Of a stretch of DNA of 41,637 bases, positions 1-41,637 are shown one piece after another. Location: the NCBI GenBank assembly GCA_024408855.1, contig JAKSUQ010000018.1:1-41637 (forward strand). The letters are read 5' to 3'. The notes beneath the pieces are model-generated. The model saw nothing but the letters and a program-made list of their open reading frames with translations. It searched no databases and was not told the origin of the DNA. This stretch comes from a bacterium. GTDB taxonomy: Bacteria; Cyanobacteriota; Vampirovibrionia; Gastranaerophilales; Gastranaerophilaceae. How positions within the stretch are numbered: the first letter of the stretch is position 1; the number at the start of each line of letters is the position of its first letter. A program made the translations under genes and the position numbers.

Positions 1-9
1 TTCATCCAT
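1..9 (-). CDS. start of a leftward gene, cut by the window edge
   Basis: Only the first three codons (Met-Asp-Glu) lie in the window, downstream of the promoter at 100-131. The frame is closed by a stop codon further upstream and this is its first ATG, so a gene probably starts here. Nothing can be said about its product. Confidence 0.35.
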
Positions 10-99
10 AGTTGGATAGTCCACAAGCGTAAATTCGGTAGGACTGCTACCTATTATATTTATTTCTATTTATGCGGAGCATCTTTTTGTTTGACAATG

Positions 100-131
100 C
101 AAAGGTACTGCTTTTTTCTTAAATATACAAA
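100..131 (-). promoter_or_regulatory. Bacteroidetes-type housekeeping promoter P1
   Basis: The -7 box (TACCTTTG on the minus strand) is at 100-107 and the -33 TTTG at 128-131, with a 20-bp spacer. It serves the gene that leaves the window at its left end. The palindromic operator seen at most other promoters is absent, because coding sequence runs up to the promoter. Confidence 0.8.
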
Positions 132-149
132 TTTTTATTGGTAGAAAAA

Positions 150-317
150 TCAATTTTTAAAATGTTTCTTATACCAATTTTCAATTGTAATAAAGATCAA
201 TAGCAGTGCGATAAAAGGTGAAGTTAGAATAAATAAGATAACCACCCATGGTGCACGAAGTTCCTGTTGATTATTATACAGGATAATGTTTTTAATTATT
301 CGTAATTTATTAATCAT
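150..317 (-). CDS. 55-aa single-span membrane protein
   Basis: A basic N-terminus is followed by a hydrophobic segment at about residues 24-44 and a short basic tail, as in a one-pass inner-membrane microprotein. The ATG at 317 overlaps the end of the preceding gene (stop at 310) by 8 bases, which implies translational coupling and favours this start over longer in-frame options. Two tiny membrane proteins made side by side could work as a pair, for example in lysis or superinfection control, but no family is recognised. Confidence 0.6.
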   Translation of the reverse strand: MINKLRIIKNIILYNNQQELRAPWVVILFILTSPFIALLLIFITIENWYKKHFKN

Positions 318-468
318 TGTCTTTTTTATTTTTATGATATTCTTTTGCAAAACCATACATAGCCATATAAGCAAATGCTATATAGCATAGACTAACAAAC
401 CAATCTTCATACCAACCAGCCATGAGGAAAAGCAAACCTGTTAATATGGAATAAAAAGTTTCTTTCAT
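310..468 (-). CDS. 52-aa two-span membrane protein
   Basis: Two hydrophobic stretches (about residues 5-18 and 24-43) are followed by a strongly charged KEYHKNKKDND tail. A TTG inside the upstream palindrome (485-503) gives a longer frame, but the ATG at 468 starts directly before the first hydrophobic stretch and is preferred. It overlaps the next membrane protein gene. Function unknown. Confidence 0.6.
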   Translation of the reverse strand: MKETFYSILTGLLFLMAGWYEDWFVSLCYIAFAYMAMYGFAKEYHKNKKDND

Positions 469-484
469 TGTTATTAAATAAAAT

Positions 485-503
485 GTACTCAATCGCGTCT
501 ATT
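485..503. repeat. palindromic ACTC-N4-GAGT element, copy 1
   Basis: Degenerate copy (plus strand GTACTCAATCGCGTC) between the genes at 310-468 and 502-1281, overlapping the stop codon of the latter. See the finding on this element family. Confidence 0.55.
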
Positions 504-1281
504 ATAGGAACGCTGGTTTTTCTCTGAATTTATCCAGTGCATTATTTATTGCATTGAAATCGTCGTACTGGACTACTAGTCCTCTTTGTTTCCAGAACTG
601 ATATTCCTGGTTATCTTCTTCATTGATAATAGTGTGTTCGTCATCTGTCCAGAAGAAACCCTCACATACCTTACCTACCCCACACAATACACGATAAAAA
701 CCATTGATATAGGGATGTGGTTTCAAAGAGGTATCCTTATGAGGTATACCGTGATTATCTTCAACATACAGCCAATCAATACCTGGTTTAGTAAGATGTT
801 CTGGAAGATACTTGAAGAATGCTTTATCACTATCAGTATTTTTAGTTAGTTCACCATCAATATACCACCAATTACTACCGGTAATCGCATCATCAGGTAC
901 AACAAAATCATCATTGTTTTCATATGGTGTGATTGTAATAACCTTTAACTTATCGTCGGTAATTAATTTAGATAGTACATCATTATGAATAAAAGCACTC
1001 CACTCAGATGCTTTAGGCAGAAGCATTGGATTAAGACTTACTTGTCCGTCTTCAAAAACGTACTTACCATCTTCTGTAAACTTAACGTTTTCATACTTTT
1101 GGCAAGACATTGTGATTTCTGATTTTCCATCTTTAGTCATTGTAAGAGCTTTAAAGTGCATATCACCAAACAAAGGTGAATAGAACTTTATATCATTCAA
1201 CTCGAATGCTTTATTTCTATCTCTATTGAAGAGGTATCCCATTACATTTGCATATATTGTAAGTGCTTCTGCTGCGTTCAT
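502..1281 (-). CDS. hypothetical protein, 259 aa
   Basis: A soluble, acidic protein rich in aromatic residues, with a GSNWWYIDGEL stretch near residue 134 and a WLYVEDNHGIPHKDTS stretch near 170. No signal peptide, membrane segment or known domain can be named. It lies in the five-gene unit that starts at promoter P2, 8 bases after the 72-aa gene. The continuous frame and tight spacing make it a confident gene. Confidence 0.85.
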   Translation of the reverse strand: MNAAEALTIYANVMGYLFNRDRNKAFELNDIKFYSPLFGDMHFKALTMTKDGKSEITMSCQKYENVKFTEDGKYVFEDGQVSLNPMLLPKASEWSAFIHNDVLSKLITDDKLKVITITPYENNDDFVVPDDAITGSNWWYIDGELTKNTDSDKAFFKYLPEHLTKPGIDWLYVEDNHGIPHKDTSLKPHPYINGFYRVLCGVGKVCEGFFWTDDEHTIINEEDNQEYQFWKQRGLVVQYDDFNAINNALDKFREKPAFL

Positions 1282-1289
1282 AATTGATT

Positions 1290-1508
1290 TTATTTTAGAA
1301 TTTGTTCAATGATTTCGATTGATTCTGCCACTATATATTCGTTACCTGCTTTAGTGTATATGATACTACCATTTGGTTGACCAGGTATAGTAGCGAAATC
1401 GCTTATTTCGTTTTTGTTTAGCATTAGCATCTTAAGGTTTTCCATGTCAGATGCCTCATGTAGTTGTATGAATCCACTAGGGATTTTATTTTTAGAAAAT
1501 GTACTCAT
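1290..1508 (-). CDS. hypothetical protein, 72 aa
   Basis: Small soluble protein of unknown family. The ATG at 1508 lies inside a palindromic element (1501-1519) and the gene follows the secreted-protein gene by 9 bases. Because the start sits inside the possible hairpin, that structure could influence its translation. Confidence 0.75.
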   Translation of the reverse strand: MSTFSKNKIPSGFIQLHEASDMENLKMLMLNKNEISDFATIPGQPNGSIIYTKAGNEYIVAESIEIIEQILK

Positions 1509-1519
1509 TCGCGTCTATT
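1501..1519. repeat. palindromic ACTC-N4-GAGT element, copy 2
   Basis: Degenerate copy (ACTCATTCGCGTC). It contains the ATG of the 72-aa gene and overlaps the stop codon of the upstream gene, so on the mRNA it would sit across the intercistronic junction. Confidence 0.55.
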
Positions 1520-2180
1520 ATTTAATTGGTAGATAAGCATTAACACCGAGGCTAATATTAAATCCCGTGTGATTAGTTAGAGCCAAATCAAGGTTCAATG
1601 CGAAGTGTTTACTAACAGGCATAATGAATGTAGCAAAACCGCCATAAGTACCTTCAGTTACTTTACCACCCCATAGATTTTTATTTTCTTCAAGTGTTAC
1701 GTGCTCACTTTCATCTTTACATCCTACCATAGAACATTTACCTGCTAACACACCACAAGCGAAATGCTGTCCAAACATAAGCCCCATTCGTATATCCCAT
1801 TCAGGCATACCTCCCGGCAATTTACCACCACAATATCCATCAAAACCTGCTGTAACGCCTAGCAATTTACCACCATGATAATACATTGATGCACCATACA
1901 TAAATGAGTCATCATTATATGAGTAACCAAAGCGTGTCATCAAGCCAATGATTGGATGTTTGGTGTCTTTCCAATTTTCCAGCCATTTATCAAGATAGTA
2001 ATCGCTTTCTTGTGTGGTTCGATATGTTTTTCTAGGTGTTGCCACACGATATGTTTGATCGTTTGTACAAGTTACCGTTACGGTTGTTGGACGATTACTA
2101 CGATAAATATACGTAGAAGTTTGCGAATACATGCTAATTGAAAGCATGATTACCAAAATAAATGTTAGATACTTTTTCAT
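1518..2180 (-). CDS. secreted protein with signal peptide, possible outer-membrane barrel
   Basis: 220 aa. The start at 2180 gives a classic signal peptide (MKKYLTFILVIMLSISMYS, cleavage likely before the following Gln) and lies about 30 bases from the -7 box of P2. A longer in-frame start would overlap the promoter and is rejected. The mature part is rich in Gly, Tyr and Cys. Its C-terminal third has alternating hydrophobic/polar strands (HFALNLDLALTNHTGFN) ending in YLPIK, as in small Bacteroidetes outer-membrane barrels. Exported phage proteins can mask receptors or block superinfection; that role is inference from export only. Confidence 0.8.
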   Translation of the reverse strand: MKKYLTFILVIMLSISMYSQTSTYIYRSNRPTTVTVTCTNDQTYRVATPRKTYRTTQESDYYLDKWLENWKDTKHPIIGLMTRFGYSYNDDSFMYGASMYYHGGKLLGVTAGFDGYCGGKLPGGMPEWDIRMGLMFGQHFACGVLAGKCSMVGCKDESEHVTLEENKNLWGGKVTEGTYGGFATFIMPVSKHFALNLDLALTNHTGFNISLGVNAYLPIK

Positions 2181-2210
2181 AAGTGTTGTTTTTAATTTTG
2201 TTTGACGATG

Positions 2211-2242
2211 CAAAGGTACTGCTTTTTATTTAAACACGCAAA
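2211..2242 (-). promoter_or_regulatory. Bacteroidetes-type housekeeping promoter P2
   Basis: The -7 box is at 2211-2218 and the -33 TTTG at 2239-2242, spacer 20 bp. It drives the five-gene unit from the secreted protein (2180) to the small membrane proteins. The -33 box is 4 bases from the stop codon of the upstream gene, and no operator is present because that region is coding. Confidence 0.8.
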
Positions 2243-2245
2243 TAA

Positions 2246-2821
2246 TTATGCCACTAATTTTTTAAACGTACGTATTTGATTAACAGTCGTAGCCAAATCA
2301 TGTAGTGACTTTTCTCCACATTTGCAATACCACCAATGATTACCCGTGAATACATAATTATATTCTGTATTATAATGCATATTTTGTAATAGGCTTGCAT
2401 TAACACGTTCGTCTGTGGTAAATTCAAATATTGGATTTGTTGGTGTATAACCTTTATGTGCTAGGGCTATATCAATAAATTTGAAATCCTTATCAGACTT
2501 TTCATCGCAATCAAGTGAAATGATTTTGCCAAGTGTCATTAGATTCAATACTTGTTCATAAGTTTTGAAATCCAAATGCAATTGCATACCAACACCCATG
2601 ACGATACTTGCATCACTATAAGCGTGCCCGATATATCCATCAAATTGACTTGCAATACTAATACTAGTTGCATTTTCGGGTATGGTAATAGTAAGCCTAG
2701 ACAAATCACTATCAGGGATATTTACTTTATACCCAGGAGGTAAAAGTTTCTTATTGAAGGAAATTGTCTTTCCTTTATCAATGTCGCGAAGGCGTATTGC
2801 GATACAAGCGTGTGTAGCCAT
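2246..2821 (-). CDS. hypothetical protein, 191 aa
   Basis: Soluble protein, last gene of the P3 unit. The N-terminal half looks beta-rich (GYKVNIPDSDLSRLTITIPEN near 30-50). The C-terminal half has a YVFTGNHWWYCKCGEK stretch with two Cys near residue 163. It resembles no family I can name. A palindromic element lies between it and the preceding gene. Confidence 0.8.
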   Translation of the reverse strand: MATHACIAIRLRDIDKGKTISFNKKLLPPGYKVNIPDSDLSRLTITIPENATSISIASQFDGYIGHAYSDASIVMGVGMQLHLDFKTYEQVLNLMTLGKIISLDCDEKSDKDFKFIDIALAHKGYTPTNPIFEFTTDERVNASLLQNMHYNTEYNYVFTGNHWWYCKCGEKSLHDLATTVNQIRTFKKLVA

Positions 2822-2828
2822 AGTTTAT

Positions 2829-2847
2829 GTACTCAAACGAGTCTATT
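2829..2847. repeat. palindromic ACTC-N4-GAGT element, copy 3
   Basis: Plus strand GTACTCAAACGAGTCTATT, between the stop of the 95-aa gene and the ATG of the 191-aa gene. The 4-bp stem closes a 4-base loop, 8 bases before the ATG. Confidence 0.6.
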
Positions 2848-3134
2848 TATTTAATGGTAATACAATGAATAGAATAACGACGGATTTTCCAATCATATTC
2901 AGTGGCAAACCCAATTTGTTGAATATTTGACATTTTGTCAATAGACAATGGCATACAGTATTTCCGATAGCCATTCTTTTTAATCTTCTTTTCAATGATT
3001 TGGTTTACACGAGCGAGGGCTTCGTCATAACTACGATATACAATCTTATCATCTACAATTAAATCGAGATGAGTATTAGCGTAATGGTTTTTATGGCGAA
3101 TATATTCTTGAAGTCGAATTTGATATACTTTCAT
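2847..3134 (-). CDS. hypothetical protein, 95 aa
   Basis: Basic, probably mixed alpha/beta protein. The start (MKVYQIRLQEYIRHKNHY) and the charged helix at about 45-55 (NQIIEKKIKKNGYRKY) could suit nucleic-acid contact, but no domain is recognised. Fourth gene of the P3 unit. Confidence 0.75.
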   Translation of the reverse strand: MKVYQIRLQEYIRHKNHYANTHLDLIVDDKIVYRSYDEALARVNQIIEKKIKKNGYRKYCMPLSIDKMSNIQQIGFATEYDWKIRRYSIHCITIK

Positions 3135-3153
3135 ATTTATTTTCCTTTTTATT

Positions 3154-3390
3154 TTAAATTGTTTTTATAATTTCGAACCATTCATGTTCCATGTTAAGTG
3201 GTTCGATATACATAACTGAACCATCACTAAATACAATGGTGTTTACATCATAATCACTGCCACTATCAGCACCTTTCCCTTTATACAAGAATTTTTTTTC
3301 TTTATTAGGGTTAATACTAACTACGTAATCAAGATTGATGAAACGTACTTCTCCACTCACTGCAAGAGTAACACTAATAAAATGTGCCAT
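3154..3390 (-). CDS. hypothetical protein, 78 aa
   Basis: Short beta-rich protein (MAHFISVTLAVSGEVRFINL at the start, FSDGSVMYIEPLN later), like small SH3/Tudor-like phage proteins in length and strand pattern, though no family can be assigned. It is 5 bases after the 53-aa gene in the same unit. Confidence 0.75.
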   Translation of the reverse strand: MAHFISVTLAVSGEVRFINLDYVVSINPNKEKKFLYKGKGADSGSDYDVNTIVFSDGSVMYIEPLNMEHEWFEIIKTI

Positions 3391-3395
3391 AAGTT

Positions 3396-3557
3396 TTAAT
3401 TGCTTAATTTGGTTAATGTGTAGGAAAATGCAAAGTCATGCTCAACAAGCCATTTCCCTTGTTTTCTTGCTTTGTTCTTCGATGGGTAATTTTCATGTGT
3501 GCAAAGCGTTCCCCATGAAGTGTAAGCATTTAATTGGTGTGGTATTGCTTTTGCCAT
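3396..3557 (-). CDS. 53-aa basic protein
   Basis: Reading leftward from the ATG at 3557 gives an open frame with a compact, basic product (motifs LCTHENYP and SKNKARKQGKW). Its start is 1 base after the stop of the upstream 57-aa gene and its stop is 5 bases before the 78-aa gene, exactly the packing expected of a real operon member. Function unknown. Confidence 0.7.
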   Translation of the reverse strand: MAKAIPHQLNAYTSWGTLCTHENYPSKNKARKQGKWLVEHDFAFSYTLTKLSN

Positions 3558-3558
3558 A

Positions 3559-3732
3559 TTACATATACTCCTTTCGTTCTTCGTAAGCGGTTACGTATTC
3601 TTTGGCTGCGTTATACAAACGTTCAGCATATTCTTCTTCGCTTTCGCTTAATTCTTCACAATCTTGGATTGCATCAAGACAATCGCAGAAATCGCCATAA
3701 GTGTTATGAAAACGGCAATAAGACATGTTCAT
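3559..3732 (-). CDS. 57-aa acidic, cysteine-containing protein
   Basis: First gene of the P3 unit. A Cys/Asp-rich N-terminus (YGDFCDCLDAIQDCEE) is followed by a long acidic helix (LSESEEEYAERLYNAAKEY). Starts at 3732 and 3726 (Met-Asn-Met) are both possible. Its negative charge is compatible with a DNA-mimic or inhibitor type protein, but that is only a composition argument. Confidence 0.7.
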   Translation of the reverse strand: MNMSYCRFHNTYGDFCDCLDAIQDCEELSESEEEYAERLYNAAKEYVTAYEERKEYM

Positions 3733-3776
3733 AATTGTTTTCTCCTTTCTATTTTAGTTGTTTTTGAATTACGATG

Positions 3777-3859
3777 CAAAGGTACAATTTTTTTTTCAAT
3801 TATGCAAATAATTTGGTGAAAAAAATGTAAATTCGTGTTTTTTGTAAAGTAGAGTTAGC
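3777..3859 (-). promoter_or_regulatory. promoter P3 with upstream operator
   Basis: -7 box 3777-3784, -33 TTTG 3805-3808, spacer 20 bp. The operator (GTAAAGTAGAGTTAGC) at 3844-3859 begins 39 bp from the -33 box, 11 bp closer than the usual 50. It drives five genes from 3732 down to 2246. Confidence 0.8.
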
Positions 3860-3871
3860 AAAATGCCAACC

Positions 3872-4393
3872 CTACTCTTCCATGAACTCATACTCAACTT
3901 CAGTATATTTCATTGTGTCGGGCTTTCTATTATCCGTAGAGATTACGTTTCTAGCCCAAGTACCACATAACTCTTTATTGATGCCACGATAATCTCCACC
4001 ACCTCTGTCATTACCTTCAGCAGTTAATAGTGGTAATGGGTTAATACGATACCCCCACTTATCAGCCTTGATTTTACGCGTATCAATATATACCATCTTA
4101 TCGTGATTGATAATATAACGATACCCAAAAAACGGAAATAAATTAATTACAAACCGATATTTTTCTTGTACCAATCCAAACAAATTTTTGGTTTCGTTTT
4201 TTTCATTATCGGCATAATCACCAGCCCACACAACTTGCATAGGAGTACGATACAAAGCACACATAACACGATTAACAAATGAATTAGTTAAATAACTATG
4301 TTCCATCAATTTTGTTCCTGTGTTATGAGGTTCAATGCCTTTCCAAATGTTTTCAGTGGTTTTCTTCAAGACTGCTTTATAGTATTGTCCCAT
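3872..4393 (-). CDS. MGQYYKAV-type conserved phage protein, paralog A
   Basis: 173 aa. Begins MGQYYKAVLKK and carries KLMEHSYLTN, VVWAGDYADNE, RINPLPLLTAEGNDRGGGDY and a C-terminal YEFMEE. I know these motifs from an uncharacterised protein family widespread in phages; no activity is established. It is the second copy in tandem with 4507-5022, each copy preceded by the same conserved leader. The Gly-rich GNDRGGGDY segment is the most conserved part of the pair. Confidence 0.85.
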   Translation of the reverse strand: MGQYYKAVLKKTTENIWKGIEPHNTGTKLMEHSYLTNSFVNRVMCALYRTPMQVVWAGDYADNEKNETKNLFGLVQEKYRFVINLFPFFGYRYIINHDKMVYIDTRKIKADKWGYRINPLPLLTAEGNDRGGGDYRGINKELCGTWARNVISTDNRKPDTMKYTEVEYEFMEE

Positions 4394-4440
4394 AGTTGTA
4401 TGAACGATTACCTATACATCGTAAGGTTTTAGTTGTTGTT
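4392..4440 (-). promoter_or_regulatory. conserved mRNA leader of paralog A
   Basis: The minus-strand leader contains ACGATGTATAGGTAATCGT, which can form a 5-bp hairpin (ACGAT/ATCGT) just before the ATG. The same leader precedes the genes at 4507, 5400 and 7737. No promoter sits here, so this copy is internal to the P4 transcript. Confidence 0.65.
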
Positions 4441-4506
4441 TTTAAATTTGCTTTTTTTTGTATGCCGGTGTTCGTTGTCTTATCGCAACCGGAAACATGA
4501 AAATAA

Positions 4507-5022
4507 CTAATAAATATCACTTTCTTCAAAATCATATTCAACCTCGGAATATTGGCTATTAGGCTTGGTATAATTAACTTGTATAGTATCTTTTGCCCAA
4601 GTTCCAATTGCCTCCATACAAGTCCCATAATAATCGCCACCACCTAGTCCATTTCCAATAGCAGTTAATAATGGCAATGGGTGTATGCGTTCACCATATT
4701 TATTTTTCTTAATCTTTGAAAGGTCGATAAAAACCTTTTTAGTTTCATTTATCAAATAAATAAATTTATTTTCATCGTAATCCCCATTAACACCAAACTC
4801 GGCTTTGACACAATCCTCGTAGATATTATCATCAGCATATTCACCAGCCCAAACTACTGACATCGGATAAAGATAAATTCTATGAAGAATATCAGAAAGG
4901 AATCTATTACCAATGTAAGAATGTTCCATCAGTTTTGCACCAACACCAAAATCCCAAGGTGTGAAACCTTTCCAAAAACCACCCTCTTCTGCCTTATAGC
5001 AAGCTTTATAACATTGTCCCAT
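4507..5022 (-). CDS. MGQYYKAV-type conserved phage protein, paralog B
   Basis: 171 aa, clearly paralogous to 3872-4393: MGQCYKACYKA start, KLMEHSYIGN, VVWAGEYADD, RIHPLPLLTAIGNGLGGGDY and a C-terminal YDFEE. The N-terminal 25 residues and the middle (about 75-100) have diverged. First gene after promoter P4 and its conserved leader. The tandem duplication including the leader suggests dosage or subfunction divergence. Confidence 0.85.
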   Translation of the reverse strand: MGQCYKACYKAEEGGFWKGFTPWDFGVGAKLMEHSYIGNRFLSDILHRIYLYPMSVVWAGEYADDNIYEDCVKAEFGVNGDYDENKFIYLINETKKVFIDLSKIKKNKYGERIHPLPLLTAIGNGLGGGDYYGTCMEAIGTWAKDTIQVNYTKPNSQYSEVEYDFEESDIY

Positions 5023-5065
5023 ATTAGTTAGAACGATTACCTATACATCGTGAGGTTTTAGTTGT
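5023..5065 (-). promoter_or_regulatory. conserved mRNA leader of paralog B
   Basis: Same CACGATGTATAGGTAATCGT hairpin leader between the P4 start site and the ATG at 5022. Confidence 0.65.
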
Positions 5066-5083
5066 TGTTATTGAAATCTGCTG

Positions 5084-5177
5084 CAAAGGTACAACTTTTT
5101 TTTGATATATGCAAATAAAATGTGAAATAAAATGCAAATACATGGTATATTTGTGTATTTTGCTATGTATAGTTTGC
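5084..5177 (-). promoter_or_regulatory. promoter P4 with degenerate operator
   Basis: -7 box 5084-5091, -33 TTTG 5112-5115, spacer 20 bp. A degenerate operator (GCTATGTATAGTTTGC) at 5162-5177 sits at the standard 50 bp. The mirrored TTTGCATATGTCAAA box starts at 5213, 101 bp from the -33 box. Drives both MGQYYKAV paralogs. Confidence 0.8.
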
Positions 5178-5340
5178 AATTTACAGTTTTTTGCACTTTT
5201 TTATTCTAAAAATTTGCATATGTCAAATATTTTACTTTTTTATATAACACCCGCAACTAAAACTTCAATTTTAAGACAACTTTTTAACAAAGATGATAAT
5301 TTATACCTTAAACGTGAGAAAGTGGCTTAAAACAAAGAAA

Positions 5341-5372
5341 AATGGGCAACCACTTAATTGTGATTGTCCATT
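5341..5372 (-). terminator. rho-independent terminator after parB-like gene
   Basis: Minus strand: AATGGACAATCAC, 6-base loop, GTGGTTGCCCATT followed by TTTCTTTG. One mismatch interrupts a roughly 13-bp stem. Its sequence is unrelated to the other terminators of the array. Confidence 0.8.
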
Positions 5373-5399
5373 TCACCATTATATTTTGTCAACAACCTA

Positions 5400-6299
5400 T
5401 TAGGCTGCATCAGCAACCTCTCCGTCAGTCGGTGCATCAACGAGCATAGACTCGAGAATAACATCTACGTTCTCGTTTTTCAGTCGCTCAACGAGTGCTT
5501 GCATATCAAGGTTCAGTGCCTTGCTCTTACCATACTTGGTTTCAATCTTCGCAATGTAGGAATACAAGGTTTCCATACCCTTGAGAATAGCCTTGCTATC
5601 ACGATAAATAACTGTCTTGGTAGTCAAGTCAATGTCGGTATGCTTAACCAACTTAACTTTCTTCTCACCCTTTTCCTCGGCATTAGCCTTGAGTTTCTCC
5701 AACTCGGCAACAACCGCATCTTGGTTCTTGTTGTTGGCTTGGAGCATACGGCGAAGATTAGAGCCGGAAATTACGTTATCACGCACAGCTTCTTGCAGAC
5801 GAGTGTCCATCTCAAGAATTTGCAACCAATAGGTTACAACACCTTGGTTCTTACCCAAACGCTTGGCAATCTCTGCAATGGTAAAACCGCAGTTCTCGCG
5901 GAGTTTATAAGCGAGTTGTCCCCACTCATACTCGTTAAAGTTCTTACCCTCGTTACGCAAGCCTTGCTGAATGAGCAAATCAGCTTCACTCAAACTCTTG
6001 CTTACGAGAATAGCCGGAACGCGTGCAATGTCCTTACCCTCGGAAATAAGTTGCATAACTGCACGATAGCGACGCTCACCATCAACGAGTTTATAAATAG
6101 TAGTACCATCTTCACGCTTACCACCATCTTGTACGGAAATGGGGTTCAGCATACCCTGCTCGTCAATTTGGCGTGCCAACTCGCTAATATCGCCAAAGTC
6201 ACTACGCGAGTTAAAGCCATCAACGACAACGATGGCACGCGGGTCGATAGAATACAAATCTTTCTTGGTAGTCTTGTTAATCATAGTTGTTGCCTCCAT
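5400..6299 (-). CDS. ParB/Spo0J-like nuclease-domain and HTH protein
   Basis: Up to 299 aa. A ParB N-terminal domain (about residues 18-115) with the nucleotide-binding signature GERRYRA at 74-80 is followed by a ParB-type helix-turn-helix at about 138-160 (FTIAEIAKRLGKNQGVVTYW) and a Lys/Glu-rich linker at 195-225. A GGAGG 8 bases before the second ATG (6284) suggests the real start may be Met6. In plasmids ParB is a CTP-dependent partition clamp; phage homologues may act in DNA segregation or gene control. No ParA is visible nearby. Single-gene unit with its own promoter (P5), the shared leader and a terminator. Confidence 0.92.
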   Translation of the reverse strand: MEATTMINKTTKKDLYSIDPRAIVVVDGFNSRSDFGDISELARQIDEQGMLNPISVQDGGKREDGTTIYKLVDGERRYRAVMQLISEGKDIARVPAILVSKSLSEADLLIQQGLRNEGKNFNEYEWGQLAYKLRENCGFTIAEIAKRLGKNQGVVTYWLQILEMDTRLQEAVRDNVISGSNLRRMLQANNKNQDAVVAELEKLKANAEEKGEKKVKLVKHTDIDLTTKTVIYRDSKAILKGMETLYSYIAKIETKYGKSKALNLDMQALVERLKNENVDVILESMLVDAPTDGEVADAA

Positions 6300-6340
6300 A
6301 ATAGTTAGAACGATTACCTATACATCGTGAGGTTTTATAG
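6300..6340 (-). promoter_or_regulatory. conserved mRNA leader of parB-like gene
   Basis: Carries the same ACGATGTATAGGTAATCGT hairpin as the leaders of the paralog pair and the DUF932 gene. Confidence 0.65.
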
Positions 6341-6361
6341 TTGTTGTTTTTAAATCTGCTG

Positions 6362-6457
6362 CAAAGGTACAACATTTTTTTCATATATGCAAATTATTTG
6401 GCGAAAAAAATGCAAATACCCCTAGTTTTTAACGTTTTTGTAAAGTAGAGTTAGCAA
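6362..6457 (-). promoter_or_regulatory. promoter P5 with upstream operator
   Basis: -7 box 6362-6369, -33 TTTG 6390-6393, spacer 20 bp. The operator GTAAAGTAGAGTTAGC at 6442-6457 lies 52 bp from the -33 box, the one small deviation from the 50-bp rule. It overlaps the last codons of the upstream gene. Drives the ParB-like gene alone. Confidence 0.8.
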
Positions 6458-6803
6458 AATGGTTGATTTCCTCTACATCACCATTGGTATGGATAATATC
6501 AAAACGATAAATAAAACCATTAACCAATTGTTTCTTAATTTCCTCTATATCACCATAGCGGAAATGATAGACAGGTATACGGCTAGTTGTATGTGATAAC
6601 CCACTCATTTCAACCAAGAAATTTTTACCCGACTTGGTGAACTTTTTACACCCATGTGAAGTGTATAGTTCAATAGCCACTAGTTCATCAGGCTTATAGG
6701 ACTTTTTCTTGGGTGTTTCTTTCTTTGTAGACTCAATCGAGTCCTTTGTTTTGGTAGGAGCCATTGGTTTTTGACTCCCACCAATTATAAAATTAATTTG
6801 CAT
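6429..6803 (-). CDS. hypothetical protein, 124 aa, basic linker
   Basis: Residues 14-42 are a Lys/Thr/Ser-rich flexible segment and the rest is a compact mixed domain. The last residues (FANSTLQKR) are encoded by the operator of promoter P5. A perfect GACTC-N4-GAGTC palindrome falls in the linker codons (6730-6744). Second gene of the P6 unit; function unknown. Confidence 0.75.
   Translation of the reverse strand: MQINFIIGGSQKPMAPTKTKDSIESTKKETPKKKSYKPDELVAIELYTSHGCKKFTKSGKNFLVEMSGLSHTTSRIPVYHFRYGDIEEIKKQLVNGFIYRFDIIHTNGDVEEINHFANSTLQKR
6730..6744. repeat. palindromic GACTC-N4-GAGTC element inside a gene
   Basis: Plus strand GACTCAATCGAGTCC, matching the intergenic palindromes but here within the Lys-rich linker codons (KDSIEST) of the 124-aa gene. 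Confidence 0.5.
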
Positions 6804-6820
6804 AGTATTTTCCTTTCTTT

Positions 6821-7471
6821 TTATCGTGAAACAATATCAGCAATCATTTTCACAAGTTCCTCACAAGTGCCACCAAAACAATAACATGAAAAGCGACTTA
6901 AATCGTTATCAGCGAAATCTTGTCCATCAGTTAATGATGGCTTAACATTGCAGAAATACTTTCCATTTAGTGTAATAACAACATAAACACCATCACTGAT
7001 AGTTGATTTAACCTCACTAGCGAAACCATACATTTTCAAACTTTCCAATTGGCTTTTAATATAGTATGCCTTATCGGTTAAACTTTTTATTTTGTTACGT
7101 TCTTCTTCTTCCTTTTTCTTTTTAGCGACTTTGTTGGCATTAACTTGTTTCTCAAATACTTCACGCAGATGCGAATGTTGGTTCATTCTATCTTCAATAA
7201 AGTTGATAAGTTCATTTTCGGAAATATCAACAAGGAAACTCCACCAACCACCATCAAAATCTTCATCGTTGAAACGTTCTACGAAATCAGCAATATTTTC
7301 ATAGCGAGAGGAACGGCTAGTGGTAGATGCATCAAAAAACTGCATACCATCACAATCGAACAACATATTGAGAAATGTTGTCATATAACCCTCACTAGTT
7401 TTCATAAGGTTATCGTACGTGTCGCGAGAAATGTTTTGGTTGTTAGTAACCGGTACAAGAAAAATAAACAT
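6821..7471 (-). CDS. hypothetical protein, 216 aa
   Basis: First gene of the P6 unit. The N-terminal half is mixed, with an acidic FNDEDFDGGWWSF stretch near residue 88. A Lys/Glu-rich helix (about 110-130) precedes a C-terminal domain with GVYVVITLNGKYFCNV. The layout suggests two domains joined by a coiled helix. No family recognised. Confidence 0.8.
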   Translation of the reverse strand: MFIFLVPVTNNQNISRDTYDNLMKTSEGYMTTFLNMLFDCDGMQFFDASTTSRSSRYENIADFVERFNDEDFDGGWWSFLVDISENELINFIEDRMNQHSHLREVFEKQVNANKVAKKKKEEEERNKIKSLTDKAYYIKSQLESLKMYGFASEVKSTISDGVYVVITLNGKYFCNVKPSLTDGQDFADNDLSRFSCYCFGGTCEELVKMIADIVSR

Positions 7472-7519
7472 AATTGTAAATAGTTTTAGTTGTTAATATT
7501 ATCTTTTTGTTATCTGCTG

Positions 7520-7613
7520 CAAAGGTAATGCTTTTTTTTCAATTACGCAAATTATTTGTTAAAAAAAATGCAAATACACCTAGTTTTTAACAATTTTGTA
7601 AAGTAGAGTTAGC
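7520..7613 (-). promoter_or_regulatory. promoter P6 with upstream operator
   Basis: -7 box 7520-7527 (TACCTTTG), -33 TTTG 7548-7551, spacer 20 bp. The operator GTAAAGTAGAGTTAGC at 7598-7613 lies 50 bp from the -33 box, and the mirrored box TTTGCGTATGTCAA starts at 7649 (101 bp). Drives two genes. Confidence 0.82.
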
Positions 7614-7706
7614 AATTTACAGTTTTTTACACTTTTTTGTGTTAAAAATTTGCGTATGTCAATTATTTTACTTTTTTATATATGACGTGCATATATTAAT
7701 AAAAAA

Positions 7707-7728
7707 GGTGACGGATTTCTCCGCCACC
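7707..7728 (-). terminator. rho-independent terminator, GGCGGAGAAATCCG family
   Basis: Minus strand GGTGGCGGA, loop, TCCGTCACC followed by TTTTTT. First of six near-identical copies in the array. Ends the DUF932 unit. Confidence 0.85.
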
Positions 7729-7736
7729 CTTGATTG

Positions 7737-8594
7737 TTATGCAGCCAAAGGAAGATATTCGCTTGCTGCTTGGAAAAGTCCCTTATTGAAGGACAAATCC
7801 TTAACTACCGATTTAATTGGGCGCATCTTACGCATACGATGATTGGTACGGCTTTTCATCGTGTAGTCACCATGCATTGCGTTCTCTTGAATGCGATTGA
7901 ATACGCACCACAAAGAGTCACCCTTATCATCGTCACGTTTAGTGCTCAAAACCTCTTCAATGGTATTCTCCTCAATGTCCTCAACTTTGACATCAACGGC
8001 ACTACGCAGACGAATTGCCTTGATAGCCAAATCACGTTGACTAGCCTTATCCAAAGTGGTGTCACGCATCGTTTGAATAATCTTCGTTTGTTCACCTACT
8101 TGTTGAAGAGATTGTGCTACCATTTGGCGCAGTTCCTCAAAATCGTAGTTCATGTGACGAATAGAAATATCTACCATTTGATTGGTTGCGATAACCAAAC
8201 CATTGGAGCAAATTGTTCTAAAACACCCCACCATAAACTTAAACGAATTGAAACCATCGTGAGAGTTGGTAAGAATGATACGAGGAAAACACTCTACACC
8301 ACCATCGGTGTTAGCGATTGCTACGTTGGGATTTTGGAAAGCAATCATATGGAAACTACGAATACCCTTGCTACCTGCCTTTGCTCGGCATTGTTTTGCC
8401 TCTACGGGATACCAACCCAACTTATCCAAATCGTCAATAATCGTGCTTGTGGTTGCTTGCACGTAACGTCCCGATACATTGGGATTGGAAGGGTTTGTCA
8501 ACGCTGCGTGAGGGGCTTTTTTGAAAACCTCCTCTTTGGTGAGGAAACGAGTTGCAAGTGCATCATTCGAGAAAGAAAGCATCGTATCAGCCAT
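7737..8594 (-). CDS. DUF932 / phage-plasmid-like protein
   Basis: 285 aa. Residues 45-140 match the DUF932 (TIGR03299-type) pattern: a LDKLGWYPVEAKQ segment, then FHMIAFQNPN, ILTNSHDGFNSFKF and CFRTICSNGLV. The family is common on phages and plasmids and has no settled function, though roles in DNA metabolism or anti-restriction have been suggested. Single-gene unit under P7 with the conserved leader and its own terminator, the same layout as the ParB-like gene. Confidence 0.85.
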   Translation of the reverse strand: MADTMLSFSNDALATRFLTKEEVFKKAPHAALTNPSNPNVSGRYVQATTSTIIDDLDKLGWYPVEAKQCRAKAGSKGIRSFHMIAFQNPNVAIANTDGGVECFPRIILTNSHDGFNSFKFMVGCFRTICSNGLVIATNQMVDISIRHMNYDFEELRQMVAQSLQQVGEQTKIIQTMRDTTLDKASQRDLAIKAIRLRSAVDVKVEDIEENTIEEVLSTKRDDDKGDSLWCVFNRIQENAMHGDYTMKSRTNHRMRKMRPIKSVVKDLSFNKGLFQAASEYLPLAA

Positions 8595-8645
8595 AGTTGT
8601 ATGAACGATTACCTATACATCGTGAGGTTTTAGTTGTTGTTTTTT
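8595..8645 (-). promoter_or_regulatory. conserved mRNA leader of DUF932 gene
   Basis: Fourth copy of the CACGATGTATAGGTAATCGT hairpin leader, followed by TTCATACAACT and the ATG exactly as in paralog A. Confidence 0.65.
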
Positions 8646-8656
8646 GTTTGACAATG

Positions 8657-8750
8657 CAAAGGTACAACATTTTTTTCAATTACGCAAATTATTTCGTATT
8701 TTATTTGCGATTTAATGCTGTTTTTGTGTTTTTTGCAAAGTAGAGTTAGC
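8657..8750 (-). promoter_or_regulatory. promoter P7 with upstream operator
   Basis: -7 box 8657-8664, -33 TTTG 8685-8688, spacer 20 bp. The operator GCAAAGTAGAGTTAGC at 8735-8750 lies 50 bp from the -33 box. Drives the DUF932 gene. Confidence 0.82.
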
Positions 8751-8760
8751 AAAATCGGTA

Positions 8761-9006
8761 TTAATACCCAAGATAACGATAACAAACTACGTTGTCTTTA
8801 TTTACCCACACATGATAATGGTATAGGACACTTTCTTGTTCATCTACAACCATTACCATACACGCAGTACCATTTGATTTTGCGTAGGCGGTACTGATAA
8901 TCTCATGTAGATTATTGAAACCTCTTGTGTTACGAACGTGTGCTACAAGTTGTTCGCTATAACTCCAAGCTTCTGCTGAATATTCTTTGTTTCTACTGAC
9001 TCTCAT
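8761..9006 (-). CDS. hypothetical protein, 81 aa
   Basis: Helical N-terminal half and a beta-rich C-terminal half (ACMVMVVDEQE, YHYHVWVNKDN). Six bases after the 56-aa gene in the P8 unit. No terminator follows; the P7 module begins right after its stop. Confidence 0.75.
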   Translation of the reverse strand: MRVSRNKEYSAEAWSYSEQLVAHVRNTRGFNNLHEIISTAYAKSNGTACMVMVVDEQESVLYHYHVWVNKDNVVCYRYLGY

Positions 9007-9012
9007 ATTATA

Positions 9013-9183
9013 TTATTCATAATTGGTTACACACTTACCTGTCATACCGCTACATTCAAATTCGGTAACTGACATTTCATCTGCCATACGTTCAGCCTTT
9101 TCCAATGCTTCTTCCTCGGTTTCGGCTTCAACATCTACGGATGCGTAAAAATCATAATGTACGTTTACACTAAACTTTTTCAT
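9013..9183 (-). CDS. 56-aa protein with VEAETEEEALEKAERM motif
   Basis: Reading from the ATG at 9183 gives MKKFSVNVHYDFYASVDVEA, then ETEEEALEKAERMADEM. One beta-hairpin leading into an EEAxxxAE helix is a pattern shared by many very small phage proteins. First gene of the P8 unit, about 35 bases from the promoter. Function unknown. Confidence 0.75.
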   Translation of the reverse strand: MKKFSVNVHYDFYASVDVEAETEEEALEKAERMADEMSVTEFECSGMTGKCVTNYE

Positions 9184-9226
9184 AATTCTTTTTCCTTTCT
9201 ATTTTAGTTGTTATTGAAATCTGCTG

Positions 9227-9309
9227 CAAAGGTACAACTTTTTTTTCAATTACGCAAATTATTTGGCAAATAAAATACGAATTTGTGTTTTTTGTAAAGT
9301 GTAGTTAGC
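9227..9309 (-). promoter_or_regulatory. promoter P8 with operator shifted by one turn
   Basis: -7 box 9227-9234, -33 TTTG 9255-9258, spacer 20 bp. The operator GTAAAGTGTAGTTAGC at 9294-9309 is 39 bp from the -33 box. The mirrored box starts at 9345 (90 bp), so operator and mirror box have both moved 11 bp together. Drives two genes. Confidence 0.82.
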
Positions 9310-9400
9310 AATTTACTGTTTTTTACACTTTTTTGCTTTAAAAATTTGCATATATCAAATATTTTGCTTTTTTATATATTACATACCTACAAACAAAAAA

Positions 9401-9422
9401 ATGGGGTGATTTCTCACCCCAT
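9401..9422 (-). terminator. rho-independent terminator
   Basis: Perfect 9-bp stem ATGGGGTGA/TCACCCCAT with a 4-base loop, then TTTTTTTG. Ends the P9 unit. Confidence 0.85.
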
Positions 9423-9427
9423 TTCAT

Positions 9428-9916
9428 TTATACACCTAGTTCAAACCCATAGTAGTTTTCATCATTGGCTGGCACATAATACGGATATTCACCATTAGTT
9501 TCGTTGTGTTCATAGCAAATAGTTTCACCATACTTGTCAGTCAAATCTTTTGCTATTTGATAGACATTGTTAGCATAGACTTCATTTTGGCTACCGCTAT
9601 CTTCCATTTCAAGTAAGATGATGCTATCTTCATCGTCACAATCAAGTTCGGCATCAACCTCTTTATTGTTAATCAATAAGATTTTACCATAACCATGCAA
9701 ATCTTGACTGAAGTAATCGCAGTTGAAAACTCGCTCACCAATACACAACTTACGTTTGTCGGGTACCTCATAGAATGACTCTACACAATAGGAGAACGTG
9801 TCACTCAAATAATCAGCAATTTCATCGTCCTTGATATCGCTAGGTATTCTAACCTCGGTTGGGAGCATTTCGATAACTTGTCCATCGGTGTCCCAATTAA
9901 CGTGTACTCTTTTCAT
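9428..9916 (-). CDS. hypothetical protein, 162 aa, acidic
   Basis: Strongly acidic (DAELDCDDEDSIILLEMEDS near 93-112). The C-terminal half has TDKYGETICYEHNET and ends in YYGFELGV. Third gene of the P9 unit, 5 bases after the 113-aa gene. No family recognised; the charge would fit a DNA-mimic but this is not evidence of one. Confidence 0.8.
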   Translation of the reverse strand: MKRVHVNWDTDGQVIEMLPTEVRIPSDIKDDEIADYLSDTFSYCVESFYEVPDKRKLCIGERVFNCDYFSQDLHGYGKILLINNKEVDAELDCDDEDSIILLEMEDSGSQNEVYANNVYQIAKDLTDKYGETICYEHNETNGEYPYYVPANDENYYGFELGV

Positions 9917-9921
9917 GTTAA

Positions 9922-10263
9922 TTAAAATTTAGATGGAATATTCAAACCCATATTGTTATTAATATCCATTGTAAAAATGTCAATGCTAACAATAGAATTA
10001 ACATCAATGTATATTCTTATTGGTGTGCCATTGCTTAACCAATCATCATTGTCACAGAAAATAACGTGTACATAATCATCATCGATTTTTACAATGTGAG
10101 TTGTTTGTAACTTTCTTTTGTCACTATTGACAACAAGTTTCTTACCATAATAGGTTTTATAGTTTACACCATTGATACCTTTACCCTCGGGAATATTCGT
10201 GACAATACGAAAATTATACCCTTTGTTTTTGTTAAAGATTTTTTTAATAGTTTCTGCTTTCAT
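9922..10263 (-). CDS. hypothetical protein, 113 aa
   Basis: Beta-rich, with a basic N-terminal part (MKAETIKKIFNKNKGYNF) and alternating strands through IYIDVNSIVSIDIFTMD. Middle gene of the P9 unit; a palindromic element lies between it and the upstream gene. Confidence 0.75.
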   Translation of the reverse strand: MKAETIKKIFNKNKGYNFRIVTNIPEGKGINGVNYKTYYGKKLVVNSDKRKLQTTHIVKIDDDYVHVIFCDNDDWLSNGTPIRIYIDVNSIVSIDIFTMDINNNMGLNIPSKF

Positions 10264-10279
10264 AATGTTTTAGTTTTTG

Positions 10280-10298
10280 GTACTCAAACGAGTCTATT
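10280..10298. repeat. palindromic ACTC-N4-GAGT element, copy 4
   Basis: Plus strand GTACTCAAACGAGTCTATT in the 40-base gap between the 220-aa and 113-aa genes, 17 bases before the ATG of the latter. Confidence 0.6.
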
Positions 10299-10303
10299 GT
10301 TTA

Positions 10304-10966
10304 TTAATCGTTTTCACAAAATATTGCGTGTGTTGAATTTACTGCAAGATAGTAATGTCCATTACCACAACCCTTAAATTCTTCGCTATACCAAGCACGC
10401 ATGATACCATCTTCACCTAGTCTGCAATCAACACTATTATCATAACCTTTTCTCCAAGCCATACGAAATTCCTTTTTTTCTTTAATGCACTTGGCAAATT
10501 GTTCCTCAACCCACGTATCATATTTATGGTAGTTGATTTTCTTAAACCCTTTCTTGATGGTACATGAAAGTGTATCAGTTCCAAAACGCTTAATACCAAG
10601 TTCTTTTGCAACTTCCCATTCGTCACCTTTCAAATAACGGAGTAAATCTTCGTCACTCAAGTTATTGATGGCAATAGCATTATCAAGCATATTTTTCCAT
10701 AAACCACTTTCAGTAAGAATTGCAATGAATTTTTTAAGAAAACGTCTTGCTTGCTTTATCTCGTCAGTTTTCTTTTGTTGATGCAAGGTAATATTAGTAT
10801 AATCACGTAAAGGATAACCATATTTGCGACTACCCTTTTTGTAATAGCAAATGGTATCACTATCATCATGATAGAATAAACGCATTACGCGTGTTTCACC
10901 ATTAATGGTAACATCATAATAGTTAGTTCGATGTTCCTTAACCAATTCTTGAAATTTGTTCAGCAT
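10304..10966 (-). CDS. hypothetical phage protein, 220 aa
   Basis: A start at 10966 is chosen because any longer frame would run through promoter P9. A long helical middle (DEIKQARRFLKKFIAIL) is followed by RMAWRKGYDNSVDCRLGED and a distinctive end (EFKGCGNGHYYLAV, then THAIFCEND). Such endings occur in uncharacterised phage proteins; I cannot name a function. First gene of the P9 unit. Confidence 0.8.
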   Translation of the reverse strand: MLNKFQELVKEHRTNYYDVTINGETRVMRLFYHDDSDTICYYKKGSRKYGYPLRDYTNITLHQQKKTDEIKQARRFLKKFIAILTESGLWKNMLDNAIAINNLSDEDLLRYLKGDEWEVAKELGIKRFGTDTLSCTIKKGFKKINYHKYDTWVEEQFAKCIKEKKEFRMAWRKGYDNSVDCRLGEDGIMRAWYSEEFKGCGNGHYYLAVNSTHAIFCEND

Positions 10967-11005
10967 AATTGTACTTGTTTTTAGTTGTTGTTTTGAATTA
11001 CGATG

Positions 11006-11099
11006 CAAAGGTACAACTTTTTTTTCATATATGCAAATAATTTCGCATTTTATTTGCATTTTTAGGGTATATTTGTCGTTTTTGCTAACCACACTTTAC
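11006..11099 (-). promoter_or_regulatory. promoter P9 with operator in reverse half-site order
   Basis: -7 box 11006-11013, -33 TTTG 11034-11037, spacer 20 bp. The operator GCTAACCACACTTTAC at 11084-11099 lies 50 bp away with half-sites in the opposite order to P6. The mirrored box starts at 11135 (101 bp). Drives three genes. Confidence 0.82.
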
Positions 11100-11193
11100 A
11101 ATTTACAGTTTTTCATATTTTTTTGTAGTAAAAATTTGTATATTCCAAATATTTTGCTTTTTTATATATGACGCACGTGTAATAATAAAAAAA

Positions 11194-11215
11194 GGTGACG
11201 GATTTCTCCGCCACC
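11194..11215 (-). terminator. rho-independent terminator, GGCGGAGAAATCCG family
   Basis: Same hairpin as at 7707, followed by seven T on the minus strand. Ends the P10 unit. Confidence 0.85.
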
Positions 11216-11230
11216 CCAACAACTAAAACA

Positions 11231-12190
11231 TTACTTTTTGATAGGAAACGTGCTAGCGCCATAATCTTTGAATTTGACGTATATATCAGCAACCAAATCG
11301 GAAAGTACATTGGAAAACTCTTTTTCCTTACCATCAGTTGCAATATACTTATTAGCCAAATCTATTATTGTGCCTTGTATTGCCATGAATAACCCATCTT
11401 CGCAATAGGCATTATCATAACGTGCAATATAAGCCTTAATGTCACCATCAGCACCGAACATATCCACAAAACGAAAATACTCTTTCAATGAAAGCAAATC
11501 GTAGTTACCTGTGCCCATTTCTTCGCAATAGTCACCCAAAGGACGACAATTATCGTCAATGTATTTACCTTTGGCAATATATTGCATTGCGTTACGAATA
11601 GCCTTATATTCTTCGGTATTACGAATAATACCCAAAAACATCTTGGCAATATTATCGGCACAATGATATGCGCTTTTCATTTCATCAAGGCATAGTCTAT
11701 CCTTGTCAATTGTATTGAGTTCTGCTTTCATTTGTGCCAATGTTTGCAAATCATCATAACTATCAAAATACTTTTTGTATTCATCAAAAGATTTGTTTTG
11801 ATGCGTAGATATTGATGTAAGATACCCACCTTTACAATTATGCCCATCAATATGTGCAGTACATTCGTTTTTACTAGCAGTAAAGTGTGAAGAAGTGTGG
11901 TGGCAAACCCAACCTTTTTCTTCAAGATATTCATGCATATCATTGAAAGTTATAATTGAATTATCGTTCCACATTGCAACGAGTTCATCATTCTCTTTTG
12001 GACAAAATACACTCAAGCCCTCACCTGCAATATCACCATAAGCATATGCATTCATATAAGGTGCAAGTTCTTGAATAAAACCATCGGAAAGTTTATTTTC
12101 TTCCGTTGCGTTTTCGTTGATGTCCCAATGGCTACGCAATTCTGCAATGGTGACATATTCCCAATTCTTTTTCTTCAATGGATTTTTCAT
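11231..12190 (-). CDS. hypothetical protein, 319 aa
   Basis: One of the longest proteins of the array, mostly helical and acidic. A His/Cys cluster lies at about 95-120 (WVCHHTSSHF, CTAHIDGHNCKGG) and could bind a metal. The C-terminal helices include FVDMFGADGDIKAYIARYD. No known domain can be named. Last gene of the P10 unit, 7 bases after the 54-aa gene. Confidence 0.85.
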   Translation of the reverse strand: MKNPLKKKNWEYVTIAELRSHWDINENATEENKLSDGFIQELAPYMNAYAYGDIAGEGLSVFCPKENDELVAMWNDNSIITFNDMHEYLEEKGWVCHHTSSHFTASKNECTAHIDGHNCKGGYLTSISTHQNKSFDEYKKYFDSYDDLQTLAQMKAELNTIDKDRLCLDEMKSAYHCADNIAKMFLGIIRNTEEYKAIRNAMQYIAKGKYIDDNCRPLGDYCEEMGTGNYDLLSLKEYFRFVDMFGADGDIKAYIARYDNAYCEDGLFMAIQGTIIDLANKYIATDGKEKEFSNVLSDLVADIYVKFKDYGASTFPIKK

Positions 12191-12197
12191 ATTCTAA

Positions 12198-12362
12198 TTA
12201 AGCATTAAGTTCTACAATTTCACCTATTTGGTAATGGTCGCCACACGTATTTGAATAGTCCATTACCTCGTTAGTACCACACTCTACCTCACTTGCAATT
12301 TCGTGTAGGCTATCAGCAACATAATATTCATCTACAATAATTGTCAATTTATACTTTTTCAT
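12198..12362 (-). CDS. 54-aa acidic protein
   Basis: Reading from the ATG at 12362: MKKYKLTIIVDEYYVADSLH, then an acidic helix with ASEVECGTNEVMD, ending GEIVELNA. Start architecture (MKKYKLTI) and size resemble the 56-aa gene at 9013. Packed between the 172-aa and 319-aa genes. Function unknown. Confidence 0.7.
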   Translation of the reverse strand: MKKYKLTIIVDEYYVADSLHEIASEVECGTNEVMDYSNTCGDHYQIGEIVELNA

Positions 12363-12375
12363 AATGTTAAGTTTA

Positions 12376-12894
12376 TTATTTGAAATTCGGTTGTTCTACC
12401 ATCTTAAAAAACTCGTCACGATAAATAGGAAACTTTTCGAGAAATATCTTAGTTGAATTGATATAATTCTCCAAGATTTCGCTACTCAAATTAGTGTTTT
12501 CGATATACGCCTTTGCATTATTACCTTTCCAATTAAGTTCGTTCCAATTTTCCAATTGATTGTGTTCGCTATCATAATAAATGCAAAGTCCTTTTGGGTT
12601 GACACTAATTCTTGTATAGTAATATTTTGTTACTGCACAAGTAAAACCCCAATAAGAATTTACATCTATTGTAAGTCCACTTTGACATAAATAACTCCAC
12701 AACTTTTTAGCATATTCGCTATCAATTTTTTTTACTGCGTAATAAGTGTCAGCAATGTCATTGACATCTTTAACAAATTTGTTCATTTCATCAATGAGAG
12801 TGAGCAAAATCTTCTTTTGAATATTCAACTCATTGTTTGTAAGATTGTCATTGATTTCTTTGGCTGCTTTGAAAGCATCTAAATTACGTACCAT
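12376..12894 (-). CDS. hypothetical protein, 172 aa, helical
   Basis: Predominantly helical, beginning MVRNLDAFKAAKEINDNL. Helices run through LLTLIDEMNKFVKDVNDI, and a beta segment KYYYTRISVNPKGLCIYYDS follows near 90-108. First gene of the P10 unit. No family recognised. Confidence 0.8.
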   Translation of the reverse strand: MVRNLDAFKAAKEINDNLTNNELNIQKKILLTLIDEMNKFVKDVNDIADTYYAVKKIDSEYAKKLWSYLCQSGLTIDVNSYWGFTCAVTKYYYTRISVNPKGLCIYYDSEHNQLENWNELNWKGNNAKAYIENTNLSSEILENYINSTKIFLEKFPIYRDEFFKMVEQPNFK

Positions 12895-12935
12895 AATGTT
12901 TTAGTTTTTTAGTTGTTGTTTTTTGTTTGACGATG

Positions 12936-13029
12936 CAAAGGTACAACATTTTTTTCAATTACACAAATAATTTGTCGAAAAAAATGCATTTACCCATCAA
13001 TTTTCCTCATTTTGCAAAGTGTAGTTGTC
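12936..13029 (-). promoter_or_regulatory. promoter P10 with upstream operator
   Basis: -7 box 12936-12943, -33 TTTG 12964-12967, spacer 20 bp. The operator GCAAAGTGTAGTTGTC at 13014-13029 lies 50 bp away and is embedded in the final codons of the upstream gene. Drives three genes. Confidence 0.8.
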
Positions 13030-13332
13030 AAATCTACCCATTAAATAGTTATATTCGGTAGTGATACACAAAGCATATTCATCACGCATAACATCGAAAT
13101 CTTCTAGTGCACCATTGATGTCACCATATACGAAATATGTTCCATCGTCATTAAGGTAAACATCATGATTATCACCAATGATTACAAAGTTGTTTTTAGC
13201 ATCATTCAAATACTTTTTAACATCAGTTGCATCATTTTCTAACATCATATCTAGCAAAATATCAATCTTGCTTGTCGGTACATCAAATTTATCATTGATA
13301 ACACTATGGAGTATTTCAGTTTTAGTTGCCAT
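12997..13332 (-). CDS. hypothetical protein, 111 aa
   Basis: The ATG at 13332 (MATKTEILHSVINDKF) is preferred over a TTG inside the adjacent palindrome. Acidic helix-rich N-terminus, then beta strands (DVYLNDDGTYFVYGD). The C-terminal FDNYTLQN is encoded by the operator of P10. Last gene of the P11 unit. Confidence 0.75.
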   Translation of the reverse strand: MATKTEILHSVINDKFDVPTSKIDILLDMMLENDATDVKKYLNDAKNNFVIIGDNHDVYLNDDGTYFVYGDINGALEDFDVMRDEYALCITTEYNYLMGRFDNYTLQNEEN

Positions 13333-13351
13333 AAGTCTTATTTTATTTTTG

Positions 13352-13370
13352 GTACTCAATCGAGTACATG
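13352..13370. repeat. palindromic GTACTC-AATC-GAGTAC element, copy 5
   Basis: A perfect 6-bp inverted repeat with a 4-base loop (13352-13367) between the zinc-ribbon gene and the 111-aa gene. Confidence 0.65.
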
Positions 13371-13374
13371 GTTA

Positions 13375-13500
13375 TTAAATACGTTCGCCATCAGCATTAA
13401 AATAACGATGGCATTCTTCACATTGGAAAACGGAGTAACCGCTAAATTCATCGTAACCTTGGTATTCCAGGATACCACCACATTCCGGACACTTTCTCAT
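13375..13500 (-). CDS. 41-aa zinc-ribbon protein
   Basis: Begins MRKCPECGGILEYQG and continues FQCEECHRYFNADGERI: two CxxC knuckles about 20 residues apart, a textbook small zinc ribbon. The ATG overlaps the TGA of the upstream gene (ATGA), so translation is coupled. Such mini-ribbons usually bind nucleic acid or a protein partner; the target is unknown. Confidence 0.8.
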   Translation of the reverse strand: MRKCPECGGILEYQGYDEFSGYSVFQCEECHRYFNADGERI

Positions 13501-13736
13501 ATCTTATCTACAATTTCAATATCGGTATAGCCAAGTTCTTCAAGTTCCTTTTTCAAAGGAGCATATTCTTCTTCAGTACATGGTTTTGACTCATTCATTT
13601 CGTAATTGTAAATGGTATGGAAATGTTTCTCACGCACCGAATACCCAACACACTTACCTTTGGCTACCTTATTATCGGGAAATAAGGCGAATACACCGAA
13701 ACAATCTTTACGAAATATAACTCTTGTCTTTTCCAT
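13497..13736 (-). CDS. hypothetical protein, 79 aa
   Basis: Beta-rich N-terminus (TRVIFRKDCFGVFALFPD), a KCVGYSVREKHFHTIYN middle and an acidic C-terminal helix (EEEYAPLKKELEELGY). The family resembles small uncharacterised phage proteins with an FALFPD-type core. Overlaps the zinc-ribbon gene by 4 bases. Confidence 0.75.
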   Translation of the reverse strand: MEKTRVIFRKDCFGVFALFPDNKVAKGKCVGYSVREKHFHTIYNYEMNESKPCTEEEYAPLKKELEELGYTDIEIVDKI

Positions 13737-13742
13737 ATTATA

Positions 13743-14084
13743 TTAAATTAGAGGGTTATGCACACTAATGTAGTTCTCTTGCATAAATGCATAAATCTTT
13801 TTAGCCTTTTCATTCGCAACACGATTTCGTCCGTCAACACGGCAATTTTCCATTTCAGCGAATCCCTTAATGATAAGGCACGCAAGGGTAAAAATCTTCT
13901 GCTGCAAAGTACGATGGGCAAAAGTCAATACATAGTCAACCACATCTTGCATGGTATCGGTACTTGCACCATTAATAAAATCTTCCAATGCAGCACCCAT
14001 GTGACTACCTTTGCGTATGCGCTCACTATTATTGTGATACTCGCGTACTTCCATTTCCATTTGATAATACTTTTCAGTTTCCAT
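13743..14084 (-). CDS. hypothetical protein, 113 aa, helical
   Basis: First gene of the P11 unit. Mostly alpha-helical (DVVDYVLTFAHRTLQQKIF, then LIIKGFAEMENC), possibly a small helical bundle. No known family. Confidence 0.75.
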   Translation of the reverse strand: METEKYYQMEMEVREYHNNSERIRKGSHMGAALEDFINGASTDTMQDVVDYVLTFAHRTLQQKIFTLACLIIKGFAEMENCRVDGRNRVANEKAKKIYAFMQENYISVHNPLI

Positions 14085-14120
14085 AATGTTTTAGTTTTTA
14101 GTTGTTATTGAAATCTGCTG

Positions 14121-14214
14121 CAAAGGTACAACTTTTTTTTCAATTACGCAAATTATTTGGTGAAAAAAATGTATTTTTCTTACTTTTATCTGCATTTTGA
14201 CAACTTGAGTTAGC
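14121..14214 (-). promoter_or_regulatory. promoter P11 with variant operator
   Basis: -7 box 14121-14128, -33 TTTG 14149-14152, spacer 20 bp. The operator GACAACTTGAGTTAGC at 14199-14214 has one diverged half but keeps the 50-bp position. The mirrored box starts at 14250 (101 bp). Drives four genes. Confidence 0.8.
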
Positions 14215-14308
14215 AATTTACAGTTTTTTGCACTTTTTTGCCTTAAAAATTTGCATATGTCAAATATTTTGCTTTTTTATATATCACAAGCAAATGCGCA
14301 AATAAAAA

Positions 14309-14330
14309 AGGCTACTCCGCAGAGTAACCT
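14309..14330 (-). terminator. rho-independent terminator overlapping a stop codon
   Basis: Minus strand AGGTTACTC, loop TGCG, GAGTAGCCT then TTTTTTATT. The TAG stop of the 55-aa gene lies in the descending arm. Confidence 0.8.
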
Positions 14331-14479
14331 TTCTTGTGTTTCACCTTTCGTGTATATTTCGTTTTTAACGGCACAACACTACTATGGTTGATAGTTTTAC
14401 CATATAAGGCTATTTCATTCTCTCTATTAGCCTTTCTAACGGCTTTTAGAGCATTTATCATATCAATATTCACACTCAT
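14312..14479 (-). CDS. 55-aa basic protein
   Basis: Reads MSVNIDMINALKAVRKANRE, a Lys-rich middle (PLKTKYTRKVKHKKG), ending YSAE. The last codons and the TAG form the terminator hairpin. The start overlaps the TGA of the upstream gene (ATGA). A basic helix followed by a basic tail could bind nucleic acid; no family. Confidence 0.7.
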   Translation of the reverse strand: MSVNIDMINALKAVRKANRENEIALYGKTINHSSVVPLKTKYTRKVKHKKGYSAE

Positions 14480-14922
14480 AGATATTCTTCCTTAATTTGC
14501 TGAATTACCAAATCGAAATACTCCTCATCACTTTTATTCTCATCGTTATACACATTCAAACGTGCATCACGTTTTTCTTGGCTGACAGGTATTGACAACA
14601 AACGGAAAATCTCCATATTGTTAATATCTTCTTCACGAATAAATGGTTCACCATCACCATCGTCACATACCTTGATAGGTTTGATTTCCCACGAAACCTC
14701 GTTATCCATCGCACGTCCTTCTTCGTATGCTTCTGCACTCATACAATTATCTTCAATCGTATGATGATTAAATCCACTTGGCATATTATCAACAAATGAT
14801 TTATAGTCATGCACAAGTGCATCTTTTGCACCTTTAAGGTTGGTGTATAGGCGAATATCATTCGCTTGTTTCTCGCAATCAACTACTGCGGTAATTACCA
14901 ATTGCCAAAATACATTTTTCAT
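14476..14922 (-). CDS. hypothetical protein, 148 aa, acidic
   Basis: Helical start (MKNVFWQLVITAVVDCEKQA), a DGDGEPFIREEDINNME segment near 90 and an acidic C-terminal helix. Third gene of the P12 unit. Nothing recognised. Confidence 0.78.
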   Translation of the reverse strand: MKNVFWQLVITAVVDCEKQANDIRLYTNLKGAKDALVHDYKSFVDNMPSGFNHHTIEDNCMSAEAYEEGRAMDNEVSWEIKPIKVCDDGDGEPFIREEDINNMEIFRLLSIPVSQEKRDARLNVYNDENKSDEEYFDLVIQQIKEEYL

Positions 14923-14941
14923 AATGTAATATTTTTAATGG

Positions 14942-15250
14942 TTAATAACATTCTGCAATAAAAGCGGCACGCTTACGGCGACACCAATTATAAATATTCT
15001 TGGTTTTATTACCGAAGAAGATACGAATGATATAACCTTGTTCGGACTCACCGACAAAATCACACTCATCAAGATTACCCAATTCCTCAGTATTCTTGCA
15101 ATGGTTATCTTCCAAAACATTGCCCAATACACCATAGTCATTGGCTTGTCTAACAAAAGCATCTACGGCTTCTGCTTTGGTTACAAACTCATTTTTCCAA
15201 TACTCATACGCACTCTCTTCGGTTGCGTTGACAAAAGCGAACTTTTTCAT
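14942..15250 (-). CDS. hypothetical protein, 102 aa
   Basis: The start at 15250 (MKKFAFVNATEESAYEYW) is chosen because earlier in-frame starts fall in the stop region of the upstream gene. An acidic helical N-terminus is followed by a basic C-terminus (GNKTKNIYNWCRRKRAAF). Second gene of the P12 unit. Confidence 0.75.
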   Translation of the reverse strand: MKKFAFVNATEESAYEYWKNEFVTKAEAVDAFVRQANDYGVLGNVLEDNHCKNTEELGNLDECDFVGESEQGYIIRIFFGNKTKNIYNWCRRKRAAFIAECY

Positions 15251-15264
15251 AATAATAATTAAAA

Positions 15265-15516
15265 TTAATATTGCCAATCCAATTTATAGTAATGTGTTGC
15301 AGCATCAAGGTAATTACTAAACTTTTTAACCTCAACCTCTTTTCCGGATTTTCTTACCTCAACAAAAAACAAAGGTGTTGTAGTTCTACCATTGATAATT
15401 TTGAGTTCAACTCCCAATGAAATAAAACCACCCTTGCCTGCGTGTGATACCATTTCTTTTGAGATTGTGATGTTTTCAACACAAGATGTGATTTCTTCTA
15501 ATGTCATTTTTTTCAT
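15265..15516 (-). CDS. hypothetical protein, 83 aa
   Basis: First gene of the P12 unit. Reads MKKMTLEEITSCVENITISK, then beta strands with LFFVEVRKSGKEVEVKKF. Small alpha/beta protein of unknown role. Confidence 0.75.
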   Translation of the reverse strand: MKKMTLEEITSCVENITISKEMVSHAGKGGFISLGVELKIINGRTTTPLFFVEVRKSGKEVEVKKFSNYLDAATHYYKLDWQY

Positions 15517-15552
15517 AATAGTATGTATTTAGTTGTTTAACGTTTCCGAGTG

Positions 15553-15646
15553 CAAAGGTACAACTTTTTTTTCAATTACGCAAATTATTTGGTGAAAAAA
15601 ATGCAAAAAACTAGTAACTTTCTGGGTTTTGCTAACTACACTTTGC
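15553..15646 (-). promoter_or_regulatory. promoter P12 with reversed operator
   Basis: -7 box 15553-15560, -33 TTTG 15581-15584, spacer 20 bp. The operator GCTAACTACACTTTGC at 15631-15646 lies 50 bp away. No mirrored box; a palindromic element takes its place. Drives four genes. Confidence 0.82.
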
Positions 15647-15657
15647 AAAATGCATTA

Positions 15658-15676
15658 GGGACTCAATCGAGTCTAT
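15658..15676. repeat. palindromic GACTC-AATC-GAGTC element, copy 6
   Basis: Intergenic copy between the P12 operator and the terminator at 15687. It stands outside any transcript leader, so it need not act in translation. Confidence 0.6.
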
Positions 15677-15686
15677 ATACAAAAAA

Positions 15687-15706
15687 GTGACGGATTTCTC
15701 CGCCAC
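15687..15706 (-). terminator. rho-independent terminator, GGCGGAGAAATCCG family
   Basis: Slightly shorter version (GTGGCGGA / TCCGTCAC then TTTTTTG). Ends the P13 unit. Confidence 0.8.
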
Positions 15707-15710
15707 AATT

Positions 15711-15884
15711 TTAATATCCTTTTGCATTAAGATAATCACTCATATTATACAATGCGCCACCACGTGTAGAATGGAAACTTGCTACCATATTGATAACAAA
15801 TCCCATACCATTTTCATTGATGGCTTTTTCGATACGCTCCTTAACGGATTGTTCGTAGTTTTTCCAATACTCTTTATCTTCCAT
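15711..15884 (-). CDS. 57-aa hypothetical protein
   Basis: Reads MEDKEYWKNYEQSVKERIEK, continues with GMGFVINMVASFHSTRGG and ends DYLNAKGY. Helical, amphipathic. Starts 3 bases after the stop of the 96-aa gene. Function unknown. Confidence 0.7.
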   Translation of the reverse strand: MEDKEYWKNYEQSVKERIEKAINENGMGFVINMVASFHSTRGGALYNMSDYLNAKGY

Positions 15885-15886
15885 AA

Positions 15887-16177
15887 TTAGTCCTCCAAAC
15901 TCAAAAGATACTCCATTAAATCAACGATATAGACATCGCACTCTTGTTGTAATTCGTCAGTACAATACAATTGATTGTCATAACGAACCGAAACATATTT
16001 TACTTTTGAACTACCACTTGATGCCCACAAAGGCTGTCCGCCATCTTCCTCAATAGCATCGTTATCAATGGTTATGATACCACCTTTTTCCTTAATGCGC
16101 TCAACACACTCGTTTTGCAAGTTACGGCTTGCTTGATACCACAAGTTAATGTTGTCTTGAATTTCTTTTCTTGTCAT
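15887..16177 (-). CDS. hypothetical protein, 96 aa
   Basis: The start at 16177 (MTRKEIQDNINLWYQASRN) is chosen because longer frames reach into promoter P13. Helix, beta strands (VKYVSVRYDNQLYCTDE) and a C-terminal helix. First gene of its unit. Confidence 0.75.
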   Translation of the reverse strand: MTRKEIQDNINLWYQASRNLQNECVERIKEKGGIITIDNDAIEEDGGQPLWASSGSSKVKYVSVRYDNQLYCTDELQQECDVYIVDLMEYLLSLED

Positions 16178-16226
16178 AATTGTAGTTGTTTTAGTTGTTA
16201 TAATCTCCACTATTGGAAATCTGCTG

Positions 16227-16320
16227 CAAAGGTACAAAAAATAATTAATATACGCAAATAATTTAATGAAAAAAGTGCAAAAAACTAGTAACTTTCTGGG
16301 TTTTGCTAACTACACTTTAC
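16227..16320 (-). promoter_or_regulatory. promoter P13 with reversed operator
   Basis: -7 box 16227-16234, -33 TTTG 16255-16258, spacer 20 bp. Operator GCTAACTACACTTTAC at 16305-16320 (50 bp). Mirrored box from 16356 (101 bp). The segment from the -33 box to the operator is nearly identical to that of P12. Drives two genes. Confidence 0.82.
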
Positions 16321-16414
16321 AAAATCAATAAATATTGAAAAAAGTTACTGAAAAATTTGCATATGTCAAATATTTTGCTTTTTTATATAGCGTATCAATT
16401 CACAAATGAAAAAA

Positions 16415-16436
16415 GGTGACGGATTTCTCCGCCACC
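16415..16436 (-). terminator. rho-independent terminator, GGCGGAGAAATCCG family
   Basis: Same hairpin as at 7707 and 11194, then TTTTTC. Ends the P14 unit. Confidence 0.85.
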
Positions 16437-16443
16437 CCAACAA

Positions 16444-16815
16444 CTAAAACACATTATCTATATCTACAATTGTGAAATCTTCACCACGATGTAAATAAGT
16501 CCAATCTTCATTGTCCATATCATCAGTATCGTATTTGTCAATCTCATTGTAGAAATCATCAGTATCAATGAAATCTTCACTTGTGAAATCAATGTTGGCA
16601 CAAATAGGTAACATATGTGAAACACTTTCACAAATGAAAAATACATCATCGTCATATTCTTTGGTTTCGTCACCATCAATAGCAATTATCGTGTTCGGTA
16701 CAAATGTCTTATCATCGTTCCAACGAATAGTTACACTTGCATAAGATGGGTTAAAACCATTAGCCTTGCTGAACTCATCACACAAGGCTAATATTTTGGT
16801 TTCTAGTGCAGTCAT
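16444..16815 (-). CDS. hypothetical protein, 123 aa, highly acidic
   Basis: An Asp-rich C-terminal half (TDDFYNEIDKYDTDDMDNED, then FTIVDIDNVF) gives a strong negative charge. The N-terminal half has a helix and strands (VTIRWNDDKTFVPNTIIAID). Acidic phage proteins of this size sometimes mimic DNA; nothing more specific can be said. Confidence 0.8.
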   Translation of the reverse strand: MTALETKILALCDEFSKANGFNPSYASVTIRWNDDKTFVPNTIIAIDGDETKEYDDDVFFICESVSHMLPICANIDFTSEDFIDTDDFYNEIDKYDTDDMDNEDWTYLHRGEDFTIVDIDNVF

Positions 16816-16827
16816 ATCGTCCGTATA

Positions 16828-17283
16828 TTATACTGCGTAGCGCAATGCGTTAATACTTACCACACTATCATAGATAGTCGCTCTACGCGGTTTCTCGTCC
16901 CAATAGTTTGCATCAGCATCAGCCGTGGTATCACTACCTGTGGTATTCAGCCAATCAAACTTTTTCTCAAAGTTGGGCACAAAGTCAATAAGATGTACAT
17001 TACGCTCAATCTTACATTTTGGTAACTTGGTAATCTTCAAACGCTCGGCAAAATACTCCAACTCATCGTTCCACATTTCGGTTTCGTAGTAGGCAACAAT
17101 CTCACCTTTCTCGTTGATAAACTTATGGAGAGAGGTTTCCAATACGTTGAAGAAACGTTGTCTATCACTAATGATAGGGTTTTCGTCCTCCTCAATCTTA
17201 TTGCTTGCGAGAGGAATAATGAACGTTACACGTACTCCGTATTGTTCGTTTGCCGTAGGAATGTGTTGTTTTACACTTGCCAT
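16828..17283 (-). CDS. hypothetical protein, 151 aa
   Basis: First gene of the P14 unit. An N-terminal beta segment (YGVRVTFIIPLASNKIEED), a helical middle (RFFNVLETSLHKFINEKGE) and a KFDWLNTTGSDTTADAD linker. No family recognised. Confidence 0.8.
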   Translation of the reverse strand: MASVKQHIPTANEQYGVRVTFIIPLASNKIEEDENPIISDRQRFFNVLETSLHKFINEKGEIVAYYETEMWNDELEYFAERLKITKLPKCKIERNVHLIDFVPNFEKKFDWLNTTGSDTTADADANYWDEKPRRATIYDSVVSINALRYAV

Positions 17284-17342
17284 AATTGTAATGGTTTTAT
17301 AGGTGAATATTGTGGTTTTGTAACTCCTTTTGAATTACGATG

Positions 17343-17436
17343 CAAAGGTACTGTTTTTTTTTGATATATGCAAATTTTTTATTGAAAAAGTGCTGTTTTT
17401 TTGCTATTTTTGTCAATTTTGCTAACTACACTTTGC
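17343..17436 (-). promoter_or_regulatory. promoter P14 with reversed operator
   Basis: -7 box 17343-17350, -33 TTTG 17371-17374, spacer 20 bp. Operator GCTAACTACACTTTGC at 17421-17436 (50 bp), 6 bases from the stop of the upstream gene. Drives two genes. Confidence 0.82.
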
Positions 17437-17442
17437 AAAATC

Positions 17443-17925
17443 CTACCAATTGGCTGACATATAAAGTATTTCGTTATCCCAATCAACACTATGGCATGCT
17501 ATATCAAGTTGCTCCATTGCAAATTCAATATCACCAAAATAATAATCATCGTACTCAGCAGAACCCCAACAAGGCGACATTTCAGTACATAAAGGCAATT
17601 TAGTTGGCGCTAAATCGTGATTTGCCAATACTTCTTTTGCTGCATCAATGAAATCTTCTATTTGACATTTAGCAATCTCCATATACTCCCCATTCTCGCA
17701 ATTATCAGCAAAACCGAAAAAATTCATAAGGAAACTATATTTGCTGAAAACGGAATAAGTGGTATATACACTATTAATAAATTCTTCCAAACTATCAGCA
17801 CGCATATCATCTTCTTCCGTCATTTCGTCTTTTTTGTAAAGTTTACGCAATTCTTTTCTTGCGTTCTCAAACCTTACCATATCAGCGTTCTTTTTACGCG
17901 TTTCAAAAAATATTATAAGTCCCAT
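17443..17925 (-). CDS. hypothetical protein, 160 aa
   Basis: Helical N-terminal half (ENARKELRKLYKKDEMTEED) and an acidic C-terminal half (YDDYYFGDIEFAMEQLD). Second gene of the P15 unit, with no terminator before the next module. Unknown. Confidence 0.8.
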   Translation of the reverse strand: MGLIIFFETRKKNADMVRFENARKELRKLYKKDEMTEEDDMRADSLEEFINSVYTTYSVFSKYSFLMNFFGFADNCENGEYMEIAKCQIEDFIDAAKEVLANHDLAPTKLPLCTEMSPCWGSAEYDDYYFGDIEFAMEQLDIACHSVDWDNEILYMSANW

Positions 17926-17937
17926 ATTGATGTATTT

Positions 17938-18168
17938 TTAATATTCGTGTAGTTCAATCTTAACACCTTGTACACCTTTGTATGTTGCACAAATAAAATC
18001 ATAATTACTTTCAGCCGCCTTACGTGTCTTGAAGATACGTTTATTAGCCGTACCGCTCCATTTAATTTGATGAAAATGCTTTGAGTTCGTATATCTACGT
18101 TCAAAGAAATAGAGTGACACATTACCGCAATTTTCAGTAATCTGCATTGTAATATAAAAACCTTTCAT
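17938..18168 (-). CDS. hypothetical protein, 76 aa
   Basis: Basic beta-rich start (MKGFYITMQITENCGNVSLY) and then a helix (FKTRKAAESNYDFICATYKG). First gene of the P15 unit; the start lies about 35 bases from the -7 box. Unknown. Confidence 0.75.
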   Translation of the reverse strand: MKGFYITMQITENCGNVSLYFFERRYTNSKHFHQIKWSGTANKRIFKTRKAAESNYDFICATYKGVQGVKIELHEY

Positions 18169-18203
18169 AATGGTGTTATTTAGTTGTTATTTGAAATCGA
18201 GTG

Positions 18204-18297
18204 CAAAATTACAAAAAATAATTGATATATGCAAATAATTTAATGAAAAAAATAACAAAAACAGTAAAATACCTGATTTTTGCTAACTACACTTTAC
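18204..18297 (-). promoter_or_regulatory. promoter P15 (variant -7 box) with reversed operator
   Basis: -7 box TAATTTTG at 18204-18211, -33 TTTG 18232-18235, spacer 20 bp. Operator GCTAACTACACTTTAC at 18282-18297 (50 bp), mirrored box from 18333 (101 bp). The altered -7 box still fits TAnnTTTG. Confidence 0.8.
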
Positions 18298-18388
18298 AAA
18301 ATCAAGAAATACTGAAAATTGTTACTGAAAAATTTGCATATGTGAAATATTTTGCTTTTTTATATATCACACACCTATACACAAAAAA

Positions 18389-18412
18389 ATAGGGCGATTT
18401 CTCACCCCATTC
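18389..18412 (-). terminator. weakened rho-independent terminator
   Basis: Same family as 9401 (GGGGTGA-loop), but two stem mismatches (ATAGGGCGA against TCACCCCAT). Followed by TTTTTTTG. Ends the P16 unit. Confidence 0.7.
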
Positions 18413-18462
18413 TTTTTAAAAAATCAAGTCGCAGGTTTTACTGCACCGCTTACCAACAAACG

Positions 18463-18582
18463 TTACATATTGTTAGTGTTTTCATTTTTAACACTATTCA
18501 AATCATCATTCAACTGAAGAACCAATGCAATTAATTCTTCTTTGTTTAATGATTTAACATATTCTTCAAAACTTATTTCCAT
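18463..18582 (-). CDS. 39-aa coiled-coil-like microprotein
   Basis: Reads MEISFEEYVKSLNKEELIAL, then VLQLNDDLNSVKNENTNNM: a continuous amphipathic helix with heptad-like Leu/Val spacing. It starts 2 bases after the stop of the 246-aa gene. Probably a partner-binding helix; no function known. Confidence 0.65.
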   Translation of the reverse strand: MEISFEEYVKSLNKEELIALVLQLNDDLNSVKNENTNNM

Positions 18583-18584
18583 TT

Positions 18585-19325
18585 TTAATTCTCACCAAAT
18601 ATAAATGTTCTTGGATTTCTACCGCTTGCAGTTGTTATCGTAACTTTCAGTTTAACTGATTTATTACCATATTGTTCGTACTCATAACGATTTCTATCGT
18701 AAAAGTCCATATTTTCTTGCTCGGTAATCTCAACCTTTACTACATTACCTTGCTTATAGTTGGCTTTCAAATCGTTAAAGAATTTACCCCAAATGCCATC
18801 GTGTGCAACCGAATAATAGTAATAGTTACTATACGATTTACTACTGCGCTTTTGGCAAATACTACAAGTATACAAGTCAGTCAAACCCAAATCAAAATTT
18901 GCTTTCTTTTTGAGCCACTTTTGAACCTCAATGAAATATGTACTAGGTTTTAATAGTAAGCAATCACGTACGCAAGAAAGTTCTTTGGTAATAGGGCAAT
19001 GCCAATAATCGTAGCCATCACAAACGAATTTGGTACCTTTTTTGAAAAAGATATTAGCCTTTTCCAACTTGGCTGACATTTCGTCAAAACGTTTTGACAC
19101 ATCTTCAATAAAAGCTGCCATACTGCGGAATTTACCGCCATCTTGAAATTGCACCCAACCAAACATTACATAATAATATGCGTGAGTTGAATTGCTACCA
19201 CATCCGTGTCGGCACTCTCCGTAATCAACATCAAAACGTGAATTGTCCCAACGTTCGGCTTTCTTAATCTCCGTCTTAACATCTTCAATGGTAAACGGAT
19301 AGTTTCTTTCATTTTCTTTTGACAT
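18585..19325 (-). CDS. hypothetical protein, 246 aa, possible zinc site
   Basis: A YGECRHGCGS motif near residue 38, a second WHCPITKELSCVRDC segment near 118 and CSICQKR near 160 give several CxxC/CxH groups that could hold zinc. The rest is aromatic- and Lys-rich (SNYYYYSVAHDGIWGKFF). First gene of the P16 unit. No family recognised. Confidence 0.8.
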   Translation of the reverse strand: MSKENERNYPFTIEDVKTEIKKAERWDNSRFDVDYGECRHGCGSNSTHAYYYVMFGWVQFQDGGKFRSMAAFIEDVSKRFDEMSAKLEKANIFFKKGTKFVCDGYDYWHCPITKELSCVRDCLLLKPSTYFIEVQKWLKKKANFDLGLTDLYTCSICQKRSSKSYSNYYYYSVAHDGIWGKFFNDLKANYKQGNVVKVEITEQENMDFYDRNRYEYEQYGNKSVKLKVTITTASGRNPRTFIFGEN

Positions 19326-19361
19326 AATGTTTGAATTTTAGTTGTTGTTTGAAATCGTATG

Positions 19362-19455
19362 CAAAGGTACAACAATTTTTTGATATATGCAAATAATTTC
19401 GCATTTTATTTGCATTTTTCTAGTAACTTTGTCGTTTTTGTAAAGTAAAGTTAGC
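19362..19455 (-). promoter_or_regulatory. promoter P16 with operator
   Basis: -7 box 19362-19369, -33 TTTG 19390-19393, spacer 20 bp. Operator GTAAAGTAAAGTTAGC at 19440-19455 (50 bp). Mirrored box TTTGTGTATGTCAA from 19491 (101 bp). Drives two genes. Confidence 0.82.
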
Positions 19456-19549
19456 AATTTACTTTTTTTTCGTATTTTTCTTATCAAAAATTTGTGTATG
19501 TCAATTATTTCGCTTTTTTATATATAGCATACATATATTAATAAAAAAA

Positions 19550-19571
19550 GGTGACGGATTTCTCCGCCACC
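19550..19571 (-). terminator. rho-independent terminator, GGCGGAGAAATCCG family
   Basis: Same hairpin as 7707, followed by seven T. Ends the P17 unit six bases after the stop of the 81-aa gene. Confidence 0.85.
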
Positions 19572-19577
19572 TTTGTA

Positions 19578-19823
19578 TCATCGTGCATACATATACTTAA
19601 CACGATTGTTCGCAACCATCTTTGCCAAACGCAAACGTTCTGCATCGGTTTTGCCACCTCTTACTTCAGACTTATCAATGGTGAAAGTATCACACTCAAA
19701 TTCGCCATTGGCATCTTCGTACACTTGGCAGAAATAACCACCTACATTCGGTTTCGTATCGTCAGTAAACTTGACATACTTTGTTCGTCTTGGACTAACT
19801 TGTACAACTAACATTGGGTTCAT
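19578..19823 (-). CDS. hypothetical protein, 81 aa
   Basis: Beta-rich (MLVVQVSPRRTKYVKFTDD, GYFCQVYEDANGEFECDTF) with a basic C-terminal helix (TDAERLRLAKMVANNRVKYM). Last gene of the P17 unit. Unknown. Confidence 0.75.
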   Translation of the reverse strand: MNPMLVVQVSPRRTKYVKFTDDTKPNVGGYFCQVYEDANGEFECDTFTIDKSEVRGGKTDAERLRLAKMVANNRVKYMYAR

Positions 19824-19846
19824 AATATTATGTTTTTTTAATTAGT

Positions 19847-20251
19847 TTATTCATTGACGTAACACGAATAATCAACATCGTATTCGTCTAATTCAGTTTT
19901 TATTTGCTGAATACGTTCTTTGCACCACTCCATATCATCAATCTCATCTTCATCAAAGTCAGCGAGTTCAGCAACACGTTCTTGCAGTTCCTCAATCAAT
20001 TGTTCAACCTTGTTTCGTTCTTCCATACAACAAGTATAAAAGTCGGGTTCATAACCAAAGTTGCAATCACAATTCGGTATTACTGCGTTGATAATCTCCT
20101 CCCTCGTACTATTATAATCATCAAGATAGATAACAATGCGAGGACGCGTAGAATAATTTTCTACAATACTTTTGAGAACACTTTCCATCTGCTCCTTTGT
20201 GGCATTTCCGTTCTCCAATAGTTGTTTTGCTTTTTCAATGTTGCAATCCAT
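19847..20251 (-). CDS. hypothetical protein, 134 aa, coiled coil
   Basis: Helix (IEKAKQLLENGNATKEQMES), strand (PRIVIYLDDYNSTREEI), a Cys cluster (CDCNFGYEPDFYTCCMEE at about 72-89) and a long Glu-rich coiled coil (VEQLIEELQERVAELADF). The Cys arrangement could bind metal. Unknown family. Confidence 0.8.
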   Translation of the reverse strand: MDCNIEKAKQLLENGNATKEQMESVLKSIVENYSTRPRIVIYLDDYNSTREEIINAVIPNCDCNFGYEPDFYTCCMEERNKVEQLIEELQERVAELADFDEDEIDDMEWCKERIQQIKTELDEYDVDYSCYVNE

Positions 20252-20264
20252 AATGTTTTAGTTT

Positions 20265-20426
20265 TTAGTTTTCAACTACACAAATGTTACGATATACTTT
20301 GTGACTATAATAGTCAGTAATACGTTTAAGAATTTTAATGCACTCTTTTAGTTCACTTTCTTTGCACATTTCGCTACCATCATTCCACGTACCGCCACGA
20401 TAGTATTAATATTCAATTTTAACCAT
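20265..20426 (-). pseudogene. 53-codon gene split by an in-frame TAA
   Basis: From the ATG at 20426 the frame reads MVKIEY, then TAA at 20408-20406, then continues openly for 46 codons (YYRGGTWNDGSEMCKESELK, IKILKRITDYYSHKVYRN) to the stop at 20265. It occupies the first-gene position of the P17 unit at the usual distance from the promoter. Either a fresh nonsense mutation, a restart at the internal ATG (codon 19), or read-through. The product's function is unknown. Confidence 0.6.
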
Positions 20427-20452
20427 AATACTTTTGTTTTTGAATTATGATG

Positions 20453-20546
20453 CAAAGGTACAACATTTTTTTGATATATGCAAATAATTTGGTGAAAAAA
20501 ACACAAAAAAACACTATTTTCCTGTAAATTGTAAACTCAAGTTAGC
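20453..20546 (-). promoter_or_regulatory. promoter P17 with operator
   Basis: -7 box 20453-20460, -33 TTTG 20481-20484, spacer 20 bp. Operator GTAAACTCAAGTTAGC at 20531-20546 (50 bp). Mirrored box (CTTGCATATATCAAA) from 20582 (101 bp). Drives the interrupted gene and two intact ones. Confidence 0.8.
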
Positions 20547-20638
20547 AAAAACAAGAAATATTAAAGAAAAATCACAAAACACTTGCATATATCAAATATT
20601 TTGCTTTTTTATATAACACATACACTACAACACAAAAA

Positions 20639-20672
20639 AATAGGAATGTGTTGGGACTTACACACTCCTATT
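20639..20672 (-). terminator. rho-independent terminator
   Basis: Long stem AATAGGAGTGTGT / ACACATTCCTATT with one mismatch, then TTTTTTG. Ends the P18 unit. A 70-base stretch between it and the 35-aa gene holds nothing recognisable. Confidence 0.8.
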
Positions 20673-20742
20673 CGATTATTAACGTTAATACGGACTTTCC
20701 TTAAGCCCAAATAATAAAATGATACTTATGTCCCTTATATTG

Positions 20743-20850
20743 TTATTTCTTATTTGCTTGACGCATAGCCTTGCGAGAATAAGTAACCTTTTCGTTGGTT
20801 TCGTATTCAGCCAACATTTCCCACTCGCTATTCAAATTAATTTTAGCCAT
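20743..20850 (-). CDS. 35-aa microprotein
   Basis: Reads MAKINLNSEWEMLAEYETNE, then KVTYSRKAMRQANKK: an acidic helix followed by a basic one. Second gene of the P18 unit, 14 bases after the 191-aa gene. Unknown. Confidence 0.6.
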   Translation of the reverse strand: MAKINLNSEWEMLAEYETNEKVTYSRKAMRQANKK

Positions 20851-20864
20851 AGTTGTTTGTGTTT

Positions 20865-21440
20865 TTATTGTTGAACAATGTTAATTTTGAAATTACTGAT
20901 TGAGCCATCTTTGATGCTATCATCAACACCAAGTATTTCTTTGATTGCATCTTTTTCATTTCCCATATTGGAAATAGGGTGATTGATGGTATATTCAATC
21001 GTCACCTTAACCGGATGATAGTAACCAATGAAAACCTTTTCCTCATCAGTCAGTTTCCTAGTACTATGCTCAATAACCCAGCCAAGATTTGCTGCTTTTT
21101 CAAGCAATGGCATAATTCGGTTCTTAAAATCGAAAGCCGACTCAAAAGCATTATTATCATCGGGAAGAAATTCGATGCGATAGCAACCACAATATTTGTC
21201 CCAATAACAAAACATATAAGCACTACCTAACCCTCTTAATTCTTTTTGGAGTGACAAAATTACACTCTCACCAACTTCATGAATTAGGGTAATAGTTCTC
21301 CCAATATAAGTGCTATCATATAGTTTAACTTGTTCCCTTTTATGTGTAAAAACACCGCAAGTGTGACAAAAACTTGTAATATCATCACTAGTCATTGAGA
21401 AAAATAATTCACTCAAAATTTGTTCTTTTCTTGTTTCCAT
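20865..21440 (-). CDS. hypothetical protein, 191 aa
   Basis: The N-terminal segment has FCHTCGVFTHKREQ near 23-36, which could be half of a zinc site. The middle has FCYWDKYCGCYRIEFLPDD and a C-terminal beta segment VKVTIEYTINHPISN. First gene of the P18 unit. No family recognised. Confidence 0.8.
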   Translation of the reverse strand: METRKEQILSELFFSMTSDDITSFCHTCGVFTHKREQVKLYDSTYIGRTITLIHEVGESVILSLQKELRGLGSAYMFCYWDKYCGCYRIEFLPDDNNAFESAFDFKNRIMPLLEKAANLGWVIEHSTRKLTDEEKVFIGYYHPVKVTIEYTINHPISNMGNEKDAIKEILGVDDSIKDGSISNFKINIVQQ

Positions 21441-21475
21441 AATGTTTAAATTTTAGTTGTTTTTGAATTACGATG

Positions 21476-21569
21476 CAAAAGTACAACATTTTTTTGATAT
21501 ATGCAAATTTTTAAGTAAAAAAATAGCATTTTTCATGTATATTTATAACTTTTGCTAACTACACTTTGC
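21476..21569 (-). promoter_or_regulatory. promoter P18 with reversed operator
   Basis: -7 box TACTTTTG 21476-21483, -33 TTTG 21504-21507, spacer 20 bp. Operator GCTAACTACACTTTGC at 21554-21569 (50 bp), directly before the stop of the upstream gene. Drives two genes. Confidence 0.82.
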
Positions 21570-21573
21570 AAAA

Positions 21574-22179
21574 TCACCAAATTAACCCATATTCATATAG
21601 TTCATCTACTAATTTCTCATCGCGTAATTTATTCGTGTCAATACGATATTTATGCCCAACCATCTGCTTAAATTGGCTAACACCATTTTTAATATCAACA
21701 AATGGTTTATAGTAACGAATAATCTCTAATGCCACCGAAAAACAATTGCAAAGATACGGCATATCATAATACGTGATTTTACCAATAAAACCAATTGTTA
21801 GCACATCGTTATTATTAACGTAATCAGCAAATGCTTTGGCTAACTCAATGATTTCATCTTTGGTATAATTACCATACGTGGTAATACTACCCTTAACACT
21901 TTGCAAATCTTGTTCAGTCAAAAGTTCCCATTTATCACACCAAGTGCTATTGATGTACATACGTTTTGGGTGTCCAATGTTACCATAAACTTGCTTACCA
22001 CGATAATAATTGGCTTTTGCACGCACATCTTCATTCAAAGGTATAATAACCCCAAATTTAGATTTAATTTCATCTACAAGCGAATTGGTATAAACCAATA
22101 ACTCCGTATCATAGAAACAATGCCCATCAATAGAAAATTGATTGCCACCATAGTTCTTAATTACCAAATCCTTAATCAT
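21574..22179 (-). CDS. hypothetical protein, 201 aa
   Basis: The start at 22179 (MIKDLVIKNYGGNQFSIDGH) is used because longer frames enter promoter P19. Contains KANYYRGKQVYGNIGHPKRM near 70-90 and a helical C-terminal half (ELAKAFADYVNNNDVLTIGF). Single-gene unit; no family recognised. Confidence 0.8.
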   Translation of the reverse strand: MIKDLVIKNYGGNQFSIDGHCFYDTELLVYTNSLVDEIKSKFGVIIPLNEDVRAKANYYRGKQVYGNIGHPKRMYINSTWCDKWELLTEQDLQSVKGSITTYGNYTKDEIIELAKAFADYVNNNDVLTIGFIGKITYYDMPYLCNCFSVALEIIRYYKPFVDIKNGVSQFKQMVGHKYRIDTNKLRDEKLVDELYEYGLIW

Positions 22180-22215
22180 AATTGTTGTTGTTTTAGTTGT
22201 TATTGAAATCTGCTG

Positions 22216-22309
22216 CAAAATTACAACATTTTTTTGATATATGCAAATAATTTCACATTTTATTTACACTTTTGGCATATATTTCTATTTTTTGCTAACT
22301 ACACTTTGC
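22216..22309 (-). promoter_or_regulatory. promoter P19 (variant -7 box) with reversed operator
   Basis: -7 box TAATTTTG 22216-22223, -33 TTTG 22244-22247, spacer 20 bp. Operator GCTAACTACACTTTGC at 22294-22309 (50 bp). The mirrored box starts at 22324, only 80 bp from the -33 box: two helical turns closer than usual. Confidence 0.8.
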
Positions 22310-22383
22310 AAAATACAAATAAATTTGCAAGTTCCATTTATTTGTGTATTTTATATATCATATATGTGCATAATAATAAAAAA

Positions 22384-22400
22384 GGTACTCAATCGAGTCC
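22384..22400. repeat. palindromic element copy 7, possible tandem terminator
   Basis: Minus strand GGACTCGATTGAGTACC followed by TTTTTTATT, directly downstream of the terminator at 22415. With the T-run it can act as a second short terminator. Confidence 0.6.
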
Positions 22401-22414
22401 ATACATACGAAAAA

Positions 22415-22436
22415 GGTGACGGATTTCTCCGCCACC
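22415..22436 (-). terminator. rho-independent terminator, GGCGGAGAAATCCG family
   Basis: Sixth and rightmost copy of this hairpin, followed by TTTTTCG. Ends the P20 unit. Confidence 0.85.
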
Positions 22437-22465
22437 CAAACAACAAAAATTATGGAACATTATTA

Positions 22466-22849
22466 TCAAACTCGTACGATCCTGACAACATTTGAAACCT
22501 CCGGGATAATAGCCATTCGCTTATTGGCTTTTTTATCACGAATACGAATGTTATCTTCATCAGCAATAATCTCAAATGAATTGAATGTGATGTTATCTTG
22601 AATGTTCGGTTCTTCAACCTCACTTATTGTCCACCAATAGCCATATACATCATTAGATATATGGCAAACACTTGTACATGGTGGATAATGATATGGACGT
22701 TGATAAATGAATCCACCTTGATACTCTCTGAACAATTTAAGTTCTTTTTCAAACTCCGCTTTCATTGCTTCAAAAGCATTTTCATGACTATTAAAAGTTG
22801 AAACTTTCACAACATCATGTACTTCATTAACACAAGTTAAAATAAACAT
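22466..22849 (-). CDS. hypothetical protein, 127 aa
   Basis: Beta strand start (MFILTCVNEVHDVVKVSTFN), an acidic helix (NAFEAMKAEFEKELKLFREY) and a C-terminal beta segment. Architecture (strand, AFEAM helix, aromatic strands) resembles the 148-aa protein at 14476 only loosely. Last gene of the P20 unit. Confidence 0.78.
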   Translation of the reverse strand: MFILTCVNEVHDVVKVSTFNSHENAFEAMKAEFEKELKLFREYQGGFIYQRPYHYPPCTSVCHISNDVYGYWWTISEVEEPNIQDNITFNSFEIIADEDNIRIRDKKANKRMAIIPEVSNVVRIVRV

Positions 22850-22870
22850 AATCGTATATATTAAAATTAA

Positions 22871-22978
22871 TTATTCCCAATATTCACTTTCGCAATCGTA
22901 TCGTTCTTCACGCCTAGTAAATTTTTGTACTTTTGGTGTGTAGTAACTTTCACACTCCCATTGCTGTTTTTTAGCCAT
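22871..22978 (-). CDS. 35-aa microprotein
   Basis: Reads MAKKQQWECESYYTPKVQKF, then TRREERYDCESEYWE. Two CES motifs 24 residues apart may form a disulfide or metal site. Packed between the 75-aa and 127-aa genes. Confidence 0.6.
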   Translation of the reverse strand: MAKKQQWECESYYTPKVQKFTRREERYDCESEYWE

Positions 22979-22992
22979 AATATTGTATAATT

Positions 22993-23220
22993 TTATTCGT
23001 GAATAATATCCATATCTAACAATTGCTGAAGTGTCATATCTTTGCAATCACTCTGCAACACGGCATATGTATCAGCCGTAGGATAACTAACGTGATAAGC
23101 ACTTCTCCTACCATTGACACATACATCAATTAAGCCTTGAGTCGGGTGCGAGTTCTCAACATAACAATGCAACTCAATACCATCTTTGGTAGTCAATCTG
23201 CAAAATTTCGGTGTCATCAT
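22993..23220 (-). CDS. hypothetical protein, 75 aa
   Basis: Start at 23220 (MMTPKFCRLTTKDGIELHCY); upstream frame overlaps promoter P20. Beta-rich (LIDVCVNGRRSAYHVSY), ending with DMTLQQLLDMDIIHE. First gene of the P20 unit. Unknown. Confidence 0.75.
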   Translation of the reverse strand: MMTPKFCRLTTKDGIELHCYVENSHPTQGLIDVCVNGRRSAYHVSYPTADTYAVLQSDCKDMTLQQLLDMDIIHE

Positions 23221-23251
23221 AATTGTTTTCCTTTCTTTTTGTTTGACGATG

Positions 23252-23345
23252 CAAAGGTACAAAAAAAATTTGACATACGCAAATAATTCAGTGAAAAAAG
23301 TATATTTTTCTTGCATATTTGTGGTTTTTGTAAAGTCAAGTTAGC
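23252..23345 (-). promoter_or_regulatory. promoter P20 with operator
   Basis: -7 box 23252-23259, -33 TTTG 23280-23283, spacer 20 bp. Operator GTAAAGTCAAGTTAGC at 23330-23345 (50 bp). Mirrored box from 23381 (101 bp). Drives three genes. Confidence 0.82.
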
Positions 23346-23438
23346 AATTTACATTTTTCCTAAATTTTTCCTCTCAAAAATTTGCAGGTTTCAAATATTT
23401 TTTTATTTTATATATCATTTACAACAATAAGCAAAAAA

Positions 23439-23466
23439 TAAGGCGACTTTCACAAGCCACCTTATT
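23439..23466 (-). terminator. rho-independent terminator, GGCTTGTGAAAGTCGC family
   Basis: Minus strand ATAAGGTGGC, loop TTGTGAAA, GTCGCCTTAT then TTTTTTGC. First of four copies of a second terminator family confined to 23.4-26.4 kb. Ends the P21 unit. Confidence 0.82.
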
Positions 23467-23496
23467 CAAAACATCACTACTATTATCTTATGAAAG

Positions 23497-23898
23497 TTAT
23501 TTACTATAACAATGTTCTAACGATGTTACATTCGTTTTTACAACACCTAAAAGACAGCGATAAACCAAACAATCAATCAAATAAGTTAGTCTAACATCCC
23601 ACTCAATAGGTGTTGGTTCACATTCTAAATGTATCTTATATGTCTTACGCAGAAATGTATCTACATCGTCAATCTTTTTAACCGCATCGTTATTTAATGC
23701 CGTTATTTCAGTTTCTCCACCCCAACCATCATTCATTGCGGAACCAACCTTAACAAGACAACCTTTATCTTTGTCTTGAAGATATATGTCACAATGAAAT
23801 GGTAGACTATCGTCGTGCCCATATGTTTCTTTTACATCTTCTAACTTGATAATATGTTTACCGCCATTATCAAGATAACAAGTAATTGTTTTTCCCAT
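23497..23898 (-). CDS. hypothetical protein, 133 aa
   Basis: Beta-rich N-terminal two thirds (GKTITCYLDNGGKHIIKLED, HCDIYLQDKDKGCLVKVGS) and a helical C-terminus. Last gene of the P21 unit. Unknown. Confidence 0.78.
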   Translation of the reverse strand: MGKTITCYLDNGGKHIIKLEDVKETYGHDDSLPFHCDIYLQDKDKGCLVKVGSAMNDGWGGETEITALNNDAVKKIDDVDTFLRKTYKIHLECEPTPIEWDVRLTYLIDCLVYRCLLGVVKTNVTSLEHCYSK

Positions 23899-23903
23899 AA
23901 CAC

Positions 23904-24011
23904 TTAATGATTTTTGAATGAATAACTATCGGTTATTTCTTCTTCTTTACCGAATATCTTTTCTCCTAAATACCACATAGGGTAAATTGAAATACCTAAT
24001 GCAAGTAACAT
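23904..24011 (-). CDS. 35-aa microprotein with hydrophobic N-terminus
   Basis: Reads MLLALGISIYPMWYLGEKIF, then GKEEEITDSYSFKNH. The first 17 residues are hydrophobic, enough for a short membrane helix, followed by an acidic soluble tail. It lies 11 bases after the protease-fold gene, in the same transcript. Confidence 0.6.
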   Translation of the reverse strand: MLLALGISIYPMWYLGEKIFGKEEEITDSYSFKNH

Positions 24012-24022
24012 AATTGTAAGTA

Positions 24023-24421
24023 TTAAGAATTAAACACCCAATAACCATATACACAACGGCTACCATTTCTATCAGGTTGATATGTGTCATTTATCACACC
24101 ATCAATAACCGCAACGCAATGCCCACTACAACTGCATACAATTCTACCTTTTGGTAATTCACTCTCAACAAGATGTGTTTTGCAACCGCTACCAATTTCC
24201 ATACAAGCAACCCAATGTCCACCAAAATGTTCTGCCGCTTGACGAGTGTATTTCTTACGTACACCATTTCTTGGACTTTCACCACTTATTTTATGTATGT
24301 AATTATACACCTCTTTGTAATCAGTACACGATGCAATTGCTATCGAACGAGTAACGCAATCAGCAACGTTTTTACCTTTGAAATACTTGGCTCTACCGCC
24401 ATCGTTAAATTTGAACTCCAT
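24023..24421 (-). CDS. papain-fold (C39-like) phage protein
   Basis: 132 aa. A conserved NVADCVTRSIAIAS segment puts Cys22 at the start of the first helix, SGHCVAVIDG places His101 before a strand, and NDTYQPD supplies an Asn/Asp at 111-112, then YGYW. This Cys-His-Asx layout is that of small peptidase-C39-like phage proteins. Such proteins are predicted cysteine peptidases or transpeptidases; the substrate here is unknown. First gene of the P21 unit. Confidence 0.75.
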   Translation of the reverse strand: MEFKFNDGGRAKYFKGKNVADCVTRSIAIASCTDYKEVYNYIHKISGESPRNGVRKKYTRQAAEHFGGHWVACMEIGSGCKTHLVESELPKGRIVCSCSGHCVAVIDGVINDTYQPDRNGSRCVYGYWVFNS

Positions 24422-24467
24422 AATAGTTTGTTTTAGTTGTTTATAATGTTGTTATTGAATTATGGTG

Positions 24468-24561
24468 CAAAGGTACAAAAAATTTTTGACATATGCAAAT
24501 TTTTAAATGATTATTTGTTAAATATTATCATTTTTTGTTAATTTTGCTAATTACACTTTAC
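24468..24561 (-). promoter_or_regulatory. promoter P21 with reversed operator
   Basis: -7 box 24468-24475, -33 TTTG 24496-24499, spacer 20 bp. Operator GCTAATTACACTTTAC at 24546-24561 (50 bp). Mirrored box from 24576 (80 bp, as at P19). Drives three genes. Confidence 0.82.
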
Positions 24562-24633
24562 AAAAACAAAATAAATTTGCAGGTATCAATTATTTTTCTA
24601 TTTTATATATCACATACCCAATAACACAAAAAA

Positions 24634-24661
24634 TAGTGCCGACTTTCACAAGCCGACACTA
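24634..24661 (-). terminator. rho-independent terminator of the non-coding RNA
   Basis: Minus strand TAGTGTCGGC, loop TTGTGAAA, GTCGGCACTA then TTTTTTGTG. A diverged member of the second terminator family. Confidence 0.82.
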
Positions 24662-24692
24662 CCACAACATTATAACCATCAAACCTATATAG

Positions 24693-24851
24693 TTGCTACG
24701 AATGGACTTGAACCATTAACCAATCACTTATTCAACACCATTTATCAAACTGCACACACCACAAATCACATAAGGTTTTTAATGCTATTTTCACCGCCTA
24801 TCGGTATATTGTGGTATAAGTGTCGCTCTAACACTATTGAGCTACGTAGCG
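24693..24851 (-). tRNA. interrupted or degenerate tRNA-like sequence
   Basis: 5' part: CGCTACG, TA, a D-arm with GCTC/GAGC, then CACTTAT. 3' part: ATAAGTG, then T-arm AATGG-TTCAAGT-CCATT and CGTAGCA-A. The acceptor pairs at six of seven positions, with C1 opposed to A72 as in bacterial initiator tRNA. The perfect 7-bp CACTTAT/ATAAGTG encloses 84 bases (24732-24815), leaving an insert of about 80 nt in the anticodon loop. That is too short for a group I intron and its core motifs are absent. The D-loop lacks GG and CCA is not encoded, so this may be a tRNA mimic or relic. The anticodon cannot be assigned. Confidence 0.45.
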
Positions 24852-25192
24852 AATTTGTTTGCCTATTAATTTATATCTGAATCTATCTAATTATTATATT
24901 TTCACCCAATGGGCGGTGGTTTATTTCTCATAGCCAAAGAGAATTATGTGCTACTCTATAATGGTGGTGAGCACGATTACCATTACTCCATTTTAACTAA
25001 TATATCTTTGAAATTATTTATAAACTATGTCATTACCATTGACTACATAGTCTGTCCTCTAATTCGCACCATACATAGACGACTTAAAAAGGTTAATAAC
25101 GATTTTGTATTATACTATCTTTTTATTTAATATCAGCCTATTAAGGCGGTGGTTTATTTTTCATATTCAGCCTTTCTTTTTGTTTGACGATG

Positions 25193-25286
25193 CAAAGGTA
25201 CAACTTTTTTTTGATATATGCAAATTTTTCACTAAAAAAAATGCAAAAAACCCCTATTTTCCTGTAAATTGCTAACTACACTTTAC
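25193..25286 (-). promoter_or_regulatory. promoter P22 of the non-coding RNA, reversed operator
   Basis: -7 box 25193-25200, -33 TTTG 25221-25224, spacer 20 bp. Operator GCTAACTACACTTTAC at 25271-25286 (50 bp). Mirrored box from 25322 (101 bp). The same full module as at protein units, which argues that the RNA is a bona fide product of the array. Confidence 0.82.
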
Positions 25287-25380
25287 ATTTTACACTTTTC
25301 CTAAATTTTTCCCCTCAAAAATTTGCAAGTTTCATTTATTTGTTTATTTTATATATTGCATATACCTATATTTAAAAAAA

Positions 25381-25406
25381 TAGAGCGACTTTCACAAGCC
25401 ACTCTA
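25381..25406 (-). terminator. rho-independent terminator, GGCTTGTGAAAGTCGC family
   Basis: Minus strand TAGAGTGGC, loop, GTCGCTCTA then seven T. Ends the P23 unit. Confidence 0.82.
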
Positions 25407-25438
25407 TCAGCAAAAAACATTGTTTTTATTGAATTATT

Positions 25439-25792
25439 TTAATCAGTCACTTCAAAGTAATATCTTGCCGCATCACCTTTTAAGTTCTCGCCACACCAAC
25501 TATCCAACTCTTGCCACAAATCATTATAGGTTTCAGCCATCTCACTATTATGCCCATAGTGCTCCCAAATCTTATGGTTTAATACCATTACCATTTCAGT
25601 AATATATTTGTAGTCACTTTTCCAAGCATTGAAAGCACGCTTGTAGGTGTCTTTTACTCCTTTGGCACCACTTACCAATTCAGCCAAAGTGAAATCGCTA
25701 TAAAAGGTTGTGAAAGCCTCATAACCGCTCATTTCACGGACTTGTTGTTTCCACGCGTATTCGCGTCTTGCTGCAACTTCAAAAATTGTCAT
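25439..25792 (-). CDS. conserved phage protein, 117 aa, helical
   Basis: Start at 25792 (MTIFEVAARREYAWKQQVRE). Motifs FTTFYSDFTLAELV, GVKDTYKRAFNAWKSDYK, EMVMVLNHKIW and the C-terminal YYFEVTD recall an uncharacterised phage family whose members end in an aromatic-TTD-like tail. All-helical, function not established. Second gene of the P23 unit. Confidence 0.8.
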   Translation of the reverse strand: MTIFEVAARREYAWKQQVREMSGYEAFTTFYSDFTLAELVSGAKGVKDTYKRAFNAWKSDYKYITEMVMVLNHKIWEHYGHNSEMAETYNDLWQELDSWCGENLKGDAARYYFEVTD

Positions 25793-25814
25793 AATTGTAA
25801 TATTTTTTATCGTT

Positions 25815-26087
25815 TTAATATCCAAAATATGAGGAACAATCGAAATAATAATGTTTGGTATTATCATCATTATTACGTGCACAAGTCCAATGAAAACTTG
25901 CTCGTCCCAATGCACCTAAAACAATCTCTCTACCAAGATTTTTAATTGCCGATTGAATACTACTCTTACGATTATTACAAGTAATAACACAAGATTTGCT
26001 TGCAGCAATAATTTGCTCAAAATCACTCTCTATATAACCAATCTTTTTAAGATAGGTTTTGTCTTTTTCGGTTAAATTGAATAACAT
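25815..26087 (-). CDS. hypothetical protein, 90 aa
   Basis: Start at 26087 (MLFNLTEKDKTYLKKIGYIE); the longer frame overlaps promoter P23. A helix with ESDFEQIIAASKSCVITCN is followed by a Cys/aromatic C-terminus (HYYFDCSSYFGY). First gene of its unit. Unknown. Confidence 0.75.
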   Translation of the reverse strand: MLFNLTEKDKTYLKKIGYIESDFEQIIAASKSCVITCNNRKSSIQSAIKNLGREIVLGALGRASFHWTCARNNDDNTKHYYFDCSSYFGY

Positions 26088-26112
26088 AATTAGTTGTTTT
26101 TGAATTACGATG

Positions 26113-26206
26113 CAAAGGTACAACATTTTTTTGACATATGCAAATGATTTCGCATTTTATTTACATTTTTCTAGTAACTTTGTGATATTTGCTAACTCGA
26201 CTTTAC
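26113..26206 (-). promoter_or_regulatory. promoter P23 with reversed operator
   Basis: -7 box 26113-26120, -33 TTTG 26141-26144, spacer 20 bp. Operator GCTAACTCGACTTTAC at 26191-26206 (50 bp). Mirrored box (CTTGTATATATCAAA) from 26242 (101 bp). Confidence 0.82.
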
Positions 26207-26292
26207 AAAAACAAGAAATATCAAAGAAAAATCACAAAACACTTGTATATATCAAATATTTTGCTTTTTTATATATCATTTATATCAACATT

Positions 26293-26309
26293 GGGACTCA
26301 ATCGAGTAC
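26293..26309. repeat. palindromic GACTC-AATC-GAGTA element, copy 8
   Basis: Intergenic, between the mirrored box of P23 and the terminator at 26323, the same kind of position as copies 6 and 7. Confidence 0.6.
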
Positions 26310-26322
26310 ATATACAAACAAA

Positions 26323-26348
26323 TAGAGCGACTTTCACAAGCCACTCTA
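26323..26348 (-). terminator. rho-independent terminator, GGCTTGTGAAAGTCGC family
   Basis: Identical hairpin to 25381; the downstream T-tract is interrupted (TTTGTTTG). Ends the P24 unit. Confidence 0.8.
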
Positions 26349-26391
26349 TCAAAAAGCATAAGAAATCTATGTCCAAAGAATTGTTACTCTT

Positions 26392-26943
26392 TTAGGCTGC
26401 GAGAGCAAATTGCTCTCGCGATACCTTTTCACCATTCACCGAAATCGAAATGATGTTAGCCAATGCTACACAACGTGCAATTACTTGGTTCTCCGTCAAT
26501 CCGGCTTCAGTCTGTCTTGCACTCGGCTCACGCTCGGTGTATTGCTTAATCTTAGCAATCTGCTCTGCCGTAGCGGGCTTGCCATCTACAAAATACTGAA
26601 CATCAATGCTTGCACCGCTCAAACCATAATAGCGAACATACAACGCACCTTTATTCTCAATAAGTTTGTTTACCTGGCCGTCTACCCACTTTCCCCAAGG
26701 CAAAGACATTGCGGTAAATTCTACCTTTTCACCTTGCTCCTTGCTTGCACGATTGGCAACCGCATTCTCATAAGAGAAATTGAATTGTACTTGCGTACGA
26801 ACGATTTTGCGAATATCTACACCGCAAACATCAGCCGCTTGCGCTTTCGTCAATTTTACTTTGCTTTCGTATTCAAGCCCACCAAATTGGCAACCCTTAA
26901 TGTTACGAATTACATTCTCTACTACACTTTCAAAAGTTTTCAT
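26392..26943 (-). CDS. conserved phage protein, 183 aa
   Basis: Begins MKTFESVVENVIRNIKGCQF, then GGLEYESKVKLTKAQAADV, TQVQFNFSYENAVANR near 66-82, LPWGKWVDGQVNKLIENKG and YVRYYGLSGASIDVQYFVDG. It resembles roughly 180-aa uncharacterised phage proteins I have seen, but I cannot attach a function. Its codon use is noticeably more GC-rich than most neighbours, like the ParB-like and DUF932 genes. Single-gene unit. Confidence 0.82.
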   Translation of the reverse strand: MKTFESVVENVIRNIKGCQFGGLEYESKVKLTKAQAADVCGVDIRKIVRTQVQFNFSYENAVANRASKEQGEKVEFTAMSLPWGKWVDGQVNKLIENKGALYVRYYGLSGASIDVQYFVDGKPATAEQIAKIKQYTEREPSARQTEAGLTENQVIARCVALANIISISVNGEKVSREQFALAA

Positions 26944-27003
26944 AATGTTTGATTTTTTAGTTGTTAATAATGTTGTGTTTTCCTATCTTTTGGAAATCTG
27001 CTG

Positions 27004-27097
27004 CAAAGGTACAGCTTTTTTTTGACATATGCAAATTTTATTGCAAAAAAGTGTCAAAAAACTAGTAACTTTGTGGATTTTGCTAACTACACTTTGC
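27004..27097 (-). promoter_or_regulatory. promoter P24 with reversed operator, rightmost of the array
   Basis: -7 box 27004-27011, -33 TTTG 27032-27035, spacer 20 bp. Operator GCTAACTACACTTTGC at 27082-27097 (50 bp). A degenerate mirrored box (ATTGCATAATCCATT) starts near 27144, 112 bp from the -33 box. Confidence 0.8.
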
Positions 27098-27307
27098 AAA
27101 ATTAAAAAATATAACCCAAAATCATTACAAAAATTAAAAAACTATTGCATAATCCATTTATTTTACTTTATTCTATATTCTTTTACGCACGCATATACAT
27201 ACACATATTTCGTGTATACGAGCATTATATTATTAAATCGTATATTTATACTACTTTTATATTTGATGCGCTTAAATCAAAGATTTTGCCCCTATATGAG
27301 GACTACC

Positions 27308-27420
27308 TATGTACACCCCCATAACCCCCTACCGAATACCTACCTCCGTACCCCCTACCCCATAACCCCCCTATGTTTCCCTCCCCCCGTTCACCCTCGG
27401 CACACCTACCCAAATACCGG
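27308..27420. other. C-rich tract in the divergent non-coding junction
   Basis: A run of C-blocks (CCCCCATAACCCCCTACC, then CCCCCTACCCCATAACCCCC) in otherwise AT-rich DNA. The minus strand is correspondingly G-rich and could form quadruplexes. The G-block phrase CATAGGGGGGTTATGGGG on the minus strand parallels CATAGGGGGTGGGTA on the plus strand of the repeats to its right, so the junction has an inverted arrangement. Frames open here have low-complexity products and are not real genes. Confidence 0.7.
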
Positions 27421-27439
27421 GGGCACAGATGCTTACGAT

Positions 27440-27632
27440 AATTTTCCAGTAAAAAATCGACATTTTCCATAGGGGGTGGGTACTTCGTGTCAAAAACCCG
27501 TTTGCAAAAAAATTTTCCGGGTAAAAAATTGCAATTTTTCATAGGGGTAGGTAGTGTTTTTTAAAAAAGGAAATTCGAAAAAATTTTTCCAGAAAAAAAT
27601 AAGATTTTTGAAAAAACGGGGGTTGATAATCG
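27440..27632. repeat. three degenerate tandem repeats with 71-bp period
   Basis: Units start at 27440, 27511 and 27582 with AATTTTCCAG-, AATTTTCCGG- and AATTTTTCCAG-like sequence, each followed by a run of A, then a G-block on the plus strand (27472, 27544, 27618). The third unit is shorter. They resemble iterons or other protein-binding arrays and lie just upstream of the first rightward gene. Confidence 0.65.
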
Positions 27633-27639
27633 TAATATT

Positions 27640-27688
27640 ATTATATTGACTAAAATTTTTTTGTATATTTATAAAAAATAAACTTAAT
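27640..27688 (+). promoter_or_regulatory. candidate rightward promoter region
   Basis: AT-rich segment with TTGTATATTTATAAAAAAT (27661-27679) before the ATG at 27689. It does not match the TTTG/TAnnTTTG promoter of the array, so the rightward genes may use a different sigma factor or polymerase. A similar TTTGTATAATAAAAATAAAC lies in front of the leftward gene at 29566-30519. Confidence 0.35.
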
Positions 27689-28534
27689 ATGGCATATAAG
27701 AATGATACAAAAGAAATGCGTAATTTAATGAATGATATGAAATTCAGTAATATTACATTAAAAGAAGATGTTAAATTAGACTTTAGGTTTACACATGGTA
27801 AAGTTTCATATAGTAATCCAATTTCACTATATTTTTCTAAAAACGGTTTTGATAAAGGCAAATTAAATGAAGGTTTAATTAAAACTTACCCGATTGATAC
27901 TACGATTAAATGGCTTTGTGATTATTTCATGTTAAAAAAGAATCAGGTAACTAAATGTGATGGCGAAAATGGTAAACAACTTATTTTTGTTCGTATACCA
28001 AATATTAGTAACAATGTTGAGTTATTAAATCAGGCTATTGGGGTATGTGGGTATCATCTTAGTATTGTTGCGGATAAAACCATAATAAATGACGTTGAAT
28101 GGTTAACATTACAATATGAAGAAAATATTCAAGAAGATGATAGTGCAATAATACGTCAACAAGAAACACATTTATATCATATCACCCCACAATATAACGA
28201 AAAAAAGATAAAAGATACTGGATTTTCACCAAGGTGTCGTAATACATTATTCAAATATCCAGAAAGGATATATTTCATGCGTGGAAGTTTAAGTGAAGAC
28301 GAAATAATTTTCTTATCCGAACAATTGTGCAATTACAATAAAAGTGTTGGTAATAATTTTAAATATTGTATATTTGACGTTGATATTAATAAAATCCCAA
28401 TAAAAACTAAAATGTTTTTAGATTCAAATTATCCGGGTGGTATTTACATAACAGACAATTTGCGTCCAGAATGCATCAATAGAGTTGGTTATATTGACTT
28501 AAATGAACAAGATAAAATAATTAAATGGTGTTAA
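27689..28534 (+). CDS. protein with ADP-ribosyltransferase-like C-terminal segment
   Basis: 281 aa. Residues 1-155 are unrecognised. Residues 160-265 follow the layout of ART-fold enzymes of the KptA/DarT-like type: HLYHIT (His164), KKIKDTGFSP, RIYFMRGS (193-200), then YCIFDVDINKIP, and GGIYITDNLRPECI with Glu261. In such folds the first-strand His and later Tyr/Glu residues contact NAD+. Whether this protein transfers ADP-ribose, and to what, is inference. First rightward gene after the non-coding junction, 6 bases before 28541. Residue conservation needs an alignment to be trusted. Confidence 0.6.
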   Translation: MAYKNDTKEMRNLMNDMKFSNITLKEDVKLDFRFTHGKVSYSNPISLYFSKNGFDKGKLNEGLIKTYPIDTTIKWLCDYFMLKKNQVTKCDGENGKQLIFVRIPNISNNVELLNQAIGVCGYHLSIVADKTIINDVEWLTLQYEENIQEDDSAIIRQQETHLYHITPQYNEKKIKDTGFSPRCRNTLFKYPERIYFMRGSLSEDEIIFLSEQLCNYNKSVGNNFKYCIFDVDINKIPIKTKMFLDSNYPGGIYITDNLRPECINRVGYIDLNEQDKIIKWC

Positions 28535-28540
28535 TAAATT

Positions 28541-29527
28541 ATGACAGAAATATTTAGAATAGGTAATTTTGCATTACGAGAAGTAGAGGGTTTTGACAAT
28601 GAAAAATATTTAGAGGTTGTTAAATATTACGATAATCCATTATACGGTAAGAAAAACGAATTTAAATATAATGAGTTTAGTGGTGTATATTATGGAAAAG
28701 GTTTATATTGCACTGAAGCCAGTTTTGAATCAAAGGAGCATTGTATTACAATATCGTTAATACGTAGTGGTTCTTGTGAGGTTGAGCATGTTGCTGAGCG
28801 TAACATTGATAAGGTTAGTACTGATGAAGAAAATGACTATAACGAATGCATACGTCGTATGATCGATTATCATAATGAGAACTATAAAGAAAAGGTTTCG
28901 GATATTGTTGATGAAGGTAAAATTGACAGTGAAGAAAACAAAGTTAAAATATTAGCAAGTCACCTAGCGTTACAGATGTATGATAATATGTGTGAGGAGT
29001 TAATCACATCATTGACGAATATTGAGAAGATAAAGGAAGGTTTAATGTGGCGTTGTGCTGGTAATCGTGTAGAATACATGCATGGTATGAAAGATGCATT
29101 TGGTGAGATTGCTGATAGGGTAATAAAGGAGAGATATTTAGGTAGAAGTATTTACGATGCTGATACTGAGGTTTATAATGAACTTGAGAAGATTTATCGT
29201 AGTGATATGGATAAAGAATTCAATTATGAAGATTCATTATTTAGAGGAAGAAGAAATGGTATTCAATTAATAAGAAGGTTAACAGGTAAAATTGCTAATT
29301 TATTGCAGAAGTACATTTATCAGGGGTTTTATTTAGGTTCATTGCATGAGCGTTTTAATGGGTATTGTGAAAAGGGTTTAATGAGTGCAGATGAAATACG
29401 AAAGAAGTTGATTAATATATATGTTCCAGAATTAAAGAAAGAAATGCGTTATGGGCATAGTGAAGAAGATATGGTAGATGTTTGGAGTAAAGAAGATTGG
29501 CAAGAAATTATTAATGGGACATTTTAA
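28541..29527 (+). CDS. hypothetical protein, 328 aa
   Basis: Second gene of the rightward pair. The N-terminal 60 residues (REVEGFDNEKYLEVVKYYDN, GVYYGKGLYCTEA) have the KGLYCTE phrase reminiscent of the second strand of ART-like folds, but the remainder is helical (ECIRRMIDYHNENYKEKVSD, IQLIRRLTGKIANLLQKYIY). No family can be assigned. It is probably co-expressed and perhaps functionally linked with 27689-28534. Confidence 0.8.
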   Translation: MTEIFRIGNFALREVEGFDNEKYLEVVKYYDNPLYGKKNEFKYNEFSGVYYGKGLYCTEASFESKEHCITISLIRSGSCEVEHVAERNIDKVSTDEENDYNECIRRMIDYHNENYKEKVSDIVDEGKIDSEENKVKILASHLALQMYDNMCEELITSLTNIEKIKEGLMWRCAGNRVEYMHGMKDAFGEIADRVIKERYLGRSIYDADTEVYNELEKIYRSDMDKEFNYEDSLFRGRRNGIQLIRRLTGKIANLLQKYIYQGFYLGSLHERFNGYCEKGLMSADEIRKKLINIYVPELKKEMRYGHSEEDMVDVWSKEDWQEIINGTF

Positions 29528-29536
29528 AAAAGAAAA

Positions 29537-29553
29537 GCAACCGTTTTGGTTGC
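29537..29553. terminator. bidirectional terminator between convergent genes
   Basis: GCAACC-GTTTT-GGTTGC, flanked by T6 on the plus strand to the right and by A-rich sequence to the left (T-rich on the minus strand). It can stop both the rightward pair and the leftward gene at 29566-30519. Confidence 0.8.
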
Positions 29554-29565
29554 TTTTTTAATTTA

Positions 29566-30519
29566 TTAATTGTCAATTTCGGTTGTTGTCATATTTTTTG
29601 AAAATTCTGGTAAATTATCTAAAACCCCAATTGCATTCATTATTTCATCGTAATGTTCACAATAATCACAATTATTTAAAATATCAGTTAATTCATCTAA
29701 TAATGGTTTAATTGTTTGATAAATTTTTGTGATACGTCTTTCTTCAGTTGTTCGAATTACATTTTGTTCTTGGTTATCAGGTAATCCACCGCCATAATAA
29801 TTATCATCATCGATGTCATGACTATAATGTTCATATAATGTTTTCTTTAAACGTTCCTTAATTAAAGATGTTAATTGTGATTCATTGATGACATTTGGAT
29901 TGTCAATAGGTGTATCTGGTTGAGTACGTCCATATTGTGCTGCATCATCATACATTGCATCTTCGATAGCATCTTTTATTAATTCTAAATCTTCATCATT
30001 TAGAGTTTCCAATCGATAGCCTAGGTATTCAGCAACAGTTTTCCAACTAATTTGCAAACCTTCTTTTTCCATTTTAGGTAGAACAGCATAAGCATTATCA
30101 TTGATGGTTTGATAATCTAAATCATTGCCAGTATAAGAATTATCTGGTGTTAATGCGTTTTCCTTTAAAGTTTTTTTTATGTTTTCCTTAATTAAATTAC
30201 GCAATTGGTTTTCGTTTAATTTAATAGTTTGTTTTTTCATATTTTTTGTTTGTTGATTTTCATATAAATCATTATATTCATTTTCACCTTTATTGAAGAA
30301 GTATTCAACACTTGATGATGTCAATATATAATGTGTTTTTGTCACATAGGTTTGTCCTGAGTATGGATTCCATAAATCAAGTCTTAAATCACGGTAGATG
30401 TCAGGTAGTTCTTTTTTAATTTTATTAACCAGCCAATTATAGTTTAATTTCCTGGCACCTTTCATCAATTTATCCCATTGTTGTTGTGTAATACTCGAAC
30501 AAGTTGCTTCTAACCACAT
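29566..30519 (-). CDS. protein with two NENQLRNLIKE-type motifs, possible fusion
   Basis: 317 aa. Residues 1-92 (WNPYSGQTYVTKTHYILTSS) look like a small domain. Residue 93 begins MKKQTIKLNENQLRNLIKEN, which reads like an N-terminus of its own, and NESQLTSLIKERLKKTLYE recurs near residue 213. This amphipathic Asn-Glu-x-Gln-Leu-x-x-Leu-Ile-Lys-Glu helix is a signature I have seen at the ends of many gut-phage proteins; it could be a targeting or assembly tag. Function unknown. Confidence 0.75.
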   Translation of the reverse strand: MWLEATCSSITQQQWDKLMKGARKLNYNWLVNKIKKELPDIYRDLRLDLWNPYSGQTYVTKTHYILTSSSVEYFFNKGENEYNDLYENQQTKNMKKQTIKLNENQLRNLIKENIKKTLKENALTPDNSYTGNDLDYQTINDNAYAVLPKMEKEGLQISWKTVAEYLGYRLETLNDEDLELIKDAIEDAMYDDAAQYGRTQPDTPIDNPNVINESQLTSLIKERLKKTLYEHYSHDIDDDNYYGGGLPDNQEQNVIRTTEERRITKIYQTIKPLLDELTDILNNCDYCEHYDEIMNAIGVLDNLPEFSKNMTTTEIDN

Positions 30520-30575
30520 AGTTTATTTTTATTATACAAATAAATAGTATTAAAAAACAAAATTGAAATAAAAAA
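30520..30575 (-). promoter_or_regulatory. candidate promoter region of the 317-aa gene
   Basis: The 56-base gap has TTTGTATAATAAAAATAAAC on the minus strand, close to the sequence before 27689 and unlike the array promoters. Low confidence; it may define a second promoter class. Confidence 0.3.
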
Positions 30576-30602
30576 AGCATAACATATTTTTAATGTTATG
30601 CT
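30576..30602 (-). terminator. rho-independent terminator overlapping a stop codon
   Basis: Minus strand AGCATAACAT, loop, ATGTTATGCT then TTTTTTATT. The TAA of the 186-aa gene (30596-30598) is inside the ascending arm. It ends the 18-gene operon. Confidence 0.8.
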
Positions 30603-31156
30603 TTACATATAATTTCTTTTTTTGATTTAGAGTTCTGGCAAGTTTGTTTAAACCGTTTAAAAGTGTCAGTCATATATTGTTCAAGAATACTGAAGAATTC
30701 TTCTTCTTCATAAATTTTAACAACATCATCATCATCAACAGTGAAACAATCGGAACACATACGATGACTAGAGTCTTCACATTTAATATACAAACATTCA
30801 CTAAAAATACCATTATCTTTATAATAAGAAAATATTACCCCACTAAGTTGGCATTTATTACCAGGGCCAAGTGAATTTATATTAGTTACTTTAGCCCCAT
30901 ATATCGTGTATTTGTTATAAACTATGACATATTTATCAAGATATTGCTTATAAAACTCTTTTTCTTCATAAATGAATTTTTTTCGTAATTCATCAAGCGT
31001 GGTTTTTCTTTCTTGATATTCTTTTTCAAACTTTTCTTTAATATCATTTGTTTCGTCGTATAGTTTTTTATATTTATCCGCATAAACTTTCAGTTTACTA
31101 TTAAGTTTATCAATATTTATACGTTCTAAAGCATTTTCGATTTTTTCCATACACAT
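30596..31156 (-). CDS. hypothetical protein with N-terminal coiled coil, 186 aa
   Basis: Residues 1-75 form a Lys/Glu coiled coil (KYKKLYDETNDIKEKFEKEY). A beta-rich domain follows (YVIVYNKYTIYGAKVTNINS) with a Cys pair CEDSSHRMCSDC near 127-138, then an acidic end. The coil plus small beta domain plan resembles the 203-aa protein at 32712. Last gene of the operon. Confidence 0.8.
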   Translation of the reverse strand: MCMEKIENALERINIDKLNSKLKVYADKYKKLYDETNDIKEKFEKEYQERKTTLDELRKKFIYEEKEFYKQYLDKYVIVYNKYTIYGAKVTNINSLGPGNKCQLSGVIFSYYKDNGIFSECLYIKCEDSSHRMCSDCFTVDDDDVVKIYEEEEFFSILEQYMTDTFKRFKQTCQNSKSKKEIICKA

Positions 31157-31174
31157 ATGTTTTTGTTAATATTA

Positions 31175-31846
31175 TTATCCACCACAAATTAATATACAAC
31201 GATTATCCCAATCAAAGGTTTTATATACATAAATAAGATTGGTTAATGTATCTTTCCACGTTGTATCATAAGAAACTATATATGGTTTATTCAAATGTCG
31301 TTCAAATGTTTCATCATCAGAATAGAAAATACTGAAACTAGTTTTATCCATTCTTGCATCTCTTGCAATCATTTCAGCTTTTTCCAATATATTATAACGT
31401 GGTTCGACATCTATATCAAAATAAAAATGTTTTTTTTCTAATTCATTAACTGTTATAACGCCATCAATTAAATTATTTAATTCTCGCATTTCATTATTGT
31501 CAAGTATTTTATTTTTATCACTTGAAATAATATGTTTTCTTATTAGATTAATAAAGAAAAGGCATTGTTCCTTATTCATCGTATTAAATGAGCAATCATC
31601 TTCGATTTCCAGTTTATTTTTAAAAAACCTTGACCAAACGAGTTCTTCTTTTCCTTCTTTGCATAATTGTCTAAATGAATCGAAATAAAGCCACATGGTG
31701 CAATCGTACCACATTTCCTTAACATCTTCTTGACAATAAGGACAAGTTTTTTCGTAGTTATCATGATCCCACTCATCATTTGTTATGCTTTCCAATTTCT
31801 TTACTACTGATTTTGGGCAATCGTAAAAAGTTAATCTATATCCCAT
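31175..31846 (-). CDS. hypothetical protein with CPYC knuckle, 223 aa
   Basis: N-terminal MGYRLTFYDCPKSVVKKLES, a CPYCQEDVKEMWYDC cluster near 35-49 (possible zinc or redox site), then helices. The C-terminus is beta-rich (SFSIFYSDDETFERHLNKPY). Unknown family. Spaced 18 bases from its downstream neighbour. Confidence 0.8.
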   Translation of the reverse strand: MGYRLTFYDCPKSVVKKLESITNDEWDHDNYEKTCPYCQEDVKEMWYDCTMWLYFDSFRQLCKEGKEELVWSRFFKNKLEIEDDCSFNTMNKEQCLFFINLIRKHIISSDKNKILDNNEMRELNNLIDGVITVNELEKKHFYFDIDVEPRYNILEKAEMIARDARMDKTSFSIFYSDDETFERHLNKPYIVSYDTTWKDTLTNLIYVYKTFDWDNRCILICGG

Positions 31847-31855
31847 AATTTCTAA

Positions 31856-32314
31856 TCATTTATTATATTTTTCAACACTACCAACGGCTGTAAACCAAAC
31901 TGTATCATTAGTTTTTTCTTCTTCAATTATCCAATAATAATCGTCAAGACAACTTGCAAGTCCTTTTAGAACACCTGTACCAAAATCGCCTTTAACCTTT
32001 TCACCGATTAGATTATATGTTTCTTTCCATAAATGATAGTGTTTTGAATCTGGTTTGAAAAAATTATCAAAGGTTTCTGGTGTTACCATTGTATAGAAGT
32101 CAGCATTTTCGAGACTAGTGTATTCACCAAATTCTTCCTTAACTTTTTTTCGTTCTTTTTCGTATTCTTCTATTCTTTCGGGTGTTAGTTTACCTTCTTT
32201 ACCCAGTTGATGTTCTTCTTTATTAATAGCGGCAATGTGACTCAAGAATGAATCATTTCCAGCAAGAAACGTCATACTCTCTAAAAAATAATCTTTATAA
32301 TTGAGTTCTCGCAT
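31856..32314 (-). CDS. hypothetical protein, 152 aa
   Basis: Helical, charged protein (KLTPERIEEYEKERKKVKEE) with a DSKHYHLWKETYNLIGEKV stretch and a beta end with TVWFTAVGSVEKY. Only 2 bases follow between its start and the stop of the upstream gene. Unknown. Confidence 0.8.
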   Translation of the reverse strand: MRELNYKDYFLESMTFLAGNDSFLSHIAAINKEEHQLGKEGKLTPERIEEYEKERKKVKEEFGEYTSLENADFYTMVTPETFDNFFKPDSKHYHLWKETYNLIGEKVKGDFGTGVLKGLASCLDDYYWIIEEEKTNDTVWFTAVGSVEKYNK

Positions 32315-32316
32315 AA

Positions 32317-32709
32317 TTAAGGCTTTATCTCAGTAATGATAATTTTAGGTTCTTTAAAATTTTTCCACCAGTTTTTAGTTGGTTTAGAAGTTATTTCCTT
32401 AAACATTTCAGGCATTTCACCATTTATAAAAAGTTTATCACAATCTTGGCGTGGCAAATCATCTTTAATGGGAAAAACAGAATTGTTTTCATATTTTAAA
32501 GAATATAATGCATCAATGATTGATGTTTGTCCAGAAGCATAATCATCTTCACAAAATTCAAAAATTACTTTTCCATTTTGAATTATTTTATAACTTCTTG
32601 TATCACTAACATGTTCAAGTGCAGAAACGACAATTTCGTCATTTCCTTGATAGCCACCAATTGGTTCTTGATAAACCTGAATATATTCAGCACCAGTTTT
32701 ATAACTCAT
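32317..32709 (-). CDS. hypothetical protein, 130 aa
   Basis: Reads MSYKTGAEYIQVYQEPIGGY, with SYKIIQNGKVIFEFCEDDY near 53-71 and a basic end (KPTKNWWKNFKEPKIIITEI). Beta-rich, no family recognised. Operon member. Confidence 0.78.
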   Translation of the reverse strand: MSYKTGAEYIQVYQEPIGGYQGNDEIVVSALEHVSDTRSYKIIQNGKVIFEFCEDDYASGQTSIIDALYSLKYENNSVFPIKDDLPRQDCDKLFINGEMPEMFKEITSKPTKNWWKNFKEPKIIITEIKP

Positions 32710-32711
32710 AT

Positions 32712-33323
32712 TTATTGTTTAGTTTCAAGCATTATTAGTTCTCTTGCATCATATTCTTTAGTTTCTTCAGAATCAAAAAACTTAACAGTATATTTTAAAG
32801 TTTCTAAATCTTGTTTTATTACCGCACCCCTACGTTTTGGGTTATCAACACAAATAACTGGTGAATATAATGTAATTGGCACATCATAAAAATCATATTG
32901 TTTTTCCGATTTTTTCAAATATTTCTGTTTAATTTCTTTAAATTTGTTAATTGATTCAGAAGTATTTGAAAAATATTTGTTAACTTCATCAAACTTAAAA
33001 TCTTCCCTAAAAGGATATTCAATTGTTGTCGAATAAACTGATTTTGGTTCACCATTATACCAATAAATCGCTTCGCCAGAAAATGATATCTCCACCCAAC
33101 CATATTCAGTTAAAGTTACTTCTTTAATTTTTCGAATATAAAATGTTTTTGCACTTGTATATTTGCATTCAAAAATTGTATTTTCCAAATAACTTTTCGC
33201 AAATTTTTTTATTTCACTTTCGGTTTCGTTTCTCGATGCAATTATTTGTTCGGTTAATTTTTTTTTCTTTATCCGAAAAGATTTAATTATATTTTTTATT
33301 TCATTAATTTTTTCTTTTTCCAT
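32712..33323 (-). CDS. hypothetical protein with coiled coil, 203 aa
   Basis: N-terminal basic coiled coil (IKNIIKSFRIKKKKLTEQII), a beta domain near 65-105 (YIRKIKEVTLTEYGWVEISF), and a C-terminal segment with KRRGAVIKQDLETLKYTVKF that has the strand pattern of a KOW/Tudor-like barrel. Possible RNA or protein binder; inference only. Confidence 0.8.
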   Translation of the reverse strand: MEKEKINEIKNIIKSFRIKKKKLTEQIIASRNETESEIKKFAKSYLENTIFECKYTSAKTFYIRKIKEVTLTEYGWVEISFSGEAIYWYNGEPKSVYSTTIEYPFREDFKFDEVNKYFSNTSESINKFKEIKQKYLKKSEKQYDFYDVPITLYSPVICVDNPKRRGAVIKQDLETLKYTVKFFDSEETKEYDARELIMLETKQ

Positions 33324-33328
33324 ATCAA

Positions 33329-33805
33329 TTAAAAAGCGTTTCGAATGACCTCATCCATATCATCTTCAGTGAAACTGAAATCTGTTATATGTCCATTTTC
33401 TTCTATGTTAAAGATGATATAATCACCATAACCAGAGTCACCGATTGACAAAAAGCCTGGTACATAACATTCATAAGCATCGTCAATTGGTTCTTTTGCT
33501 GCGTCACAGAAAGTAATATAATTTTCATCACAAGTTTTATAATGAACGTTAGCGGTTGTACCTTGTGGCCAACCTACAATATTACCTGTTTTAGTATCAA
33601 TGGTGATAACCCATTTATAATCATCTTGATTTGTGTAATTGATTTTTTCACCATTAGGTACTGCAAATGGCATACGTGGTTTTGTTGGTTCCTTAGCCTC
33701 ATACAAATCTACATCTTCTTCACCATTAACATCAGCATCTTCCCAATATCTAACATTAGATTCGAGTTTAATGAAACGTATTTTTCTAAAATCTTCTTCT
33801 TTCAT
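33329..33805 (-). CDS. conserved phage protein, 158 aa
   Basis: Core motif WVITIDTKTGNIVGWPQGTT, then ANVHYKTCDENYITFCDAA, CYVPGFLSIGDSGYGDYIIF and IEENGHITDF. This combination (TGxIxxWPxGxxA, VP, GYGDYI) is one I associate with uncharacterised proteins of phages and mobile elements. Acidic, soluble, beta-rich. Function not established. Confidence 0.82.
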   Translation of the reverse strand: MKEEDFRKIRFIKLESNVRYWEDADVNGEEDVDLYEAKEPTKPRMPFAVPNGEKINYTNQDDYKWVITIDTKTGNIVGWPQGTTANVHYKTCDENYITFCDAAKEPIDDAYECYVPGFLSIGDSGYGDYIIFNIEENGHITDFSFTEDDMDEVIRNAF

Positions 33806-33823
33806 TTTATTTGATTTTTATCA

Positions 33824-34156
33824 TTAATATAATGTTTTTCTTTCTTTATGTTTTCCAATACGTTCTTGCATCTTCAACATTTGTTCATATTCATTATTCT
33901 CATATATTTCAATGTCTTTTGTTGTTTTAAACCTATTTTTATATTTTTGAAATCTGCTTTCATCATTAAACGTTATTGGAAACATTTCGTCATAAATACA
34001 TTGATAAATTTCTTTCCATGGATTTCCAAATGTCCTTTGAAACCAATTAAGTTCATCTGGATTAATGCGGTAATATAATTTATAGCCTTTAAAAGTGTCA
34101 GTTCCTATACAATTTTCAGGCTCAGCACATAAAATAATATTATAATTCTTTTCCAT
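33824..34156 (-). CDS. hypothetical protein, 110 aa
   Basis: Starts MEKNYNIILCAEPENCIGTD, has WFQRTFGNPWKEIYQCIYDE in the middle and a basic helical end (KMQERIGKHKERKTLY). Unknown. Its start is 8 bases from the zinc-ribbon gene. Confidence 0.78.
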   Translation of the reverse strand: MEKNYNIILCAEPENCIGTDTFKGYKLYYRINPDELNWFQRTFGNPWKEIYQCIYDEMFPITFNDESRFQKYKNRFKTTKDIEIYENNEYEQMLKMQERIGKHKERKTLY

Positions 34157-34164
34157 TTTTGTTT

Positions 34165-34314
34165 TTAAATTTCAAGACATAATTGTTCATGACAATTAGG
34201 ACAAAATAAATCTTCATAAACTTCACCTGTCATCCAATCTTCCATTTTTAAAAGTTTAACACCTGGTTTCTTTTTATGGCAACAACTGCACTCCTTATAT
34301 ATTTCTTTTCTCAT
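34165..34314 (-). CDS. 49-aa zinc-ribbon protein
   Basis: Reads MRKEIYKECSCCHKKKPGVK, then FCPNCHEQLCLEI: CxCC and CPNC knuckles separated by about 28 residues, a likely zinc ribbon. It overlaps the 129-aa gene by 20 bases. Role unknown; a protein-protein or RNA contact is the usual job of such modules. Confidence 0.72.
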   Translation of the reverse strand: MRKEIYKECSCCHKKKPGVKLLKMEDWMTGEVYEDLFCPNCHEQLCLEI

Positions 34315-34684
34315 TTTCAATTAATTCGGTTAATTGGTTATGTTTGGCTTCGTCTTTGTTGTCGCTTTTTATCATAATATTATCAATATCTTCTTTAGTA
34401 CCAAGAACAATTTGTGTCACTTCGGTTTTATTGAAATAGTCTCTACGTTCGTATTGTAATGCGAATAGTTTATTATCTATAATAATTTCGGTGATAACAT
34501 CATTGCTAATAAAGTGTTCATCAACTTTCTGTGAAAAAAGTGGTGAATATGGTACACATAATTCTCGTGTTTGGATATCACAAAAAGGTATTTTATCGAG
34601 TTTATATTCTTGAATCATATTGAATATCCAATCTCGAGTCCTTTCACTATATTGATCAAGTTCAATAAATTGTTTATACTCCAT
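34295..34684 (-). CDS. hypothetical protein, 129 aa
   Basis: Mixed protein starting MEYKQFIELDQYSERTRDWI, with VITEIIIDNKLFALQYERRD near 63-82 and an acidic, Lys-rich end. Overlaps the downstream zinc-ribbon gene. Unknown. Confidence 0.78.
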   Translation of the reverse strand: MEYKQFIELDQYSERTRDWIFNMIQEYKLDKIPFCDIQTRELCVPYSPLFSQKVDEHFISNDVITEIIIDNKLFALQYERRDYFNKTEVTQIVLGTKEDIDNIMIKSDNKDEAKHNQLTELIENEKRNI

Positions 34685-34697
34685 TTTCTTAAATATA

Positions 34698-35372
34698 CTA
34701 TTTTTTATCTAGTCCTTCTTGGAGAAATTTAGTCCAGCAACCTTTTTTTTCTAACTTTGTTATTTGTTTAGGCAGTGTTTTATTATTTTTCTTTTTAGGG
34801 TTATCTAATGTTAGCCTAATATCACTAAACATTATTTTCCCCATAGGTTCCGCCAATTTTTGTACTGACATATCAGACAGTTTAAGCGGTTTTCGACATA
34901 GAGTATAACTACTAATTATAGTTTCTTTTTTGTTAAGATATTCAACAAAACGATTAAATTCTTTTGTTTCGTTATCAATATAAACATGTGCCATAACATA
35001 ATAGTCATTAGCATCATTATAATATAATGAGAAGTTGTGATTATCTTGATAGAAATCTATGCAATAATTATATTCTGATGTTATCAATTTTTGTGTTATT
35101 GGGAACCCATTTTCACTTTCTTTTATACAATTTAACTGAAATGTTTCACCAGAAGTTATTATTTTCTTGATTTGTTCTTTATCAAATAAATCAGTTTTAT
35201 CAATCCATGTTTTAGAATATTTAACAGGTATTTTTGAAAGTGCTGCAATCACAGCAGCCATACATTCTGGACAAAGTGACTCATTATTAGTTTTATAGCC
35301 ACATGGTTCACCACTAATATAAAATGTATATTCTCTGCCGCAGTGTTGACAAGTTTTAGTTACGCTAATCAT
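34698..35372 (-). CDS. protein with N-terminal zinc ribbon, 224 aa
   Basis: CQHCGREYTFYISGEPCGYK and SLCPECMAA give a CxxC...CxxC ribbon at residues 8-38. The rest is mixed, with VMAHVYIDNETKEFNRFVEY near 127-147 and a Lys-rich C-terminus (NPKKKNNKTLPKQITKLEKK). A basic tail plus ribbon suits nucleic-acid binding, but no family is recognised. Confidence 0.8.
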   Translation of the reverse strand: MISVTKTCQHCGREYTFYISGEPCGYKTNNESLCPECMAAVIAALSKIPVKYSKTWIDKTDLFDKEQIKKIITSGETFQLNCIKESENGFPITQKLITSEYNYCIDFYQDNHNFSLYYNDANDYYVMAHVYIDNETKEFNRFVEYLNKKETIISSYTLCRKPLKLSDMSVQKLAEPMGKIMFSDIRLTLDNPKKKNNKTLPKQITKLEKKGCWTKFLQEGLDKK

Positions 35373-35374
35373 GT

Positions 35375-35650
35375 TTATTTATTAAATTTAAACGTTTTAA
35401 TTGTACCATCTGGACTCCAACTAATATCAAAATATAAATCTTTAAAATCGATATTTATTATATTATTTCTACCAGAAATACCACATAAAATATTAAACAC
35501 ATCCATATATGTTAAGGAACGAATATATTCACAAATTAAATCATTATCACAAAACACAATTGTAGAATATAAATAAAAATCTATTATTTTTGCTTTTTCT
35601 TCCTTTGTTATTGGTTTAAAATCAAGTAGATATTTTAAAATACTAAACAT
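35375..35650 (-). CDS. hypothetical protein, 91 aa
   Basis: Helical N-terminal half (KEEKAKIIDFYLYSTIVFCD), then beta strands ending DISWSPDGTIKTFKFNK. Overlaps the end of the ATP-grasp gene by 8 bases. Unknown. Confidence 0.75.
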   Translation of the reverse strand: MFSILKYLLDFKPITKEEKAKIIDFYLYSTIVFCDNDLICEYIRSLTYMDVFNILCGISGRNNIINIDFKDLYFDISWSPDGTIKTFKFNK

Positions 35651-36455
35651 TTTGTATTATTTCTTTATATGTTCTCCAGTACATTAATGGTAGTATATCA
35701 AGTTGATTGAAGCCATACAATCCACATGAGAAAAATTTATGACATTCTAGTACATAAGTTTCACTATCTATTTCGTCAACATATACATCAAGTGTACCTT
35801 CTTTCAATGTACCATTTAATTGATACATATATGAATTAATAACCGTGTTGATGTTAGGAAACACAAATGGTGAACCAGAATAGTTTTTAATGTCAACAAT
35901 ATTACCATTATGTATAAATGCACGCCATTCAGATGAATTATGCTCATCTTTAATTAATTGTGAACATTGAATTTCTTGAAGTCCTTTATCATATGCTTCT
36001 TTCAAAGTCATTATACCATTGAGTGGGTTCTTAATTTGCTTATTATCCTTAATAAAATATTTAGCGTCTTTATCATATGTGTCACTATTAACTAATGCCT
36101 CAGATAAAACATAATTAAGGATATTTCTGCCAGTATTCATTTTGTTATCAAGAAAACATTTTGGTACATTTAAAGGGCGCATTGCTTTATCAGCGACATC
36201 ATTACCAAAGTATGTACGAAGATATTTCTCAACAAACTCTATCGTACCAACAGGACACCATTCTTCTGGAACGAATTTTTCTAATGTATATTCTTCATAA
36301 TCTTCCTTAGTGGTTTCTACACCTTCAATACTTATTTCCCATAAATTAAAAGTATCATCTTGGTTTCTCCAATCCCAATACTCCTTAGCCCGTTCCATTT
36401 GGAAACACATATCAAGTGTTACATTACCATTAATTGTTTGTAGTATAAAATTCAT
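35643..36455 (-). CDS. ATP-grasp protein, R2K clade (DUF4343-like)
   Basis: 270 aa. PEEWCPVGTIEFVEKYL (63-79) and RPLNVPKCFLDN (93-104) form the N-terminal lobe signature. AKYFIKDNKQIK near 131-142 supplies a Lys strand. SEWRAFIHNGNIVDIKNYSG (175-194) with Arg178, DVYVDEID (223-230) and YVLECHKFFSCGLYGF (234-249) are the ATP-grasp nucleotide and metal strands. R2K proteins are predicted to ligate amino acids or peptides to proteins and occur in many phages; the substrate here is unknown. It follows the Tad2-like and ADP-ribosylglycohydrolase genes in the operon. Confidence 0.75.
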   Translation of the reverse strand: MNFILQTINGNVTLDMCFQMERAKEYWDWRNQDDTFNLWEISIEGVETTKEDYEEYTLEKFVPEEWCPVGTIEFVEKYLRTYFGNDVADKAMRPLNVPKCFLDNKMNTGRNILNYVLSEALVNSDTYDKDAKYFIKDNKQIKNPLNGIMTLKEAYDKGLQEIQCSQLIKDEHNSSEWRAFIHNGNIVDIKNYSGSPFVFPNINTVINSYMYQLNGTLKEGTLDVYVDEIDSETYVLECHKFFSCGLYGFNQLDILPLMYWRTYKEIIQNV

Positions 36456-36456
36456 A

Positions 36457-36801
36457 TTAACTAAAATTAATTATATAAATATCATTAGGGTGCTCACCAC
36501 AGACATCATGTGTTACATTGCAAATCCAAAATTGTTGTTGAAGCATAGATACATCCATACCATCATTTGTCATTATTAAGTATGTTGCACCATCATCATC
36601 ATGTTCAATCATGTGTGCATGAATAACATATGTTTCAATTGGTTCATCACTAAACTTTATTGACAATTTGTCGCCATTGCATGATAAGCCATCCAATAAA
36701 GTATCTGAACCAAATACCATTTCGTTATCTTCAAGTGTATGCCCTGGCACATCTGCATACCATTTATTATCTTGTTTAAAAAAATTCAATGTATAAATCA
36801 T
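36457..36801 (-). CDS. hypothetical phage protein, 114 aa
   Basis: Begins MIYTLNFFKQDNKWYADVPG, followed by MVFGSDTLLDGLS and an end with HPNDIYIINFS. I weakly associate the MIYTLNFFKQDNKWY start with a family of uncharacterised phage proteins (DUF6717-like), without certainty. Its ATG overlaps the TGA of the small gene before it (ATGA). Confidence 0.78.
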   Translation of the reverse strand: MIYTLNFFKQDNKWYADVPGHTLEDNEMVFGSDTLLDGLSCNGDKLSIKFSDEPIETYVIHAHMIEHDDDGATYLIMTNDGMDVSMLQQQFWICNVTHDVCGEHPNDIYIINFS

Positions 36802-36983
36802 ATTTGTTTAAAATACTTTGTTTCTATAAAATGTACATTCTCCGACGGATTTGATATTGTGAAATCCGTAGCAGGTGTACATGTTAATGGTAGATATGGA
36901 GCAAAAATCGCTTTTGCTTTTGGTTGGTATTTGATTGTTATTTTCCAGTTATAATCAATAAAATAATTAATAAAACACCTCAT
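36798..36983 (-). CDS. 61-aa protein between Tad2-like gene and the next
   Basis: From the ATG at 36983: MRCFINYFIDYNWKITIKYQ, then PKAKAIFAPYLPLTCTPATD and FIETKYFKQI. It overlaps the Tad2-like gene by 17 bases and ends in an ATGA overlap with the next ATG, which fills the otherwise empty 165-base gap exactly. The product is aromatic and basic. Unknown function. Confidence 0.65.
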   Translation of the reverse strand: MRCFINYFIDYNWKITIKYQPKAKAIFAPYLPLTCTPATDFTISNPSENVHFIETKYFKQI

Positions 36984-37296
36984 AATTCTTTTCAAAAACA
37001 AACCAGTCCTCAGCCATCATATCGGTTTGTGAAGCGTTCCAACCATTAACAATTGAATTGTCTGCGGCTTTCAAACACAGATATGGTGTGAAATAAATTT
37101 GGTTGTCACCATTTTCAAGTTTATAACTATGCAGCCATTTTTTAACTGATTCAGGAAGTGATTTAAAATTAACTGCCACTGAAGGTGCTGCATAATCACC
37201 AGGACGCATAAAAACAAACATGTTTTTTCCGTTCCAACCTTCTCTAGCAATAAGTCTACCATTTTTTGCTTCTTCTAATGCTTTTCCAAAATTCAT
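36967..37296 (-). CDS. Tad2-like (DUF2829) anti-defence protein
   Basis: 109 aa, full family length. MNFGKALEEAKNGRLIAREG, WNGKNMFVFMRPG, PYLCLKAADNSIVNGW and ASQTDMMAEDW match the DUF2829 pattern (FGxAL...G...R.GWNGK, then P.L.....G...W..SQ.DMLA.DW). Members of this family (Thoeris anti-defence 2) bind and sequester the cyclic ADP-ribose signal made by Thoeris. The sequence shows family membership; the anti-Thoeris activity is inherited from known members. Five bases downstream of an ADP-ribosylglycohydrolase gene. Confidence 0.88.
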   Translation of the reverse strand: MNFGKALEEAKNGRLIAREGWNGKNMFVFMRPGDYAAPSVAVNFKSLPESVKKWLHSYKLENGDNQIYFTPYLCLKAADNSIVNGWNASQTDMMAEDWFVFEKNYEVFY

Positions 37297-37301
37297 ATTT
37301 T

Positions 37302-38129
37302 TTATTTATTTTTATTAATTAAATTAGTTTCAAAATCTACGATAACGTCTTTTAAATCTTTGCTTAATAGTTCCATAGCACTATTAGCATAATAATCAGG
37401 TACGCCATAATATGCACCGGCAATAGCACCAGTCATACAAGCGATTGTGTCAGAATCACCACCAATTTCAATGGCTTTTTTGATACATTCTTCAAAGTTA
37501 TTGCCATCTAAAAAAGCAATAATTGCTTCAGGAACAGTGACTTGACAAGTTGCATTAAATCTATGTGTTCCTTTGATACTTTCAACATTACGATTTAAAT
37601 CATAATTAAATTCGATTGAAATATAATGTTTAATTTGTTCTTTATTACCACCAGAACGTGCCATCCAAATAGCGCTTGCGATTGCTTCAGCACCTTTAAT
37701 ACCTTCTTCATGATTATGTGTTGGCATTGCACTAATTCTAGCTAGTTCTCTGGCTTCATCGATTGTTTTAGCAAAATAACCACAAGGTGAAACACGCATA
37801 CCGCTACCATTACCATATGAGCCATATGGCTTACTATCATTAGAAAAAATCCAACCATGAAACATTCCACCATACCCAGCATTTGGATGTTTTTGACAAA
37901 AATATTTCAAATTATTGGCTAGATTATTATACACTTCTTCATCGGTTAATTCTTCACCGTCTTTATGTGTATCTAATAACCATTTAGCAATTGCACAAGT
38001 ACACACTGTGTCATCAGTAAATCTAGAACCATAATGAAACAATTCAATATTGTCATAATTAGATTCATTACTGAACTCATAAAAACTACCACATATATCG
38101 CCAATAATGGCACCAATCATATTTGTCAT
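37302..38129 (-). CDS. ADP-ribosylglycohydrolase (DraG/ARH type)
   Basis: 275 aa, typical length. GAIIGDICGSFYE (6-18), FTDDT (37-41), GNGSGMRVSP (107-116), THNHEEGIKGAEA (137-149) and GGDSDTIACMTGAIAGAYYG (223-242) are the family motifs; the DD and DSD aspartates bind the two metals. The enzyme removes ADP-ribose from proteins or small molecules. In a phage it could reverse ADP-ribosylation used as defence, or act with the ART-like protein at 27689. It directly precedes the Tad2-like gene, 5 bases apart. Confidence 0.93.
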   Translation of the reverse strand: MTNMIGAIIGDICGSFYEFSNESNYDNIELFHYGSRFTDDTVCTCAIAKWLLDTHKDGEELTDEEVYNNLANNLKYFCQKHPNAGYGGMFHGWIFSNDSKPYGSYGNGSGMRVSPCGYFAKTIDEARELARISAMPTHNHEEGIKGAEAIASAIWMARSGGNKEQIKHYISIEFNYDLNRNVESIKGTHRFNATCQVTVPEAIIAFLDGNNFEECIKKAIEIGGDSDTIACMTGAIAGAYYGVPDYYANSAMELLSKDLKDVIVDFETNLINKNK

Positions 38130-38133
38130 ATTA

Positions 38134-38346
38134 TTATTTATTAATTAATATTGTATCATTTTTAAATTTATATCCACAAATAACTGTATCATTATCACAA
38201 AATATTGTATCACCAAAACAACACATGGTGCAACAAATTGTCGTACCATGACAATTATAACATTCGTGGTTATTTATTTTAATTACGGTTGCGGTTGCAA
38301 CAAACACGTTAAATATTAGTATTGTGATCAATAAAACATTCTTCAT
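38134..38346 (-). CDS. 70-aa exported or membrane-anchored Cys-rich protein
   Basis: A hydrophobic start (MKNVLLITILIFNVFVATAT) acts as signal peptide or anchor. It is followed by CYNCHGTTICCTMCCFGD, a dense Cys cluster that may be disulfide-bonded outside the cytoplasm or bind metal. Overlaps the upstream 52-aa gene by 38 bases. Unknown function. Confidence 0.7.
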   Translation of the reverse strand: MKNVLLITILIFNVFVATATVIKINNHECYNCHGTTICCTMCCFGDTIFCDNDTVICGYKFKNDTILINK

Positions 38347-38467
38347 CTGTTAATGGGTATTCAATTTCAATGTTATAAATTGTTTTTTTAAGTTTAACTA
38401 TTGTTCTTTCAATTACTTTAACTGTCGGTTGATTTCTTGTTATAAACCAATTATAAAAAGTTAGCAT
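38309..38467 (-). CDS. 52-aa protein, first gene of the operon
   Basis: From the ATG at 38467: MLTFYNWFITRNQPTVKVIE, then RTIVKLKKTIYNIEIEYPLT. Beta-rich and basic. Short overlap (38 bases) with the next gene is unusual but the frame is clean. First gene of the 18-gene leftward operon. Confidence 0.6.
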   Translation of the reverse strand: MLTFYNWFITRNQPTVKVIERTIVKLKKTIYNIEIEYPLTDEECFIDHNTNI

Positions 38468-38544
38468 TTAATGTTTTGTTTTTGTGTTTAAAAACTATTT
38501 ATATTAAATAAAACTAATGTTTAAACAAATATACAAAAAATATT
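38468..38544. promoter_or_regulatory. divergent promoter region between operon B and tail genes
   Basis: 77 bases, very AT-rich. The minus strand has TATAAATA at 38503-38496, the plus strand TTTATATTAAATAAAACT. No TTTG/TAnnTTTG pair with a 20-bp spacer is seen in either direction, so late-type promoters are likely. The exact elements cannot be fixed. Confidence 0.35.
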
Positions 38545-38859
38545 ATGAACGAAGAAAACAAAAATCCATATTGGTATTGGAACGGTGTTGAATCTGTTGT
38601 ATTACCGCCAATACCACAAGAAGGTGGAGGAGAAGGTGGTTTAACACCTGAACAAGCACTTGAACTACAGCAAATTAAAATCAAAACTGATAAAATTTTA
38701 GAAGATATTATTGGTGATAACCCAAGTACTGACCCTACATTGTATGAACTTGTTAAACAAAATAATGTACTTCTAGATGAAATTTCACATAAGGTTTCAT
38801 TAACAGCTGATGATGCAACTGAAGATTGGAATAACACTGAACCCATAATGAATGATTAA
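38545..38859 (+). CDS. small tail-associated protein, 104 aa
   Basis: PPIPQEGGGEGGLTPEQALE is a flexible Gly/Pro linker; residues 34-90 form a helix-rich acidic region (LQQIKIKTDKILEDIIGD, ELVKQNNVLLDEIS). The pattern (short N-terminal strand, Gly-rich linker, coiled coil) is that of a small fibre-adaptor or chaperone protein. First gene of the rightward structural unit, 13 bases before the 647-aa gene. Confidence 0.75.
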   Translation: MNEENKNPYWYWNGVESVVLPPIPQEGGGEGGLTPEQALELQQIKIKTDKILEDIIGDNPSTDPTLYELVKQNNVLLDEISHKVSLTADDATEDWNNTEPIMND

Positions 38860-38872
38860 TTAAAATAGAAAC

Positions 38873-40816
38873 ATGAGAGATTATTTAATACGTCTTATAG
38901 GTTTAATTAAAGGTGAAACCGCTAAAATTAAACAAGATATTGAAGAAATAAAGTTATTTAAATACCCGAATTTAACGCTTAATGGTGATTTACAAATTAA
39001 TCAAGGACAATTAAGTGGTTTTAGCCAGTCTAGTTATGGTATTTTACCATTTCTTTTTGATACAACAAATAAATCATTCGATTTTTATATGGCGTTTAAC
39101 ACAGGTTCGGATATTACAACGCCACAAAATATTATTGGTAGTGCTTTTTGTATGGCTATCTTTATAAAAGATAGTCAACTTAATGTAAGAATGTCAAGTA
39201 ATGGTACCAATTGGAACCTTTTGAATTTTATTTATACCGAAAAGAATTTAGAAGCAAATCACCCATATTATTTACATTTATCTTTTAGCGGTTTAAATTA
39301 TAGTATTAAGTTATCTGAAGATGGCAAAGAATACAAGACTATCACTAATTTAGGTACAAATCAAATACCAAACCCTGGTATTATTTACGTTGGTATTGGA
39401 AATAACTTTAATAACCCTTATCTTGGTACAATTAACCTGAATAAATGGGAAATTTTATTTAAAGGGGAACATTTCTGGGAAGGTATGGACGACGCTGGTT
39501 TAGCGAGTCGTCTTGCTACTGACTTATCCAATATTGACGAAGCAGGTGAAAAACGAATTCAAGAAATATCTAGCGGTAGTATAATTACACGTAAATATAC
39601 TGATTTGTTATATAGTGTTAAGTACGAAACACTTGATTACGAATTTGCTAAACAATATTTCAAAACACACTATGTACCTGTTGGTGCTTGTTCTGTTGTT
39701 AGAAAAGATAATAAAATTGGACGTAATCTTGATTGGTACTATGATAATGAGGTAGAATTTATCGTAGAGAGTGAATCAGGACTGGGACGTTATGCATCAA
39801 AAGGTTTCGCTGGTACAATTTCTTCATTAACAAAAGATGAAGTTGCTAAAGGTATTACTGGTGAAATTGGTAAAATTTTACCTTTCAGAATGCTTGATGG
39901 TATTAACGAAAAAGGTTTAATGTGTAACGTTAATGTTGTAAGTAGCAATACTACACGTTCATTAGCAGATACTGGTACTATACCAACCGAAGAACAAAAA
40001 GATGAAATTTGTACAAGTATGATTGTACGTTACATCTTGGATAACTTCAGTACAGCACAAGAGGCGTGTGATTATATTCAAAAATATGTAAAAGTTTATC
40101 CACCAATCGTTGATGGTAATAAAACTGATTTACAGGTATTTGTTGCTGATAAAAACACAACAAAAATATTAACATTTGAAGGCGTTAATACCTACATACT
40201 CGACGATGAATTTCATGGTGTTATGACGAACTTCCGTCTTAAAGATACTATGTTAGATAATACTAATTACTATTCAAGAGAAAATAGTGGTATTGAAGAT
40301 TATGGTAGTGGTATTGAACGTGCTAATCTTGCTTTAAATCTATTAAATAGCGGAACTGGTATTAATTTAATAATGAATACATTGTATTATACCAATGCTT
40401 ATGCTGAAAATGCGACATGGTATACTGAGTTTGTTGGTTTACGTGATACAACAATTCATAGTGATGATAGTATTTTCCAAGAAATACAAGCAAACGCTAG
40501 ACAAATGTTCCTTGATACAACACGTGAAAAAGGTGATATTTGGCATACAACACATAGTATTATCTATGATTTAGATAAATTGAGTGCTGAATATATAACA
40601 CAAGAAATTCAAGATGATAATACAACATTTGGTGAATTTGAGGTGTTATCAAGCACTGGTGTTGTTGGTGATTTTTATACAAAAGAAGAAAGTGATTTGG
40701 CTGAATTAGCCTTATCAAAAGGTATTAATCAAGTAAATAATAAGATACTTGAGTTTGAAACTATAACATCAAGTGATGTTCTTGAAAAACTAAATTCATT
40801 CGAAAATGCTGAATAA
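38873..40816 (+). CDS. tail protein: lectin-like domain fused to bile-salt-hydrolase-like Ntn domain
   Basis: 647 aa. Residues 1-30 form a helix. Residues 34-200 have the strand pattern of a LamG/concanavalin-like domain (KSFDFYMAFNTGSD, YYLHLSFSGLNYSIKLSEDG). Residues 245-570 match choloylglycine hydrolase/linear amide C-N hydrolases: VGACSVVRKDNKIGRNLDWY with Cys273, Arg284 and Asp287, DGINEKGLMCNVNV (342-355), HGVMTNFRL (448-456, Asn453) and IWHTTHSIIYDL (556-567). In that family the Cys becomes N-terminal; here it would need internal cleavage. Possible targets are N-acyl amides at the cell surface or in bile. A tail position is inferred from neighbours. Confidence 0.82.
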   Translation: MRDYLIRLIGLIKGETAKIKQDIEEIKLFKYPNLTLNGDLQINQGQLSGFSQSSYGILPFLFDTTNKSFDFYMAFNTGSDITTPQNIIGSAFCMAIFIKDSQLNVRMSSNGTNWNLLNFIYTEKNLEANHPYYLHLSFSGLNYSIKLSEDGKEYKTITNLGTNQIPNPGIIYVGIGNNFNNPYLGTINLNKWEILFKGEHFWEGMDDAGLASRLATDLSNIDEAGEKRIQEISSGSIITRKYTDLLYSVKYETLDYEFAKQYFKTHYVPVGACSVVRKDNKIGRNLDWYYDNEVEFIVESESGLGRYASKGFAGTISSLTKDEVAKGITGEIGKILPFRMLDGINEKGLMCNVNVVSSNTTRSLADTGTIPTEEQKDEICTSMIVRYILDNFSTAQEACDYIQKYVKVYPPIVDGNKTDLQVFVADKNTTKILTFEGVNTYILDDEFHGVMTNFRLKDTMLDNTNYYSRENSGIEDYGSGIERANLALNLLNSGTGINLIMNTLYYTNAYAENATWYTEFVGLRDTTIHSDDSIFQEIQANARQMFLDTTREKGDIWHTTHSIIYDLDKLSAEYITQEIQDDNTTFGEFEVLSSTGVVGDFYTKEESDLAELALSKGINQVNNKILEFETITSSDVLEKLNSFENAE

Positions 40817-40821
40817 ATAAT

Positions 40822-41637
40822 ATGGGAAAGTACGTAAAAACATATTTTTCATTAGATGAAGCCAAAAATGATAATTATTTTTCCCCAACTGTTTTATACA
40901 TTAAAGAAAACGAAGAAGAAAAAGTGTTAATGAAAATGAGTAAACAAGATGATACTGAATTAACACTTGTTGGTGATACATTAGATGAAACTAAGTTAAT
41001 TGACACGTCTAAACTTCTTAATTTCACTGCTGTAGATGAAGTAAGTACAATTAGTTTAAGCAACAATGGTAGTAATACACCAATTTTATATTATAGTTTG
41101 GATAATAAACTACCAATCGCGCAATGGAATCAATGGGATTATAGTCAGATAACATTACAACCTGGTGAATGTGTATATATGTATGGTGATAACCCCAATG
41201 GGTTTAGTGCATCATCTAGTAAATATAGTAAATTTGAAGGTACAGGAAAATTCAAAGTTAGTGGTAATATTCAGTCATTAATTAGTATTGATATGCCTGA
41301 TACTATACCTAATAATTATTGTTATAATAGAATGTTCTATAATTGTAGTAGTTTAGTTGAAGCACCAGCATTACCTGCTACTACATTAGCAAATAGTTGT
41401 TATTCATATATGTTCTATAATTGTACTAGTTTAGTTAATGCACCAGCATTACCTGCTACGACATTAGCAAATGAATGTTATTCATGGATATTCTATGGCT
41501 GTAATAGTTTAGTTACAGCACCAGAGTTACCTGCGACTACATTAGCTGATTGGTGTTATTATGGTATGTTCAATAATTGCACTAGTTTAGTTACAGCACC
41601 AGAGTTACCTGCGACTACATTAGCTGATTGGTGTTAT
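40822..41637 (+). CDS. adhesin-like tail fibre with BspA-type repeats, 3' end missing
   Basis: At least 272 codons, open to the window end. The N-terminus (MGKYVKTYFSLDEAKNDNYF) is followed by a beta-rich region and, from about residue 160, repeats of 26 residues such as MFYNCTSLVNAPALPATTLA. The repeat spacing at DNA level is 78 bp (41368, 41446, 41524, 41602). This is the leucine-rich, BspA/DUF285-like repeat common in Bacteroidales surface and phage proteins. Likely the receptor-binding fibre. The near-identical last two units suggest recent repeat expansion. Confidence 0.88.
   Translation, partial: MGKYVKTYFSLDEAKNDNYFSPTVLYIKENEEEKVLMKMSKQDDTELTLVGDTLDETKLIDTSKLLNFTAVDEVSTISLSNNGSNTPILYYSLDNKLPIAQWNQWDYSQITLQPGECVYMYGDNPNGFSASSSKYSKFEGTGKFKVSGNIQSLISIDMPDTIPNNYCYNRMFYNCSSLVEAPALPATTLANSCYSYMFYNCTSLVNAPALPATTLANECYSWIFYGCNSLVTAPELPATTLADWCYYGMFNNCTSLVTAPELPATTLADWCY
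41368..41637 (+). repeat. 78-bp tandem repeats encoding 26-residue units
   Basis: Unit phrases begin at 41368, 41446, 41524 and 41602, each encoding a variation on xLPATTLAxxCYxxMFxxCxSLVxAP. The third and fourth units share most bases at nucleotide level. The array runs off the window. Confidence 0.85.

What the first reader, a model, noticed from the sequence alone, without database searches (positions are those of the whole stretch)
3777..27097. A 16-bp pseudo-palindrome at fixed distance upstream of 22 of 24 promoters, in either half-site order
At promoters P3 to P24 a 16-bp element reads GTAAAGTnnAGTTAGC (10 copies) or its reverse complement (11 copies), with one degenerate copy. Its first base is 50 bp from the first base of the -33 box in 19 cases, 39 bp in two (P3, P8) and 52 bp in one (P5). 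The centre stays put when the orientation flips. Read as two inward half-sites (GCTAACT and GCAAAGT/GTAAAGT, sharing GYwAAsT) it is the operator of a dimeric regulator, centred about 90 bp upstream of transcription. The 39-bp exceptions are one helical turn closer. These positions are my own counts. A single phage regulator acting on a whole 24-kb array would be a regulon of unusual uniformity, comparable in spirit to mycobacteriophage stoperators or class I activator sites.
Basis: seen in the sequence. Interest (0 to 1): 0.9.

Follow-up and report, generated by a model that had tools for sequence, protein, structure and literature searches.

The report
Phased upstream operator on phage promoters
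A near-palindromic DNA site sits at a fixed distance, always a whole number of helix turns, upstream of 22 of 24 recognised promoters in this gut-phage fragment; the same arrangement occurs in unrelated phages and twice in one bacterial genome, so it looks like the docking site of an unidentified gene switch that the host cell may supply.

Summary
A weight matrix trained only on other phages finds exactly 22 sites in the window. All lie at P3-P24: 20 leave 46 nt to the -33 TTTG and 2 (P3, P8) leave 35 nt. The reported P5 exception is a miscount. In reverse, a matrix from the window finds 18 sites in a 327-kb jumbo myophage, all at promoters (17 at 35 nt, 1 at 24 nt). Over 48 sites the distance to the -7 box is 48, 59-60 or 69-70 nt, so registers differ by one helical turn. 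The site is TTGYWAASTnnASTTWRCAA.

The same module occurs singly in a microvirus, a tailed phage and two related phages carrying accessory genes, and at two chromosomal promoters of one Bacteroidales genome (one before pckA). The ParB-like candidate is excluded. A sister jumbo phage keeps homologous block genes and promoters but not the element.

Best explanation: an operator for an unidentified dimeric factor that contacts host sigma-A RNA polymerase from one helical face, most likely an activator already in the host cell. DNA geometry is shown; the protein, its source and the sign of regulation are inferred.

The parts
3844..3859 (.). element of P3 (core promoter 3777-3808, minus strand), gap 35 nt
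5162..5177 (.). degenerate element of P4 (core 5084-5115), gap 46 nt
6440..6455 (.). element of P5 (core 6362-6393), gap 46 nt; also inside the 3' end of ORF 6429-6803
7598..7613 (.). element of P6 (core 7520-7551), gap 46 nt
8735..8750 (.). element of P7 (core 8657-8688), gap 46 nt
9294..9309 (.). element of P8 (core 9227-9258), gap 35 nt
11084..11099 (.). element of P9 (core 11006-11037), gap 46 nt
13014..13029 (.). element of P10 (core 12936-12967), gap 46 nt, weak copy
14199..14214 (.). element of P11 (core 14121-14152), gap 46 nt, weakest copy
15631..15646 (.). element of P12 (core 15553-15584), gap 46 nt
16305..16320 (.). element of P13 (core 16227-16258), gap 46 nt
17421..17436 (.). element of P14 (core 17343-17374), gap 46 nt
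18282..18297 (.). element of P15 (core 18204-18235), gap 46 nt
19440..19455 (.). element of P16 (core 19362-19393), gap 46 nt
20531..20546 (.). element of P17 (core 20453-20484), gap 46 nt
21554..21569 (.). element of P18 (core 21476-21507), gap 46 nt
22294..22309 (.). element of P19 (core 22216-22247), gap 46 nt
23330..23345 (.). element of P20 (core 23252-23283), gap 46 nt
24546..24561 (.). element of P21 (core 24468-24499), gap 46 nt
25271..25286 (.). element of P22 (core 25193-25224), gap 46 nt
26191..26206 (.). element of P23 (core 26113-26144), gap 46 nt
27082..27097 (.). element of P24 (core 27004-27035), gap 46 nt
100..131 (-). P1 core promoter without the element
2211..2242 (-). P2 core promoter without the element
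7649..7686 (+). opposite-facing -33-like unit TTTGCRTATGTCAAWTATTTTRCTTTTTTATATAT, 35 nt from the element on its other side; example of 12 copies at this gap (beside the elements at 5162, 7598, 9294, 11084, 14199, 16305, 18282, 19440, 20531, 23330, 25271, 26191), two more at 14 nt (22294, 24546); lacks a TAnnTTTG -7 box

Best explanation
The element is the operator of a sequence-specific, probably homodimeric DNA-binding protein with half-site TTGYWAAST and a 2-bp centre. Bound about 70, 80 or 90 bp upstream of the start and always on the same helical face, it touches host RNA polymerase on otherwise ordinary Bacteroidetes sigma-A promoters, most likely through an alpha subunit over the A/T-tract spacer, and raises initiation in the manner of a class I activator. 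The factor is more likely supplied by the host cell than by the phage. Jumbo phages have put this promoter module in front of nearly every unit of a block of small, probably early and accessory genes. Shown: site, conservation, phasing, phage and host occurrences. Inferred: the protein, its host origin, activation rather than repression, early timing.
For: Two-way prediction between phages: 22 of 22 sites in the window and 18 of 18 in the 327-kb phage fall at promoters. The phages differ in GC (32% and 42%) and share few of the block's genes. The distance to the -7 box takes three registers about 11 nt apart, 48, 59-60 and 69-70, over 48 sites, as expected for protein contact on one face. Half-sites are inverted and accepted in either order. 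In 12 places in the window an opposite-facing TTTGCATAT-like -33 region lies exactly 35 nt from the other side of the element. Host source: the same module in a microvirus upstream of its Rep gene, in a tailed phage, in two related phages before hicA or other small genes, and at 2 of 107 promoters sampled from one Bacteroidales genome, one before pckA. Phage core promoters match that genome's own promoters over 30-40 bp.
Against: No binding, expression or start-site data. Of 392 Bacteroidales genomes only this one had convincing copies, so a widely conserved host factor is not indicated. Core promoters are near consensus, so activation may not be needed. The centres (about -68.5, -79.5, -90.5) are not the textbook Crp positions known from E. 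coli. In the window nearly every site joins one GCTAACT and one GYAAAGT half, which would also fit a heterodimer or copying. A phage-borne factor shared by several mobile elements is not excluded.
Confidence: 0.48

Rival explanations
1. A phage-encoded dimeric regulator, made early or injected with the genome, binds the element and switches the whole block on.
For: High copy number only in jumbo phages. The 327-kb phage carries transcription proteins: two sigma-70-like proteins and a 163-aa protein ending in an RNA polymerase alpha C-terminal domain. That phage also has a second promoter class without the element, fitting temporal classes.
Against: The module occurs in a roughly 5.5-kb microvirus contig, in other phages and before host pckA. 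No recognisable HTH regulator is shared between the element-bearing phages. The alpha-CTD protein was not found in the other records searched, most of which lack the element or are fragments.
Confidence: 0.25
2. The bound protein is a repressor or shut-off factor that acts from upstream through polymerase contact, as phi29 p4 does at promoter A2c (from general knowledge), silencing the block later in infection.
For: Near-consensus cores; uniform sites; a fixed helical face is compatible with over-stabilising contacts.
Against: The sites never overlap the core promoter and there is no second operator for looping. Occurrence before hicA-type accessory genes and host pckA does not specially suggest phage shut-off.
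Confidence: 0.17
3. The element is a site-specific recombination site, for example of a serine recombinase with a 2-bp central crossover, that spread the gene cassettes.
For: Imperfect palindrome with a 2-bp centre, one per cassette, in either orientation.
Against: The central dinucleotide differs between copies (AG, GT, AC, AA, CA, CG and others), although such recombination needs matching centres. The fixed phase to promoters, the pckA site and the lack of a recognised recombinase among the scanned window proteins are not explained.
Confidence: 0.04
4. The uniform spacing is only a by-product of recent copying of one intergenic cassette inside the phage.
For: The spacers keep some similarity (56% identity against 35% when shuffled). 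Intergenic units with terminators look copied.
Against: The same site and the same or one-turn-shifted spacing occur in a 42%-GC phage with other spacers, in unrelated phages and in a chromosome.
Confidence: 0.05

Closest known systems
Class I activator sites (Crp/CAP type)
   Same: Dimeric palindrome upstream of the core promoter, usable at several positions one helical turn apart.
   Different: Other sequence, other absolute positions, about 20 copies on consecutive promoters of one virus; the protein is unknown.
Bacteroides Crp-like regulator BT4338 (Cur)
   Same: A global Bacteroides regulator proposed to bind a 22-bp palindrome near sigma-A promoters (PMC3878776, PMC6989115).
   Different: Published consensus wwwTATGTTnTAnAACATAwww (PMC3878776) does not match TTGYWAASTnnASTTWRCAA.
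phi29 protein p4 sites
   Same: A phage-used dimer site about 70-80 bp upstream that acts through the polymerase alpha C-terminal domain (general knowledge).
   Different: Few sites, one small phage, different sequence; here possibly a host protein.
Mycobacteriophage L5-type stoperators
   Same: More than twenty copies of one short site in a phage genome.
   Different: Asymmetric, monomer-bound, orientation-dependent and also away from promoters (PMC9283540); here near-symmetric and only at promoters.
Bacteroidetes sigma-A promoters (TTTG / TAnnTTTG)
   Same: The core promoters of the array are of this kind (PMC7366714).
   Different: The phased upstream operator is an addition: only 2 of 107 host promoters sampled have it.

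Membership tests
Bacteroidetes sigma-A promoter | -33 TTTG and -7 TAnnTTTG with about 20 nt between | tested here: met
   24 of 24 in the window; near-identical promoters in a Bacteroidales genome
Class I type activator site | site upstream of the core promoter, on one helical face, tolerating whole-turn shifts | tested here: met
   distance to -7 box 48, 59-60 or 69-70 nt over 48 sites
Class I type activator site | bound factor raises transcription through the alpha C-terminal domain | not testable with these tools
   needs protein and transcription assays
Bacteroides Crp-like (BT4338) site | consensus wwwTATGTTnTAnAACATAwww | tested here: not met
   compared by eye with the published consensus; half-sites differ
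L5-type stoperator | asymmetric site with orientation fixed relative to transcription | tested here: not met
   10 and 11 copies in the two orders, plus one ambiguous
L5-type stoperator | many copies away from promoters | tested here: not met
   all 22 matrix hits of the window are at promoters
ParB partition site of the window's ParB-like protein | occurs together with the ParB-like gene | tested here: not met
   gene absent from the 327-kb phage that has 18 sites; present in a sister phage without sites
Serine recombinase crossover site | identical central dinucleotide among partner sites | tested here: not met
   central dinucleotide varies

The most novel reading that the evidence does not exclude
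A still unknown transcription factor of some gut or rumen Bacteroidales, with very few targets in its own genome, is used as a ready-made early activator by quite different viruses: jumbo myophages that place its site before almost every early unit, a microvirus, and phages with accessory genes. A single host protein would then be a shared dependency of unrelated phages.
Probability: 0.35. Interest if true: 0.82.

Novelty: new variant of a known kind. Interest (0 to 1): 0.64.

Why it matters
Little was found here on how phages of gut Bacteroidales control their genes. This module predicts promoters at base-pair precision across phages, defines a phased regulatory grammar for sigma-A promoters, and gives a bait for isolating an unknown factor. 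If that factor is a host protein, its loss could make cells resistant to several unrelated phages. The module could also be a ready-made part for gene expression in Bacteroides.

Tried and rejected
ParB-like protein as the factor: rejected by presence/absence. Search for a shared DNA-binding protein in element-bearing phages: no clear HTH candidate. Control searches in genomes near the window's own assembly were set aside. That assembly is probably not Bacteroidota: more Shine-Dalgarno-like starts and few TTTG/TAnnTTTG promoters, and sampled relatives whose genome sizes look like Cyanobacteriota, an inference. The window is then a mis-binned phage contig. The proper control is, in the order of a Bacteroidales genome. 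Architecture hits L256, L257, L259 and L261-L264 are one conserved stretch, apparently coding sequence, and L260 and the G868 hit have poor elements: not counted. Two 16-mer hits in a Bacteroidales assembly with a jumbo-phage contig have no promoter beside them: chance. BT4338 motif: does not match. No related phage in the annotated phage collection by megablast. No structure prediction was run for lack of a convincing candidate.

Full report
What is there. The window is a 41.6-kb contig with 24 minus-strand promoters of the Bacteroidetes sigma-A kind, TTTG-N20-TAnnTTTG. A near-palindrome lies upstream of P3 to P24. I tested it without circularity: a matrix built only from 14 sites of five other phage contigs was run over the window. 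It found 22 sites, none elsewhere above background, all at P3-P24, with 46 nt to the TTTG in 20 cases and 35 nt in P3 and P8. In reverse, a matrix from the 22 window sites finds 18 sites in a 327-kb phage (IMGVR_UViG_3300033463_000001), 17 at 35 nt and one at 24 nt from a promoter. That phage encodes a T4-type head protein, terminase, portal and tail sheath. A 118-kb relative has two sites, at 35 and 24 nt.

Consensus and geometry. Over the phage sites the consensus is TTGYWAASTnnASTTWRCAA. The invariant letters are TTG..AA.T and its mirror. Most sites have a GYAAAGT half, and the partner half is looser. The distance from element to -7 box is 48 (2 sites), 59-60 (23) or 69-70 (23), adding the singles described below. 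The step is one helical turn. If the -7 box covers -12 to -5 (PMC9723704), the centres are near -68.5, -79.5 and -90.5. The spacer is A/T-tract rich and less conserved than the element or the core.

A second feature. On the other side of the element, at 12 sites of the window, a plus-strand TTTGCATATGTCAAATATTTTGCTTTTTTATATAT lies exactly 35 nt away. Two more lie 14 nt away, which is two turns less. The first 15 bases equal the -33 region of the real promoters, but no TAnnTTTG follows. These may be decayed or differently read divergent promoters. The 118-kb relative has one clear (and one shifted) counterpart.

Who uses it. The jumbo phages use it in one block of small genes: about 24 kb in the window and 48-73 kb in the 327-kb phage. 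Outside that block the 327-kb phage has promoters with another motif, CGTCCAAAGGA, directly at the TTTG. A third jumbo phage (356 kb) has a homologous block, including the ParB-like gene at 46% identity, with 36 promoters and no element. Two other relatives also lack it. So the element is lineage-specific and can be exchanged.

Beyond jumbo phages. Pattern scans of viral contigs found single copies with the same spacing in a microvirus contig (capsid F and Rep proteins; the promoter lies before a 52-aa gene and Rep), in a phage with a tape-measure protein, and in two related phages before hicA or other small genes. In 392 genomes of the order of a Bacteroidales assembly, the full architecture occurred convincingly in one genome, twice. 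One copy precedes pckA (PEP carboxykinase). The other lies between corA and a tRNA-Leu gene, before a putative transcript of about 70 nt that ends in a hairpin. In 532 kb of that genome 107 strict promoters were counted; these two score 28.9 and 25.7 and the next best 1.7. A microvirus is unlikely to bring its own regulator, so a factor already in the host cell is the simplest source, though not proven.

Host caution. The assembly that holds the window is probably not a Bacteroidota: its other contigs show more Shine-Dalgarno-like starts and few such promoters. The contig seems mis-binned, and absence of the element in that assembly and its relatives says nothing about the true host.

Mechanism. 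The data fit a dimeric protein at fixed helical phase making contact with RNA polymerase. Activation is preferred because the sites never touch the core promoter and resemble class I sites. Upstream-acting repression as with phi29 p4 stays possible. The ParB-like protein is excluded as the factor. No regulator was identified.

Comparison. The published Bacteroides Crp-like motif differs (PMC3878776). L5 stoperators fail on symmetry and on position (PMC9283540). I found no paper that describes this element, with the limits of an open-access library.

Verdict. Real, well above chance, predictive across phages, and of uncertain protein. I rate it a new variant of a known kind, with a possible host factor shared by unrelated phages as the most interesting reading.

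Noticed in passing
window 4417, 5046, 6323, 8618 (minus strand); L038 and L039 (327-kb phage positions 48219, 53134, 53803, 65215, 68637): 5' leaders of several block genes carry a small hairpin, ACCTYWC-NNNN-GTATAGG-NN-NNNN, whose stem changes on both sides between copies and phages (CGAT/ATCG, CAAT/ATTG, CGGT/ACCG, CCAT/ATGG), often about 45 nt after the -7 box. Possibly an RNA element of early mRNAs.
   Followed up: partly
L050:15490-15981 (327-kb phage, 295490-295981): A phage protein of 163 aa ends in a detached RNA polymerase alpha C-terminal domain, closest to cellular alpha subunits; the same phage has two sigma-70-like proteins.
   Followed up: partly
L036-L052 (327-kb phage): A second promoter class carries CGTCCAAAGGA directly before the TTTG, outside the element block (10 matches to a motif pattern): probably another regulator or time class.
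   Followed up: no
L170-L172 (356-kb phage, 155000-193000): A homologous gene block has 36 promoters without the element; 9 of them carry GTTAA-N4-7-TTAA close upstream instead.
   Followed up: partly
window 5213-26270, right of 14 elements: Opposite-facing TTTGCATATGTCAAATATTTTGCTTTTTTATATAT units between element and terminator hairpins, without a recognisable -7 box.
   Followed up: partly
window 27689-41637: Genes outside the block lack the consensus promoters; some start after TATTTATAAAAATAAA-like stretches, perhaps late-type promoters.
   Followed up: no
window 36967-37296 (probable), 37302-38129, 38873-40816: A Tad2-like (anti-Thoeris) protein among the scanned set, an ADP-ribosylglycohydrolase, and a protein with a choloylglycine-hydrolase-like domain.
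   Followed up: no
window 27300-27560: C-rich stretch (runs of CCCC) in the gap between the block and the plus-strand genes, unusual for a 32% GC contig.
   Followed up: no
window, whole contig: Binned in a 1.96-Mb assembly that appears not to be Bacteroidota: likely mis-binning.
   Followed up: partly
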